Under the pieces are notes generated by a model that did not search any database, was not told the DNA's origin, and was given only the letters and a program-made list of their open reading frames with translations. A stretch of 64,000 nucleotides of DNA, taken from contig CAIIXF020000008.1 of the NCBI GenBank assembly GCA_903813345.2, forward strand, positions 37,634,867 through 37,698,866. The letters run 5' to 3'. Numbering within the stretch: the first letter of the stretch is position 1; the number at the start of each line of letters is the position of its first letter. Made by a program: the position numbers and the translations under genes. Shown piece by piece: positions 1 to 64,000 of the stretch. This DNA is from Owenia fusiformis (taxonomy: Eukaryota > Annelida > Polychaeta > Sabellida > Oweniidae).

Positions 1-870
1 ATTGTTACAATTAGCAATATTTAATATTTATTTGCTATTTTGATAAAGTATTTTGCTGACATCAGCATATTATATTTCGAATAAAGTTGACGTCTAAGTA
101 AGAGTAACACCCCAGTCACATTTCCAACGGCGACCGCGTGGTCTATCATTTCTGCGGCCAGTAACATTTCTACGTTCGCCGTGGAATTTCTGCGGTTGGA
201 TACTTTTGCAGTCACATTTCCTTCGGCAGCCGCACGGCGAGTTTTTGAATTTCTGTTGATTTTACGTTAATTCTTATTTTTATTTTATCCACATGAGTAC
301 AACATATAAATGTTGTTTGTAGTGTTAGGATGAAGTATCGAATAAAAAATGCAAGTGAAATATAAATTGCTGTGGTATCAGTTACGTTACATCAAAAAGT
401 ATACGTATTGTGTTGTGTTTATGACCTAAAACTGGCTTAAAAACTGTTTCCAAAAGTACATTACCCATCAAACCCTAAAGCAGACGCAAGCCAACGGTAA
501 ACCCGACTTGCGGCCACCGTAGGACCTTTCTGCGGTGTGGCAACGGCCTGTTGATTTCTTCGGGGACCGCAGAAATGAAAAATATTATAACTCCGAGTTA
601 TAATTTCTACGCCTTCCCTGCAGCCTGTAAAAATCGGCATACGCCGTACGGAGGCCGCAAGGCGAGCGAAGTTTTTCTACGCTCGCCGCAGAAATTCACC
701 GATTTAATAGATCTGCGTTCGACTTACGGCCGCTAAGTCCAACAATGCAAAGGAAATTGGACACAGTAAAGCATTTTAAAAATGCCTGTATTAAAAGTGA
801 GGGAAACAGCAGTGAAAGTGAGGCCCATCCTAGAAATTCTAACTACATCGATCATAAAATTAAAAACTTT
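1..870. other. No gene recognised
   Basis: The stretch is AT-rich with two GC-richer patches near 100-230 and 480-730 in which motifs such as CTGCGG and GCCGCA recur. The short open frames there have no recognisable domain, splice context or codon bias. I see no gene. Confidence 0.5.
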
Positions 871-873
871 ACT

Positions 874-1611
874 GACGTGTCGCAAAAAGGTGGCGCATTT
901 TTTTCTTAAGGGTATCGCGTGAATGTAACTTTGATTCCCCGGATTATATGAAGTTTTTAGATCAACTACACTCCGTTCACAATTCTTGCGCGTTCTTTTT
1001 TAAAAAAGAGTTTTTTACCAAAACATCTGGCAAATATCCCCTGTTGATACGTTACATTTTAAATTATTTTTCGTGTTTAAACGCTCATAACTCAAACAAT
1101 ATATGACTATTATACTTATTTTTCGTCTTGATAAAGGTAGATAGAAGTTTTATTTCAAAGGATGAATTTTAGTAAGCGTCCCATATTGTGACGTCATAGA
1201 GTTTAAAAATTAGAATCTGTTGACTGCGACCTTTTTTGCTCATTTTTGTGTTACCTTACCGCAAAAGTATTTGTTTTCTGTTGTATGTGGAAAAGTGGAG
1301 GACGAAAGGTTTTCAAAATTCATTAAAATAGGGGCTAATTTACGCCATTCGCCTATTTTCAAGCACATTAACACGTATATATATTTCACCTAAAATATAA
1401 ATTGATTCATGTTCTATGATGCTCCTAACCCATTGCTAATACATATGCGATATCAGAGTTATTCGCCTTAAATATTTTGAGATAGAGAGGCAAATGTGGA
1501 GGACGAAAGGATTTCCATATGTGTACATTTTTCTCAAAAAACGTCACATTCTGTGGTGTTAAAAAGTGAAAATGTGTAACAATACGTCCGCGAACTTTTT
1601 GCGACGTGTCA
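874..1611. mobile_element. Candidate short TIR element (MITE-like)
   Basis: A 16-bp end reading GACGTGTCGCAAAAAG at 874 returns inverted at the right end (about 1,596-1,611) with 14 of 16 matches. The interior is AT-rich, has no coding frame and contains a direct repeat of GTGGAGGACGAAAGG at about 1,297 and 1,497. I could not find a convincing target duplication, so this may be a chance inverted repeat. Confidence 0.35.
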
Positions 1612-2231
1612 CTTTAAAATGCCATACTTTTTTGTCCTTTACACCATGACATATTTAATAGAAACTATATCTGTTTTTAAGGCGAGGGCAAACATTCATA
1701 TGCTTAAAACTATATAGTGAATTAACTCTTAGTTAAATAATCTTTTAGCGCCTCCCTCAGAAAAATTGAGTGTAGTGAGTACTCAATAATGCGTCATAAA
1801 TAGAAATTGTCTGAACATTTCAGCTTGCGATGTACTTAAAACGCTACTTTATCTTTGAATTAAAATGATCTGTATCTTAGTTTATTAATACCTATCAATT
1901 ATCATAGGTATAAACATGAGTTTTTCTGTTATTTTTTATTGTTATTGTTATTTGTAAGTGTATTTACGATGTGCTTCATGTGAAATGTTCATAAACATTA
2001 GATATTCAAGATTCGAATGTGTATTACTCTCACCTTTGCCTACTTATTCCAAAGTATTATGTTCTCCTTTGTTAGTTGGTGGATATGTATCGATGCCGTT
2101 TGACAGACTGATCATTTATGAAAGTCAGATTGTTGAAAGTAAAAACTCGAACTACATTTTTATGTCGGAGCAAAACCGCTTCACTCCTCAAGCTGACGAC
2201 AGCGTAGTAATACCAGATTATGTAAAGCAAG
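1612..2231. other. No gene recognised
   Basis: AT-rich sequence with one 94-codon open frame at 1,958-2,242 that shows no recognisable domain. It ends inside the minisatellite that follows, so I do not call it a gene. Confidence 0.4.
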
Positions 2232-2556
2232 TATTACCATAGCGATAGTCAGTTCTACTACAATTGCAGCTTATGGTAAAAGTTTTGTTGGTCCAAACAA
2301 CAAGCTTAAAATTATTAGAAGTATACCTTACCGAAACGATAGTTGGGACTACTCTTTGCACATTATTGGTAAAGGTTTGTTGGTCCCGACAACAAAATTA
2401 ATTAAATTATGTATTATCGGTTCGATAGTCGGCACTACTATCATTTGCACATTATCGTTAAACACTAGTTGGTCAAGACAACAAGATTAATTGAAAATTA
2501 AATATGTTTTACCAGCGCGATAGTCAGGACTACTATCATGCGCACTATAAGGGTAA
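2232..2556. repeat. ~90-bp minisatellite, about 3.6 copies
   Basis: Units begin near 2,232, 2,322, 2,409 and 2,503. Each carries a CGATAGTC-like motif followed by a variant of ACTACTATC and then TTGGTC with CAACAA. Copies are diverged, suggesting an old array. It runs directly into the 21-bp array. Confidence 0.75.
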
Positions 2557-3350
2557 TCATATCATATCACTATGTTTCCAAATCATGTCACCATGTTCCC
2601 ATATCATATCACTATGTTCCCAAATCATATCACCATGTTCCTATATCATATCACCATGTCCCCATATCATATCACCATGTTCCGATATCATATCACTATG
2701 TTCCCATATCATATTTCCATGTTCCCATATCATATCACCATGTTCCAATATCATATCACTATGTTCCCATATCATATCACCATATCCAATCTTATATCAT
2801 GCAACCATGTCTCATACGTGTCATATCAACATGTCTCCCAACTTATATTTCGAATTTCAAGTCGCACCAATTCATAGCATCATGTCTCCCATGTCATATG
2901 ATCATGTTTCAACCATGTTACACCGCCATTCATTTCGTGTCAACATGTTCCAGTCATATCATATCACCACGTTCAACTCATGTCATAGCATCACATTTCA
3001 TTCATGTCATATTACCATGACTCCGAAGTAATATCGCAATGTCCCAACCATATCATATCACCAAATCGCACATGTCATATCACCATGCCCCACCCATATC
3101 ATAACACCACGTTTCACTGCTGTCGTATCATCATGTCCCTTATGTCATATCGATTACCATGTTCACGTCATATGATCATGTCCCCATACTAGTATGTCAT
3201 ATCACCACGTGCCTCTCATTACATATTGCCATGTCCATGTCATATGATCATGTCCCCATACTAGTATGTCATATCACCACGTGCCGCCCATTTCATATTA
3301 CCATGTCCATGTCGTATGATCATGTCCCATTATCATAACACCGTGTTCTT
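2557..3350. repeat. 21-bp minisatellite (CATATCATATCACCATGTTCC)-type array
   Basis: A 21-bp unit built on ATATCATATCACCATGTTCC is regular from about 2,557 to 2,800 and decays to about 3,350, where the words CATATCA and CATGTCC are still spaced irregularly. Because 21 is a multiple of three and the unit lacks stops in all three plus frames, overlapping open frames of 101 to 175 codons arise. These are by-products of the repeat and are not genes. Confidence 0.85.
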
Positions 3351-3410
3351 CCCATGTAGATATTTGATATGGGGAATATTACAAGGGTGATATCAATATT
3401 TCCCAAGAGG

Positions 3411-4577
3411 ATTCAGATTCAGATATTTATTACTATTTTGAAAATTATATATGACATTCAATACAACATGACGCTCTCAAGAGCATATATGTTGGTTTAA
3501 ACTGGACAGAAATGGGTCAGTGACGCCAACAGGTAAGACAAATAAAAATGGAGTGGAGAAATACCTGAGAATGACACTGGCCCAAGTCTGTTGGAAATCA
3601 TTTCAAAAATGTAAAAAATATTAACACTCGGGGACAGAGACACAGGACACGAGAACGGGTTATTGCTGCTTAGTTTATAATATGTATATATATAAGTTGA
3701 TAAGACAAAATGTGGCAGAGTACAGATTTTCAATAGTAAAGACATTTTCAAATCTTTAAAACTATAAAGGTATGTCATTTATTTTATTTTAGACTTAAAA
3801 ATTGAGAGTGAGGCTGCTTGTCGAATATGATGAGATATAGAATTCCAGATTTGCTGACCTTGCACTTTCAGTGAATAAAGGCCAATATTTGTTTTGAACT
3901 TGAAGGCATGGATATCATGTGAATGTCTCGTTTGATACCGATGAATGTCAACATTTAACGTAAAATAGTTTTCAAAAATCTTGCGGTGGACTAATATATT
4001 GTTATACCAGCAATAAACAAAAATTCCAACATTTAATTGATAGATGTCATGCACTGAAAGTATTCTAAATTGTTTGAAAAGTGGAGCCGAGTGCTCAAAC
4101 CTGTCTTTTCCTGCCATGAGACGAAGGTATGATTTTTGTAATTTGAGTAGTTTATCCAAAGCTGAATATGCTCCGGCCCAAATGATTGTGCAATAATTCA
4201 AGTAGGAATATATTAAAGAATTATAAATTGCTAACATACTTTTTATGTTTAGCAAGTATCTGCATTTGAATGAGATTCCAATGGTTCTAGATATTTTTCT
4301 TTCTACATTTTTTATGTGACTTTTCCAGTCAAGGAATTCATCAATTGTTACTCCCAAAAAATCTATTTCATGAACCCTTTCAATTTGTTTTCCATTTATA
4401 AATATTTCAATTTGTTGACAAATCTTTTTTCGTTTTTTGGAGAAGACGATGAATTTTGTTTTTGAATAGTTTAAAGAAAGGAGGTTTGCTTTAAACCAGT
4501 CATCAAGAGTAATGAGTTCCTGATTAACAGTATTTACAAGTCTAGTCAAATTATGGTCAGAAGCTAGAAGATTAGTG
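3411..4577 (-). mobile_element. LINE piece 3 of 3: C-terminal region and 3' UTR of a CR1/Jockey-like element
   Basis: Reading the minus strand from 4,577, an open frame of about 265 codons continues a reverse transcriptase downstream of the catalytic FADD box. It contains the thumb-like segment LNYSKTKFIVFSKK, the segment IDFLGVTIDEFLDWKSHIKN, and YLNYCTIIWAGAY, all usual after the palm in CR1/Jockey-group elements. The frame stops at about 3,779 after FKSKIK. Non-coding sequence then runs to a short CTGAAT repeat near 3,411, which I take as the 3' end. The upstream part of the same copy lies beyond a 4.4-kb insertion: the protein sequence ...FADDT from 9.0 kb continues as NLLASDHNLTRLVN here. 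The 3' limit is inferred. Confidence 0.85.
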
Positions 4578-4879
4578 CACTTGGTAAAATAGTTAAAATA
4601 ATATAGAATAAAATGTTTAATATACTGCTAAATAAGTTGCATTAAGAGAGAATCGTAGAGAATATTTTTTCCTGTATAATAGGCAGTTATTTCTTTTATT
4701 ATAGCGGAAAAAAATATATTACATATTTTTAAGAATTATTTTTGATTTAATCATATTATTCGTGTATTATTTAAAGGGAACAACATATAATACCATATAA
4801 TATAGAATAATATTCCTGTCAGGAGCAAATAATATGTTGGCATTTGCAATCAAAAACCGATTATACGCTGTTATTTTCA

Positions 4880-5392
4880 AGCCGTTAATCCCTAATTATT
4901 CAATTCCTATGAAATGAGTTTCATTCATACTGATAATTAATCCATTTGTTAGGGTTAATGGATTAATCTCTACAGCTGATGGCTCTTAATTCCACAAAAA
5001 TAATTTGCAAAATAAGTTTTTACATACACATTTGATTATATAATGTCCCTAATGTTATGATTAACATTGTGTTAAATTTTTGATTCAATCAATTAATTCA
5101 ATGTAAAGTTAATTTTTGAATTCTTAATTAATTGGTTTTCCTCGCATTTTTATTCCATTGTTTCTCTATCACATTAAGTTTATAGCAAACACCATTTAAA
5201 TCGATCCCTTCTTACACAGGTACAAACAACCACCTGTATTCACTTTGCCAACCGGAAAAACAGTCATGACACGGAACTGCTCAATATATTCAATAAACAC
5301 ATTACGCATTTTATACAGACCCTTAGCCAACAATACTTTCAAAATCATGTAGTTTTTCACCATTCACATACATTGACATTCCAGAGCAACAA
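4880..5392. repeat. Internal ~500-bp unit, copy 1
   Basis: Starts with TTAATCCCTAATTATTCAAT and passes through TGTCCCTAATGTTATGATTA and TTCACCATTCACAT before the next unit begins. It is one of four related direct copies within the CACTA-like element, with no coding content. Confidence 0.75.
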
Positions 5393-5940
5393 GCTTTAAT
5401 CCCTAATTATTCAATTTCCATGATTTGAGTTTTGTTCACACTGATAAATAATCTGTTTGTTAGAGTTAAGGGATTAATTTCTACAGCAGTTAGTTCTAAT
5501 TTCAACTGAAAAATGAATTGCGAATTTAGTTTTTCATATTTATTTGATTGTATAATGTCTCTTATGTTATGATTTACATTGTGTTAAAATTTGGATTTAA
5601 TTCATCCATTTAACAGAAAGTTAATTTTTAATCAATGGGTTTCCTCACATTTTTACTCCATTGGTTTTCCTCACAATTTAACTCAATTGTTTCTCTGTCA
5701 AATTAAGTTTACAACAAACAACACTTAAAGCCCCCTCTTACACAAACACCTTAAATCACTTCACAAACAACACAAAACATTTATGACACGAAACTGCAAT
5801 ATATCAGTACATTACAAATTTGGTATTGGTCCATGGCCAGGGAGGGGGGGGGGGTCGTTGGGTTCAAGTAAATCCCCTTCCCCCTTGCCAAAATTCTTTC
5901 AAAATCCTACATTTTTTACCAATCTGAGCACTGTTAAGTG
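5393..5940. repeat. Internal ~500-bp unit, copy 2
   Basis: Starts TTTAATCCCTAATTATTCAA and parallels copy 1 through the region around 5,900 (TTCTTTCAAAATCCTACA). It includes a poly-G run at about 5,842-5,853. The stretch to 6,510 is extra sequence between copies 2 and 3 and is not recognised. Confidence 0.75.
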
Positions 5941-6511
5941 ATTTTGTGCCAAAATTATCAATTGTGACCCCTTGGTTTGTTTTGAAAATTGATCCCCTGG
6001 GCTAAAACTTATTACGAGCCTGTAATACATTGGATGTATTGCTCCGATTTCTTCTGGCAAATCACGGATAATAAATTAGGAAACGTGCATTAGATTAACT
6101 GATACAAGTGGTCCATGCTAAAACAAAATTAAAACTTGTATTCTCTCACATTTCACAATTCATGTGTTTTCTGTTATCCATATAATATCTGAGATATACA
6201 TGTAAACCAGGGATATAAACAACAGATTAGTCCATGATGGAATACATTTGTTTCTACTACAATTGGACCATTTCTTTTAATTAAAGCTGGTTTTATTAAC
6301 CTTTCTTTGTTTTCCATTTCCAAATACATATTCAATATGTTTAGTTGTTTGATAATGAAAATAAAGAAGCGGGGACATTTTACATTTATTCTTAATGTTT
6401 CATCTGACAAAGCGATTATTATGCTTTGAGCAAATTGGTGCATGGTAGAATAAACTGATGTAAATAACATATTGGCATACGGTACATGTATGTCAGAGCA
6501 ATATGATAAGT

Positions 6512-6953
6512 AAAACTTTAATCCCCAATTATTCAATTTCTTTAATATGAGTTTCGTTAACACTGATACTAATCCGTTTGTTAGAGGCAATGGATTAATT
6601 TCCTACAGCCAACAGTTCTAAGTTTCACAAAAAATAATTCAAAAATTCAGTTTTTCATATTTATTTGATTGTATAATGTCCCTAATGTTATGATTAACAT
6701 TGTGTTAAAATTTGGATTAAATTGATTGACTCAACGGAAAGTTGATTTTTAATCAATGGATTTCCTCACATTTTCACTCCATTGTTTGTCAGCCATATTA
6801 AGTTTAAAAAGCTAAAAACATTCCGCATTTAATACAGGCCTGTGCCTAACGAATAACGATCCCCTCCCCTTGGCCAACAATTCTTTCAAAATCATGCAGA
6901 TTTTCATCATTCACATTCATGTATTGAATTCAGAGCAATATAAGTAATACTTT
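6512..6953. repeat. Internal ~500-bp unit, copy 3
   Basis: Starts ACTTTAATCCCCAATTATTC and keeps the same order of blocks to CAGAGCAATATAAGTAATAC, where the foldback element interrupts the array at the junction with copy 4. Confidence 0.75.
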
Positions 6954-7964
6954 CACACCCGGTGATCGTGAATATGGGACGGAGGGGGGGAGCAGGCAAT
7001 TTCCGCTAGAAAATTCAACAAATCTGGTAAAATTATTTTTTCAAGACAGAGTTTACGATTGAATTGCAAATTGAATAAGCGCACGGTATGATAAAATATG
7101 TTAGGTATTCTAGGATTATTTTTCAACCGATACTCTTTTAAGATATAAGATCTATTAAAAAAGGTGCAACGCAACCAACGTGCAAAAGTCAAAGTTTTTG
7201 CTATAAATCAAGCAACAATGGACTACACGACCTGTAATAAATACTTGTAAGTGATGTTATCATAACTAAATTAATGTCATTGCTGAATTTATAAAATAAG
7301 TTTCCATACGTAAAATAAAAAATAATCGAAAATAATTAAAATGGGACGGAGGGGGGGAGGGGACGGAGGGGGGGAGTAATAATTCTATAAAGTGAAACAA
7401 CTTCACACGAATTCTTGTATTTGAAAAATGAACTCATTAACTTAGTAAGAAACTGGATGATATACCCCTGGAGACTGAAAAATGGGGACAATTGGAGTAA
7501 AAGGACTTAAAGTCGCGAAACATCTCTAACCATGTCTTATATACATATTGCTCCCCCCCTCCGTCCCCTCCCCCCCTCCGTCCCAAATTCATTATTTTCG
7601 ATTATTTTTTATTTCACATATGGAAACTTATTTTATAAATTCAGCAATGACATTAATTTAGTTATGTTAACATCACTTCCAAGTATTTATTACAGGTCGT
7701 CCAGACCATTGTTGCTTGATTTATAGCAAAAACGTTGATTTGTGCCTGTTGATGGCATTGCGCCTTTTTTAATAGATCTCATACCTTAGATGCGTATCGT
7801 TTCAGAAAAAATCCCAGAAAACCTAACATATTCTACCATACCGTGTGCCTATCCATTTAGCAATTCAATAGTAAACTTTTTCTTGAAAAAATAAATCTTC
7901 AAGATTTGTTGAATTTCCTAGCAGAAATTGGCTGCTCCCCCCCTCCGTCCCATATTCACGTGTG
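6954..7964. mobile_element. 1,011-bp foldback element with G-rich arms
   Basis: Left arm about 6,954-7,376 and right arm about 7,547-7,964 are near inverted copies around a ~170-bp spacer. Outer ends read CACACCCGGTGATCGTGAAT (left) and CACACGTGAATATGGGACGG (right complement), followed by GGGACGGAGGGGGGGAG. The inner ends of both arms repeat the GGGACGGAGGGGGGGAG motif. ACTTT at 6,949-6,953 and 7,965-7,969 is a 5-bp target duplication. No transposase is visible. A third arm copy lies near 48.5 kb, so this is a dispersed family. Confidence 0.85.
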
Positions 7965-8300
7965 ACTTTAATCCCTAAGTTTTTTTCAATTTCTATGAGA
8001 TGAGTTTTGTTCACTGATTACTAATCTGTTTGTGAGAGTTAATCCGTTTGTTGGAGTTAATCGATTAATATCTAGAGCCGATTGTTCTAATTTCCACAAA
8101 AAAATAATAATTTGCAAATCAAATTATTCATATTTGTTTTATTGTATAGAATCCCTCTTTCTATGATTAACATTGTGTTAAAATTTGGATTGAATCGATT
8201 AACTCATTGGAAAGTTAATTTTTTGATTTTTAATTGATGACTTCTTCGCACTTTTACTCCATTGTTAACATTAATTTCAATCAAGTTAAATTTCTTTCTT
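7965..8300. repeat. Internal ~500-bp unit, copy 4 (partial)
   Basis: Starts ACTTTAATCCCTAAGTTTTT directly after the foldback element and keeps the blocks around CTATGATTAACATTGTG and AAAATTTGGATT. It ends earlier than the other copies and gives way to AT-rich DNA leading to the right end of the CACTA-like element. Confidence 0.7.
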
Positions 8301-8995
8301 CTAAACATTTATTTGTAAATATTTTTCAAATAGAAATATAACAATCAAAATAAAATAAGGGTGACATGTGTAAGTAATAGAGATGAGAAGGCCAGTAGAA
8401 CGGTTGATCCTATTAACCATACCATGCTGTGCATTCTTTGCTTTGTTTGGTTAAGTAATTAACCAGATGGATTGTACATCAAGTTGGACGAGAATAATCG
8501 AGTATAATATTTTTTAGAACCCAAATAATACAATATAATTTGATATACTCTGCTTAGATTGGAAAATACTAGAAAATAATATTTTTTAGAATGGAAAAAA
8601 TTCTATATAAACTGCAATCATCAGTTTGGATTGATAAATATGACCAAATAATATTTTAGAAAGACAGAATAAATATAAATTGGCGCAAATAATTCTAAAA
8701 AATAATATTATACTGGGAATAAAACATCCTGCTACATTTTCTTATTGAGATAATCGGATTTGGTAAATGTTTATATGTACAAATAATATATTTGGATCTC
8801 ACTTATTTCTAATTATATTATATTAATCTCTATATAATATAGTATATTATGCTGATTATATTTTTTTCCTTCATAATATAATATAATAATTACAATACTG
8901 AATGGAAATACTGTATTATTACGCATCTTTTTACACAAATAATTGAAAATAAAACATCTTTATATATATTATTTTATTGATTTCACCAAGTGGTG

Positions 8996-9490
8996 TCATC
9001 TGCAAATAAAACAGATTTAAGACTTTGTGACGCCGTGAACAGGTCATTAACATAAATGATAAATAAAAGTGGTCCCAAAACGGATCCCTGAGGGACTCCC
9101 TGGGAAACAGTTTGGGTGTCAGACAGGGCACCATCATAAGAAACAATTTGTTTACGATTTTGAAGATAGCTTTTAAAAAAGTTTTGTTCAACTTGTCCGA
9201 CACCATAGAAGTCAATTTTTTTTATGAGAATATCGTGGTTGATAGTGTCGAACGCTTTTGACAGGTCAAGGAAGATTCCAATGGAGTATTTATCATTTTC
9301 ATGAGCTGATCTTATATTTTCGACAAAGGTCAAAATTGCCATATATGTGGAGAAATGTTTTCGAAATCCAAATTGGTGTAAGTAAAATAATTTTGATTCT
9401 TCAAAGAAAGTGTATAATCGCTTATGGACAAGTTTCTCAATGAGCTTAGAAAATACAGACAAAATCGATATTGGCCTGTAATTTGTAAAA
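8996..9490 (-). mobile_element. LINE piece 2 of 3: reverse-transcriptase palm of a CR1/Jockey-like element
   Basis: On the minus strand from about 9,490 the frame reads FTNYRPISILSVFSKLIEK, then FGFRKHFSTYMAIL, the catalytic block GIFLDLSKAFDTINHDIL, GVPQGSVLGPLLFIIYVNDL and LFADDT. These are the reverse-transcriptase motifs of the CR1/Jockey group; the first aspartate (LDLSKAFD) and the FADD pair are intact. The frame is cut upstream by the 12.9-kb TIR element and downstream by the 4.4-kb CACTA-like element. Both cuts fall at points where the protein continues in the other pieces. Confidence 0.9.
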
Positions 9491-9783
9491 GACCATTCTC
9501 GATTTGGAGAACGAAGTTCGTCACTCTAATTGAGCGTTATCCCTGCTTCGGACAAATTTGATTTTTTTTACATATTATAGATTTGAATGTCTTCTTTTGA
9601 ATAGTCATAGTTTAATTTGGGTAATATTTCTAGATGATTTTTCATAAAAAAATACTAGTAAACCACCCAACGTCGCTTTTATGATTCGTACCACTTTTTT
9701 AACTTGATGTATTGGATATTTCCGTGGGTTGATTTGAAAAAAAAGACAAACAATGTATACATGAATATGTCATAAGCATATAG
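9491..9783. repeat. Left terminal inverted repeat of the 12.9-kb element
   Basis: Matches the complement of 22,140-22,432 with a few small indels. Similarity ends near the words CATAAGCATATAGTGAG here and CATGAGCATATCATGA in the other arm. Confidence 0.85.
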
Positions 9784-11520
9784 TGAGATAATTGTTACAT
9801 TAGGTTTGCTATAAGTGACTTTAAAACAAAAAAATAAAAAACATTAGTTCACGTGTTAAAGTCCCATTGACCATGACATCAAGGAAAATTGAGCTTTTTG
9901 TCATCAGACATCTTTATAGATGGAACTAGCTGTGTACTACATTTTTAAATACACTCACATTGTACATGTAGCTGTAATATCTAAGATGTTATTTTTATTG
10001 ATGAAAAGATTCTTACATTAAAATATCAATTGCAATAGTCACCTGTTTTTAACATCCCTTTGTCACTCATCCCTTAATTATCTCTGTGTATCTTAAACGT
10101 GTGTGATAACCCAACAGATTTACTTTCTTGTTTGCCCCTATTCAGTGATGTCAGTTCGATGTCTCACCACTGTTGGGTTTCACTTAATGTTGTTTATATA
10201 CTCACATACATGTTTAGATCGTTATTATCCACTAAAGTGTCCTATTCTAGTAATTTGTGGATATTGTTGGTCCCGTTCGTACTTTTGGCGTAATTCTCGA
10301 ATTATTCTTAGTTCCGTTCGTACTTTTGACGTAAAAAGGTCAAGGTTACTGTCGTAGTTTTCTGGTCTAAATTTCACCCTGTTTACTATGTTTTATCATT
10401 AATCTAGTAGGTTATGCACATAATACGTAAAATCAGCTCTCTATAGGTAGTTTAAACTTTGCAATCGGTCCCGTATTGGCGAAGTTATGGCCGTTTTTGT
10501 GGATTTACATAAGTTCGTAATTTATGTAGGGCGCTGCGCGTGCGCAGAAGACAGGTAGCCATCTTATGTTTTTCGAGTAAATCATTTGTGATTTGCTCCG
10601 CTATCTTCACTCAAAATGTCGCTATTGTTGACCGTCGAGGTGTCTAAACTGTCTCACGATTTACACCAGTAAGTCGTCCGTCCACATGAGGTGATTACAA
10701 CAGGATCTGCACGAAGTCTGACCCCCAAATCAGGCTTGAAGTTTGAGGTTCACCCCTCCCGCATGACTTGCAATTGTCAGCACGTCTGTCAAATGGCGAA
10801 CTACATACCACCAACAACCAACCACTCATATGCTGATGCAAATACCTCATGTGGATGGACACCCTACACCTAATTTCAAGCTGTAAGCACTCTATGTATC
10901 GAGTGTGACAAATTGGCAAGTATTACTTTTGGATTTGGATTTGACTTGTTAAAGCAAAAGCACATTGGAATTATTTGACCCATATTTGGTTTACATGGTT
11001 GATGATCAACATACCCAGTTTGATCATGTCAGTTTGCTTCATTGTTGATGATCAATACCCAAATTGATCATGTTTTGGTACACTGCAAACTACCCTGTGC
11101 AGCTGTATGTTACGTAATGTCTCGCTTGTATATAGTCGCCTTATGGAGTTCAAGTCTTACTGTTGGGCAACAGTTAGTGTCAGATAGATGATGGTGTTGA
11201 GTTAAACCCTAATGGAACCCTAGTTTATGGTCTAGCCTGATACTAGTTTTGAACTTGAACTGTTCTATTGTTTATCGATGGTTGGAGTGTCGGTTTTATC
11301 AGTTTATTGTATTGTTGCGTTAAGGTCGTACTATAATTTATATACTGTATGCATGTATGGCTTTCCCCAAAGCCACCCTAGGGAGATACAATTTGTTGCA
11401 CCCAATATTACCAAAGGGAATACAAGTTGTTGCACCCACCCTTATTTTGTGTCATGGAATATTATAAGTTGGTGATGTACTACTACCAACTTGGGTATAC
11501 AGTTTCACTCATGTTCATGA
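9784..11520. other. No gene recognised (interior of the 12.9-kb element)
   Basis: AT-rich, with only short open frames. It contains small local duplications, for example CGTTCGTACTTTTG twice at about 10,270 and 10,315 and TTGATGATCAA twice near 11,000 and 11,045. A palindromic GC-rich word CTGCGCGTGCGCAG at 10,534-10,547 resembles an NRF1 site, but no transcript start can be shown. Confidence 0.5.
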
Positions 11521-11524
11521 TTGA

Positions 11525-11720
11525 TCACTTACTACATAACATGCACCCACTTGTTACATAGCATGTACCCACATGATGTGTAATCGCACCCATATGTCAT
11601 GTAGCACGCGTCAGCATGTTTCATAGCAGGCGCCCACTTGTTGCGTGACATGTATATCCATGTCATGTGATTGCACCCACATGTTATATGACATTAATTT
11701 TCCTAGCATGTTACATACAG
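11525..11720. repeat. Degenerate ~27-bp tandem repeat
   Basis: Words built on ACATAGCATGTACCCAC, with variants GCACCCACTTGTTAC and TGCACCCACATGTTA, recur about every 27 bp. A related pair with GTTGCACCCA lies just upstream at 11,395-11,440. Copies are strongly diverged. Confidence 0.6.
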
Positions 11721-14700
11721 TGCTGGTATATATTAATTGATCAGTCGTTTAATTGGCATATTTTCTTGAATTTTAACATTTAATGTCCCAAACTCCCACA
11801 AACTGCAGAAAAGTATACCCCATAAATCATATTTACCAAAATGAGTGTCTCCAAGGCTTCACATCAGCGTATGCATAATGCATTTTTCACGAGTTTGAGC
11901 TGAAATTTCGCCAAAATGAAGTAGGTTAAGGGTAGTCTCTGCCAGGTTTGTTTATTGTGACAAGCTTGTAAGTGCTCGGAAGCAAATAATTCATGTGCGC
12001 AAAATAATCAAATAATCTAATTGGTCTAAACTTTGCTGCACATGCGCACAATGTGTGCCATGTTTTTTCTAGTGATTTCGTTTCGTTTCATGGAGTTTGC
12101 GTTTCAGTGTAACTTCCGCAAAAATGGCCGACCATGGACAGAATTAACAGGTAAAATCACTTCGAAATTTCAAGAGAACTTTTTACCTATAATTGCAAAA
12201 CTTTTGTTTTATTTGTGCATTCTATCTATCAGATAAGAGTTTCAGGGGTATGTTGGCAAATTCATTTTGGTAGGAACACTCTTTTTAGTTTGAAAACGCA
12301 CCCTATATTATTATATATCAGCACTGTAATGAGCAGTCACGTAAACATTGTTATCACTAATTGGTATGTTGAATCAAATGTTGTCCAAGTTATTGTTATA
12401 ATCATTATTTGAGTATGTATTGTACTTGATAGGAAATACTATGTATATTATCGTAACCACATTTCAGGGATCTTAGTTGCATAACGATCCACCTTTGTGC
12501 ATTATCCTTGAATATGGGTACCCGTTGCCATTGAGTAAAGCTGCACCATATATCATTCAGGTATCACAATATCAGAACTTTTATTCATATATATATATTT
12601 CCACACTATGTGTGTTATTGTCATAATTACTATACTCACTTTATAATCACATTGTAAATAAACCCATAATCATGTTTTCATTTATATTTAAACTAAATCA
12701 TCTGTTTTGTCAGTTAGGTGTATGTTTTATGTCGCAGTGCGACATATTCAGCCATTTTGCCATTCAACCAGTCATGTCTGTAAAACCCTCGAGAGCATAT
12801 ACAATCACAAGACGGACCCGGTAATAATGTGACGATTCTTCCACTCACTCATAAACCCTTTAACGCTACCACTACCTTTTGCGCTTACCACGCAGAGTGA
12901 GGGTCGTTACACGTGTGTGTGTTCGATGTTGATAGCACCCGAGTGCAACCTAAGGAGCACATACAATACATTTTGTGTATGCCCAGTCTGGCCTTATATC
13001 TGCCTGCACCGAGAAATGTTGGTGGTGATTTCGTGATTTTTGTAATAGCCTAACTACATAGCATCTCTTGTGCGCGTAAATCCCAATGTTTTAAAATAGA
13101 AAATAGAGACTCGACTCAATATCGATAGTTTCACAGATGAGGGTAGCGAATGGGCGCAGCTTTGACAATTAACGAATGATATAACGAAATCACGGATTTC
13201 ACCGAATGTTATTCATCCCTAAATAGCTTATTTATTTAGTCTTATGATCCGAGTGATGTTTCAATTTATTGCAGTGACTCTGAAATTGCTGCGCCAGATA
13301 TGACGTCACAGCGACTCATTTTCCTACATTTAAAGCACTAAACTAAATTAATTGAAACATAATCATTAAAGAATGAGGACCTTGTATTTTACTCTGGACG
13401 AGGGTAGTGGCCATGTCTTGGCATGGCTAGTTATGCATTAACGTTTGATACTGTTGTGTGGATAAAAATAATTAATATATGTTAACGTAGCACTAAACAG
13501 ATACTTTTAAAGTTAAAAGAATATAGTTACATTTAAAGAATAGGCCCAACAAATAGATATTGAATATAGGACTCGTTTGATGAAACGATCGTTGTTTTAA
13601 TTCTAATAAACCTAGAAATCAATCAACGATTAAGTAAATTGACAAGACTTCATGTTCAAGTTAGCTGAATTTCGTGTAACTTAACTCTGTTATGTTTCTA
13701 GATTTTACATATGGAGAACAGAAATCATAATCACAATCGTATTTTAAGGCAAATAGGCCATGCATATGCTTTTAGTTACACGGTGGATGATCAAATTAAC
13801 ACATTTTGGATGTTGAATTTCATTTCAAGTTCATTCGAATTTACGCATTATCGTGGGAAAGCCCTTGGCATTATCCAATAAAATTGATATATATACTGTC
13901 TAGGCTGAGACTAACATGTTATTTAATGAATTTAATATACAGGATATATCTGAGAAAGTTATGCAATATATCTACACGAGAAATAGTAGGGACCGAGGGT
14001 TGATATATTACCTTTACCTGTCGAAAATCGAGTATTTAATAACTGAAAGTATTTTCCATCAGTTGGAATAATATTTGAATTTCATAAAGTATATTGCAGA
14101 ATGCTGCTATTCTTGAGATGGTAGCTGCATCTAATCAACATGCACATCATAGAACTCAAAGCACTGGTCTTGGGTTATGAAAATGGTACCTGAATCAATG
14201 GTGGGGAGGGGTATAAGACATTGTTTCTTCATACATTAGATCATTAATCAGATGAACTTTCATACCAGGCTTAAGGAGAGTTTTTGGCATTACTCTGATA
14301 ATGACACTTTTTCGGAACAGTTGAATGGTGCTTGACTCATTAAGAAGCCTCATTTTTAGAAACACTTGAAGGTTAAGTCATGGATGAATCTGTAGAATCA
14401 TCGGGATGCAGAAGATGATACTGTTGTAGCATTTATCAAACATTGCTAAGAATGGTTCTAAGTAAGATATAATGAGAAACATTGAACCAGGCAAGTGTGA
14501 TCATGCTGACACAAGAGAGGCTTGTTGGTTTAGTTAATATAGTTGAGGCCATGTCAAGTTACAACAGCAATGTCAACTACATGTATATCCCATTGCCTTC
14601 CGAAGACGGAAACCCTCACCCAAATGCCATTTACCTATTTTCCTCCATCTCTTTATATAGGCAAGCCCCATGATCCCACTTTCATTCTCCTCCATGTTAT

Positions 14701-15654
14701 TTTCTAGCTCACCTCATCCTCTACTTCTTCCCCCTTTCCCATCCAAGTAATTGATCTTTTACTTTGCTTCATTTCAGTCCACCTGCTTCATTTGATCAGT
14801 CCACCTACCCTACTACATGCACCCTCTGACATTTCAATTTAACTGTCCCTTCCGTAGACCCTACCATCCAATCCCCAAATCTGAATTGCATTTATTGTAC
14901 TGCATTTGACCTCTGCTCCTTCCTACACACTCCCCTTTCTCGATCTGCTCTATGAGTATAACTCTTAAAAATCCACATATAATTATAACTTGGCCCAGGA
15001 TAAATTGTTTTCTGACAAATCAGAACAAATTTTAAGCAAAATATTTGGCTTTGATTAAATAGAATATGAATTCATTCATCACCTAATTCACCCGAAAACA
15101 TCAATTCATGTGCTCGTATCATTAATTGTTCTCAACTGGTATTGGTATGGGGATACTGACATAATGAGGGCAAGTAGGAATCAAAGATGCACAATACTGG
15201 GTTATAAATTATCAAAAACTTGCAAAAATCATCATGTCTTAGCTTTTACCCTTTACACGTATTAACTACCTAGGTATTAGAGCAGTCACGTTTTTGCTCC
15301 TTTTTGAATCATTGTGTATATCTATAATTCTGAATTATTATGCATGATTGGTTTATCCAATGAATGTATAAGGTTATACATTTCATATTAACCTATTACC
15401 AATTGGGATGGCAAGAAGTAAAGTATGAAATAAAGTCATTCGAAAATGAATGCAATTCATGAAAAAGGGGAATTTCCACCAAAATGGCTGATATTTCAGG
15501 TGTAATTCCAAGAACCAAGACATCATCCTAGCAATCTGAAATTTTGCATCAAAGTTAGTTAGGGTAAAAGGAATGGGAACCCAAATGTGCTTAGCTCTCG
15601 GGTGAAAAAGTAAAATTTCCGAACACCCTAGTGTTTATTTCCATAGTTCTGAAG
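11721..15654. other. No gene recognised (interior of the 12.9-kb element)
   Basis: Only short open frames. The context AAAAATGGCCGACC near 12,120 looks like a start codon but the frame closes after seven codons. ATGTCGCAGTGCGACAT at 12,729-12,745 is a small perfect hairpin. Nothing else is recognised. Confidence 0.5.
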
Positions 15655-15825
15655 GAATACTAGATTTGACATTGTATAGATTCATCGAGCAGTTTGCAAC
15701 GTATTATCACCAGAAAGTCCTATGGAAAAGGATAGAGAATACCCGCTCTATTTGCAACTTAACTGTACCCTGTATTCTTTTTAAATGTGTTCACGTGGTA
15801 GGGTAGTGTGATACTCCCTCTGCCT
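15655..15825. repeat. Dispersed repeat, copy 1 (pairs with 21,655-21,875)
   Basis: Contains TAGAGAATACCCGCTC followed by ATTTGCAACTT and, further on, CACGTGGTAGG. The same blocks in the same order and orientation occur at 21.65-21.87 kb. No coding content. Confidence 0.7.
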
Positions 15826-16273
15826 TTGCCTTCATCGATCAATCTTTTTTTCATAATATAACGCCTTATTAATACAGCAGTTATTGAGCTGTTAAGAAAA
15901 CAAACTAACAAACAAACCACCGAGTTTAGACATATACATGTATTGTTCTATTATCAAATCATATATTGTGTCCCAATTCTAAAACGTAAACAGTTTATGG
16001 TGTACAATAAAACTATTACTATTAACCACTTTAATATATTTAAACATAAAATATCAAGTTACTCATCAGCCAACAAATCTCAAAATATCGAAAAATGAAA
16101 AAAACGAGGTACTTGTTCACTCAAATCTAGGAGTCAATTGGTATTGTTAGTACCTCAACTGAAATACTCGATTCTGTTTGGTTGATTAGCGGTCAACAAT
16201 ATGTACTGTTGACCGCTATTAGGTCCTGTTGACCGCTACTTTTGAAAAAAAGTTTCATGGCGTCACAAAAAAC

Positions 16274-16660
16274 ATGGAAGACGGACATTTTGTAAACGTT
16301 GATGAAAATGATATTTGGACTTTACTAGACAACAAATATAGCAAAAATACAAATAGAAACGTAAAATTAACATTAATTTACTAATGAGTACGCCGTGATG
16401 TGCCGAATACAGAGAGTTTAGCTACTTGCACTGTCTTCAGATTTTCCCCAAAAAATATTGCTAACGTGGTTCGGAGAAAAGGTTGTGAAATGAAGCCATG
16501 CCGATTGATGATTGTCGTCTCTATGTGTATTATTAGTTTCTTCGGACAAACAACCTTCGGTCTCTGTCAACAGAAGTTTCTCGGTTTACAGTCTCGGTAT
16601 ACAATTTTGCCGGTTGACCTCTGGAGAGGTCAACAATTGTATAATGTGTACCTATAGATA
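16274..16660 (+). pseudogene. Possible N-terminal fragment of a Crypton/ZMYM-type tyrosine-recombinase-like protein
   Basis: From the ATG at 16,274 the frame gives 36 codons beginning MEDGHFVNVDENDIWTLLDN, then KYSKNTNRNVKL. I remember this kind of start (acidic, ...LLDNKxSKNTxRxxK) from Crypton-derived and DUF3504-type proteins of invertebrates and fish. A second frame at 16,400-16,657 includes FSPKNIANVVRRKGCEMKP, in the place where that family has a conserved LxxFYCEVK-like block. The recombinase core and its catalytic residues are absent and the frame is broken between the two pieces, so it is at best a decayed N-terminal remnant. The assignment rests on memory of short motifs. Confidence 0.35.
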
Positions 16661-17119
16661 GTTCTCAAAGTAAATGAGCAAAAGCGTAACATTTGTGAGT
16701 AGCATGCTTCATAAAACACTAAACTTAGCCCAAAAAGTAAGCGTGCATTTTGTTCCTGGCACTGATTGGTTAATAAGTGAATACAATTGTTGAATGCACG
16801 ATGCACTCAAAAGATTAGCAGCTGGGAAAGGCTATTCAACAAAAAGTACGCTTTCGTACTCAAAAAAGGATTACCCTTTTACAACTTTGACAACTTTGAA
16901 GCATGAACTTCGGAAGATCTAACGAAATGTACTTACTGTTACCCTGTGGATCCCAGGGTTTTGATATGTTCTACAAAGTCATGCAAAGACAGACCATATG
17001 TACTAAAAGTATATACCTGCTAGTTATATCTGTGACACTTGTATGATACGTATTCCACTTTGAACCAATATCTATTTCAATATTGTGAAAATATATATTT
17101 CCCAAATTATGAAATAAAT

Positions 17120-17545
17120 GAGCTTGTATTCGCGAATGCCACTAACGCCTGTTGGCTTCCGGATAAACCTACTATACTATTTTATGGGCAATTCATTAAA
17201 ATATGAATGGAATATTGTCAGGTTCTTTTCATATTTAAATGAGTCGCCCATAGAATGGTAGGTTAATCCGGTAGCTGAAATCTCCCATTCCCAAATCATA
17301 GTCTTAGCTTGTATTCGCAAATGCAACTAACGCCTGTCGGCTACCGGATTAACCTATTATTTTACTGGAAACTCATGTCAATACGAATAATACCTGCCAC
17401 TATTCCATTCATATTTAAATGACTTGGTCATATAATACTGGGTTAATCAGGTAGCCGACAGGCGTTAGTTGCATTCGCGAATATAAGGTTAGCTTGTATT
17501 CAATAATGCAAGAAACGCCTGTCGGCTACCGGATTAAACTACCTC
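17120..17545. mobile_element. Cluster of foldback MITE copies (AGCTTGTATTCGCGAATGC ends)
   Basis: The sequence AGCTTGTATTCGCGAATGC followed by ACTAACGCCTGTCGGCTACC occurs at about 17,121, 17,308 and 17,492. Its complement closes two of these: partially at 17,260-17,285 and fully at 17,440-17,490. The copies therefore form adjacent hairpin elements of roughly 170-185 bp plus a truncated third. Confidence 0.75.
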
Positions 17546-17594
17546 TGGAGTCATCGGGGTTTTAAAGCGGCGTGCAAAGCGTAATCGGGTACAC

Positions 17595-17684
17595 CCCAGT
17601 TCTCCGAAACCCAGTTCTCCGAAACCCAGTTGTCCGAAACCCAATTCCCCGTAACCCAGCTGTCCGAAACCCATTACTCCGAAA
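17595..17684. repeat. 15-bp tandem array, left (6 units of CCCAGTTCTCCGAAA)
   Basis: Six 15-bp units, identical or nearly so. The same unit appears inverted in an array at 21,271-21,345. The pair may mark the ends of a 3.75-kb element. Confidence 0.9.
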
Positions 17685-18935
17685 AATAGTCCTAATTCAC
17701 CAGAGAATGGGGGGGGGGGCGTAGCTTACTTAAGCTTACGTCAGTTTCATGCCATGTATTTGGCCAAATTAATGGCATGGACGCATTCTGATATTCATAG
17801 ATCTCTCTCTCACTTTGAATTGCATCCATTGCATGGCGTTACCAGAATGGCAGGAACGGGAGATTTATTTTACATTGTGATTCTAAAAAAGGTTATTAAA
17901 ACACAATATATATTACGGAACAGTTTATCTTATCTTCTTCAATCTCTTTTATATAGGTAAAATAAAATGAGATAAAGTAAAAGAGACCGACTTGGGCAAG
18001 GCTAGAAATGTATTTGTTTGACAATAATTAGAGAAAGTGCGTATACGTATAAATACGCCACGCAAACAAACGGGTGTGACTTCAATTTCTTGTCTGTCTG
18101 AGGACGTATTGGGAACGAGGTAGAATTAAAGAATTCATATGAAGGAGTCATGCAAGATACTAGAACTAGTAAAGTAATGTATTGGATAAGTTAATTTCTG
18201 ATGGATCTGGATAAAATATATTTCAAAACTTTGTCAACACTAGATAACTTCATTTAGGCAGATATAGTATCTTGATATATTTGGCTATCATGCGTTTAAA
18301 ATACGTTCCTAAAACTATGAAGACGTTAGGTGAGAAATATTGCTATTGTAACAGTTTGGCCTATTTTTGTGGATAAATGTGGTAGCGTGGCTAATAGGCC
18401 CACTGTTTAGTAAACGGTGTTTACTTGGTGAGTTACACGGCACACGTTAAATGTGCGATTGTCCCTAAAGAATTAAACAGACATATACAATTAACTATAA
18501 AATATAAAACAGTATATTGTGGCATTTATAAGCCCAAATAAAGATCTACATTAAATTTCAAGTATGAATATTAAAATACTACAATGTTAATATCTCTCTC
18601 AAAACTCAACTCAAAAGTCCATATAAGCTAATATTTATCACTAATAAAACAATATCCAGAGTCCATATAAACTAATAATTATCACTTATGAAACAATATC
18701 CAGAGTTCATATAAACTGAAATGGATGATCACTATATAACACTGTTGTATCTCCAATATCCAAAAGTTCATATATGTTGTAACACTTCTAAGTTCCGTAT
18801 TGTACTTGAACCTGGAATAGTAAGCGGACACAAAACCATCTAAGTCCAAATATCTGTTGTGTAAACTCCTAAGTCCTGGATCCTTTTCAAGGTGTTGTAG
18901 TATAATTAAACTTATCAAGTCAACTATCGGCTCGG
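17685..18935. other. No gene recognised
   Basis: Contains a poly-G run at 17,710-17,719 and AT-rich DNA without recognisable coding. From about 18,600 the word AAGTCC with CATATAA begins to recur, leading into the arrays that follow. Confidence 0.45.
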
Positions 18936-19460
18936 TAAATGTCTATCTCCTGGATCCTAAGTCAAACTATTGCTCCGTAAACGGCTATCTCCTGGATCCT
19001 CTTCACTGTATTGTAGTATAATTCAGCTTTGATAATGTGAAATCATCAAGTCAACTATCGGCTCTGTAAATGGCTATCTCCTGGATCCTCCTCTCTGTGT
19101 TGTAGTATAATTCAACTTTGATTATGTGAAATAATCTAAGTTAAACTATCGGCTCTGCAAATGGTTATCTCCTGGATCCTCCTCTCTGTGTTATAGTATA
19201 ATTCAACTTTGATTATGTTAAATAATCCAAGTCAAACTATCGGCACGGTGAATGGCAATCTTCTGGATCCTCCTCTCTGGGTTGTAGTATAATTCAACTT
19301 TGATTATGTGAAATAATCTAAGTTAAACTATCAAGTCTGTAAACGACTATCTCCTGGATCTTCCTCAATGTGTTGTAGTATAGTTCAACTTTGATTATGT
19401 GAAATAATCTAAGTCAAACTATCAGTTTTGTACACGGCTATCACCTGGATCCTCCTCAAT
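18936..19460. repeat. ~89-bp tandem array, about six units
   Basis: CTCCTGGATCC recurs near 18,949, 18,991, 19,079, 19,168, 19,258, 19,352 and 19,444. Between occurrences stand TAGTATAATTCAACTTTGAT and ATAATCTAAGT. Units are diverged by several substitutions. Confidence 0.85.
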
Positions 19461-19745
19461 GTAGATGTATATTCTAACTTCAATGACCCAAAATCATCAA
19501 AGTCAAAATATCTCGCTGGATAATCTGCTAAGTCCTAGAACCTCTACAATGTAGATGTATATTCTAACTTCAATGACCCAAAATCATCAAAGTCAAAATA
19601 TCTCGTTGAATAAACTGCTAAGTCCTGGAACCTCTTCAATGTAGATGTATATTCTAACTTCAATGACACAAAATCATCAAAGTCAAAATATCTCGTTGAA
19701 TAAACTGCTAAGTCCCAGAACCTCTTCTCTGTAGATGTATAAGTC
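19461..19745. repeat. 90-bp tandem array, three units
   Basis: GTAGATGTATATTCTAACTT starts units at about 19,461, 19,551 and 19,641, and a truncated copy at 19,731. Each includes CAAAATCATCAAAGTCAAAA and CTAAGTCC. The units are very similar, so this array is younger than the 89-bp array. A short minus-strand frame across it is a by-product. Confidence 0.85.
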
Positions 19746-20590
19746 AAACTATCACAATCTTCAAACTACCAAGTCCAAGAACGTCTAATACACGGCATCA
19801 ACTGATAAGTCCATGTAGCCTACTTCCTTCACAATTAAATAATAAGGCTACCTACAAATATAGCATGCACACAACGACATATGCAAAAATATAACATGTA
19901 AAAATATTTGCCCTTTAAATTGACTAAGTTAATTTAATGTTAAGTGATACTGATATTAAAATATTCTAAGTTCAATATTTCTCTTTCCAAAAACAACAAA
20001 GTCCAAAATAATATTTCACCAAATATTGACTAAGTTAATTTCATACTAAGTTATACTGATGTTAAAAATATTCTAAGTTAATTATTTCTTTCTCCAAAAA
20101 CAACAAAGTCCAAAATAATGTTTTACCAAATATTGACTAAGTTCAATAATGTTGTAAATCGTCTAAGTTCCTTGATGATCCAAATAGCTTAAGTTTCTCA
20201 AACACAAGTTATGTCAGCATTTCCTCTCAGTCTATGAAGGCTGGACAATACGTCTAATGCTTTGCGCTGGGGATAACTTCACCCTGTTGAAGTTTTGTCC
20301 AGTCTTGTAGATCTCCCTTACTTCCAGTGCGGTAAATAAACTAAGTTCCACTCACTTACACGTAGCTACATCAAAGTTTCCGAAAAATCCAAGTTCCAAA
20401 ATAAACTAAGTTTCGCACACTTAGTTTCCTCAATCTGCCCTTGTATACTGCAAACGTATAGCTTGGCTCATCAGATGTATTCTACTAAGGTACAGCTTCT
20501 ATCTCACGTTCATGTGTATACTGCAAACGTGTAGCCTCAACGCCACAAAATCGACTAAGTTCTATAAAACTTAGAAGATTTTAGCTGTTT
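19746..20590. repeat. CTAAGTYC-rich region with a ~120-bp duplication
   Basis: A block running from TTGACTAAGTTAATTT through AACAACAAAGTCCAAAATAA is duplicated at 19,919-20,035 and 20,028-20,150. CTAAGTTC or AAGTCC recurs dozens of times over the whole stretch with irregular spacing. GTATACTGCAAACGT appears twice, near 20,445 and 20,518. No gene is recognised. Confidence 0.6.
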
Positions 20591-21270
20591 CCCGAAATTC
20601 CGCTCTGGAGGTCCTTCCTCGACAACATCTGGCATCGCACTGACGAGCCTTCAACAGCGAGATACTTATATAGGCCCGATGACGTCATCGATTTTCGGAC
20701 AAGATTTCAACTGTGAATTACAGCTTATTTACGCCATATTTCGCTTCAATATTGATCATACAGCAAGATTATAATATTGACTCAATAAATATAACAGTAA
20801 TTAATCACTATCTAGTCTAATTTCACTTCGATTCAATCGAATCAAAACCAGGAAGTAAAATAATAAAGCTGTCATGTTAGACTACCGATCAACTACAAAT
20901 AAGACTGCCAGATAAGACTGCCCGATCAACATAAACAAAATCTTGATGAAATAAATAAAATATGCGAACTATTTCACCTCTGTAAGTACAATTTTAGTGC
21001 TGCAAATGATACTACAATTATAAATCTTAATAATCTCAATGGGAAATTACTTTCCAAGTGTAATAATTACCTAATGTACAAAAACACAGCACTTAATTAA
21101 AAATCAAAAATTTTACATTTAAAATTCCGTTACACTATTGTACGTTCGAAAAGTATTTAGCCTAATTTTGCAATGATGTCAACGTGATTCAAATGTTATG
21201 CTGTCGTGATTCGCAGAGGTTGCGACAAGATTCGTTTTAAGAAATTGTATTTTTGATAAGATCCCCTAAT
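20591..21270. other. No gene recognised
   Basis: AT-rich DNA without tandem structure or credible coding, leading to the right 15-bp array. Confidence 0.4.
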
Positions 21271-21345
21271 TTTCGGAGAACAGGGTTTCGGACAACTGGG
21301 TTTCGGAGAATTGGGTTTCGGACAACTGGGTTTCGGACAACTGGG
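21271..21345. repeat. 15-bp tandem array, right (5 units of TTTCGGACAACTGGG)
   Basis: Five units, the inverted counterpart of the array at 17,595-17,684. The adjacent inner words (TAATTTTCGGAG here, CTCCGAAAAATAG there) extend the inverted similarity slightly. Confidence 0.9.
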
Positions 21346-21422
21346 TTGAATCAACTGATGTGAATTTCTGAAAATTGTAAATTATATCGGAGAAGCTAAA
21401 TGTCCTTTGTTCATGTCACTAA

Positions 21423-21531
21423 AGCTACGTTCACACCAACGGCGCTTTGATGGCGCTTTAATGCGGCGTGCGAAGCGGCTTTGCACGTCTTATTAAAGCG
21501 CCATCAAAGCGCCGTTGGTGTGAACGTAGCT
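21423..21531. mobile_element. 109-bp MITE with perfect ~40-bp inverted repeats and TAA duplication
   Basis: Arms starting AGCTACGTTCACACCAACGG are perfectly complementary over about 40 bp around a short spacer. TAA flanks the element at 21,420-21,422 and 21,532-21,534. A TWA target duplication and this size fit PIF/Harbinger-type MITEs. Perfect arms indicate recent insertion or a recently active family. Confidence 0.85.
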
Positions 21532-21654
21532 TAAAGGTTCGAAAATGTTATTACATTTACAATTACATTTTCCAGTTACTTTAAAAGGGGTACAGGCTAC
21601 AGTGAAGCCGTGAAGGGAGGACGTTTGTTTATTTCAATATTTCTGATTCAGAAT

Positions 21655-21875
21655 GTATACTAGATTTTACATACATGTTTATTCCAAGTGTTCTACAATA
21701 TATAGTATAAATTCATCAGGCAGTTTTCAGTGTATTATTAGCAGAAAAGCCCCATCGAAAAAATAGAGAATACCCGCTCCATTTGCAACTTCACTGTAGC
21801 CACGGGCCCCATATTTCTTTTAAAACGTAATCACGTGGTAGGATAGAAGTCAGTGATATAAATACACCCTCTCCA
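21655..21875. repeat. Dispersed repeat, copy 2 (pairs with 15,655-15,825)
   Basis: Carries TAGAGAATACCCGCTC, ATTTGCAACTT and CACGTGGTAGGAT in the same order as copy 1, with additional bases in between. Confidence 0.7.
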
Positions 21876-22139
21876 GCTCACAGCAATTGACTTGCTTATA
21901 TTCACCACTTGCGTACCACGTGTACATGTAGTTCATAGCAAGTGGTGACATCTAATTAATAGATGATAAATCAATTTTATAAATCACTTGTGAAATGCCA
22001 AAAAATCTAAAGTCACTCTTTTGGGAGGCCCTCTATTGGATAAATCTGTATAGAATGTCAGAGAATATCTCGAAAATGTGAAACGATTTATGAATGAATT
22101 ATTTTCGAATGTTTCTTAAAACATATTGAAAGGATTTTT

Positions 22140-22432
22140 TCATGATATGCTCATGACATATCCCTGTACACGTTGTTTGTCTTTTTTCTCAATTCGACCC
22201 ACGGAAATATGCAATACATCAAGTTAAAAAAGAGGTACGAATCTTAAAAGCGATGTTGGGTGGTTCACTAGTAATTTTTATATGAAAAATCTAGAAATAT
22301 TACCCAAATTAAATTATGACTATTCAAAAGAAGACATTTAAATCTATGTTATGTAAAAAAATCAAATTTTTCCGAAGCAGGGATAACGCTCAATTAGAGT
22401 GACGAACTTCGTTCTCCAAACCGAGAATAGTC
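22140..22432. repeat. Right terminal inverted repeat of the 12.9-kb element
   Basis: Complement of 9,491-9,783; the outermost bases read GACTATTCTCGGTTTGGAGA on the minus strand. Confidence 0.85.
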
Positions 22433-22625
22433 CTTTGTCATTTTCACCAGATTTAAATATGGGTATGACTTTAGCCATTTTAAGAAGATCAGGAAAGCAT
22501 CCCTGTTGAAAAGACATATTATAAATAAAAAGAAGAGGGTTTAGAAGTTCATCCTTAGACTGACGTATAATAATAGGTTTGATATCATCAATAGATGCAC
22601 TGCTATCTTTGAGACGCAGTTACCG
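22433..22625 (-). mobile_element. LINE piece 1 of 3: N-terminal side of the CR1/Jockey-like reverse transcriptase
   Basis: The minus strand from about 22,625 reads LRLKDSSASIDDIKPIII, then LLNPLLFIYNMSFQQGCFPD and LLKMAKVIPIFKSGENDK. This is the usual segment before the NYRPIS box (GxFPxxxKxAxVxPIFKSG). The next residues of the protein are found at 9.49 kb beyond the 12.9-kb insertion. Upstream of 22,625 the similarity ends, so this LINE copy is 5'-truncated. Confidence 0.85.
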
Positions 22626-25155
22626 AGGTGTTTGAGGTGTTTTACTCAGAGGCTAGATGTTTTATTAGGACGTTCAAGCATTGCCTATTCTTCAGTTTTC
22701 GACTATATTAAATGAGACATTAATTTCATGTCTTCCTTTTTCCGAAAATTCGATACATTTTAAGATCATCTATGGTATTACAAACTATAATTTTTATGTA
22801 ACAAACGTGATATACCATATTATCATCCATAGAAGTTCATCACATCTTTGTACACAAGTTCTACTGCACTGTACATAGAAGACCAGCTGCCAGTCTGTCT
22901 TTCCTGAGGGAGGGTTATTCTTAGTATTCTAACCTTTTGAAATTGAGATGACAAAGAATCATTTGTCATTGAAGGGAATTGGAGTGAAGGTTGGTTATTG
23001 TATCCAATACTTTTGTAATATTACTAAGATGGTGACATTTTCTTATGCTGATGCCTTGTTATCCAGTGGATTCCGAAAAAAAAGAGCTTGACCTTATCCC
23101 AGTGTTTCCATTTTAATTGATCATGTGATATCTCATTTGATTAATGATGTAATGTTCCATGTCATTGAAATATGTAGAATCTTGGGTACAGTGCATTATT
23201 TTACTGAACTGATCTCAAAAAGTGACGTTTTTCTGGCACTTAAACCATTGGAGTTTGACAAGAATGCCACACTCCTTTCTCCCATTCTTTGCTTTCTGAA
23301 ATTATAAGACAGTGATCTTTCCAGCATTGAATAACCTATGGCTGGATTCAGTTAAGAATTTTAAACTTTCCCCTGTCGCTGCTGAGAATTGAAAAGTTTC
23401 TTTTCAGAAAGGCATAGCTGTTGAACAAAGTTGAGATTTTGGTCATCATGAAAAATTAGGACATTCAGAGATTAATGAGAATTTAACCTAGTTCAGAAAA
23501 ATTTGGCTCTCATCAGTTCCTTCTCCCTTCAAATAATTTAAATGTGGTCAATATTAGTAATATGCTGAATACTTCATGCATTCTAATTATTTCTCAACAT
23601 TTATTTGATTGTAATTCAAAGCACCAATATATTTATTGAAGCTGTGAGTTTAAGCGGATTATGGAAATTTACTAGCTGATTGAAAAGCTAAACACTTTGG
23701 AATTGGAGAAACTGAATTGGAGAAATTATATTCAATTATGGAACAATTACTTAATACGTATTCTGAATAACACAAAAGCGGATTAACCCTCTAAAAGTTT
23801 ACACATTCCAAATTATTTGAATTTTTATTTTCTTGTAAACTATAGAAATTGATTGTTGGCTTGTAATCAGATATTAATGTGATTTTAATGACTCATTTGT
23901 TAAATAGCAAGAACACAATCACTATAGTGGCCAAAATCTGGAGTTGTGATAAATCTGCATATTCAAGAGAGGAGAATTATCAGTCATTGGTGTGTTAAAT
24001 GTGGATTATCTGAAGGATAATCCAAAATTAAAACACGTCCCATTATAAAAATACCATGGGGGTCATTTAAAATGCAGAATAGAAAGGAAAAGAGAGAAAT
24101 CAGCAAGGAATAAACTAAATGGGCATGTAGGGGACATTCTAAATTGTATAGAAATGTAAGAAAATCAGACATTTCATTTTAATTCTTGAGAGAAAAGACA
24201 TGACTTGGTATGATACATAGGAAATAAGGGTGTACAATGGGGGAGGGGTTGTTATGATATTGAACTCTAATCAATCCCTTTTGAACTGCATGGTTTTCAA
24301 TAGTCTTTGTTCCCATGAACTGTGGGAGAATATGTTCAGCGTATGTTATAAAAAGGAGGGGGTGTTACATGACAAGATTAGAAGCAACCTAGCCAATCAA
24401 ATGAACAGCACAAGCAAGCAAGGTTGCAACCAAACCAATCAAGGTAGCAACTAAACCAAGATAGGTAACAAACTAACCAAGCAATGTATTCAGTGATCTC
24501 CCAAGCATGATAGCAACTGGGTGCTCTAAAGTAGTGAAATATTAAGAATTACAAGCCACCTTGTTGAAAATCTGTTTGGACCCTATCAAAAAGAACCAAA
24601 TATAGCACAACAAGAAAATTAGGGCTCAAGTAATACTCTCAGGAAAAAATCTGAAAAGATCTATTTGGTATTTGATATTCTATTAACTTATGTGTATAAG
24701 CTCCTATTGATCACAACCGTGTATCAATATTAATATAAAGCCTACATTTCAACAATATTATATGATGTAATCTGATACACTAAATTGCAATCATTGTTTT
24801 ACTAATTAATTGGACATATTTGTAATAATTCTAATTAATCACCCGTACAGGTATGTGATTGTAATTATTGTATTATGTAGTTTGATCTGGTTGATCTGTA
24901 CACATGTGCAGGTGTTTCCTTTGATCTGTATACTATACAGTTGATCATGAGGCTGGATCCTTTGATCTGGATTAGATCCTGATTATTTCTTTGATCAATG
25001 TAAATGTTTAGCTCCTATTTTGATTTGTGTTTATGTAACTTGAATTGTATGTAAATCTGTAAAATATTACCCTTCCCAAGAGAGCTCTCTTATGTTAACA
25101 TTATTGCTAAAATGTCCCATTAATGGGCTTTTAAATCAAAGAGGTTTTGAGTCTG
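22626..25155. other. No gene recognised
   Basis: AT-rich DNA with only short open frames, none with recognisable domains or convincing splice contexts. It could be intergenic, or an intron of the plus-strand gene that ends at 32.1 kb. Confidence 0.45.
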
Positions 25156-25555
25156 GGCAATCTGCGCGAGATTCGGTTTTTACTTGGTTCGGTTTTTCAT
25201 TAAAGGAAGTACTTCATTCCCATGATTCAAAGTGCTTTTCTGCCATCGGTTCGGTTTAAGTTTGTACAACACACATCTACAAATCTGGGGCAGGTTGATA
25301 TTATGTCATTACATTTGTTTTGGGTGTGTACTTTTTGTTTTGACACTAAACAAAAATATTCCCGAACTATATGGTGCATCATGGGTAGGGACTGCTGTGA
25401 AATAATGAATGTAAGTGACATCTATCTCAAATTAAATGTTCTTAATAAGTTATTAGTTGCGCATGCGCTATGATGATTTGAACCAATTAAATTGCTGGAT
25501 TTAATGCGCATTCGCTAAAAACCGAACCAAAAAATGGAATCTCGCGCAGATTGCC
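25156..25555. mobile_element. ~400-bp TIR element (MITE-like)
   Basis: Ends read GGCAATCTGCGCGAGATTC on the left and, as complement, on the right, followed in both by TTGGTTCGGTTTTT. The interior lacks a transposase. No clear target duplication was found, so the exact ends may be off by a few bases. Confidence 0.75.
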
Positions 25556-28174
25556 TCTAGTGGAGGTTTTACTGTTTTTGCCAAGGGTCATTGTACCCTG
25601 ATAAAATTCAGTGAATGCTATTTTGGTTGTGTCTCTGATGATGGGCTGTATACTGATTGGTTGATGCTTGATCAAAGGATTATCTCTCTCAGAGTGTAGA
25701 TCTCCTTTAAAGATGCAAAAATGGAAAGACTTGGGTTTTGGTCCATCATCAATGATGCGTGTAATCCCTTGATTAACCTACTGGCAAAGTGATCCATTAT
25801 TTTCACCCCCATGGGGATTTTACCAATTTCTTTTTGTGTTAAATCAATTTAGGCATTCATCATAGTGGCCGTTCTATCAAGGAAAACATAAATCTATCCT
25901 CGATTGAACTTTGAATCAAATCTTCACTAAGGCTCAGGCATTTTTATAATTTATATCAGTCGAGTTGCTGGTCGCTACGGTCTATCATTATCTCATTGTA
26001 GTGATGATATTATTTGATTAAAGATGTTCATTCACAAATTGTGCTCAACAATGACTTTGTTTTAAATCAATCTCAAATGAATACCTGATATTTCAACCAT
26101 TGACAATTCAACAATATGGTTGAGTAGAGTGTAGAGTGGGTATCTTAACTAATCATGTTCAACATGTTGAAATTCAGTTTGCCACATGTCAAAATGATGA
26201 AATATCGAGATATTTTGACTAAAACAGGATGAGTGAGGCAAACACCCTTGAAGCTGATATTGATTAGATTTTGTAATGGATTCAGACTATAGTTTACCCC
26301 AATCCTTAAAGATCAGAGACATCTCTCCAAACTTGAAAAATGCAAGAAAGAAACATTCACAGTCGTTCAATACGGCCCTCAAGAACTACACTACCACTTC
26401 CCACAATCTCTCTCTAAACCAGGGGTATGTTGGGAAATGGAAGAAGTATTGTTTAAAGGGTTCCGATCAGCATCCCGTATAAAAACAATATGGCGGCTCC
26501 AGGCGAATCAACTGGATCAGTCCATTTTTAAGAAATAAGGGGAGTTCTGTAAAATCCAGTTTATTGAAATTGTCTTTGAGATAAGATAATCCGTTTATAA
26601 TGATTTTGAAAACGTTATCCAAAGAGTGATTGCGTTCAAATAATACATGTACAACAGCCAATATAAATTATTTTATTAGAAACCGGGTTGTCTTGCTTTG
26701 TTTCATTTGTAGGATATTTCATATGCCAAGCTGTGTGCTATTACGTTATGGGGAAATTTAGATGCCAATTTTTCCTTATTATACACAAATAGAAGATCCT
26801 GAAACTTCACCCATAAATGTGGAATTGATTTGTCAAAATAAAAATCACCCTTTTATAAATGTGTGACGATCTATAATATACTTATGCTATATAACAGTTA
26901 GAGGTGTTGACACAACGAACTCGAACCTGTGAACCCTTGAGTATTATTCCGGGATCGGGCCTTTTATACTAAACGGTGAGCAACACCAGAAACGAGCGTT
27001 CGATTTGCTAAACGATATGCGTCACCCTTTAAAAAGCATTATCAGCCCCAGTAAGGACTCCCAATCCCACCACGTCAGTGATTTCCTCCAGTTTATTTCC
27101 CAAAATCACTCATACGTATGATTCTGTCCATTGTATTCATGCATTTCACCTGTTATATTCATGCATTTTGACTGCTTTCAAGGAACTCTAAAGACACCCA
27201 TGTGTGTGGTTGTTTTCCTCTCCTGATCTCGTTCTTGCTTTTATCTGCTCGTTTTCATTTTATAATTCAATTGATCCCCTGTTGACTGACTGTTCAGGGT
27301 TATTCATGACAGACTGATTTTCTTTGCACATTTCTTTCTATTTGATCTGAGTACATGTTTCAGTACTGATCTCTCAGAGTGAAATCAGTGGTGATATATG
27401 GATACTGATTTATGTACTGATTTTTTCAATGCTTCTCTCTCTATTTAGACATCTCTGAGGCACAGCCCTCCATTTCATTCATAACACCAAAATGTTCCCA
27501 CCCCTACTAATTTAATTGCCTCCTTTGACAATAAAACATAAGAATCCTAAATTGTTGCACAAGTCAAAAACTTTAAAGTGTTGCAATTTTGATCACCCAG
27601 GGTTAGAATCTTGGAATCCTGAATTCAGAAATGGTTTAAGGCTATTCATTTACTTTTGCTGTTTATACTATGTTTGAAATATGCTGTCCCTTTTTGGCAA
27701 AAAACACCTCAGTACTCCTTTCAGTTGATTCATATTCTCCCATGAAAGACCATTACTACTTTTTGGCTCATTATGGTCAGAATCAAAACTGTAAAATTGC
27801 CTATCATATTAAGAGGTAAATTATTGTTACTAAATTCTGGGCTGTGAAATTGATATTTCTACACCACTGTTCCTTTATCTCAATTCCTCATGTTATAATC
27901 TGGATGAACCTGTTCCTTTATATCAATAAGCCAAACTTACCATTGCGTTGCAAGTGGACCAAAACAGTTTTGAGGTAAAATGACCCAATTCTGTTGGTCT
28001 ATACAAGCTGTTCCTGTTATATCACTTACAATTAGTACATTAGCCTTATTTTCAAAATTAGTTGGCCCATATTTTCAAAAACTTGGCCCACATAATCAAT
28101 AAAGTACACAACCCCAATCTGCACTATAAAATCATGGTATGGTAAACTCAAATAGTACAGTACCGTATGGTACA
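25556..28174. other. No gene recognised
   Basis: Unique-looking AT-rich DNA. A short ORF start in the context ATATGGCGGCTCC at about 26,490 closes after a dozen codons. Nothing else is recognised. Confidence 0.45.
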
Positions 28175-28197
28175 ATATATATATATATATATATATC
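28175..28197. repeat. (TA)n microsatellite
   Basis: About eleven uninterrupted AT dinucleotides. Confidence 0.9.
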
Positions 28198-28354
28198 TTT
28201 TATTGACTCTCTGATGTCATTACAATGACATATTTATTTATTTTATTTATTTATTTCGATCTACACTTTTGAAACAGTGGCACGCTCTGCAATGCAAAGG
28301 TGCGTCGAATGTACATATTAAGATAAAGCAATTATTACAACTTACTAAAAACAT

Positions 28355-28925
28355 TCATTTTGAGTATTTAATATAAACTGATTTTAAAAACCTTTTAAAA
28401 CACTTGTCAAACATTCTACCTTGTTCTTTCCCCCAAATTTCAAAGACATCATCCCCTAACATGTATTTTAGCTTCTCCTCAGGAGAGAGAGAGATGAATT
28501 CAGCTACTAAAAGAGCGTCACATTTTGAAGTTATATCATTTATAAATTGTAACCTTTCATTAATGAACTTAGGGCATACAATGAATCGGTGAATTAAATC
28601 TTCAATGTCATTAGTTTTACAATGAGGGCAAATTCCATCACTTTTCTTCCATCGTTTATTATCCTCCTCCAAGTTAAAGCACCCAGTTCTTGCCATAAAT
28701 TTTAACCTGGAGCAATAGAAATCGATGTCATCTTGGAGGTAGTTCTCTTTAAATGTATGTTTCTTAAGAACAGTGTAAGTTTTCAGTGATGTTCTCTTAT
28801 CTATAGCTCCGAAAAAATCTGTATTCTTCATTTCATTAGAGATTTCTAGGAAGGACTTATACCAAGTTTGATCAGTTGACTTTAAACAACTATCTAGGCC
28901 ATGTTTAATTAGGGTATCAGAAATT
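28355..28925 (-). CDS. LINE ORF2-like protein, C-terminal zinc-knuckle part (frame-shifted)
   Basis: In the second frame the protein continues YIKSISDTLIKHGLDSCLKS and reaches CPHCKTNDIEDLIHRFIVC, a C-x2-C-x9-H-x4-C zinc-knuckle-like motif typical of the C-terminal region of several LINE clades. It stops at 28,355. It overlaps the end of the reverse-transcriptase frame by a few codons, so this is one gene with a slip and not two genes. Confidence 0.8.
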
Positions 28926-31017
28926 GATTTAATATACTGGGCCAGGATGAAATCTTATTATCTTCGAAACGCTTAAACATTTCCATAAATATATTTCTAA
29001 AAAGTGTACTTTTTTCCATGCGCTTCTGTAGATGAAGGTAATAATCTATTATTCTTTTGTCAATGGTATTCAAAATTGGACGCCATCCTAAATCACCAAT
29101 AACCGCTTCCCTGGCAGGCTTCATATTTAGATTAAAAACTGATCTTCCAATGTTATATTGGAAAGAATTCATATCGTTACATTTGGATTTCGATTCAAAA
29201 GTAAGAATACCACACCCATGTAATATTGCTGGAATGAACACATTATTGTGAAGAGTATCGCCAAATTTAAATCGTTGTATATTAGAGTGCTTGTTTAGGG
29301 TTGTATTAATATAGAGGCTTATTTTCTTAGCTTTGGGTCTTAAAAGTTCCTTAAAATGTGCTGTATCACTTAGATTGTTACTTATAATAACTCCTAGGTA
29401 TTTGTAGACTTTAGTTTCAGTGAGATTCAAATGGCCTAGTTTCCATGATGCATTGGGATTGATTTTTCGACCTACTGGCATTATTTTGGACTTTTTCGTG
29501 TCAAACTGAAACCCCCAGTATACAGAGAATTCATTAGCAACATTTAACATTTTGGATAACTGATGTTCTGATTCAGCTAAAAGTACTACGTCATCAGCAT
29601 ATAAAAGGGCAGGGATTCTTTGTCCACCTAAAGGGATTCCTAAATTTTCATATTTGAGTCTTTCTGTAAGATCATTCATTATAACAAGAAATAGAGTCGG
29701 TGAGAGGGCACATCCTTGTCGGACACCATATTCTGATTCAAAAAACTCACTCTCAAAATCTCCAAAAATTACTTTATTTCTTATCCCTGAATATAAAAGT
29801 TTCAAAATCCTCCATGGTTTCCCACAAATACCTTTCTCCCACAATTTACAAAATAAAAGATCCCTGTCAATAACATCAAAGGCTTTCCTAATGTCCAAAA
29901 AGCCCAGAAATGTCTTTAGTTTTTTATCTTTCCTAATACTACATAAGCCCTTTAGTAGGAAGATGCTATCTTCCAAGCGTTTCCCATTTAAAAAGGCTCC
30001 CTGGAGTTCATCAAATGTCTCATTTTTTAAAAAGAAGTTCATAAGTGAGTTTTCCATAAGAGATGCAAATAGTTTGTATACATTTGATGTAACAGTTACT
30101 CCTCTGTAATTGTCAAGAATCTTTAAAGAATTGCTTTTATGAATTGGCTTTAAAAGTCCATCCCTCCATTCATTAGGAAAAGTCTCTCTGGACATGAAAT
30201 ATTGAAACATTGAATTCAAAGAGTTCACTATTGATACACCTCCATATTTCAAAAATTCATTTGGGATTCTATCAGTACCACAAGATTTATTGTTTTTAGT
30301 CAATTTAATATTAGTCAAAATATCATCAAATGAGAAATTAATATGAGATAATGTTCCATTTCCAAAATTGGTCTCATTTTCATATTTGGATAATAAATCG
30401 TTCAAAGGTGGTTTAGAGTTTTCATTGTTTCTATTTACCTTTCCAACCTTTTGCCAATATTCCTTAAGCAAACGAGATATTTCTTTCGGGTCACTAACTG
30501 TTCTTTCGGGGTTATTAGGGTCAGTTATTTCAATTGGGTATTTACTTTTTGCATTAAACATTTTGAGCGTCTTCCAAAAGGATCTCGAACTAGTTGACTT
30601 CTTAAATGAGTTTTTAATTAGGATATTGAGGTGGTTATTAATGTGACGTTCTTTAATGTAATCTGACATCTTTCTCTTTCGTTCAAGGTAAACATCCCAA
30701 ATATCCTTTAGTGTATCTGGATCTGGATCAAATTTACAGACATATCTGTGTAATCTACAGGCATCTTTTCTATTTTTCAGGAGTCTTTTCAATTCCTCAT
30801 CCCAGAATGACCTTAACTTTGGATTAAATGATTTTTCCCCAACAACTTCCATCCCAACATTTAGGACTTTTGATTTCCAACTTTCCCAGATATCATTTGG
30901 ATCTGCCAATGTTTCCGGGTCCCAACCCTTTAAAGATGCCTGTAGTTTACTTTCAAAAGCTGACCAGTTGGTAGAATCTGAGATATTCCATTTTGGACAC
31001 TGTCTTTTATATTGTTA
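28909..31017 (-). CDS. LINE ORF2-like protein: reverse transcriptase
   Basis: An open frame of about 700 codons with no upstream start, entering from the truncated 5' side (CPKWNISDSTNWSAFESKLQ). Reverse-transcriptase boxes appear in order: KSCGTDRIPNEFLKYGG, LKPIHKSNSLKILDNYRGVT, TFLGFLDIRKAFDVIDRD, YGVRQGCALSPTLFLVIMND and ALLYADDVVLLAES, then the thumb segment KTKSKIMPVG-like (TKKSKIMPVGRK) and YKYLGVIISNN. The catalytic aspartates (LDIRKAFD and YADD) are present. The frame closes at 28,909. The rest of the protein continues in another frame from just upstream of that point, implying a single one-base slip. Confidence 0.9.
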
Positions 31018-31264
31018 TTATTCCGATCACTATGGGAATGAACTACCCTGTCGTCTTGAAACAAAAATTATTATTAGTCACTAAAAACTACAATCTACAA
31101 AACTGACCTAAGACTAAACTAACTATTGAATACAAAAATAAAGTTGTTGTCAAATACAATTCTAATTACATCATCAAATGTAAAATACAGAATACAAGAT
31201 AATTGTAAAATACAAATATAACTTGACAGAAATTTAAATATCAGTGTGATGCATCGTTGACACA

Positions 31265-31740
31265 TTAATCCAATTTTTTGAGAGAATGATAGATGAACTT
31301 TGCTAAATGTAAAATTACATAAGAATTTTTGTGAGACATTAGTTTTTTAAAAATAATGTCAGGACTGCCTACAAAATTAAATCGTGTAAGTGTGTCAAAC
31401 AAAAATTTTCTTTCTGTAATGTTTTTCTTACAAATCATGATGAAGTGTTGTTCATCTTCTAAAATACCACAAATATTACATAAACGTTCATCTACAGGTT
31501 TTGGCTTTGGCTTTAAATGACGACCAAGTTCTATATGTAACTTGTGGGAACTAAGCCTAAATCTACAAATTGCTTGCCTGTAATTTTTATTTTGGATATT
31601 TAAATAACTCTCTCTTTCAAAGACATTTTTGAATTTAACATAAGTTCTCAATATCATGCTCAGACTAAATAATAGTGTTGTCATGAACGATTCTGCAATT
31701 TCTTTCTTTTGATATGGTGCTTTCATCTTTAATTAAATGA
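31265..31740 (-). mobile_element. C-terminal fragment of a second LINE
   Basis: A 153-codon minus frame includes YRQAICRFRLSSHKLHIELG and CNICGILEDEQHFIMIC, a C-x2-C-x7-H-x4-C knuckle. RLSSHxLxIExGR...ERxCxxC...EDExHFxxxC is a motif I recall from the C-terminus of LINE proteins in many aquatic animals. No reverse-transcriptase core is present upstream. It differs in sequence from the LINE next to it, so it is a separate insertion. The roughly 240 bp on its 3' side are probably its 3' UTR. Confidence 0.7.
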
Positions 31741-31966
31741 ATGTTAGAATAATGTATTTGACATCACATTGCTAACATTTATTGTATCACCAATTCAAAC
31801 AGAAAAAAACAAACAAATAACAATATCTATAAAAAACACTTTAAAATGCACTTATTTTGAGTATTGTATGGTGCTCCATCTATAGAATCAGTTGAATGTT
31901 AGAATCATATTTCTGACATTAAATTAATTAATAAATTAACTCATATTCTGTCTTGTGTACTTACAG
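31741..31966 (+). other. Probable intron end upstream of the terminal exon
   Basis: AT-rich and non-coding. It ends TTGTGTACTTACAG at 31,953-31,966, an acceptable splice acceptor with a modest pyrimidine tract. Confidence 0.4.
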
Positions 31967-32147
31967 ATGGTGGGCCAGGGACCTGTGGAAAAAGTTCTTT
32001 GATACAATGCTTAACATCCCAAGCTGTAACGACCTTCCAGATGTAGGGGCCATTAGAAAAGAATTCCAAAATTATTTCAAGAACAAATACTCCGATGATA
32101 TCCAGTCTATCCTACAAAGTGTTGACTTAATGTACATTGATGTATAG
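31967..32147 (+). CDS. Probable terminal exon of an unidentified gene
   Basis: After the acceptor TACTTACAG the frame (phase 2) reads WWARDLWKKFFDTMLNIPSC, then NDLPDVGAIRKEFQNYFKNK and YSDDIQSILQSVDLMYIDV before TAG at 32,145-32,147. The composition is protein-like: hydrophilic, helix-prone and without repeats. The base composition is less AT-rich than its surroundings. I do not recognise the family. Upstream exons were not found and may lie outside the window or in the unrecognised stretch to the left. The last 17 codons and the stop are the first unit of a 77-bp minisatellite. The exon could also be a remnant of a repeat, but the splice-site context favours a gene. Confidence 0.5.
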
Positions 32148-32540
32148 ATACACATGAGAGAAAGTTCTTTAATGATATCCAGTCTATCCTACAAAGTGTT
32201 GACTTAATGTACATTGATGTATAGATACACATGAGAGAAAGTTCTTTAATGATATCCAGTCTATCCTACAAAGTGTTGACTTAATGTACATTGATGTATA
32301 GATACACATGAGAGAAAGTTCTTTAATGATATCCAGTCTATCCTACAAAGTGTTGACTTAATGTACATTGATGTATAGATACACATGAGAGAAAGTTCTT
32401 TAATGATATCCAGTCTATCCTACAAAGTGTTGACTTAATGTACATTGATGTATAGATACACATGAGAGAAAGTTCTTTAATGATATCCAGTCTATCCTAC
32501 AAAGTGTTGACTTAATGTACATTGATGTATAGATACACAT
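32097..32540 (+). repeat. 77-bp minisatellite overlapping the coding end, 5 full copies and a partial one
   Basis: GATATCCAGTCTATCC starts at 32,097, 32,174, 32,251, 32,328, 32,405 and 32,482, exactly 77 bp apart. The copies look identical apart from the left edge. Each unit holds the last 17 codons of the exon, its stop codon TAG, and about 23 bp that would be 3' UTR. A worn, shorter relative (ATAATATCCAATCATGGACA) follows at about 32,573-32,607. Confidence 0.95.
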
Positions 32541-32609
32541 GTTCTCCATGTACCAAAAAAGTGCTTCTCTGATAATATCCAATCATGGACATTGATGTGT
32601 AGATGTACA

Positions 32610-33216
32610 AAAGTAAAGAAACTACTAGAATGTTTTCTGATATTTGGATGTACTTCAATGGGGTGATTAAATGGCAAAATTGGAGCACATTTTTCCAGAA
32701 ATTAGGTCATATTCCACACAAATAGGGCCTTTTGAAAACAAGGCCTAATATACATATTTTATTCTTGGAGTGTCATGACTATGTAAGATGCCTCATGCAT
32801 CAGGCATATATCTTATTTTATGTAATCAACATCATTTTTTGTAGTCATTTACTAAAAATACTTTTTGTAGATTTATTAAGTATGTGTTATATTATCTTAT
32901 AGCCGTTGGCTGTATATATAAGTTTTATAGATATTTCTTGGTTGGAGTTCAGAGAATGGAAACCAATGTGTGGAGTTACTTAAATATATGAGTACCCTCC
33001 CCTTCAAAAGTTTGGCATCCAAGACTCTTGATTAGATAACTGAAAAAGGCTTTTTATGCATAATAAATCCCTTCTTCCTGAATAACATTAGGTGAGCAAT
33101 TCATGTCTTTGATGATCTGTCTGAATTTGAGTTAATGTTTCCAAACTTTTTGAGTTGAGTATAATTCATGACTTGATCTAAAATGCTTTGATTTATGTAA
33201 TTATGCCATCTATATA
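32610..33216. other. 3' flank, nothing recognised
   Basis: AT-rich DNA that probably includes the 3' UTR and downstream region of the terminal exon. I did not identify a poly(A) signal that could be assigned with confidence. Confidence 0.4.
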
Positions 33217-33218
33217 TA

Positions 33219-33600
33219 GTCCAGCGGAATCGATGGAGCTGGTTGCCTTCTAGGATGTATGCTATGTCTTTGTATTTTCTTCATCTATATGTTGTTGACT
33301 TTCAAAATCAGAACTGTGCCGGTTTGGCACTGGTGGGCAAAATTTTTTACAGCCTTGTATAGGTGGCGCCCCCTATGAAATACCCTTTTAATTAAGGAAT
33401 TTTTTTCAATGATCTTGAGCAGAGTCTTTAACTCAAGCCACCTAGTATAACCTGTTATATATCCTTAATGGCATGTCTGTTTTTTTTCCTTACCTAAAAT
33501 CTCATATTTACAGAGTACTGGTCATTTATCCCCCTGATATCGCATATATTCCAAGGGGTCACTATGTTTTGAAGGCATAAAATTTGAACAAAGCGTAATT
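33219..33600. repeat. Left terminal inverted repeat of the 7.6-kb element
   Basis: The outer ~175 bp match the complement of the right end closely; inward similarity is patchy. The word GGTGGCGCCCC occurs in both arms. Confidence 0.8.
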
Positions 33601-34399
33601 GTGATCTCACATTATTCATAGATATGACTTAATACATGTTTGGGATGGTGTTAAGATAAAAAGCTTCTGTCTTAAATATTTTAAGAGTAAAAAATAATTT
33701 GTTATCACAGTAAAGTCTAATATAAAACGATGCAATTCGTAAAAAGGTTACATTCAAAAGTCTATTTTGACTTAACTTTGAATTATCCTTAACACCATCA
33801 TTTTAAATACATTTTATTAAATGAAGTAACTATTTTAATTTTAACACATGAAAACAGAAATCAAGGATTGAGCACTAATTGTTTAGTATATAATCCATGG
33901 TCATGCCACCATGTCTGAAGGGGGGGAGGGGGTTTTGTTACCGGACATTCTGCCAATGAGTAGATGTTAACATGGAATACTTATCAACTTCATACAGGCA
34001 AGGCTAGATATTTACTGGATGATGAAAGGGTTTGAAATACTGTTCATAAAAATTTGTATCTATCATAAATAAATTAATTTACCATTCTTTGTCAAATATA
34101 TTGTAGCTCATTGAGTGTCAGCTTTTATTCGGTTAGCAAGGGTATCATTTTTGGTCCCTTTATCCATACTTCTTGGACAGCTTGCAGAACAATTCCATCA
34201 TCAAGATCATCATCATTTGTTTCATTGGTGACTGTGACTATCAGTTTGGTATGTTTATGCAACACTCTTCATCTTTGCAAAGGCAAAATATACTGCAGGA
34301 CAATGGACAAAGTAGTCTTACAGCACAGACAACAATCTATACAACAAATGATAATATTGCTGGCACACTTCTCACGTGTACAATGTATCATCTTTAGCA

Positions 34400-35070
34400 C
34401 TGAGTCTGGTGCACACAAAGAAATTTGGTGGAAGTTTAAATGACACTAACATGTTGTTGACAATATCCATTTGCCAGCCATACTCCAGTGGTTGCAACTT
34501 ATATAGGAGAAGGGTTGGGCTGCATGTTTACACAGGGATGTTTGTAGATGAGCATGTTTCCTCAAAGGCCTTGTTTGAAGGTGGCAATGATTGTAGTTCT
34601 GGCAGCATTTCTCTTGGTCCACACAGCAAATCTAACATCAGATGACTGGATTGATGCCATAACATGCTGCTGTGAATTTAGTAGCCTGTGTCTTTACATC
34701 AGATATTGGTATGTGGTCTTCTCCGATCCAGCTTAAAGGAGCATTTCAAGTCTGAAGTTAATTTCTTTAGTCTTGCCTGTATGGTAAAGACTAGATGTTG
34801 TGTCACAGTCTTTCAGGCTATGGGCAGCAAGAAGTTGTGAGGTGAAATTTTTGTTGGAAGTTGACACAGACTCCATCGTAACATAAGCAATTAGATGGTG
34901 TTTTTCATAGTAGTGAAGCAATAGGATTAAGACACTAGTGTCGTCATATACTTCATTGATATTTTTTCTTCCAGTTTTGGTGTTCATAACATATTTGTTT
35001 GTTGGTGTTTTCAGGTTACCAGATTCATCAAACATAGAGGTGTGGATGGGTGCCATTGGCCTAGCTCAAA
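34400..35070 (-). pseudogene. Fragment 4 of the uncharacterised family: ADTDVF/HALTGCDT-like and C-terminal parts
   Basis: The minus frame at 34,733-35,056 includes DDTSVLILLLHYYEKHHLIA and LLAAHSLKDCDTTSSLYHTG. I recall the corresponding blocks (ADTDVFxLLLxxY ... AHALTGCDTTSxxxGxGK) from large uncharacterised proteins of cnidarians, molluscs, arthropods and fish. Further along the minus strand, about 34,690-34,590 reads VRFAVWTKRNAARTTIIATF, where that family has a HxxRAxxQxxxWKxA block. Near 34,510-34,440 a piece reads PLEYGWQM, matching the position of its xxxxGWxxxxxxxxP block. The gene is broken. No function is known to me; the first block resembles the acidic clusters of PIN/XPG-like nucleases, which is speculative. 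Confidence 0.6.
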
Positions 35071-35620
35071 TGACTTGATAGTTTTCATATCAACATTGGC
35101 TTTGGAAGGGGGAGGGCACTGGGGATGACCGCCTCCTCCCTTTCCCAGATTTTTTTAGGCTAGAATTTGAAAGCTCTTGACAGCTAATTAAAGTCAAATG
35201 ATACTATGCCATTATTTAGTGTATATCAAGCATAGAAGATCTCATTTATCATTAATATATTTACATTATGTTATTCTGTACCATTGTTTCTAAAGAACCC
35301 ATACAGTATGTAAATACTTTGGAGAATAAGAGCAAAATGTATATTTTAGTAAAATTCAAAGAATTTTAGTCAAAGTCAAGCTAGTTTTCTTTAAACACAA
35401 TCTTCTCTTGTTTTTATTATTGGGAATATTGTGCTGAGATGTTCATAATGCATCAGAGAGGATCTAAATCTGAACATTTTTTGAGGGCATGCCCCCCCCC
35501 CCCAATCCACGCTTCACGCACGATCCATCCATGTCCAAAAGTCAACCCCCTCCCTTGCGAAATCCTTCTGACGCCCCTGTATTAAGTTGCCGGTTTACCA
35601 GGCTCAAACTCAAACTAGAG
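35070..35620. other. No gene recognised (interior of the 7.6-kb element)
   Basis: Contains pyrimidine or purine runs (poly-C at about 35,492-35,502) and AT-rich DNA. In the family gene this would be the position of a middle section, but no coding is visible. Confidence 0.4.
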
Positions 35621-36048
35621 TACGAGGCCCGATCAGAAAGCAAGTAACCAACTGCTCTTTTTTCTTCATACTTTATTCAATTTCATTGAAATTTTCACAG
35701 ATAATGTCGAAAATATTAACCTATTAAACAAGACCAAGGCCAATGGGTTAGCATCAATTCCATTGTTATTGCTGTTGCTATGGTGACAATTGTTTTGGGT
35801 AGGTGGTGCACCCTGTTTTAAGTCCCGTTTGAAGGCAATTTATTAAGTTTTTCTACATGTTGTCATACCTCCAAATATATCAAATTTACATGTAAGACTA
35901 CATTTTAACTCATAGTCCTTCAAATTAATCACCACCAAAGTCAATGCAGTTGAGGCAATGTTTCACTGTTTCACTTTGTCCTTAAACATGTCATCATTCA
36001 AAGACTGCAAACTGCCATTGAAAGCTTAATGATAGCTATTGTTGTTGA
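35621..36048 (-). mobile_element. 3' end of a mariner-like element
   Basis: The right-hand terminus is at 35,621, reading TACGAGGCCCGATCAGAAAG, a typical mariner TIR start after TA. About 300 bp inward, the minus strand reads CLNCIDFGGD then FEGL, resembling the xxCIxLxGDYFEG C-terminus of mariner transposases. The other end was not found; the fragment abuts a foldback element. Confidence 0.55.
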
Positions 36049-36049
36049 T

Positions 36050-36377
36050 GTCCCGTTTAAGAACCCCTATTCTAACTTTCGAAAATGAATTCTAGCAATA
36101 TTACCCAACAGGAATCTACTTGTTGAGATTAGTGAGTTCTGAGAAATTGAGGATTTCAGCAAGGGTGCATCGACTTAACATGGGGACATACCTGATGCTA
36201 TCCCCACTCTTAAGTCAATGGTCAATGGCGTTTTCCCCATGTTCAGTCAATGCACCCTTGCTAAAATCCTCATTTTCTCAGAAGAACAGTTGATTGAGTC
36301 TAAACAAGTAGATTCATGTGGGATAGTATTGCTATCATCCATTTTCAAAGGTAAGAATAGGGGTTCTTAAACAGGAC
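36050..36377. mobile_element. 328-bp foldback element
   Basis: Ends GTCCCGTTTAAGAACCCCTA and, as complement from the right, GTCCTGTTTAAGAACCCCTA. Almost the whole element is palindromic, with internal blocks GCAAGGGTGCAT and TGCACCCTTGC facing each other. AT flanks both sides. It interrupts the family gene between fragments 3 and 4. Confidence 0.85.
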
Positions 36378-36798
36378 ATTGGGCTTGCTTTGCAGAACAT
36401 TTTGTTGGTACCAATAAGTGGCCTCTATCATCATATCTAACCAGATTCCATTCCAAATGGGATGACGGGTGATATGCTTTCCTTGGAGAAACAACATTCA
36501 TCAACAACATTCTGTGGAAGTCTCTCTATGTCTCGTAGACAGAACAGTCCTTACTAGTTATATTGTCATGCAGCAAAGAAATATGGAAGCATAGATGGGT
36601 CAACAGCAGCCAAATGGAGCAGCCAGTTGCCTTCCCTTTCAGCCCTAACAAGTTGCACCGTGATAAATAATGGCATTTGTAGTTTTTCTTTCTGACAATT
36701 TAGAGTTAAGAACATCTATGAGTTCCTGGTAGCTGTTTACCTGATGAATTACTTGCCTCGAAAGTTCTTCAACAAGGAGTCTCAATGCTTGAACAATA
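36378..36798 (-). pseudogene. Fragment 3 of the uncharacterised family: RAEREGxWxLHL and GIWxDMxIE blocks
   Basis: From 36,798 the minus strand reads IVQALRLLVEELSRQVIHQ, then RAEREGNWLLHLAAVDPSML and PYFFAA, then a block KHITRHPIWNGIWLDMMIEA. These match the order and spacing of blocks I recall in the family (LRxLxEELxR..., RAEREGDWxLHLxxxxxMxPxFFAA, GxHxxxxNxGIWxDMxIE). The pieces lie in more than one frame, so the gene is broken. Function unknown. Confidence 0.65.
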
Positions 36799-37011
36799 GA
36801 GAGGTTAAGCTACACGTATAAATGCAAACCGTGAACCTGAACGCGTAAGTCCACGCTCAAGTACACGTTTAAGAAAATGTTCTGTTAAGCTACACGTCTG
36901 AAACCATGTCAGTGGACGTGGTGCTATATTTATGTGGTGAGCGTATTTAAAAGTCATGTCTCTATGGTGTAATGGATAGCACTTCGGACTCGTGTCCATT
37001 AGACCTGGGAA

Positions 37012-37440
37012 CAAAATCGCTCCACTACTTTTGGAGTTATAGTAAAATATGTTAAAATGGCGGCCATTTTTCAAAATTTTTTCAAAATGGCCGCCTTCTA
37101 CCAAAAGTGACATAGGACAGTGTGCTATGCTTATAGTATTCACATACCAAATATAAGCAATATCGCTCCCCTTCTTTTCGAGTTATAGTAAAATACGTTA
37201 AAATGGGGACCATTTTACAATTTTTTTTTTAAAATGGCCACCTTCTACCAAAAGTGTCATATGACAGTGTGCCATGCTTATAGTATTCACATACCAAATA
37301 TGAACAAAATCGCTCCACTACTTTTCGAGTTATAGTAAAATACGTTGAAATGGGGGCCATTTTTCAAAATGGCCGCCTTCTACCAAAAGTGTGCAATGCT
37401 TATAGTATTCACATACCAAATATGAACAAAATTAATGTCC
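37012..37440. repeat. ~145-bp tandem repeat, three units
   Basis: AATCGCTCC opens units at about 37,016, 37,163 and 37,309. Each continues with GAGTTATAGTAAAATA, AAAATGGCCGCC-type words, and AGTATTCACATACCAAATAT. Within a unit AAAATGGCGGCCATTTT forms a short hairpin. Confidence 0.8.
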
Positions 37441-37645
37441 TTTATAATTTTTTTACATTTAAAACATATTGCTATTACAGTTTTACATATTGCACCTAAA
37501 TTACTGTACAATCGGCACTAAAATGGCCGCCATTTTAAAATGAGCAGCCATTTTGAAAATCGGCTATCGAGCACAACTTCTACCCCCATAGGGTATATGT
37601 GTACAAAATATGAACAAAATCGGGCCAACGGTATTTGAGTTATTG

Positions 37646-37672
37646 CCCGGACGGACGGACGGACGGACGGAG
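37646..37672. repeat. (GGAC)n microsatellite
   Basis: CGGACGGACGGACGGACGGA stands just before AACTTCGTTCGATGGGATAA, a combination common at the end of dispersed repeats in invertebrate genomes. Confidence 0.85.
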
Positions 37673-37724
37673 GCGTTCCCTATATCCCTCCGAACTTCGT
37701 TCGATGGGATAATTAAATGATCTA

Positions 37725-38185
37725 GTGCGCCCTCCATTATGATCTCCCCATGAACAAAATAAATTCATCTGATTTTTCAAAATAAATATACTGCTTTTAT
37801 CATTACACCTATATATACACTATTCAATCATAAAGTGTACAGGGAGATGCCATACCAGGAAGTCTTTGTGTGTCCGTCAAAATCCATTTGCATCGTACAC
37901 ATCCCTACATCTTATCCAAATATGTTATTAATTAATGAAACATAACAGTATAATCTTTGGATTTACAAAGTTGTATGGTATTTCATAAGTGTAAAAGTTG
38001 CTTTTGAAGCATTTTTCTATAGCCATTTTGTAGGAAAAAATGATGAAAAAATGTATAATCTTTTAATTTGAAGTATGACCTGAATCGATTGCAAACTTTA
38101 TATTTGCACATCTGATGTGATATACCATTTGTGTCATATTAATTGTGAAATTGTTTAATTTGCAATCAATTCAGGTCATTCAGTC
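37725..38185 (+). repeat. Dispersed repeat family X, copy 1 (inverse of 45,855-46,400)
   Basis: Shares with the other copy, in opposite orientation, the blocks TTCATCTGATTTTTCAAAAT, TCTATAGCCATTTTGTAGG and a terminal ~105-bp hairpin bounded by TGACCTGAATCGATTGCAAA and its worn complement. Confidence 0.85.
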
Positions 38186-38774
38186 ATTCAGATTCAGGCA
38201 AATCAAATGTAGTGATAAGGCAATCGTAGGCCCTGGTATTCATTTTATTTCGTTTAGTAGCCATATTGTACCAAGCCCCGGGTATCAAATTGGCACTGCT
38301 TATTTATATTGTACGGAGTGAACAAACGATTACATTTGAAGTTGTCATTTACTCATTAAAATGTATTCTTATTTCCAATTAAGGATTGGGGCTTACACTT
38401 ATAACAAGTAAGATTGTTTGTATCAAATATGGGCTCCCAGGCCATCCTAGAACATAGCTAAAATCAATCACGTAATGAGCGACGTGTAATCCCTTATCTA
38501 AACGTAAAAACCTGTAATTTTCACGCTTACCTGTAGAAAGTAGACTAATCTGACGTCATTTTCCTGCGCGCGCATAGAAGTACACGTTCATGCTTTGTTG
38601 AATACGCGTCTGTAAATTGCACGAATATGATAATCTCATGTAAAGACTTGTAAACTTCACGCTGGCCCACAGGAAATAAACAAATCTGACGTCATTTATC
38701 TGATCGCGCATTGAAGTTCACGTTCAAGTTTTGTTAAATACGTGTAGCTTAACCTCTCTAGTGTTAGGGTAATT

Positions 38775-38902
38775 CTTGCCTGTTAATCTTGGTTTCCCCA
38801 GCAAATTGGTTATCTCTACTTTTCAACTGTCTGACATTAGGATGCCGACACAACCAACAAAACTCATGAGCATGTACATGTCCAAGAGCCTGTTGATGAA
38901 TG
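38775..38902 (-). pseudogene. Fragment 2 of the uncharacterised family
   Basis: The minus strand from 38,902 reads HQQALGHVHAHEFCWLCRHP, then NVRQLKSRDNQFAGETKINR. It directly continues fragment 1 across the 569-bp mariner-type insertion and is cut on its other side by the 1,960-bp TIR element. In the recalled family this corresponds to the region LGGMHxLMxFxGxxGxLMxxSG, but here the match is loose. Confidence 0.45.
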
Positions 38903-38904
38903 TA

Positions 38905-39473
38905 CAGGGTGGTAAAAAAATGGAAACCCTACATTTTCCTTATATCTTTGTCATTCTCGAAAATTACTCCCTGATATTTCACACATTTGTACATCATTCA
39001 ATTTCCTACCACTCCACCATATTTCATGACCATCAGACTGATAGTCACAATCTCACAGCACTTAGAATAACATGCCTCAGGTTTGGCCATCATCGCGCTG
39101 AAGACAAAACAGCACAGTTATCAATGACCCGAATGCATTCCTCAGCAGGTATGGCCTGAATGACACCGATGGTCTCAGTTTTGAGGTTTGCAATTGTCCT
39201 GAGGTCATTCTCATATACTCTATCTCTGCCATATCCTCACAGGTAGGGACATTTTAGACTACAAGTACAGGTTTCCCGACAGCACAAAAGTGGCCACTGG
39301 GGTATGTTCTTTAATGTGCTGTAAAAGTGTGACTATCAATCTGATGGTCATGAAATTCAGTAGGCTTGTAGCAAATTGAATGATGTACAAATACAAAATA
39401 TCAGGGAGTTATTTTTTAAAATGACAAAGATATGAGGAAAATGGTGTATGGGTTTCCATTTTTGACCACCCTG
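38905..39473 (-). mobile_element. 569-bp internally deleted mariner-like element
   Basis: Ends CAGGGTGGTAAAAAAATGG and, as complement from the right, CAGGGTGGTCAAAAATGGAA are flanked by TA at 38,903-38,904 and 39,474-39,475. Inverted similarity extends about 150 bp. Inside, the minus strand near 39,225-39,120 reads NDLRTIANLKTETIGVIQAI then PAEECIRVIDN, the typical C-terminal tail of Tc1/mariner transposases (dLxxLKxxIxxxIxxIpxexxxRVxxN). The DDE catalytic core is missing. Confidence 0.8.
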
Positions 39474-39475
39474 TA

Positions 39476-39760
39476 TAATAAAGGTTGTTGGGGTCCCGAA
39501 AATGACATCAGTGGCTACTTTGTACAACTGCTGGTGCATTTTAAAAATTGTGTAATCTTGCTTATATGTTTGGGTCAACTCCTTTGCCTGATGCATGATG
39601 GTTAACCTTGTGCTTGGGTCCACTGGCTTTACATCAAGAAGTGGGCTGTAGGCAAGTTTTATTGCAGGTTTAATGATGGCGCCACTAGTCCTAGCTAACC
39701 TAGTATTGTAGTGTGATGATGGTGTCCCTGGTACAGATATAACACTTCCAATAAATGGTC
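39476..39760 (-). pseudogene. Fragment 1 of the uncharacterised family: N-terminal side
   Basis: The minus strand from about 39,760 reads AIIKPAIKLAYSPLLDVKPV, then DPSTRLTIMHQAKELTQTY and FKMHQQLYKVATDVIFGTPT. I recall the family blocks PxxDxxPxDxxTxxxxMxxAKxLT and VxTxDQQLYxVAxxI in the same order. Cut downstream by the mariner-type insertion at 39,473. Confidence 0.65.
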
Positions 39761-40460
39761 TAAGATTTAACCCTTATACAACAGGGATGACCTACTTACA
39801 CTGTCAACATTGAGTTTCTTTCACATTTTAAACATGTCATCTACCCCCCCCCCTCCTCCCCCTATAAAAGGGTATACATTATAATTTTCTGAATTATTTT
39901 AATTTAAAGAACCTATCTATTTTACATAAATAGCTTAGTTTGATAGATAGACTCACAGAATCTGCTGATATTATATTTTTCAACGTTTCACAGTAATAAC
40001 AGTGATATTTTTCATACATATTAATATTGCTGAATAGGTTTTATAAGTAATGTGAAGGAATATTTTATTATGGACAAACGGGTTGGCAGAGGCGATAAGT
40101 GGAAAATCATGGAAACAAAATTAAACAAATGAAACTGATGATTTTTTCCTTTAAATAAATAAAAAAATGCCAATGGTATAACGTCTCTTAAGACGAAATA
40201 TTTAACCACTGTACTGTATTGTAAAATTGTTAAATGTAGGTTTACCATGTAACTGTACTGTAATTGTTTTTTGCAATTGCTTTAACATGCTTATTCTTTG
40301 AAATAAAAAAATTATAAAAAAAATAAAAATATTGCTGAATACAAGGAAGTCTATATTAATTTTTTTTTTCTCTTCAAATAAATAAAGTACAAGTCTCATA
40401 TTTTCACACTATCTCTGACATGGGTTAATTTAAAGTCAGGAATAATTTCAGATCACAACT
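39761..40460. other. No gene recognised (interior of the 7.6-kb element)
   Basis: AT-rich DNA with a poly-C run near 39,844-39,853. This would be the promoter side of the minus-strand gene, but no promoter is identifiable. Confidence 0.4.
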
Positions 40461-40847
40461 TTGTTTAGTTTGCAAAATATGCTTATTAAACATAGTGACC
40501 CCTTAAAAATAGGTGGCGCTAGGGTGACAAATCAAGCATATCTCATTAAATTTGTGATTCTATGTAATGAAACAAAGTTGACATGTTGTTTAGACTAAAT
40601 ACAGTTTATCTGAATTGGTTTAAGTTTTCAACTCTACCAACAGCCCTTTAAAAAAAATTTTTTGTGAAATAGGCATTTTACAAGGGGCGCCACCTATACA
40701 ATGCTGTAAAAAATTTTGCCCACCAGTGCCAGTCCGGCACAGTTCTGATTTTGAAAGTAATTAACATATAGATAAAGAAAATACAAAGATATAGCATACA
40801 TCCTAGAAGGCAACCAAAAGTTTCAATATGCCATTATTCCGCTGGAC
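40460..40847. repeat. Right terminal inverted repeat of the 7.6-kb element
   Basis: Complement of the left arm, strongest over 40,670-40,847. Confidence 0.8.
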
Positions 40848-40849
40848 TA

Positions 40850-41740
40850 ATATATTAAAGTGAAACAATCACAGGTAACCAGTGTTATGTTGAATGAATG
40901 GGGAGTTTTACATGTTCATTGCAGTTCAATATATATTTGGTAAAATAAGTTTGTGTGAATGTGATTTTGGTTTTTGTGTAAAATATTGCTGTAATTAAAC
41001 TTCAAATACAATACATGATCAAACTAATGATATGCTTTCTTTTCATAATTATTTCATTACATTTTTATGGCAGCAATGGTTGAATTTATTTAAATATACA
41101 GATTGATTACACGGCCATCTTTAGGGCTTTGTATTTAATACGACTGACAAAATCTGTAGCAATGCTCGTTGAATGATTCACCAAATGAGAAACCTTGCAT
41201 TTCTTGACCAAAAAAGGTTAAGTTATTATAGTCTAGAATTGGTATGTTGAAAACATCTTACATTTTGATGAGCACCTTAACCATAGTTATCAAATGAAAG
41301 GTAAAGGGTTTCTTTATTGATACTGAGATTTGCCAAGATGAAAAAGGTGTCGAAGTGACTTTTTGGGTAAAAAATGTGTTGAGAAAATTGAGACTGCAAC
41401 GTTATAGTATGTTAGCTGTCGAGAACAATATCGAAAAAAACCTCAGATTTTCTGGTAGACCCGACTGTCTCCAAACTAATTGTTCTATAAGGATCATTAG
41501 AGTGACAGTATGGTATGATTTCCGTCATGCGCATCGCAAAATTAGAAAATTTTTAATTTACCCAATCCCCCTCCTCTTGTATTATTTATTTGAAATATTT
41601 GCAACACATTGTGGCGGTTATTCTATTACTAATTCCATAGTATTTGAGATTATATAGTTCTACATTTTACTTAATAAACCGTTTTAGCCCAAACTATTGA
41701 AGTTTTTAGTTATAATATTGTAAATAACAAAATGCCACAA
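40850..41740. other. No gene recognised
   Basis: AT-rich intergenic DNA. The 100-codon plus frame at 41,355-41,657 shows no domain and has no gene context. Confidence 0.45.
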
Positions 41741-41746
41741 TTTTAG

Positions 41747-41752
41747 TTTATT
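41747..41752 (-). promoter_or_regulatory. Poly(A) signal of the CCP/LamG gene
   Basis: AATAAA on the minus strand about 25 bp after the stop codon at 41,778-41,780. It supports 41,778-41,992 as the terminal exon, with a very short 3' UTR. Confidence 0.55.
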
Positions 41753-41777
41753 CTTACTATTGCCTGAATGTTTTCAT

Positions 41778-41992
41778 CTACAATACAAATGGCAAAAGTG
41801 TAGGGCAACTCATAGTTGAATTTGGGTCGGCGTCATAGGCCACGCAGAGGTCCTCGATCCTCTCATCTGGTAGTTTCTTATCCCAGAAGATAAGTTCATC
41901 GATGATAGCCTCTCCAAATGCTGCCAAGGCATTGTTCGATCTCCCTAACACAACGTTATTCCATGGGGTGGTTTGTACATTCCGTGTCTCCG
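41778..41992 (-). CDS. CCP/LamG gene, last exon: C-terminal part of LamG domain
   Basis: After an acceptor ending ATTTAAG on the minus strand, the frame (phase 1) reads ETRNVQTTPWNNVVLGRSNN, then AAFGEAIIDELIFWDKKLPD and ERIEDLCVAYDADPN, with a stop at 41,778-41,780. GxAxIDELxxWxxxLxxxxIxxL is the conserved last strand of LamG/pentraxin-type jelly rolls. The split codon joins the previous exon cleanly (one base there, two here). The product end is short and hydrophobic (PTLLPFVL), not a clear membrane anchor. Confidence 0.8.
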
Positions 41993-42690
41993 CTTAAATC
42001 GGAAATCATATTTTACATTCATTCATCCAATCTAACGTTTGCAATTTTTGGCAAAGAGTCGATATTCCAGATGTTTTACCAATGATGTATATTTTTATTT
42101 GATTATTTATTCATTTTTGAAGAATCTCCACTATTTATATCAGTGGTACTCCCCCCCCCCCCTTTATCCTTCTCTCTAGGGTCTTGTAACCACCAGTAAG
42201 TTGACACTGATATGAATTATTGATGCTAGATGGTTATCTCTTAACACCTTTTGATCAGCCAATCAGATTCTTTGTTGCATTTATATTTCCATGATTTTGT
42301 CTTGTTGTATATAGAAATACTTTTCTAAACTTAAATCCTTCTCTTAACAAAGGTTTAAAAGCATAAAATAAAAAGTGTAACTAACTAAAACTCTATACAA
42401 GAAAGCATGTCTGGTGCATTGATATATCAAATAGTTCCAACATCATTAATAATTCATGACTTTCGGATCCGATTAGGAAGGTGGCAGCACCTGCATAGAA
42501 TCAGTGGTTACAAGACTGTATATTGCCAGGTAAAGAGAGTGAAGGCGACGGGGGGGGGGGGGTGGATACAGTCTTTGAGCAAGACTAACTTGTTTATGAT
42601 TTAAGATATTCTTCAAACATCATGCGCTCTAAATTCCGAATTATGTAACATTCATTGAAAAGAGTGAGGCCTGCTAATCTACTTGAATTT

Positions 42691-42817
42691 AAAATAATTG
42701 TTAAGTCAAATATGCAATGATTACATACACATTGCATCCGATTCAACGTTTAAGAAAATAATTGTTAAGTTAAATATGCAATGATTACATACCCACTGTA
42801 TCCGATTCAACGTTTAC
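42691..42817. repeat. 63-bp tandem duplication across an exon-intron junction
   Basis: The block AAATAATTGTTAAG...ATGCAATGATTACATAC followed by TCCGATTCAACGTTTA occurs twice in a row. The right copy contains the real exon end and donor of the LamG middle exon. The left copy lies in the intron and keeps a second GTATGT donor (minus strand). Confidence 0.85.
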
Positions 42818-43095
42818 ACAGTCTATCCATAGTTGGAGCCCTTCATCCTGTTTCCACGTGAGCACAATGTGCCGCCATTGCTCTTTCAGTGTCGTCCCAG
42901 GATAGCTCACTTTCCAAATTTCATTCCTGGTGCTAAACCACGAACCTAAATTTCCCGCTAACCAAAATAGGGCTACTCCAAACGAAGATCCCGCCTGTCC
43001 ACCGCTGGAGAAATAATACATCTCATTGGCCACCTTTGGTCCGATGTAAAGCCACATAGAAAGTGTATAACCATTCGGACAAAGCTCTAAATCAC
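42793..43095 (-). CDS. CCP/LamG gene, LamG middle exon
   Basis: 303 bp, phase 1-1, between acceptor TTTGATTTCAG and donor GTATGT. The protein reads GDLELCPNGYTLSMWLYIGP, then YYFSSGGQAGSSFGVALFWL, WFSTRNEIWKVSYPGTT and LKEQWRHIVLTWKQDEGLQL followed by WIDCVNVESDTV. The blocks xxTLSMWxxI and WxHIVLTWxxxxGLxLWID are the core strands of LamG/pentraxin-like concanavalin-fold domains. The paired cysteine partners include CPNG here and ECFG in the previous exon, as in related domains where the segment reads CxxxPxxCxxGxTxSxW. Confidence 0.9.
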
Positions 43096-43323
43096 CTGAA
43101 ATCAAAATAGAGTCATAGGCGTGGCCAGAATCTATTTGAAGATGAATAGGATAATTCAGTCAGATAAACTGAAAGTATACAATGATAAAACTGTATTCAT
43201 GGACCTCTATCCAGAGATATGATTTATTTAAACAATTTAAACTGAGAAAAGTCTGCCTCAAAAAAGTTGGCGGTTTCATGCATGACTACGAAACAAACAG
43301 GACAATGGAAACACGATTCACCT

Positions 43324-43870
43324 ATAACACTGGTGATCCACTCGATTACGCTGGTTACCAAAACGGTTCGTTTTGGTAACAAAATGTCGGAACATCCGGA
43401 AGGTACGATTTTCTCGTTTCCTTATTTTACACGTTGTAGGCAGAATTACCACGACATTTTCTAACACAAACGTGTATCAGTATCATATGTTTAAGAAATT
43501 GTACATATTTGCGAATAAATAGTTCAGAAGACAACAGAATCGTCGATTTAGCCTACTTCCTCACTTAAGTTACATAAACGGTTTGGGTTAAAAGTGCAGA
43601 TCTTAACTGTTTTTCGAAAAACCGTTCATGTAACTTAAGTGAGGAAGTAAATCGACGATTCTGTTGTCCTCTGAGCTATTTTTCGCAAACATGTACATTT
43701 TCTAAAACATATGATACTGCTGTACGTTGTGAGAAAAAACGTCGTGGGGATTCTGCCTACAACGCGTGAAATAAAGAAAAAAGAAAAATCGTGCCTTCGT
43801 CGTTCCGACATTTTGTAACCAAAACGGTTCGTTTTGGTAACCAGCGTAATCGAGTGGATCACCAGTGTAT
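43324..43870. mobile_element. 547-bp near-perfect palindrome (foldback element) in a LamG intron
   Basis: Arms of about 255 bp face each other around a centre near 43,600. The outer ends read ATAACACTGGTGATCCACTC and, from the right, ATACACTGGTGATCCACTCG. Each arm also contains the small hairpin TTACCAAAACGGTTCGTTTT. TATA-like bases flank both ends. No coding content. Confidence 0.9.
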
Positions 43871-44015
43871 AAGAGTTAGGAATTGTGTCGTAATTGAGTC
43901 TCTGGGACATCCTTGAGCGCATTGATATATATTACTTCGACCAAGAAAATAATTCCATGTTGTGAATTTACACTGTAGTTCTCACAGTTGCACAGGCTAA
44001 CTATATCATGGCTGT

Positions 44016-44134
44016 ACCCCCATAAATGTGGGTTCGGTTTGCTTTTTTTAATTTTTGACTTTGATAAGGGGTTTGCTGTAACTAAATGTCAAAAATAGGA
44101 AAAAGCAAATCACCCCCACATTCACGGGGGTATA
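44016..44134. mobile_element. ~119-bp foldback MITE
   Basis: TACCCCCATAAATGTGGGTT followed by TTTGCTTTTTTTAATTTTTG at the left returns inverted at the right (TACCCCCGTGAATGTGGGGG from that side). The arms are about 50 bp around a short spacer. It lies in the intron between the first and middle LamG exons. Confidence 0.8.
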
Positions 44135-44156
44135 TAACTGATGAAATAAAACATAC

Positions 44157-44333
44157 CAAAACATTCGTGTCTGTGATTTCCAAGATCAACCCATTGATCA
44201 AGTCCATCTAAATATATTCCTTGGTCAACCTGGCCCTCATCGAGAGTGGCGTCGTTGTAGATTTTACCATTGGGGCACTCGCCCTCCAAAATATCATCTC
44301 GTTTCCCATCCATTGGTATGTAGTAAATGTAGT
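44157..44333 (-). CDS. CCP/LamG gene, first LamG exon
   Basis: 177 bp, phase 1-1, after acceptor GCCTTGTAG and before donor GTATGT. It encodes YIYYIPMDGKRDDILEGECP, then NGKIYNDATLDEGQVDQGIY and LDGLDQWVDLGNHRHECFG. YxxPMD at the start and GxYLDGxxxWVDLGN at the end are typical first strands of this LamG subfamily. The exon is in phase with both the CCP exons upstream and the LamG middle exon downstream, which is why I place them in one gene. Confidence 0.85.
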
Positions 44334-44364
44334 CTACAAGGCCATGTTAACTATGGTAAAGTGT

Positions 44365-44725
44365 TCAACCTATAGCGTGGAAGCCAGGCACGCTAACCAT
44401 GAGGCCAACGTGCTACCGATATGAAAGAACAAAAGTATTATATATTTATACCGAGCGTCAATTCAAAATGATCCTCACTTTTGACTCCACTTAAATACGA
44501 CTCGTCAGTTGTATCCAGAATAGGTGAACGCCTATGGCGCTAGTGAATAACCAAGTCCCAGGTGAGTGGTTCGTATCCCTCCGTGATATACTATTTTTGT
44601 TTTATTAAATTCGACAGAAAGGAGCAAGGTGTAGTTTGAAAACAAGACGTTAGTTTGTTTCAAACAGTTTGGAAACATTAATCTCTGATAATTTAAGATT
44701 TTCCACTCCTGGAGGGCCTCTAGAT
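44365..44725 (+). repeat. tRNA-derived SINE-like repeat, copy 1 (inverse of 49,435-49,790)
   Basis: Shares about 350 bp with the copy at 49.4-49.8 kb in opposite orientation. Inside, 44,530-44,586 looks tRNA-derived: an A-box-like TATGGCGCTAGTGAA and, about 33 bp later, a B-box-like GTGGTTCGTATCC. At 44,370-44,420 the complement of a second tRNA-like head is present. Not an intact tRNA gene. Confidence 0.65.
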
Positions 44726-44735
44726 CTATGAAATT

Positions 44736-45480
44736 CATTAATCCACTCAGTAAAAATACGATTTCTCTGCAACCTGATGTCCAATCAAGATCATTGAAAT
44801 ATATATGTGTTCCTGACACGTTTGGGCGTCCGGGAATAGCAAGGTCTACACAAAGTTTGCACGCGAAATTGACGTTATTCATGACTGAAATCGGGAAGAC
44901 AAAATTTGAGATTCACAAACAAAATTGCTTGTGAAAACTATTTACAAAAGTGTTCCAGAGACTCTAATCTACTTGGCTAAGGTTTTATCTGAAGATACAT
45001 TGCCTTATTAAGCAGGTAGAGGGGCATACAGAATACGGAAGCAAATGCTATGTTGAAAATTTTCTATATTTCAATTTGAACCTGTTATTACATGCCACGT
45101 AGGCCAGTGTTTTATATGGGGATTATATGTACTTTACTTGTTTACACGAACGTAAATCATTACATGAAATCTGCATTCTTCCGGGTTTAATCGGGGTTTG
45201 TATTGTCGTATTGGGGCTTTTCGACTTTAAAACAAACCCTACCTAAATGGATTGTGTCTCGGGAACGTTTTTGTAAATAGTTATTATAAACAATTCTGAA
45301 AGAATATCACATATTTTTGTCTTCCCGATTTCAGTCATTAATTACGTCAATTTCTCGTGCAAACATTGGGTAGACGTTGTCATAACCTGATGCCAGAACG
45401 TGTCAGGAACATATAGATACTCGAATGATGTTGATTGAACATCAGGGTGCAGAGAAATCGTAATTTTACTGAGTGGCTTC
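44736..45480. mobile_element. ~745-bp foldback element
   Basis: Arms 44,736-44,970 and 45,245-45,480 are inverted relatives. Blocks GACTGAAATCGGGAAGACAA, AACTATTTACAAAA and CACTCAGTAAAA occur on both sides in mirrored order. The arms are more diverged than in the neighbouring palindrome. CTCGTCAGTTGTATCCAG occurs in direct orientation outside both ends (44,503-44,520 and 45,519-45,536). Confidence 0.75.
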
Positions 45481-45854
45481 ACGAAAAAATAAGCAGCACT
45501 TTAGGCCACCTTAAATACAACTCGTCAGTTGTATCCAGTTTGAATCCCAGCGTAATTTTTTAAATTATATGGTTGTGCTTTGATTTTACGCTGAAAACAT
45601 TTATAACTACGTCAACTTTATATTAAAACATTTTTTATCTTTTCAGTTTTATTAAAATGTAAAATATGATATATGTCAGCTTATTGCTTTCTGGAGAACA
45701 GTCAAGGTTTAAAGGACAAGGTGCAATTATTGGCAAATATCCCTATGGTCAAAATGAATCATTCGTATAGGTGTAACATGAAGAATAAAATGTCATATAA
45801 TACTTTGGAAAATATTAAAGTGCTCGGACACACATAAGCTGAAATTATCACAGA

Positions 45855-46400
45855 AATACCAAAAATACTCTATGACCTGAATCGATTGCAAACTTAATAA
45901 TTTCACAATACGACACAAATGGTTTATCTCATCAAATGTGCAAATATGAAGTTTGCAATCGATTCAGGTCATACTTAAAATTAAAAGATTGTACATTTTC
46001 TCATCATTTTTTCCCTACAAAATGGCTATAGAAAAATGCTCCAAAAACAACTTTTACACTTATCAAATATCATACAAGTTTGTAAAACCAAAGATTATAC
46101 TATTATATTTCATTATGCAGTAACATTTTTGGATAAGATGCAGGGATGCGTAGGATGTAAATGGATTTTGACAGACACAAAAATACTTCCTGGTTTGGAA
46201 TCTATGCCTCTACACTTGATGATTGAATTATGACTCTAATAAGTGGCCTATACATCAATACAGTGCTGAATATAGGTCAACAAGATACTAGTGTGCATAT
46301 AAATGTAATAATTGAAGCAGAATAATCATTTTGAAAAATCAGATGAATTATTTTTTCCCATGGGGAGATCCCAATGGAGGGTGTATAAGGTCCTTTGGTA
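45855..46400 (-). repeat. Dispersed repeat family X, copy 2
   Basis: Opposite orientation to 37,725-38,185. Its left end (45,872-45,972) is a hairpin element with 24-bp perfect arms, ATGACCTGAATCGATTGCAA and complement. The right end contains TCAGATGAATTATTTTTTCC and GGGGAGATCC, matching the start of copy 1. Confidence 0.85.
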
Positions 46401-46787
46401 CAATGAATCGGACACTCATGTAAATCGACAAGGTTATCACATTGAGCTCAATGCAGTAAATTAGTTATTTCTATGAATCACAGCGGGATTGGTTTCATTT
46501 TATATGATTGCCAACTCTGGCGGTATTTTTGTAAATGCTTTTGACCGCGGTAAATGTGAAACTGATACAGTTGTGTATTATTCAATTGTTTTATGTCTTG
46601 GTCACATTTGCTCCGATTTTCACTACGGCGCCCGGCCGATTGAGTATTGTGTTCAGAAATGTATTCAATTTTGAACAAAATACTCGCAGCAAATGTGATC
46701 CAGGCATTACACAGCGGTATTTCGAACATACTTTTGTTGCATAACCACGACCTAGCCAATTTTAAAATCATACTCCTTATTTAAATC

Positions 46788-48141
46788 AAACGATAGGAGC
46801 TCATGGAAAGTATACATTTTAACTTTTATACATCTTTACAAATACTAGAAATCTACATGTTCGAGTGGATCACGAAGGGTCCCCACATAGCAGCAGTCTC
46901 AATAAAAATGCAAAATCCCTGTATTGATAACTTGACTTTGACAGATTTTTGAATTGAGATGAACTTGATGAAACCTCGTGAAACGCCAGATACTAGTACC
47001 TAGATGTGACCTTGAAATAATGTTGGCCAATACACATTGACTTTGACCTTAGGTCACCTAATATTGTGTCGTCAAGGGTCATTGTAGCCCTCAAGGTCCT
47101 TACAACGCCAAATACTTAGATATTAATTTTTGATCTTGAAACAAACTTGACCCTGTAACATTGGCCTTGAACTCAGTTCACCTAATCGTTGGTTGCCAAG
47201 GGTCACAGCAGCCCAAAGGACTTTAAATCACCAAAAACCTAGATATTGATATTTTACATAGGAATGACCTTGACTTCAGGTCACTTAATCATGCCTCATC
47301 AAGGGTCGAATCTCAGACCAACGGTAAAAAACGCGTAAACCTAGATATTGACATTTTAAAGAGAGAATCGGATCTAGCAAGCAGTCTAACAAAAAAAATT
47401 GTTTCAATTTTAGAATATTTCTGGCTTATGTCAGATCCCAAAAGTGCACACTTTATTTCAGGAAAACTAAAGAGTTTACAACAATGACTTTTGCATATTT
47501 CTTCTATAAGAATGGTTACTTATTATTTACAATTTTGCACTTTTAATCTATTATAACTTCATCAATTTCTAACATATCGTAAATATTTTGTGAGATTTTG
47601 TATTTGAGACTGTAAGGAATAGTGTACGTCAGTTGTACATGTTGCTTGTAATTTTGTCACCTCCATATATCTGATTCTGCCTTTAACCTAGAATGACTTT
47701 GACCTCTGACCTTAGTAGAACGCTCACTGACCCATCAAGTATGAGGGCAAAAGGAGATGTCGAGACCTACTATGAAGCATGTTCGGTCTGTCTGTCATTT
47801 TGTCTGTCTGTCGGGACATCTCCTTCTACACCATTTAACCTTAGTAAGTTGGTCTCCAAAGGTCAGAGTTAAGTTAATTCAAAGGTAAACGATCAATGTC
47901 TAGGTATTTGGCGTTTGATGATACTATGGCCCTTGGCGAATTATGATTAGATGAACCGAGGTCAACATTAATGTTTCTTGTACAAGGTCATCCCAAGCTC
48001 AAAGATAAATATTTAGGTATTTTACGTTTCAAGACCTTTGGACAAATTCGATTCAATTCAAGAGTATTTTGTATTTTTTTTGTAAAGATGTATTAAAGTT
48101 AAAATGTATACAGAGATAAAATAGGTTAGCTCCTATCGTTT
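46788..48141. mobile_element. 1.35-kb TIR element with facing repeat arrays
   Basis: The left end AAACGATAGGAGCT (46,788) returns inverted at the right (to 48,141), and both are followed inward by GTATACATTTTAACTTT and TACATCTTTACAAA. Inside, a ~120-bp degenerate tandem unit marked by CCTAGATATTGA and CAAGGGTCA runs in one orientation at 46,975-47,340 and in the other at 47,860-48,050. GGAGATGTCG and CGGGACATCTCC near 47,755 and 47,813 form a stem. No transposase is visible. Confidence 0.75.
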
Positions 48142-48479
48142 CCTTGTGTATACGTTTATGTCTCTGCGTAATAACGCAGATGCGAGCAGGTAGTTACCAG
48201 TCTCACCACAAGGTGGCTCGTTCGGGTCAGATAGCATGGCGGGTATGGTAGAAAGTTCCCTTAAACTTAAAGTACATCTGTTTTCGTGGTTCAATTTTCA
48301 TATCACCCTTAAAATGTATCTAATAGCAATGCAAATTAAAATATGTCCAGTGAAAGAAAATGCAATACAAGAATAGATATTTCACTTTTTGTGATTTTGT
48401 AACAATGGGGTTATTTTTTGTATAACGCATTGAAACATCTTTAAAAAGTGAGCAATGTCAGTGTTGTGATAATAACGCC

Positions 48480-48795
48480 CCTCATACCTATTTATTACAG
48501 GTCGTGTAGACCATTGTTGCCTGATTTATTGCAAAAACATTGACTTTTGCACGTTGATGATGATGATGATGCGCCTTTTATAATTGATCTCATATCTTAG
48601 AAGCGTATCAGTTCAAAAAAATACTAGAAGACCTTACATATTTTGCCATGCACTGCGCCTATTCATTTGGCAATTCAGTTGTAAATTTTATCTTGAAAAA
48701 AATAAATCTTCCAAATTTGTTGAGTTTTCTTGCAGAAATCGCCTACTCCCCCCCCCCCCCCTCCATCCATTTTGTATGATCACCGGGCGTGATTT
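48480..48795 (-). mobile_element. Single arm of the G-rich foldback family
   Basis: Matches one arm of the element at 6,954-7,964: TTATTACAGGTCGTGTAGAC on the inner side and a C-rich run followed by TGATCACCGGGCGTGATTT at the outer side. The second arm is absent, so this is a solo arm or a truncated copy. A (GAT)n run at 48,555-48,569 is additional. Confidence 0.75.
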
Positions 48796-49434
48796 AAGCT
48801 GCTGATATTCTTCTTTAAACGAGTCAGGTCTTCAAAATCTATAATTTGGACTCCCTTTATAGAAGCTTTGAACTGAATTTGCACTGCTTAATGCTGAAAT
48901 TTTATTGTTTATCCATACATTTTAAGAAAAAATATATAAAAAGAGATGTTAAGCCAAATGTTGCCCTAAAAATTCAGAAAATGTAAAAAAAAATTCGAAT
49001 TTTCTATGTACAGGCCTTGTTGCCCCTTTAAGAAACTCAATATGTAAATTATCTAATCAAACACTTCGTCCACCATTTTGAAACACTAATCAATCCAATC
49101 TGTGCTAGCGATTCATAGGGCGAGCCATTGGGATATTTCTAGGGTTCGTACACACCTGCAAATGTCAGGGAAATTGACTTAATTTTCAAAGTGCTGGAAA
49201 TGTCAGATAATTTTAAAATTAGGTCAAAAGGGCCAAAGATGACCGGGAATTTTGAAACGGTAGATATGTCAGGGAAATTTGTATCAGTGTTGAAAAAATA
49301 ATGTTCCAGAAAAAAAAATTTAGGACTATGACAGGATATCAATGAAATCCAAAATGTAATATTTAGTTGATTCCACAGGCTAAAGTATGAAAATGTATAA
49401 CATATATCTAAAAATTTTACACTGTCTTGATTAA

Positions 49435-49805
49435 TGAATTTCATAGATCTAGAGGCCCTTGGAAAATCTTAAATTATTATTTGAAACAAACTAACGTCTT
49501 GTTTTCAAACTACACCTTGCTCCTTTCTGTCGTATTTAATAAAACAAAAATAGTATATCACGGAGGGATACGAACCACTCACCTGGGACTTGGTTATTCA
49601 CTAGCGCCATAGGCGTTCACCTATTTTGGATACAACTGACGAGTCGTATTTAAGTGGAGTCAAAAGTGAGGATCATTTTGAATTGACGCTCGGTATAAAT
49701 ATATATAATACTTTTGTTCTTTCATATCGGTTGCACGTTGGCCTCATGGTTAGCGTGCCTGGCTTCCACGCTATAGGTTAGTTGATCGAGACCCGTTCAT
49801 GTCGA
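49435..49805 (-). repeat. tRNA-derived SINE-like repeat, copy 2
   Basis: Inverse of 44,365-44,725. On the minus strand GGTGAACGCCTATGGCGCTA and GGTTCGTATCCC form the tRNA-like part. On the plus strand, at 49,740-49,795, CATGGTTAGCGTGCC and GATCGAGACCC look like a second A/B-box pair in head-to-head orientation. Confidence 0.65.
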
Positions 49806-49856
49806 ACTTTTTGATTTGCTTGTTGTCAAGATATAATAAGTAGGGCAAAATCCAGA

Positions 49857-50290
49857 AAAAGTAGATCAAAAATACTCCAATGGAGTATAAAATTGTCACC
49901 AGGATTCCGAAATGAGACGAATGCAACTCGTTAAATCTCGGTAGATAAGGTAGGTCAGAAAATCCGGTTTAATCCGAACTAGGTTCGGGAATTTTCGTCA
50001 TAAGAAGTAGATCAAAAATACTCCAATGGAGTATAAAATTGTCACCAGGATTCCGAAATGAGACGAATGTTAACTCGTGAAATCTCGGAAGATAAAGTAG
50101 GTCAGAAAATCCGGATTAATCCGAACAAGGTTCGGGAATTTTCGTCATAAGTAGTAGATCAAAAATACTCCAAATGGAGTATAAAATTGTCACCAGGATT
50201 CCGAAATACGACGAATCGAATCGGCAAATTTCGGTACAATAATGAAGTGCATAAAAACCGAAATGATCCAAACAACGTTCGGATAAAATC
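49857..50290. repeat. ~147-bp tandem repeat, three units
   Basis: GTAGATCAAAAATACTCCAA starts units at about 49,860, 50,006 and 50,154. Each contains GTCACCAGGATTCCGAAAT and, in the first two, GGTTCGGGAATTTTCGTCAT. The third is more diverged at its end. Confidence 0.9.
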
Positions 50291-51359
50291 GTGAAACAGG
50301 TGTCAGGGGCTTCCCCTCATCTTTCCCGACATGGTTCTAAAAGCCTTATATGGATCTATCACGTGACATTCAAAATGACGTTCCTATATGGTTCTATGGG
50401 CCTTATATGGATCTTTGGAACACGTGACCTAATACCAAATCAAAATCAAAATTTTACCTTGACCATCGGATGGGATTTCATAGAAAATATACAAGAAAAC
50501 ATATTCTCGTGATCCTTAAATCACTTAAATTCGATCATTTTATCTTCACCCTTTGATGGAATTTTATGAAAGAAGTTATGAAAACACATCATCATGTAAG
50601 GGTTTTCACCTAAATTAATAAAAATGAAAAATGTTTCATGAAAAATATCATCATGTTATGATTTGTATTTAAATAAGACCGTTTCATCTAAATACTTGCT
50701 GGATAATATTTCATAAAAAATGCACTTTAAAAATATTTCAGGATTTGCCTTAATTTATCAATGTAATGTGAGTATTAGATTGACTCTCAAATAGGGTTCT
50801 ATTTTAACTTTTTTTATTGAAAGTAATACTAGGCAGGACCCACTCTCTAAATAGCTAATAGAAATTCAACCCTTGGATGTGATTTCGTTGAAAAAAAATA
50901 TGACAAGTCCAGAATCAAATGATTTGTCCAGAACCTCTTAAGATCCTGTTTTACGATAAATCATGGTTTTGGGATATATTGGGATATACACTTAGAGGTT
51001 GCTTTTTATTGCTAGGTGCTATTACAACTTTTAGTCTTTTCCCTTTGGCTCTCGTGCTTAGATATTTGTAAGATGGATTAACACAATTACGAATGGTTTT
51101 ATTACACATGCTAAAGAATTTGAGAAGAAGACTCAAGGCATTAAAGTCTAGGAAACAATGCATGAGTCCGGGACTGAGATTCTTTCACATATTGCCAACT
51201 ATTTTATTCAGTGTCACTTGAAACAATATCTTGCTCACTAAAATCTAAAAATAGCCCAGGTTTTTTAGCAAGGGTGCGTTGTTGATTATATAATGCAAAT
51301 GGACACGCTTTGCCTCGCTATGTGAAAATTATATCTTATATTTTCAAAAGAAAACTTAC
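50291..51359. other. Intron DNA, no exon recognised
   Basis: Part of the long intron between the last CCP exon and the first LamG exon. The minus frame at 50,951-51,163 is a diverged member of an intronic block that recurs about every 4 kb in the CCP cluster and is not a gene. Confidence 0.5.
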
Positions 51360-51545
51360 GTTCACACGTTACATCTGTCCCACTCCATTCCAAGGACATG
51401 TTTGCCACCTCGCAGTTTCTATATTGGTCCCCAATTAAAACAAATCCCGGGTCACAAGCGTAACAAGCCAGCGAGCCCTCAGTTCTTCCATTAAATTCCA
51501 AAGATCCATTTCCAGGAGCCTCCAATTCATCACAAAGTGCGACGG
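51360..51545 (-). CDS. CCP exon 18 (type A), last CCP before the LamG domain
   Basis: 186 bp, phase 1-1, acceptor TTTCAAATAG and donor GTAAGT. One CCP module: CDELEAPGNGSLEFNGRTEG, then SLACYACDPGFVLIGDQYRN and CEVANMSLEWSGTDVTC. The CCP landmarks are the first Cys, the YACxPGF motif, the third Cys, Trp and the final Cys. An additional Cys (SLAC) makes five. Sequons NGS and NMS are present. In the mature gene this module is joined across a 7-kb intron to the LamG part. Exon numbers here count the 18 CCP exons seen, from the right window edge. Confidence 0.9.
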
Positions 51546-51727
51546 CTATTTGAAACGTGAAACATAAACTCAGGCTCGAGTCCTGGACTAACATTTTTTC
51601 CTATATTGCTAACTATTTTATTCAATATCACTTAATCAATATTTTTGCAAGAAAATGTTTTGCTATCAAAACCTTTTAATTATTCTTTATCATACGCATA
51701 TTTATTTTTGCAAAATGGATAACATAC

Positions 51728-51913
51728 GTTCACATGTTGCATCGGTTCCAGTCCACTGTACAAATCCTCCTGTCTCTACACAGATCCGATACTGGCCCCC
51801 AGTTAAAACAAATCCCGGGTCACAAGCGTAACAAGCCAGGGAGCCCTCAGTGCGTTCATTGATAACAAGGGATCCATTTCCAGGAACTTCCAATTCATCA
51901 CAAAGCGCGACGG
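51728..51913 (-). CDS. CCP exon 17 (type B)
   Basis: 186 bp, phase 1-1, donor GTATGT. It encodes CDELEVPGNGSLVINERTEG, then SLACYACDPGFVLTGGQYRI and CVETGGFVQWTGTDATC. Type B differs from type A after the first Cys (VINERTEG for EFNGRTEG) and around the third Cys (ICVETG for NCEVAN). Protein identical to exons 12 and 7. Confidence 0.9.
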
Positions 51914-52648
51914 CTATTTGAAATATAAAAAAAAATTTAGAAACAACATGTCAATGGATAAACAAATGTCTTGTTGTGTTTTTAAGACTTGGTTTTGTCT
52001 ATCTCAAATCATTTGAGACTGAATGTTATATCTCTGTATATGGGAACTTGTGTCTTCAACTATTTTTGATGTTATATGGTAGTAATAAGTTTTAGCTATC
52101 AGTGTCTTATTTTTTCTTCAAACTGTATTGTAACGACTTCAGTGATGAACAAAATATTCCTTGTTGTTAAGGTCTTGGATTGTGATATTGATGTCTTGAA
52201 TGATTGGTTCTTGAATGCTTAGGAAAGGTGGTATTAGATATTGTTTCTTTTACGATAAATCATGGTTTTGGGATATACACTTAGAGGTTGCTTTTTATTG
52301 CTAGGTTCTATTACAACTTTTAGTCCTTTCCCTTTGGCTCTCGTGCTTATATATTTGTGAGCTGGATTAACACAATTACGAATGGTTTTATTACACATGC
52401 TTAAAAATTTGAGAAGAAGACTCAAGGCATTAAAGTCTAGGAAACAATGCATGAGTCCGGGACTGAAATTCTTTCACATATTGCCAACTATTTTATTCGG
52501 TGTCACTTGAAACAATATCTTTCTCACTAAAATCTAAAAATAGCCCAGGTTTATTAGCAAGGGTGCGTTGTTGATTATATAATGCAAATGGACACGCTTT
52601 GCCTCGCTATGTGAAAATTATATCTTATATTTTCAAAAGAAAACTTAC

Positions 52649-52834
52649 GTTCACACGTTACATCTGTCCCACTCCATTCCAAGGACATGTTTGCCACCTC
52701 ACAGTTTCTATATTGGTCCCCAATTAAAACAAATCCCGGGGCACAAGCGTAACAAGCCAGCGAGCCCTCAGTTCTTCCATTAAATTCCAAAGATCCATTT
52801 CCAGGAGCCTCCAATTCATCACAAAGTGCAACAG
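52649..52834 (-). CDS. CCP exon 16 (type A, CAPGF variant)
   Basis: 186 bp, phase 1-1, acceptor TTTCACATAG. Standard A sequence, but YACAPGFVLIG replaces YACDPGFVLIG; ends SGTDVTC. Shares this variant with exons 11 and 6, which hold the same place in the duplicated units. Confidence 0.9.
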
Positions 52835-53020
52835 CTATGTGAAACATGAAACATAAATTCAGGCCAGGCATGAGTCATGGACTTAATTTTTTCCTATATT
52901 GTTAACTATTTCATTCAACATCACTTAAACAATATCTTTGCAAGAAAATGTTTTGCTGTCAAAACCTTTTAATAATTCTTTATCATACGCATATTTATTT
53001 TTGCAAAATGGATAACATAC

Positions 53021-53206
53021 GTTCACACGTTGCTGCGGTTCCATTCCACTGTACGGATGTTCCTGTCTCCACACAGATCCGATGTTGGTCCCCAGTTAAA
53101 ACAAATCCCGGGTCACAAGCGTAACAAGCCAGGGAGCCCTCAGTGCGTTCATTGATTACAAGAGATCCATTTTCAGGAACTCCCAATTCATCACAAAGCG
53201 CGACGG
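53021..53206 (-). CDS. CCP exon 15 (type B)
   Basis: 186 bp, phase 1-1. Reads CDELGVPENGSLVINERTEG and, later, GDQHRICVETGTSVQWNGTA then ATC. Relative to other B modules it has G for E after DEL, and gains a second sequon (NGT) beside the Trp. Confidence 0.9.
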
Positions 53207-54111
53207 CTATTTGAAACATAAACATAAATTCAGAAACAACATTTCAATGGATAAACAAATGTTTTGTTGTGTTTTTGCTCACACTGTTGAACTTTTGCCA
53301 TCACTCACTTGTCCGTCTGTCCATCTGTCTGACTGCACGTTTTAACTATTTGGTAGCTTAATTTATGAATTATGGCGACGACTTTTCAGATGGATGTTGG
53401 CCCTTCGAAATGTCTATAGACTTGGTTTTGTCTATCTCAAATCATTTGAGACTGAATGTTATATCTTCTATGGGAACTTGTGTCTTCAACTATTTTTGAT
53501 TTTATAAAGTAGTAATAAGTATTGGCTATCTGTGTCTTATTTTTTCTTCAAACTGAATTGTAACGACTTCAGTGATGAATAAAATATTCCTTGGTGTTAT
53601 AGTCCTGGATTGTGATTGGTTCTTGAATGATTGTTTTTGAATGCTTAGGAAAGGTGGTATTAGATATTGTTTCTTTGACGTTAAATCATGGTTTTGGGAT
53701 AGATTGGGTTTGTTTTTCTCATGACTGGCGTACACTTAGAGTTTGCTTTTGATTGCTAGCTGCTATTACAACTTCTAGTCCCTTCCCTTTGGCTCTCGTG
53801 CTTACATATTTGTAAAATTAATTAACACTATTAGGAATGGTCTAATTACACAAGCCATGTTAAAGAATTTGAGAAGAAGACTCAAGACATTGAAGTCCAG
53901 GAAATAATGCATGAGTCCTGGACTGAAATTCTTTCACACAACTATTTTATTCAGTATCACTTGAAACAATATTTTTATCACTGAAATCTAAAAGTAGCCC
54001 AGGTTTATTAGCACATGTAGCAAGGGTGCGTTGTTGATTATATAATGCAAAAGGACACGCCTCGCCTCACTATGTGAAAAGTATATCTAATAATTTCTAA
54101 AGAAAACTTAC

Positions 54112-54297
54112 GTTCACACGTTGCATCTATCCCACTCCATTCCAAGGACATGTTTGCAACCTCGCAGTTTCTATATTGGTCCCCAATTAAAACAAATCCC
54201 GGGTCACAAGCGTAACAAGCCAGTGAGCCCTCAGTTCTTCCATTAAATTCCAAAGATCCATTTCCAGGAGCCTCCAATTCATCACAAAGCGCGACGG
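54112..54297 (-). CDS. CCP exon 14 (type A)
   Basis: 186 bp, phase 1-1. A-type module ending WSGIDATC in place of WSGTDVTC. It is the downstream member of an A-A doublet created by a 1.25-kb duplication, so the A/B alternation is broken here. Same protein as exon 9. Confidence 0.9.
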
Positions 54298-55361
54298 CTA
54301 TTTGAAACATAAACATAAATTCAGAAAAAATATTTTAATGGATAAACAAATGTTTTGTTGTGTTTTTTGCTCACACTGTTGAACTTTTGCCATCACTCAC
54401 TTGTCCGTCTGTCCATCTGTCTGACTGCACGTTTTAAAAGCTCTCTCTATAGGATTCGGGCTTTAAGTTATCTCTGTTCAACATCAATACAGAAAATTCT
54501 TCTGTGATTCTTAGTTCAAAAGCTCGTCAATTTCCAAAATGGCCACCATTTTTGTTAATTTTCATTTCAAAAATGTATTCAAAATTCATTTTGAACTATT
54601 TGGTAGCTTAATTTATGAATTATGGCGACGACTTTTCAGATGGATGTTGGCCCTTCAAAATGTCTATAGACTTGGTTTTGTCTATCTCAAATCATTTGAG
54701 ACTGAATGTTATATCTTCTATGGAAACTTGTGTCTTCAACTATTTTTGATTTTATAAAGTAGTAATAAGTATTGGCTATCTGTGTCTTATTTTTTCTTCA
54801 AACTGAATTGTAACGACTTCAGTGATGAATAAAATATTCCTTGGTGTTATAGTCCTGGATTGTGATTGGTTCTTGAATGATTGTTTTTGAATGCTTAGGA
54901 AAGGTGGTATTAGATATTGTTTCTTTGACGTTAAATCATGGTTTTGGGATAGATTGGGTTTGTTTTTCTCATGACTGGCGTACACTTAGAGTTTGCTTTT
55001 GATTGCTAGCTGCTATAACAACTTCTAGTCCTTTCTCTTTGGCTCTCGTGCTTACATATTTGTAAAATTAATTAACACTATTAGGAATGGTCTAATTACA
55101 CAAGCCATGTTAAAAAATTTGAGAAGAAGACTCAAGACATTAAAGTCCAGGAAATAATGCATGAGTCCTGGACTGAAATTCTTTCACACAACTATTTTAT
55201 TCAGTATCACTTGAAACAATATTTTTATCACTGAAATCTAAAAGTAGCCCAGGTTTATTAGCACATGTAGCAAGGGTGCGTTGTTGATTATATAATGCAA
55301 AAGGACACGCCTCGCCTCACTATGTGAAAAGTATATCTAATAATTTCTAAAGAAAACTTAC

Positions 55362-55547
55362 GTTCACACGTTGCATCTATCCCACTCCATTCCAAGGACA
55401 TGTTTGCAACCTCGCAGTTTCTATATTGGTCCCCAATTAAAACAAATCCCAGGTCACAAGCGTAACAAGCCAGCGAGCCCTCAGTTCTTCCATTGAATTC
55501 CAAAGATCCATTTCCAGGAGCCTCCAATTCATCACAAAGTGCAACAG
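55362..55547 (-). CDS. CCP exon 13 (type A)
   Basis: 186 bp, phase 1-1, acceptor TTTCACATAG. A-type module with YACDLGFV (Pro to Leu in the PGF turn) and the ending SGIDATC. The Leu is unique to this copy; its partner in unit 2 keeps the Pro. Confidence 0.9.
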
Positions 55548-55734
55548 CTATGTGAAACATGAAACATAAATTCAGGCCAGGCATGAGTCCTGGACTAAAT
55601 TTTTTTCCTATATTGCTAACTATTTTATTCAATATCACTTAAATAATATTTCTGCAAGAAAATGTTTTGCTATCAAAACCTTTTAATCATTCTTTATCAT
55701 ACGTATATTTATTTTTGCAAAATGGATAACATAC

Positions 55735-55920
55735 GTTCACATGTTGCATCGGTTCCAGTCCACTGTACAAATCCTCCTGTCTCTACACAGATCCGATACT
55801 GGCCCCCAGTTAAAACAAATCCCGGGTCACAAGCGTAACAAGCCAGGGAGCCCTCAGTGCGTTCATTGATTACAAGGGATCCATTTCCAGGAACTTCCAA
55901 TTCATCACAAAGCGCGACGG
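55735..55920 (-). CDS. CCP exon 12 (type B)
   Basis: 186 bp, phase 1-1. Protein identical to exons 17 and 7 (GGQYRICVETGGFVQWTGTD). Confidence 0.9.
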
Positions 55921-56654
55921 CTATTTGAAATATAAAAAAAATTTAGAAACAACATGTCAATGGATAAACAAATGTTTTGTTGTGTTTTTAAGACTTGGTT
56001 TTGTCTATCTCAAATCATTTGAGACTGAATGTTATATCTCTGTATATGGGAACTTGTGTCTTCAACTATTTTTGATGTTATATGGTAGTAATAAGTTTTA
56101 GCTATCAGTGTCTTATTTTTTCTTCAAACTGTATTGAAACGACTTCAGTGATGAACAAAATATTCCTTGTTGTTAAGGTCTTGGATTGTGATATTGATGT
56201 CTTGAATGATTGGTTCTTGAATGCTTAGGAAAGGTGGTATTAGATATTGTTTCTTTTACGATAAATCATGGTTTTGGGATATACACTTAGAGGTTGCTTT
56301 TTATTGCTAGGTGCTATTACAACTTTTAGTCCTTTCCCTTTGGCTCTCGTGCTTATATATTTGTAAGATGGATTAACACAATTACGAATGGTTTTATTAC
56401 ACATGCTTAAAAATTTGAGAAGAAGACTGAAGGCATTAAAGTCTAGGAAACAATGCATGAGTCCGGGACTGAAATTCTTTCACATATTGCCAACTATTTT
56501 ATTCGGTGTCACTTGAAACAATATCTTTCTCACTAAAATCTAAAAATAGCCCAGGTTTATTAGCAAGGGTGCGTTGTTGATTATATAATGCAAATGGACA
56601 CGCTTTGCCTCGCTATGTGAAAATTATATCTTATATTTTCAAAAGAAAACTTAC

Positions 56655-56840
56655 GTTCACACGTTACATCTGTCCCACTCCATTCCAAGGACATGTTTGC
56701 CACCTCACAGTTTCTATATTGGTCCCCAATTAAAACAAATCCCGGGGCACAAGCGTAACAAGCCAGCGAGCCCTCAGTTCTTCCATTAAATTCCAAAGAT
56801 CCATTTCCAGGAGCCTCCAATTCATCACAAAGTGCAACAG
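56655..56840 (-). CDS. CCP exon 11 (type A, CAPGF variant)
   Basis: 186 bp, phase 1-1. Same protein as exon 16, at the equivalent place in unit 2. Confidence 0.9.
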
Positions 56841-57026
56841 CTATGTGAAACATGAAACATAAATTCAGGCCAGGCATGAGTCATGGACTAAATTTTTTCC
56901 TATATTGTTAACTATTTTATTCAATATCACTTAAATAATATTTCTGCAAGAAAACGTTTTGCTATCAAAACCTTTTAATCATTCTTTATCATACGTATAT
57001 TTATTTTTGCAAAATGGATAACATAC

Positions 57027-57212
57027 GTTCACATGTTGCATCGGTTCCAGTCCACTGTACAAATCCTCCTGTCTCTACACAGATCCGATACTGGCCCCCA
57101 GTTAAAACAAATCCCGGGTCACAAGCGTAACAAGCCAGGGAGCCCTCAGTGCGTTCATTGATTACAAGAGATCCATTTTCAGGAACTTCCAATTCATCAC
57201 AAAGCGCGACGG
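57027..57212 (-). CDS. CCP exon 10 (type B, chimeric)
   Basis: 186 bp, phase 1-1. The first half reads VPENGSL, as in exon 15, but the second half is GGQYRICVETGGFVQWTGTD as in exons 12, 7 and 17 instead of the DQxRICVETGxSVQWNGTAA expected at this place. The adjacent intron also follows the exon 12/7 version, indicating gene conversion. Confidence 0.9.
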
Positions 57213-58117
57213 CTATTTGAAACATAAACATAAATTCAGAAACAACATTTCAATGGATAAACAAATGTTTTGTTGTGTTTTTGCTCACACTGTTGAACTT
57301 TTGCCATCACTCACTTGTCCGTCTGTCCATCTGTCTGACTGCACGTTTTAACTATTTGGTAGCTTAATTTATGAATTATGGCGACGACTTTTCAGATGGA
57401 TGTTGGCATTTCGAAATGTCTATAGACTTGGTTTTGTCTATCTCAAATCATTTGAGACTGAATGTTATATCTTCTATGGGAACTTGTGTCTTCAACTATT
57501 TTTGATTTTATAAAGTAGTAATAAGTATTGGCTATCTGTGTCTTATTTTTTCTTCAAACTGAATTGTAACGACTTCAGTGATGAATAAAATATTCCTTGG
57601 TGTTATAGTCCTGGATTGTGATTGGTTCTTGAATGATTGTTTTTGAATGCTTGGGAAAGGTGGTATTAGATATTGTTTCTTTGACGTTAAATCATGGTTT
57701 TGGGATAGATTGGGTTTGTTTTTCTCATGACTGGCATACACTTAGAGTTTGCTTTTGATTGCTAGCTGCTATTACAACTTCTAGTCCTTTCCCTTTGGCT
57801 CTCGTGCTTACATATTTGTAAAATTAATTAACACTATTAGGAATGGTCTAATTACACAAGCCATGTTAAAGAATTTGAGAAGAAGACTCAAGACATTGAA
57901 GTCCAGGAAATAATGCATGAGTCCTGGACTGAAATTCTTTCACACAACTATTTTATTCAGTATCACTTGAAACAATATTTTTATCACTGAAATCTAAAAG
58001 TAGCCCAGGTTTATTAGCACATGTAGCAAGGGTGCGTTGTTGATTATATAATGCAAAAGGACACGCCTCGCCTCACTATGTGAAAAGTATATTTAATAAT
58101 TTCTAAAGAAAACTTAC

Positions 58118-58303
58118 GTTCACACGTTGCATCTATCCCACTCCATTCCAAGGACATGTTTGCAACCTCGCAGTTTCTATATTGGTCCCCAATTAAAACA
58201 AATCCCGGGTCACAAGCGTAACAAGCCAGCGAGCCCTCAGTTCTTCCATTAAATTCCAAAGATCCATTTCCAGGAGCCTCCAATTCATCACAAAGCGCGA
58301 CGG
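58118..58303 (-). CDS. CCP exon 9 (type A)
   Basis: 186 bp, phase 1-1. Same module as exon 14 (SGIDATC ending); downstream member of the unit-2 A-A doublet. Confidence 0.9.
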
Positions 58304-59367
58304 CTATTTGAAACATAAACATAAATTCAGAAAAAATATTTTAATGGATAAACAAATGTTTTGTTGTGTTTTTTGCTCACACTGTTGAACTTTTGCCATC
58401 ACTCACTTGTCCGTCTGTCCATCTGTCTGACTGCACGTTTTAAAACCTCTCTCTATAGGATTCGGGCTTTAAGTTATCTCTGTTCAACATCAATACAGAA
58501 AATTCTTCTGTGATTCTTAGTTCAAAAGCTCGTCAATTTCCAAAATGGCCACCATTTTTGTTAATTTTCATTTCAAAAATGTATTCAAAATTCATTTTGA
58601 ACTATTTGGTAGCTTAATTTATGAATTATGGCGACGACTTTTCAGATGGATGTTGGCCCTTCAAAATGTCTATAGACTTGGTTTTGTCTATCTCAAATCA
58701 TTTGAGACTGAATGTTATATCTTCTATGGGAACTTGTGTCTTCAACTATTTTTGATTTTATAAAGTAGTAATAAGTATTGGCTATCTGTGTCTTATTTTT
58801 TCTTCAAACTGAATTGTAACGACTTCAGTGATGAATAAAATATTCCTTGGTGTTATAGTCCTGGATTGTGATTGGTTCTTGAATGATTGTTTTTGAATGC
58901 TTAGGAAAGATGGTATTAGATATTGTTTCTTTGACGTTAAATCATGATTTTGGGATAGATTGGGTTTGTTTTTCTCATGACTGGCGTACACTTAGAGTTT
59001 GCTTTTGATTGCTAGCTGCTATTACAACTTCTAGTCCTTTCTCTTTGGCTCTCGTGCTTACATATTTGTAAAATTAATTAACACTATTAGGAATGGTCTA
59101 ATTACACAAGCCATGTTAAAAAATTTGAGAAGAAGACTCAAGACATTAAAGTCCAGGAAATAATGCATGAGTCCTGGACTGAAATTCTTTCACACAACTA
59201 TTTTATTCAGTATCACTTGAAACAATATTTTTATCACTGAAATCTAAAAGTAGCCCAGGTTTATTAGCACATGTAGCAAGGGTGCGTTGTTGATTATATA
59301 ATGCAAAAGGACACGCCTCGCCTCACTATGTGAAAAGTATATCTAATAATTTCTAAAGAAAACTTAC

Positions 59368-59553
59368 GTTCACACGTTGCATCTATCCCACTCCATTCCA
59401 AGGACATGTTTGCAACCTCGCAGTTTCTATATTGGTCCCCAATTAAAACAAATCCCGGGTCACAAGCGTAACAAGCCAGCGAGCCCTCAGTTCTTCCATT
59501 GAATTCCAAAGATCCATTTCCAGGAGCCTCCAATTCATCACAAAGTGCAACAG
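59368..59553 (-). CDS. CCP exon 8 (type A)
   Basis: 186 bp, phase 1-1. Counterpart of exon 13, with the usual CDPGF turn and SGIDATC ending. Confidence 0.9.
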
Positions 59554-59740
59554 CTATGTGAAACATGAAACATAAATTCAGGCCAGGCATGAGTCCTGGA
59601 CTAAATTTTTTTCCTATATTGCTAACTATTTTATTCAATATCACTTAAATAATATTTCTGCAAGAAAACGTTTTGCTATCAAAACCTTTTAATCATTCTT
59701 TATCATACGTATATTTATTTTTGCAAAATGGATAACATAC

Positions 59741-59926
59741 GTTCACATGTTGCATCGGTTCCAGTCCACTGTACAAATCCTCCTGTCTCTACACAGATCC
59801 GATACTGGCCCCCAGTTAAAACAAATCCCGGGTCACAAGCGTAACAAGCCAGGGAGCCCTCAGTGCGTTCATTGATTACAAGGGATCCATTTCCAGGAAC
59901 TTCCAATTCATCACAAAGCGCGACGG
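59741..59926 (-). CDS. CCP exon 7 (type B)
   Basis: 186 bp, phase 1-1. Protein identical to exons 12 and 17. Confidence 0.9.
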
Positions 59927-60661
59927 CTATTTGAAATATAAAAAAAAATTTAGAAACAACATGTCAATGGATAAACAAATGTTTTGTTGTGTTTTTAAGA
60001 CTTGGTTTTGTCTATCTCAAATCATTTGAGACTGAATGTTATATCTCTGTATATGGGAACTTGTGTCTTCAACTATTTTTGATGTTATATGGTAGTAATA
60101 AGTTTTAGCTATCAGTGTCTTATTTTTTCTTCAAACTGTATTGAAACGACTTCAGTGATGAACAAAATATTCCTTGTTGTTAAGGTCTTGGATTGTGATA
60201 TTGATGTCTTGAATGATTGGTTCTTGAATGCTTAGGAAAGGTGGTATTAGATATTGTTTCTTTTACGATAAATCATGGTTTTGGGATATACACTTAGAGG
60301 TTGCTTTTTATTGCTAGGTGCTATTACAACTTTTAGTCCTTTCCCTTTGGCTCTCGTGCTTATATATTTGTAAGATGGATTAACACAATTACGAATGGTT
60401 TTATTACACATGCTTAAAAATTTGAGAAGAAGACTCAAGGCATTAAAGTCTAGGAAACAATGCATGAGTCCGGGACTGAAATTCTTTCACATATTGCCAA
60501 CTATTTTATTCGGTGTCACTTGAAACAATATCTTTCTCACTAAAATCTAAAAATAGCCCAGGTTTATTAGCAAGGGTGCGTTGTTGATTATATAATGCAA
60601 ATGGACACGCTTTGCCTCGCTATGTGAAAATTATATCTTATATTTTAAAAAGAAAACTTAC

Positions 60662-60847
60662 GTTCACACGTTACATCTGTCCCACTCCATTCCAAGGACA
60701 TGTTTGCCACCTCACAGTTTCTATATTGGTCCCCAATTAAAACAAATCCCGGGGCACAAGCGTAACAAGCCAGCGAGCCCTCAGTTCTTCCATTAAATTC
60801 CAAAGATCCATTTCCAGGAGCCTCCAATTCATCACAAAGTGCAACAG
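60662..60847 (-). CDS. CCP exon 6 (type A, CAPGF variant)
   Basis: 186 bp, phase 1-1. Same variant as exons 16 and 11; lies in the partial third copy of the 4-kb unit. Confidence 0.9.
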
Positions 60848-61033
60848 CTATGTGAAACATGAAACATAAATTCAGGCCAGGCATGAGTCATGGACTAAAT
60901 TTTTTCCAATATTGTTAACTATTTTATTCAATATCACTTAAACAATATCTTTGCAAGAAAATGTTTTGCTGTCAAAACCTTTTAATAATTCTTTATCATA
61001 CGCATATTTATTTTTGCAAAATGGATAACATAC

Positions 61034-61219
61034 GTTCACACGTTGCTGCGGTTCCATTCCACTGTACGGATGCTCCTGTCTCCACACAGATCCGATCTTG
61101 GTCCCCAGTTAAAACAAATCCCGGGTCACAAGCGTAACAAGCCAGGGAGCCCTCAGTGCGTTCATTGATTACAAGGGAACCATTTCCAGGAACCTCCAAT
61201 TCATCACAAAGCGCGACGG
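61034..61219 (-). CDS. CCP exon 5 (type B)
   Basis: 186 bp, phase 1-1. Reads EVPGNGSLVINERTEG, then DQDRICVETGASVQWNGTAA. It corresponds in position to exons 15 and 10 and carries the NGT sequon. Confidence 0.9.
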
Positions 61220-61289
61220 CTATTTGAAACATAAACATAAATTCAGAAACAAAATTTCAATTAATAAACAAAGGTTTTGTTGTGTTTTT

Positions 61290-62240
61290 GCTCACATGGT
61301 AAGCTTTTGCCATCACTCATTTGTCCGGCTGTCTGCCTGCGAGTTTTAAAACCGCTCTCTATAGGATTTCCGTTTTAAGGTATTTCTGTTCAACATCAAT
61401 ACAGAAAATTCCTCTATGACTAGTTGTTCAAAAGCACGCCTATTTTCAAAATGGCCTCCATTTTTGTCTGGCAAAATTCATTTGTAAACCATTTGGTAGC
61501 TTTATTTATGAATCATGGCGACGGCTTTTCGGATAGATGTTGACCCTTGGAAATGCCTATGGACTTTAAGACTTGGTTTTGTCTATCTCAAATCATTTGA
61601 GACTGAATGTTATATCTTCTATGGGAACTTGTGTCTTTAACTACTTTTGATGTTATGTTAGTAGTAGTAATAAGTTTTGGCTATCAGTGTCTATTTTTTT
61701 CTTCAAACTGTATTGTAACGACTTCAGTGATGAATAAAATATTCCTTGGTGTTATGGTCTTGGATTGTGTTATATTGGTTCTTGAATGATTGGTTCTTGA
61801 ATGCTTAGGAAAGGTGGTATTAGATATTGTTTCTTTTACGATAAATCATGGTTTTGGGATATATTGGGATATACACTTAGATGTTGCTTTTTATTGCTAG
61901 GTGCTATTACAATTTTTAGTCCTTTCCCTTTGGCTCTCGTGCTTAGATATTTGTATGATGGATTAACACAATTACGAATGGTTTTATTACACATGCTAAA
62001 GAATTTGAGAAGAAGACTCAAGGCATTAAAGTCTAGGAAACAATGCATGAGTCCGGGACTGAAATTCTTTCACATATTGCCAACTATTTTATTCAGTGTC
62101 ACTTGAAACAATATCTTTCTCACCAAAATCTAAAAATAGTTCAGGTTTATTAGCAAGGGTGCGTTGTTGATTATATAATGCAAATGGACACGCTTTGCCT
62201 CGCTATGTGAAAATTATATCTTATATTTTCAATGAAAACT
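61290..62240. other. Intron with recurrent non-coding block
   Basis: Contains the motif CATTTGTCCGGCTGTCTGCC and a block (61,490-62,110) that recurs in other introns of the cluster (for example 52.0-52.5, 56.0-56.5 and 60.0-60.5 kb). Open frames in it on both strands (up to 101 codons) reappear in each copy but have no domain, so they are not called as genes. Confidence 0.6.
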
Positions 62241-62243
62241 TAC

Positions 62244-62429
62244 GTTCACACGTTACATTTCTCCCACTCCATTGCAAGGACATGTTTGCCACCTCGCAGT
62301 TTCTATATTGGTCCCCAATTAAAACAAATCCCGGGTCACAAGCGTAACAGGCCAACGAGCCCTCAGTTCTTCCATTAAATTCCAGAGATCCATTTCCAGG
62401 AGCCTCCAATTCATCACAAAGTGCGACGG
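62244..62429 (-). CDS. CCP exon 4 (type A)
   Basis: 186 bp, phase 1-1, acceptor TTTAAAATAG. Reads CEVANMSLQWSGRNVTC; the NVT adds a sequon next to the last Cys. More diverged from the duplicated units, so it predates them. Confidence 0.9.
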
Positions 62430-62614
62430 CTATTTTAAACATGAAACATAAATCAAGACACGAGTCCTGGACTAACATTTTTTCACATATTGCCAACTAT
62501 TTTATTCAATATCACTTAATTAATCAATATTTTGCAAGAACATTTTTTGCTTTCAAAACCTTTTAATTTTTCTTTATCATACGAATATTTGTTTTTGCAA
62601 CATGGATAACATAC

Positions 62615-62800
62615 GTTCACACGTTGCTGCGGTTCCATTCCACTGTACGAATCCCCCTGTCTCTACACAGATCCGATATTGGTCCCCAGTTAAAACAAAT
62701 CCCGGGTCACAAGCATAACAAGCCAGGGAGCCCTCAGTGCGTTCATTGATTACAACAGATCCATTTCTAGGAACTTCCAATTCATCACAAAGCGCGACGG
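62615..62800 (-). CDS. CCP exon 3 (type B)
   Basis: 186 bp, phase 1-1. Reads VPRNGSVVINERTEG and CVETGGFVQWNGTAATC. Confidence 0.9.
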
Positions 62801-63030
62801 CTATTTGAAACATAAAAATATATTCAGAAACAAAATTTCAATGTCCTGGACTGAAATTCTTTCACACATTGCCAACTATTTTATTCAGTATGACTTGAAA
62901 CAATATTTTTATCACTAAAATGTAAAAATAGCCCAGATTTATTAGCAAGGTGCGTTGTTGATTATTTAATGCAAATGGACATGCCTCGCTATGTGAAAAT
63001 TATATTTAATATTTTCAAAAGAAAACTTAC

Positions 63031-63216
63031 GTTCACACGTTGCATCTGTCCCGCTCCATTCTAAGGACATTTTTTCCACCTCGCAGTTTCTATATTGGTC
63101 CCCAATTAAAACAAATCCTGGGTCACAAGCGTAACAAGCCAGCGAGCCCTCAGTTCTTCCATTAAATTCCAGAGATCCATTTCCAGGAGCCTCCAATTCA
63201 TCACAAAGTGCGACGG
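63031..63216 (-). CDS. CCP exon 2 (type A)
   Basis: 186 bp, phase 1-1. Reads CEVEKMSLEWSGTDATC; Asn to Lys removes the NMS sequon seen in other A modules. Confidence 0.9.
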
Positions 63217-63398
63217 CTATTTAAAACGTGAAACATAAATTCAGGCTCGAGTCCTGGACTAACATTTTTTTACATATTGCTAACTATTTTATTCAAAATC
63301 ACTTAAACAATATTATTGCAAGAAAATGTTTTGCTATCAAAACCTTTTAATTATTCTTTATCATACGCATATTTATTTTTGCAAAATGGATAACATAC

Positions 63399-63584
63399 GT
63401 TCACACGTTGCTGCGGTTCCAGTCCACTGTACGGATCCTTCTGTCTCCACACAGATCCGATATTGGTCCCCAGTTAAAACAAATCCCTGGTCACAAGCGT
63501 AACAAGCCAGGGAGCCCTCAGTGCGTTCATTGATTACAAGGGATCCACTTCCAGGAACTTCCAATTCATCACAAAGCGCGACAG
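63399..63584 (-). CDS. CCP exon 1 in this window (type B)
   Basis: 186 bp, phase 1-1. Reads VPGSGSLVINERTEG, YACDQGFVLTGDQYRI and CVETEGSVQWTGTAATC. It lacks the NGS sequon and has Gln for Pro in the turn. The acceptor AAATAG in phase 1 shows that at least one more exon lies beyond the right edge of the window. Confidence 0.9.
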
Positions 63585-63609
63585 CTATTTGAAACATAAG
63601 CAAAAATTC

Positions 63610-64000
63610 AGAAACAACATTTCAATGGATAAACCAATGTTTTGTTGTATTTTTGCTCACATGGTCATGATGGTGAGCCTTTGCTATCACTCACTTGTCC
63701 GTCCATGTATCGTTTGCATCATAGCTTGAAGTTCAGACCCCCTAAAATGCAGTTAACCCGCCTACTATTCGTGCGCCATTCTTAGAAGAGTTGGAAAATA
63801 ATTAAGCTTTTCTCAATTTTGTTATTCTAATCTTAAACACAAGAGGGACAAAGTAGAATTTTCTTTATGGGGATTCAAACTTAACAAAATCCACACATTT
63901 GAAAATCCTCAAGCTCACTTCATCATTTTTAGAAAAATATGCAATTGTGTAGGTTTCTCTGCAACCACTCACTTCACTCTTGCGTTCATTTTTAATTCTT
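63610..64000. other. Intron or upstream DNA, nothing recognised
   Basis: Contains the CACTCACTTGTCCGTCCATG block seen in other introns. The signal peptide and first exons of the gene are not in this window. Confidence 0.4.

Follow-up and report, generated by a model that had tools for sequence, protein, structure and literature searches.

Domains of the Sushi/CCP family usually carry four cysteines, although this number is not obligatory. In haptoglobin an odd cysteine arises where the canonical partner is missing, and CR1 is a membrane receptor not known to have a LamG domain. The excerpts available of haptoglobin reports describe a CCP linkage stabilized by disulfides, with the extra CCP of Hp2 turning dimers into multimers (PMC12273918, PMC12274614). 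In CR1, unequal crossing-over duplicates and deletes blocks of CCP repeats, so that alleles range in size from 3 to 6 repeats (PMC4842007, in excerpt). SVEP1 appears in its source excerpt as an extracellular protein with a CCP array plus vWFA, Ephrin-like, HYR, EGF, and pentraxin domains (PMC10281526), and Ciona vCRL1, an invertebrate sushi-domain protein, is discussed as a recognition molecule in the part of its report drawn on here (PMC8849226). Among literature listings and abstract beginnings near the domain combination reported below, we recognized no description of the present protein.

Here, we compare these systems with a locus of the annelid Owenia fusiformis, lying in a window of 64,000 nucleotides (the whole stretch of DNA that was analyzed). 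The first-pass annotation had placed here 18 exons of equal length and phase with one CCP each, and this holds throughout: all 18 lie on the minus strand, measure exactly 186 bp, are phase 1-1, have splice sites that fit the consensus, and encode one CCP whose Sushi (PF00084) score of 24.1-31.3 bits exceeds the Pfam gathering score of 20.7. After the acceptor AG, two bases complete a Pro codon in each of the 18, and the exon ends read C/GTAAGT in type A (n = 10) and C/GTATGT in type B (n = 8). The order along the array is BABABABAABABAABABA, with two A-A neighbors. A genome-wide search with a type-A unit returned, among the matches listed (150 of 222 candidates scored), the same 18 array places and one diverged CCP upstream. 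The span first proposed is exact: on the minus strand, the first 186-bp exon opens at 63584 and the LamG stop codon closes at 41778; the strand had not been given, and CCP1 and the signal peptide fall outside the window end. The array exons are as follows.

63399-63584, minus strand, array exon 1, CCP type B, 186 bp, phase 1-1
63031-63216, minus strand, array exon 2, CCP type A
62615-62800, minus strand, array exon 3, CCP type B
62244-62429, minus strand, array exon 4, CCP type A
61034-61219, minus strand, array exon 5, CCP type B; opens the 4,007-bp block 1
60662-60847, minus strand, array exon 6, CCP type A
59741-59926, minus strand, array exon 7, CCP type B
59368-59553, minus strand, array exon 8, CCP type A
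58118-58303, minus strand, array exon 9, CCP type A (after another A)
57027-57212, minus strand, array exon 10, CCP type B; opens block 2
56655-56840, minus strand, array exon 11, CCP type A
55735-55920, minus strand, array exon 12, CCP type B
55362-55547, minus strand, array exon 13, CCP type A
54112-54297, minus strand, array exon 14, CCP type A (after another A)
53021-53206, minus strand, array exon 15, CCP type B; opens the partial block 3
52649-52834, minus strand, array exon 16, CCP type A
51728-51913, minus strand, array exon 17, CCP type B
51360-51545, minus strand, array exon 18, CCP type A; last of the array

The remaining parts of the predicted gene flank the array.

64598-64799 (extended coordinates, beyond the window), minus strand, exon with signal peptide and Lys/Ser-rich stretch
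64214-64393 (extended coordinates, beyond the window), minus strand, CCP1 exon, four cysteines
63585-64000, minus strand, intron running to the window end; the gene continues past the window
44157-44333, minus strand, LamG exon 1, 177 bp, phase 1-1, splice sites picked by eye
42793-43131, minus strand, LamG exon 2, 339 bp, phase 1-1, Laminin_G_3, splice sites picked by eye
41778-41992, minus strand, LamG exon 3 with stop codon, acceptor picked by eye

CCP1 matches Sushi (PF00084) at 32.4 bits, above the gathering score, and the LamG domain proposed to follow the array is borne out by its three spliced exons (Laminin_G_3, PF13385; 55 bits versus a cut-off of 27.6). Under the predicted splicing, the 23 coding exons join into a frame of 1,486 aa with a single stop, at the end, and every intron is in phase 1; thus, units could be gained or lost without breaking the frame. 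Because the splice sites of the signal-peptide, CCP1, and LamG exons were picked by eye for consensus, phase, and open frame, phase and openness at these exons are partly by construction. The acceptor of LamG exon 3 is weak in the array-bearing copy. When the spliced protein, carrying a single array unit, was scanned against Pfam at E up to 0.1, only Sushi and Laminin_G_3 exceeded their cut-offs, and no membrane anchor was seen on reading the C-terminus by eye. With a signal-peptide-like exon, CCPs, and LamG, the earlier description of a modular extracellular protein stands as a prediction, whereas its labels “SVEP1-like” and “receptor” lose their footing, the first on the Pfam result and the second on the C-terminus. 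The predicted extracellular CCP array does resemble SVEP1, as does a sub-threshold Pentaxin match (15.2 bits versus 25), but none of the vWFA, Ephrin-like, HYR, EGF, and pentraxin domains named in the SVEP1 excerpt is above cut-off here. Membership in SVEP1/Polydom was rejected, with no VWA or HYR at E up to 0.1, cEGF (24.3 bits, inside CCP1) below its cut-off of 26.6, and Pentaxin likewise below cut-off.

From the sequence, the CCP array and LamG very probably form one gene, because the order of signal peptide, first CCP, and LamG is kept in two further copies. Two adjacent co-duplicated genes, one with the signal peptide and CCP array and a separate one with LamG, would fit the ~7 kb between the last CCP exon and LamG, and also a LamG homologue at C2:5.737-5.739 Mb with no CCP match in the ~8.5 kb read upstream. 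We consider this highly unlikely: a consensus donor follows the last CCP exon, the ORF of LamG exon 1 begins right after a stop with its first ATG already inside the domain, the joint frame is open, and the element order is the same in all three copies. Of the ORFs in the interval between array and LamG, four were scanned and gave no Pfam match above cut-off.

The two further copies lie on the same contig (C8:37.519-37.534 and C8:37.614-37.625 Mb), on the same strand, with the array gone. Both are open and encode predicted short forms of 363 aa, with CCP1 and LamG exon lengths identical to those of the array-bearing copy. Judging from what remains, array loss is derived, because stubs of exons 1 and 5 (their first 25 and first 56 bp, respectively) persist together with intron 4 (94%). 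Nothing between 44,369 and 50,948 is shared with the sister copies at E 1e-4 or better, so that in the absence of the array LamG is the next conserved exon downstream of CCP1; exons unique to the array-bearing copy would escape this comparison. Because the array-less sisters stay open, the array is very probably dispensable in frame, in agreement with the earlier proposal that equal phase permits changes in length. One gene family in one genome holds both 18-unit and zero-unit forms of a symmetric-phase exon array, a clean natural case, with the exon stubs marking the zero-unit form as a product of array loss.

The array had also been described as homogenized, and a 4.0-kb block of five exons is indeed repeated.

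57213-61219, minus strand, five-exon block 1 (exons 5-9), 4,007 bp
53207-57212, minus strand, five-exon block 2 (exons 10-14), 4,006 bp

Near-identical multi-CCP blocks in tandem, a CR1-type trait, are thus present, with blocks 1 and 2 whole and block 3 partial, its similarity fading part-way. Blocks 1 and 2 differ by 39 substitutions and one gap, and outside the first 400 columns by 16 differences over 3,606 aligned sites (~0.4% over most of the length). On these alignments, we attribute the repeat to a recent event of unequal exchange like those of human CR1, the shared trait being tandem CCP blocks and the block here comprising five CCPs in 4.0 kb, in one genome. Divergence of ~0.4% falls within the allelic range of marine invertebrates, as it would if the repeats were an assembly error or merged alleles and the real array shorter; this is very unlikely, however, given the sites and gap that separate blocks 1 and 2 and the part-way end of block 3.

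A tree of 30 units places A and B in two distinct clades (support 100/100 and 97/97), with a dS of about 0.6 between them. The ratio of nonsynonymous to synonymous change is 0.21 in type A (p 0.0004) and 0.44 in type B (p 0.034), the latter being weak evidence and compatible with selected sites. The repeats taken as a whole do not show the dN/dS > 1 of a diversifying receptor, and selection on the array units is, by these ratios, purifying, which speaks against a diversifying recognition role and leaves the earlier “fast-evolving recognition” proposal without support. A recognition molecule of this kind (self/non-self, gamete, or pathogen), with array diversity generated by exchange, would find length variation plausible from the recent block duplication and the sister array loss; many type-B amino acid changes are concentrated in codons 40-58, and vCRL1 is reported, in the excerpt available, to be highly polymorphic (PMC8849226). 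Yet both ratios are below one, LamG between copies has dN 0.042 versus dS 0.086, the units are undergoing homogenization, no membrane anchor was seen on the C-terminus, and vCRL1 segregation and knock-down, in that same excerpt, point to the blood system and not to self recognition (PMC8849226), which together make such a role quite improbable. Unlike vCRL1, compared here by its excerpted description alone, the array carries no signature of diversification. The features of the gene fit a linkable extracellular protein better than a rapidly evolving recognition receptor.

Each of the 18 array units carries five cysteines, the odd count of a haptoglobin-like disulfide polymer, and the Sushi match stands, making it a variant of the domain. 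In all 18, the extra cysteine precedes the second canonical cysteine by three residues. It recurs in each of eight related units from C5 and C8:27.82 Mb; it is found in none of three CCP1 copies and in none of the nine C2-cluster units read (of 15 C2-cluster matches). Uniform cysteines among near-identical units partly reflect recent shared descent, and more independent support for a kept extra cysteine comes from the A/B split and the C5/C8 relatives. Because the AlphaFold model of a type-A unit was poor (pLDDT 44.8, built from an alignment of 12 of the 18 array units) and was set aside, surface exposure is argued from beta-strand alternation along the Sushi consensus; the residue would lie in a mid-domain strand, away from the domain ends.

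Were the extra cysteines instead paired between neighboring CCPs of the same chain, the array would be a stiff spacer or adhesive stalk, a rod holding LamG off a surface or matrix with no links between chains. Long CCP stalks are common, and the 18 extra cysteines, an even count, could pair within one chain. However, the putative mid-domain position is away from the ends, strict A-B pairing is broken because the array order has two A-A neighbors, and the two C8:27.82 units read have five and six cysteines, an odd sum in an incomplete gene model; we regard the stalk as rather unlikely. A complement regulator of the CR1/C4BP type, with repeated CCP sites binding activated complement, is very improbable: to our knowledge, the extra cysteine and LamG are absent from CR1 and C4BP. 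By sequence, complement receptors and regulators are the closest among solved structures, but a shared CCP fold accounts for these matches. The block-wise CCP repeats do recall the long homologous repeats of CR1 (PMC4842007, in excerpt).

The fifth, unpaired cysteine suggests, by analogy, haptoglobin-like disulfide cross-linking with a valency set by array length. Here the odd cysteine is a gain, unlike the missing partner in haptoglobin, and in the Pfam scan, run with a single array unit in the spliced protein, no serine-protease match appeared. The likeness lies in secretion (predicted here) and in CCPs with disulfide linkage (proposed here), whereas haptoglobin, as excerpted, combines one or two CCPs with a serine-protease domain where the present protein has 18 units and LamG (PMC12273918, PMC12274614).

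The reading we favor, tentatively and at somewhat less than an even chance, joins one minus-strand gene, a secreted 1,486-aa protein, an array shaped by unequal exchange, and odd cysteines that cross-link chains. All exons would be joined in one transcript, and the predicted protein would run from the signal peptide through a Lys/Ser-rich basic stretch, the four-Cys CCP1, and 18 five-Cys CCPs of two mostly alternating types to a C-terminal LamG. Unequal exchange would have enlarged the array, first by a B-A exon pair and lately by the 4.0-kb five-exon block. LamG and the basic stretch are putative binders of glycans or matrix, the CCP array would form an extended stalk, and the surface unpaired cysteine of each CCP may make disulfides between chains, as in haptoglobin. 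Unit number would then set the links per molecule, because each CCP's odd cysteine would cross-link, and the array-less sister proteins would be forms without such links. The likeliest setting is a secreted matrix, mucus, tube, egg coat, or body-fluid polymer, and if the spare cysteine bonds between chains, array length would modulate how far an extracellular material is cross-linked, and whether tandem CCP arrays are retained for binding diversity or for valency would become a decidable question. An extension that we judge clearly unlikely is a heritable valency dial, in which unit number varies between individuals via five-exon exchange and sets covalent matrix cross-link density, with the array-less sisters as chain-terminating or competing short forms. 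If true, CR1-type length alleles and haptoglobin-type disulfide polymerization would have come together independently in an invertebrate.

The array introns also carry a repeat.

61505-61951, minus strand, dispersed ~445-bp repeat in array intron 4 (query positions 291-737)

No tRNA was found in it, an Rfam scan of the window gave no match, and its inverted repeats are only short and imperfect. Homologues, at least partial, occur in 8 of 8 long array introns, and the repeat is a possible recombination substrate.

The first-pass annotation had described, at 41778-63584, eighteen equal-length exons of one CCP (Sushi) domain each followed by a LamG domain, and both the count and the end points are exact. 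In this window (C8:37,634,867-37,698,866) of a 498-Mb genome, the array consists of 18 minus-strand exons of exactly 186 bp, all 18 units exceeding the Pfam Sushi cut-off. Every array exon is preceded by AG, its first two bases complete a split Pro codon, and its 3' end reads C/GTAAGT in type A units (n = 10) or C/GTATGT in type B units (n = 8). The unit order is BABABABAABABAABABA (5' to 3'), with nine introns of 182-230 bp and eight of 734-1,064 bp. Five further exons complete the predicted gene (extended coordinates continue the window numbering beyond the window end):

Extended 64,598-64,799, minus strand: signal-peptide-like start, then Lys/Ser-rich stretch, one exon, read from the sequence
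Extended 64,214-64,393, minus strand, beyond the window end: four-cysteine CCP exon (CCP1)
44,157-44,333; 42,793-43,131; 41,778-41,992, minus strand: three LamG exons (Laminin_G_3) and the stop

The splice sites of these five were picked by eye so as to fit consensus, phase and an open frame. Every junction is then phase 1, and the joined exons read through 1,486 aa to a sole stop at the end. Reading the C-terminus by eye revealed no apparent membrane anchor. The domain content does not match SVEP1, to which the gene had been likened, as described in the available portion of PMC10281526.

The CCP and LamG exons very probably belong to one gene, and the strongest available evidence comes from comparison with two further copies on the same contig (C8), at 37.519-37.534 Mb and 37.614-37.625 Mb:

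C8:37518523-37535000: array-less copy with stubs of lost array exons
C8:37613600-37625800: array-less copy with stubs of lost array exons

Both retain the signal peptide, CCP1 and LamG in unchanged order and strand, with CCP1 and LamG exon lengths identical to those of the array gene and open frames of 363 aa. The array is missing, though traces of it persist: the opening 25 bp of array exon 1, the opening 56 bp of array exon 5 and, at 94% identity, intron 4. Because these remain, the array was formerly present in both copies and then deleted, most simply in their common ancestor, their main aligned pieces being 97-99% alike. At a threshold of E 1e-4, 44,369-50,948 has no match in the array-less copies and thus shows no conserved exon. 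Neighbouring genes duplicated together, instead of a single CCP/LamG gene, are an improbable though strictly conceivable alternative. Whole-codon indels, among them a 24-base repeat unit, distinguish the Lys/Ser stretch of the array-less copies from that of the array gene.

In a tree of 30 units (including three of nine units read from a more distant cluster on contig C2), types A and B resolve as one clade apiece, and the A-B pair is thus old; dS between the types is about 0.6. A five-exon block of 4,006/4,007 bp recurs whole as exons 5-9 and 10-14 and partly as exons 15-18. Over 4,006 aligned bases, 39 substitutions and one gap separate the two whole blocks; 23 of these substitutions fall near exons 5 and 10, within the first 400 columns, leaving 16 (0.44%) for the other 3,606. 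Exon 10 has 15 differences from exon 5 and only 2 from exons 7 and 12, a pattern which suggests a local exchange. Exons 6, 11 and 16 have one sequence in common and exons 7 and 12 another, while units 1-4 each show at least 6 base differences from every other unit. The long introns share a possible recombination substrate:

61505-61951, with homologous sites in the other long array introns: dispersed repeat, about 445 bp

Sequence homologous to at least part of it occurs in all eight long introns, and among the matches listed it occurs at 76-79% identity in at least 32 other places on many contigs. Such array dynamics, with block-wise repeat exchange, resemble those of human CR1, whose size alleles arise via unequal crossing-over of repeat blocks, according to the accessible part of PMC4842007.

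With every change counted a single time relative to the majority codon (p one-sided), the A units show 9 nonsynonymous against 12 synonymous changes, a ratio of 0.21 (p = 0.0004), and the corresponding B counts are 15 and 11 (ratio 0.44, p = 0.034). Pairwise mean ratios are 0.18 (A-A), 0.40 (B-B) and 0.31 (A-B), and LamG of the array gene gives dN 0.042 and dS 0.086 against its nearest copy. The proposal of a fast-evolving recognition molecule is not borne out by these values, which have no diversifying look, the unit ratios being averages over whole units.

Among the 61 whole codons of each array unit, numbers 4, 27, 30, 44 and 60 encode cysteine, and the extra one is that at 27 (18/18). It is also present in all eight units of two related sets, six on contig C5 and two at C8:27.82 Mb, the last unit of each set having a sixth cysteine. 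CCP1 carries Phe instead (3/3 copies), and the extra cysteine is absent at that place in all nine C2 units read (of 15 hits), one of which has an extra cysteine elsewhere. From the beta-strand in-out alternation beside the canonical second cysteine, its side chain should face outward; the AlphaFold model is too poor to place it. An odd surface cysteine of a secreted protein often ends bonded to another chain. We propose that the protein may be a secreted, multivalent extracellular linker, in which LamG and the basic stretch would bind glycans or matrix, the CCP array would provide extension and the odd cysteines would form cross-links. The leading alternative is a rigid stalk, whose extra cysteines would pair within one chain. 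For the proposed linker, the chemistry may be like that of haptoglobin, in which, in the accessible parts of PMC12273918 and PMC12274614, disulfides stabilise the CCP linkage and a further CCP converts dimers to multimers. The combination of array dynamics, proposed odd-cysteine chemistry and array-less sister genes is probably new, though of a known kind; the titles and abstract openings listed contain no recognisable description of such a protein.

The related five-cysteine exons form small arrays at C5:5425500-5431500 and C8:27819500-27823000, each with its six-cysteine last unit, and both adjoin open frames that, by reading without profiles, resemble LINE coding sequence. This suggests that the exon and its flanks have been moved around the genome. 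Of the 150 CCP matches listed, 40 fall in one unbroken open frame of 2,766 codons at C1:21970151-21978388, which makes a second CCP array of very large size in this genome. Within the window, a minus-strand 701-aa open frame at 28912-31014 contains a reverse transcriptase domain (PF00078, 106 bits) and is probably a LINE-type element, and 32095-32541 holds a 77-bp tandem repeat (5.8 copies, 100% match).
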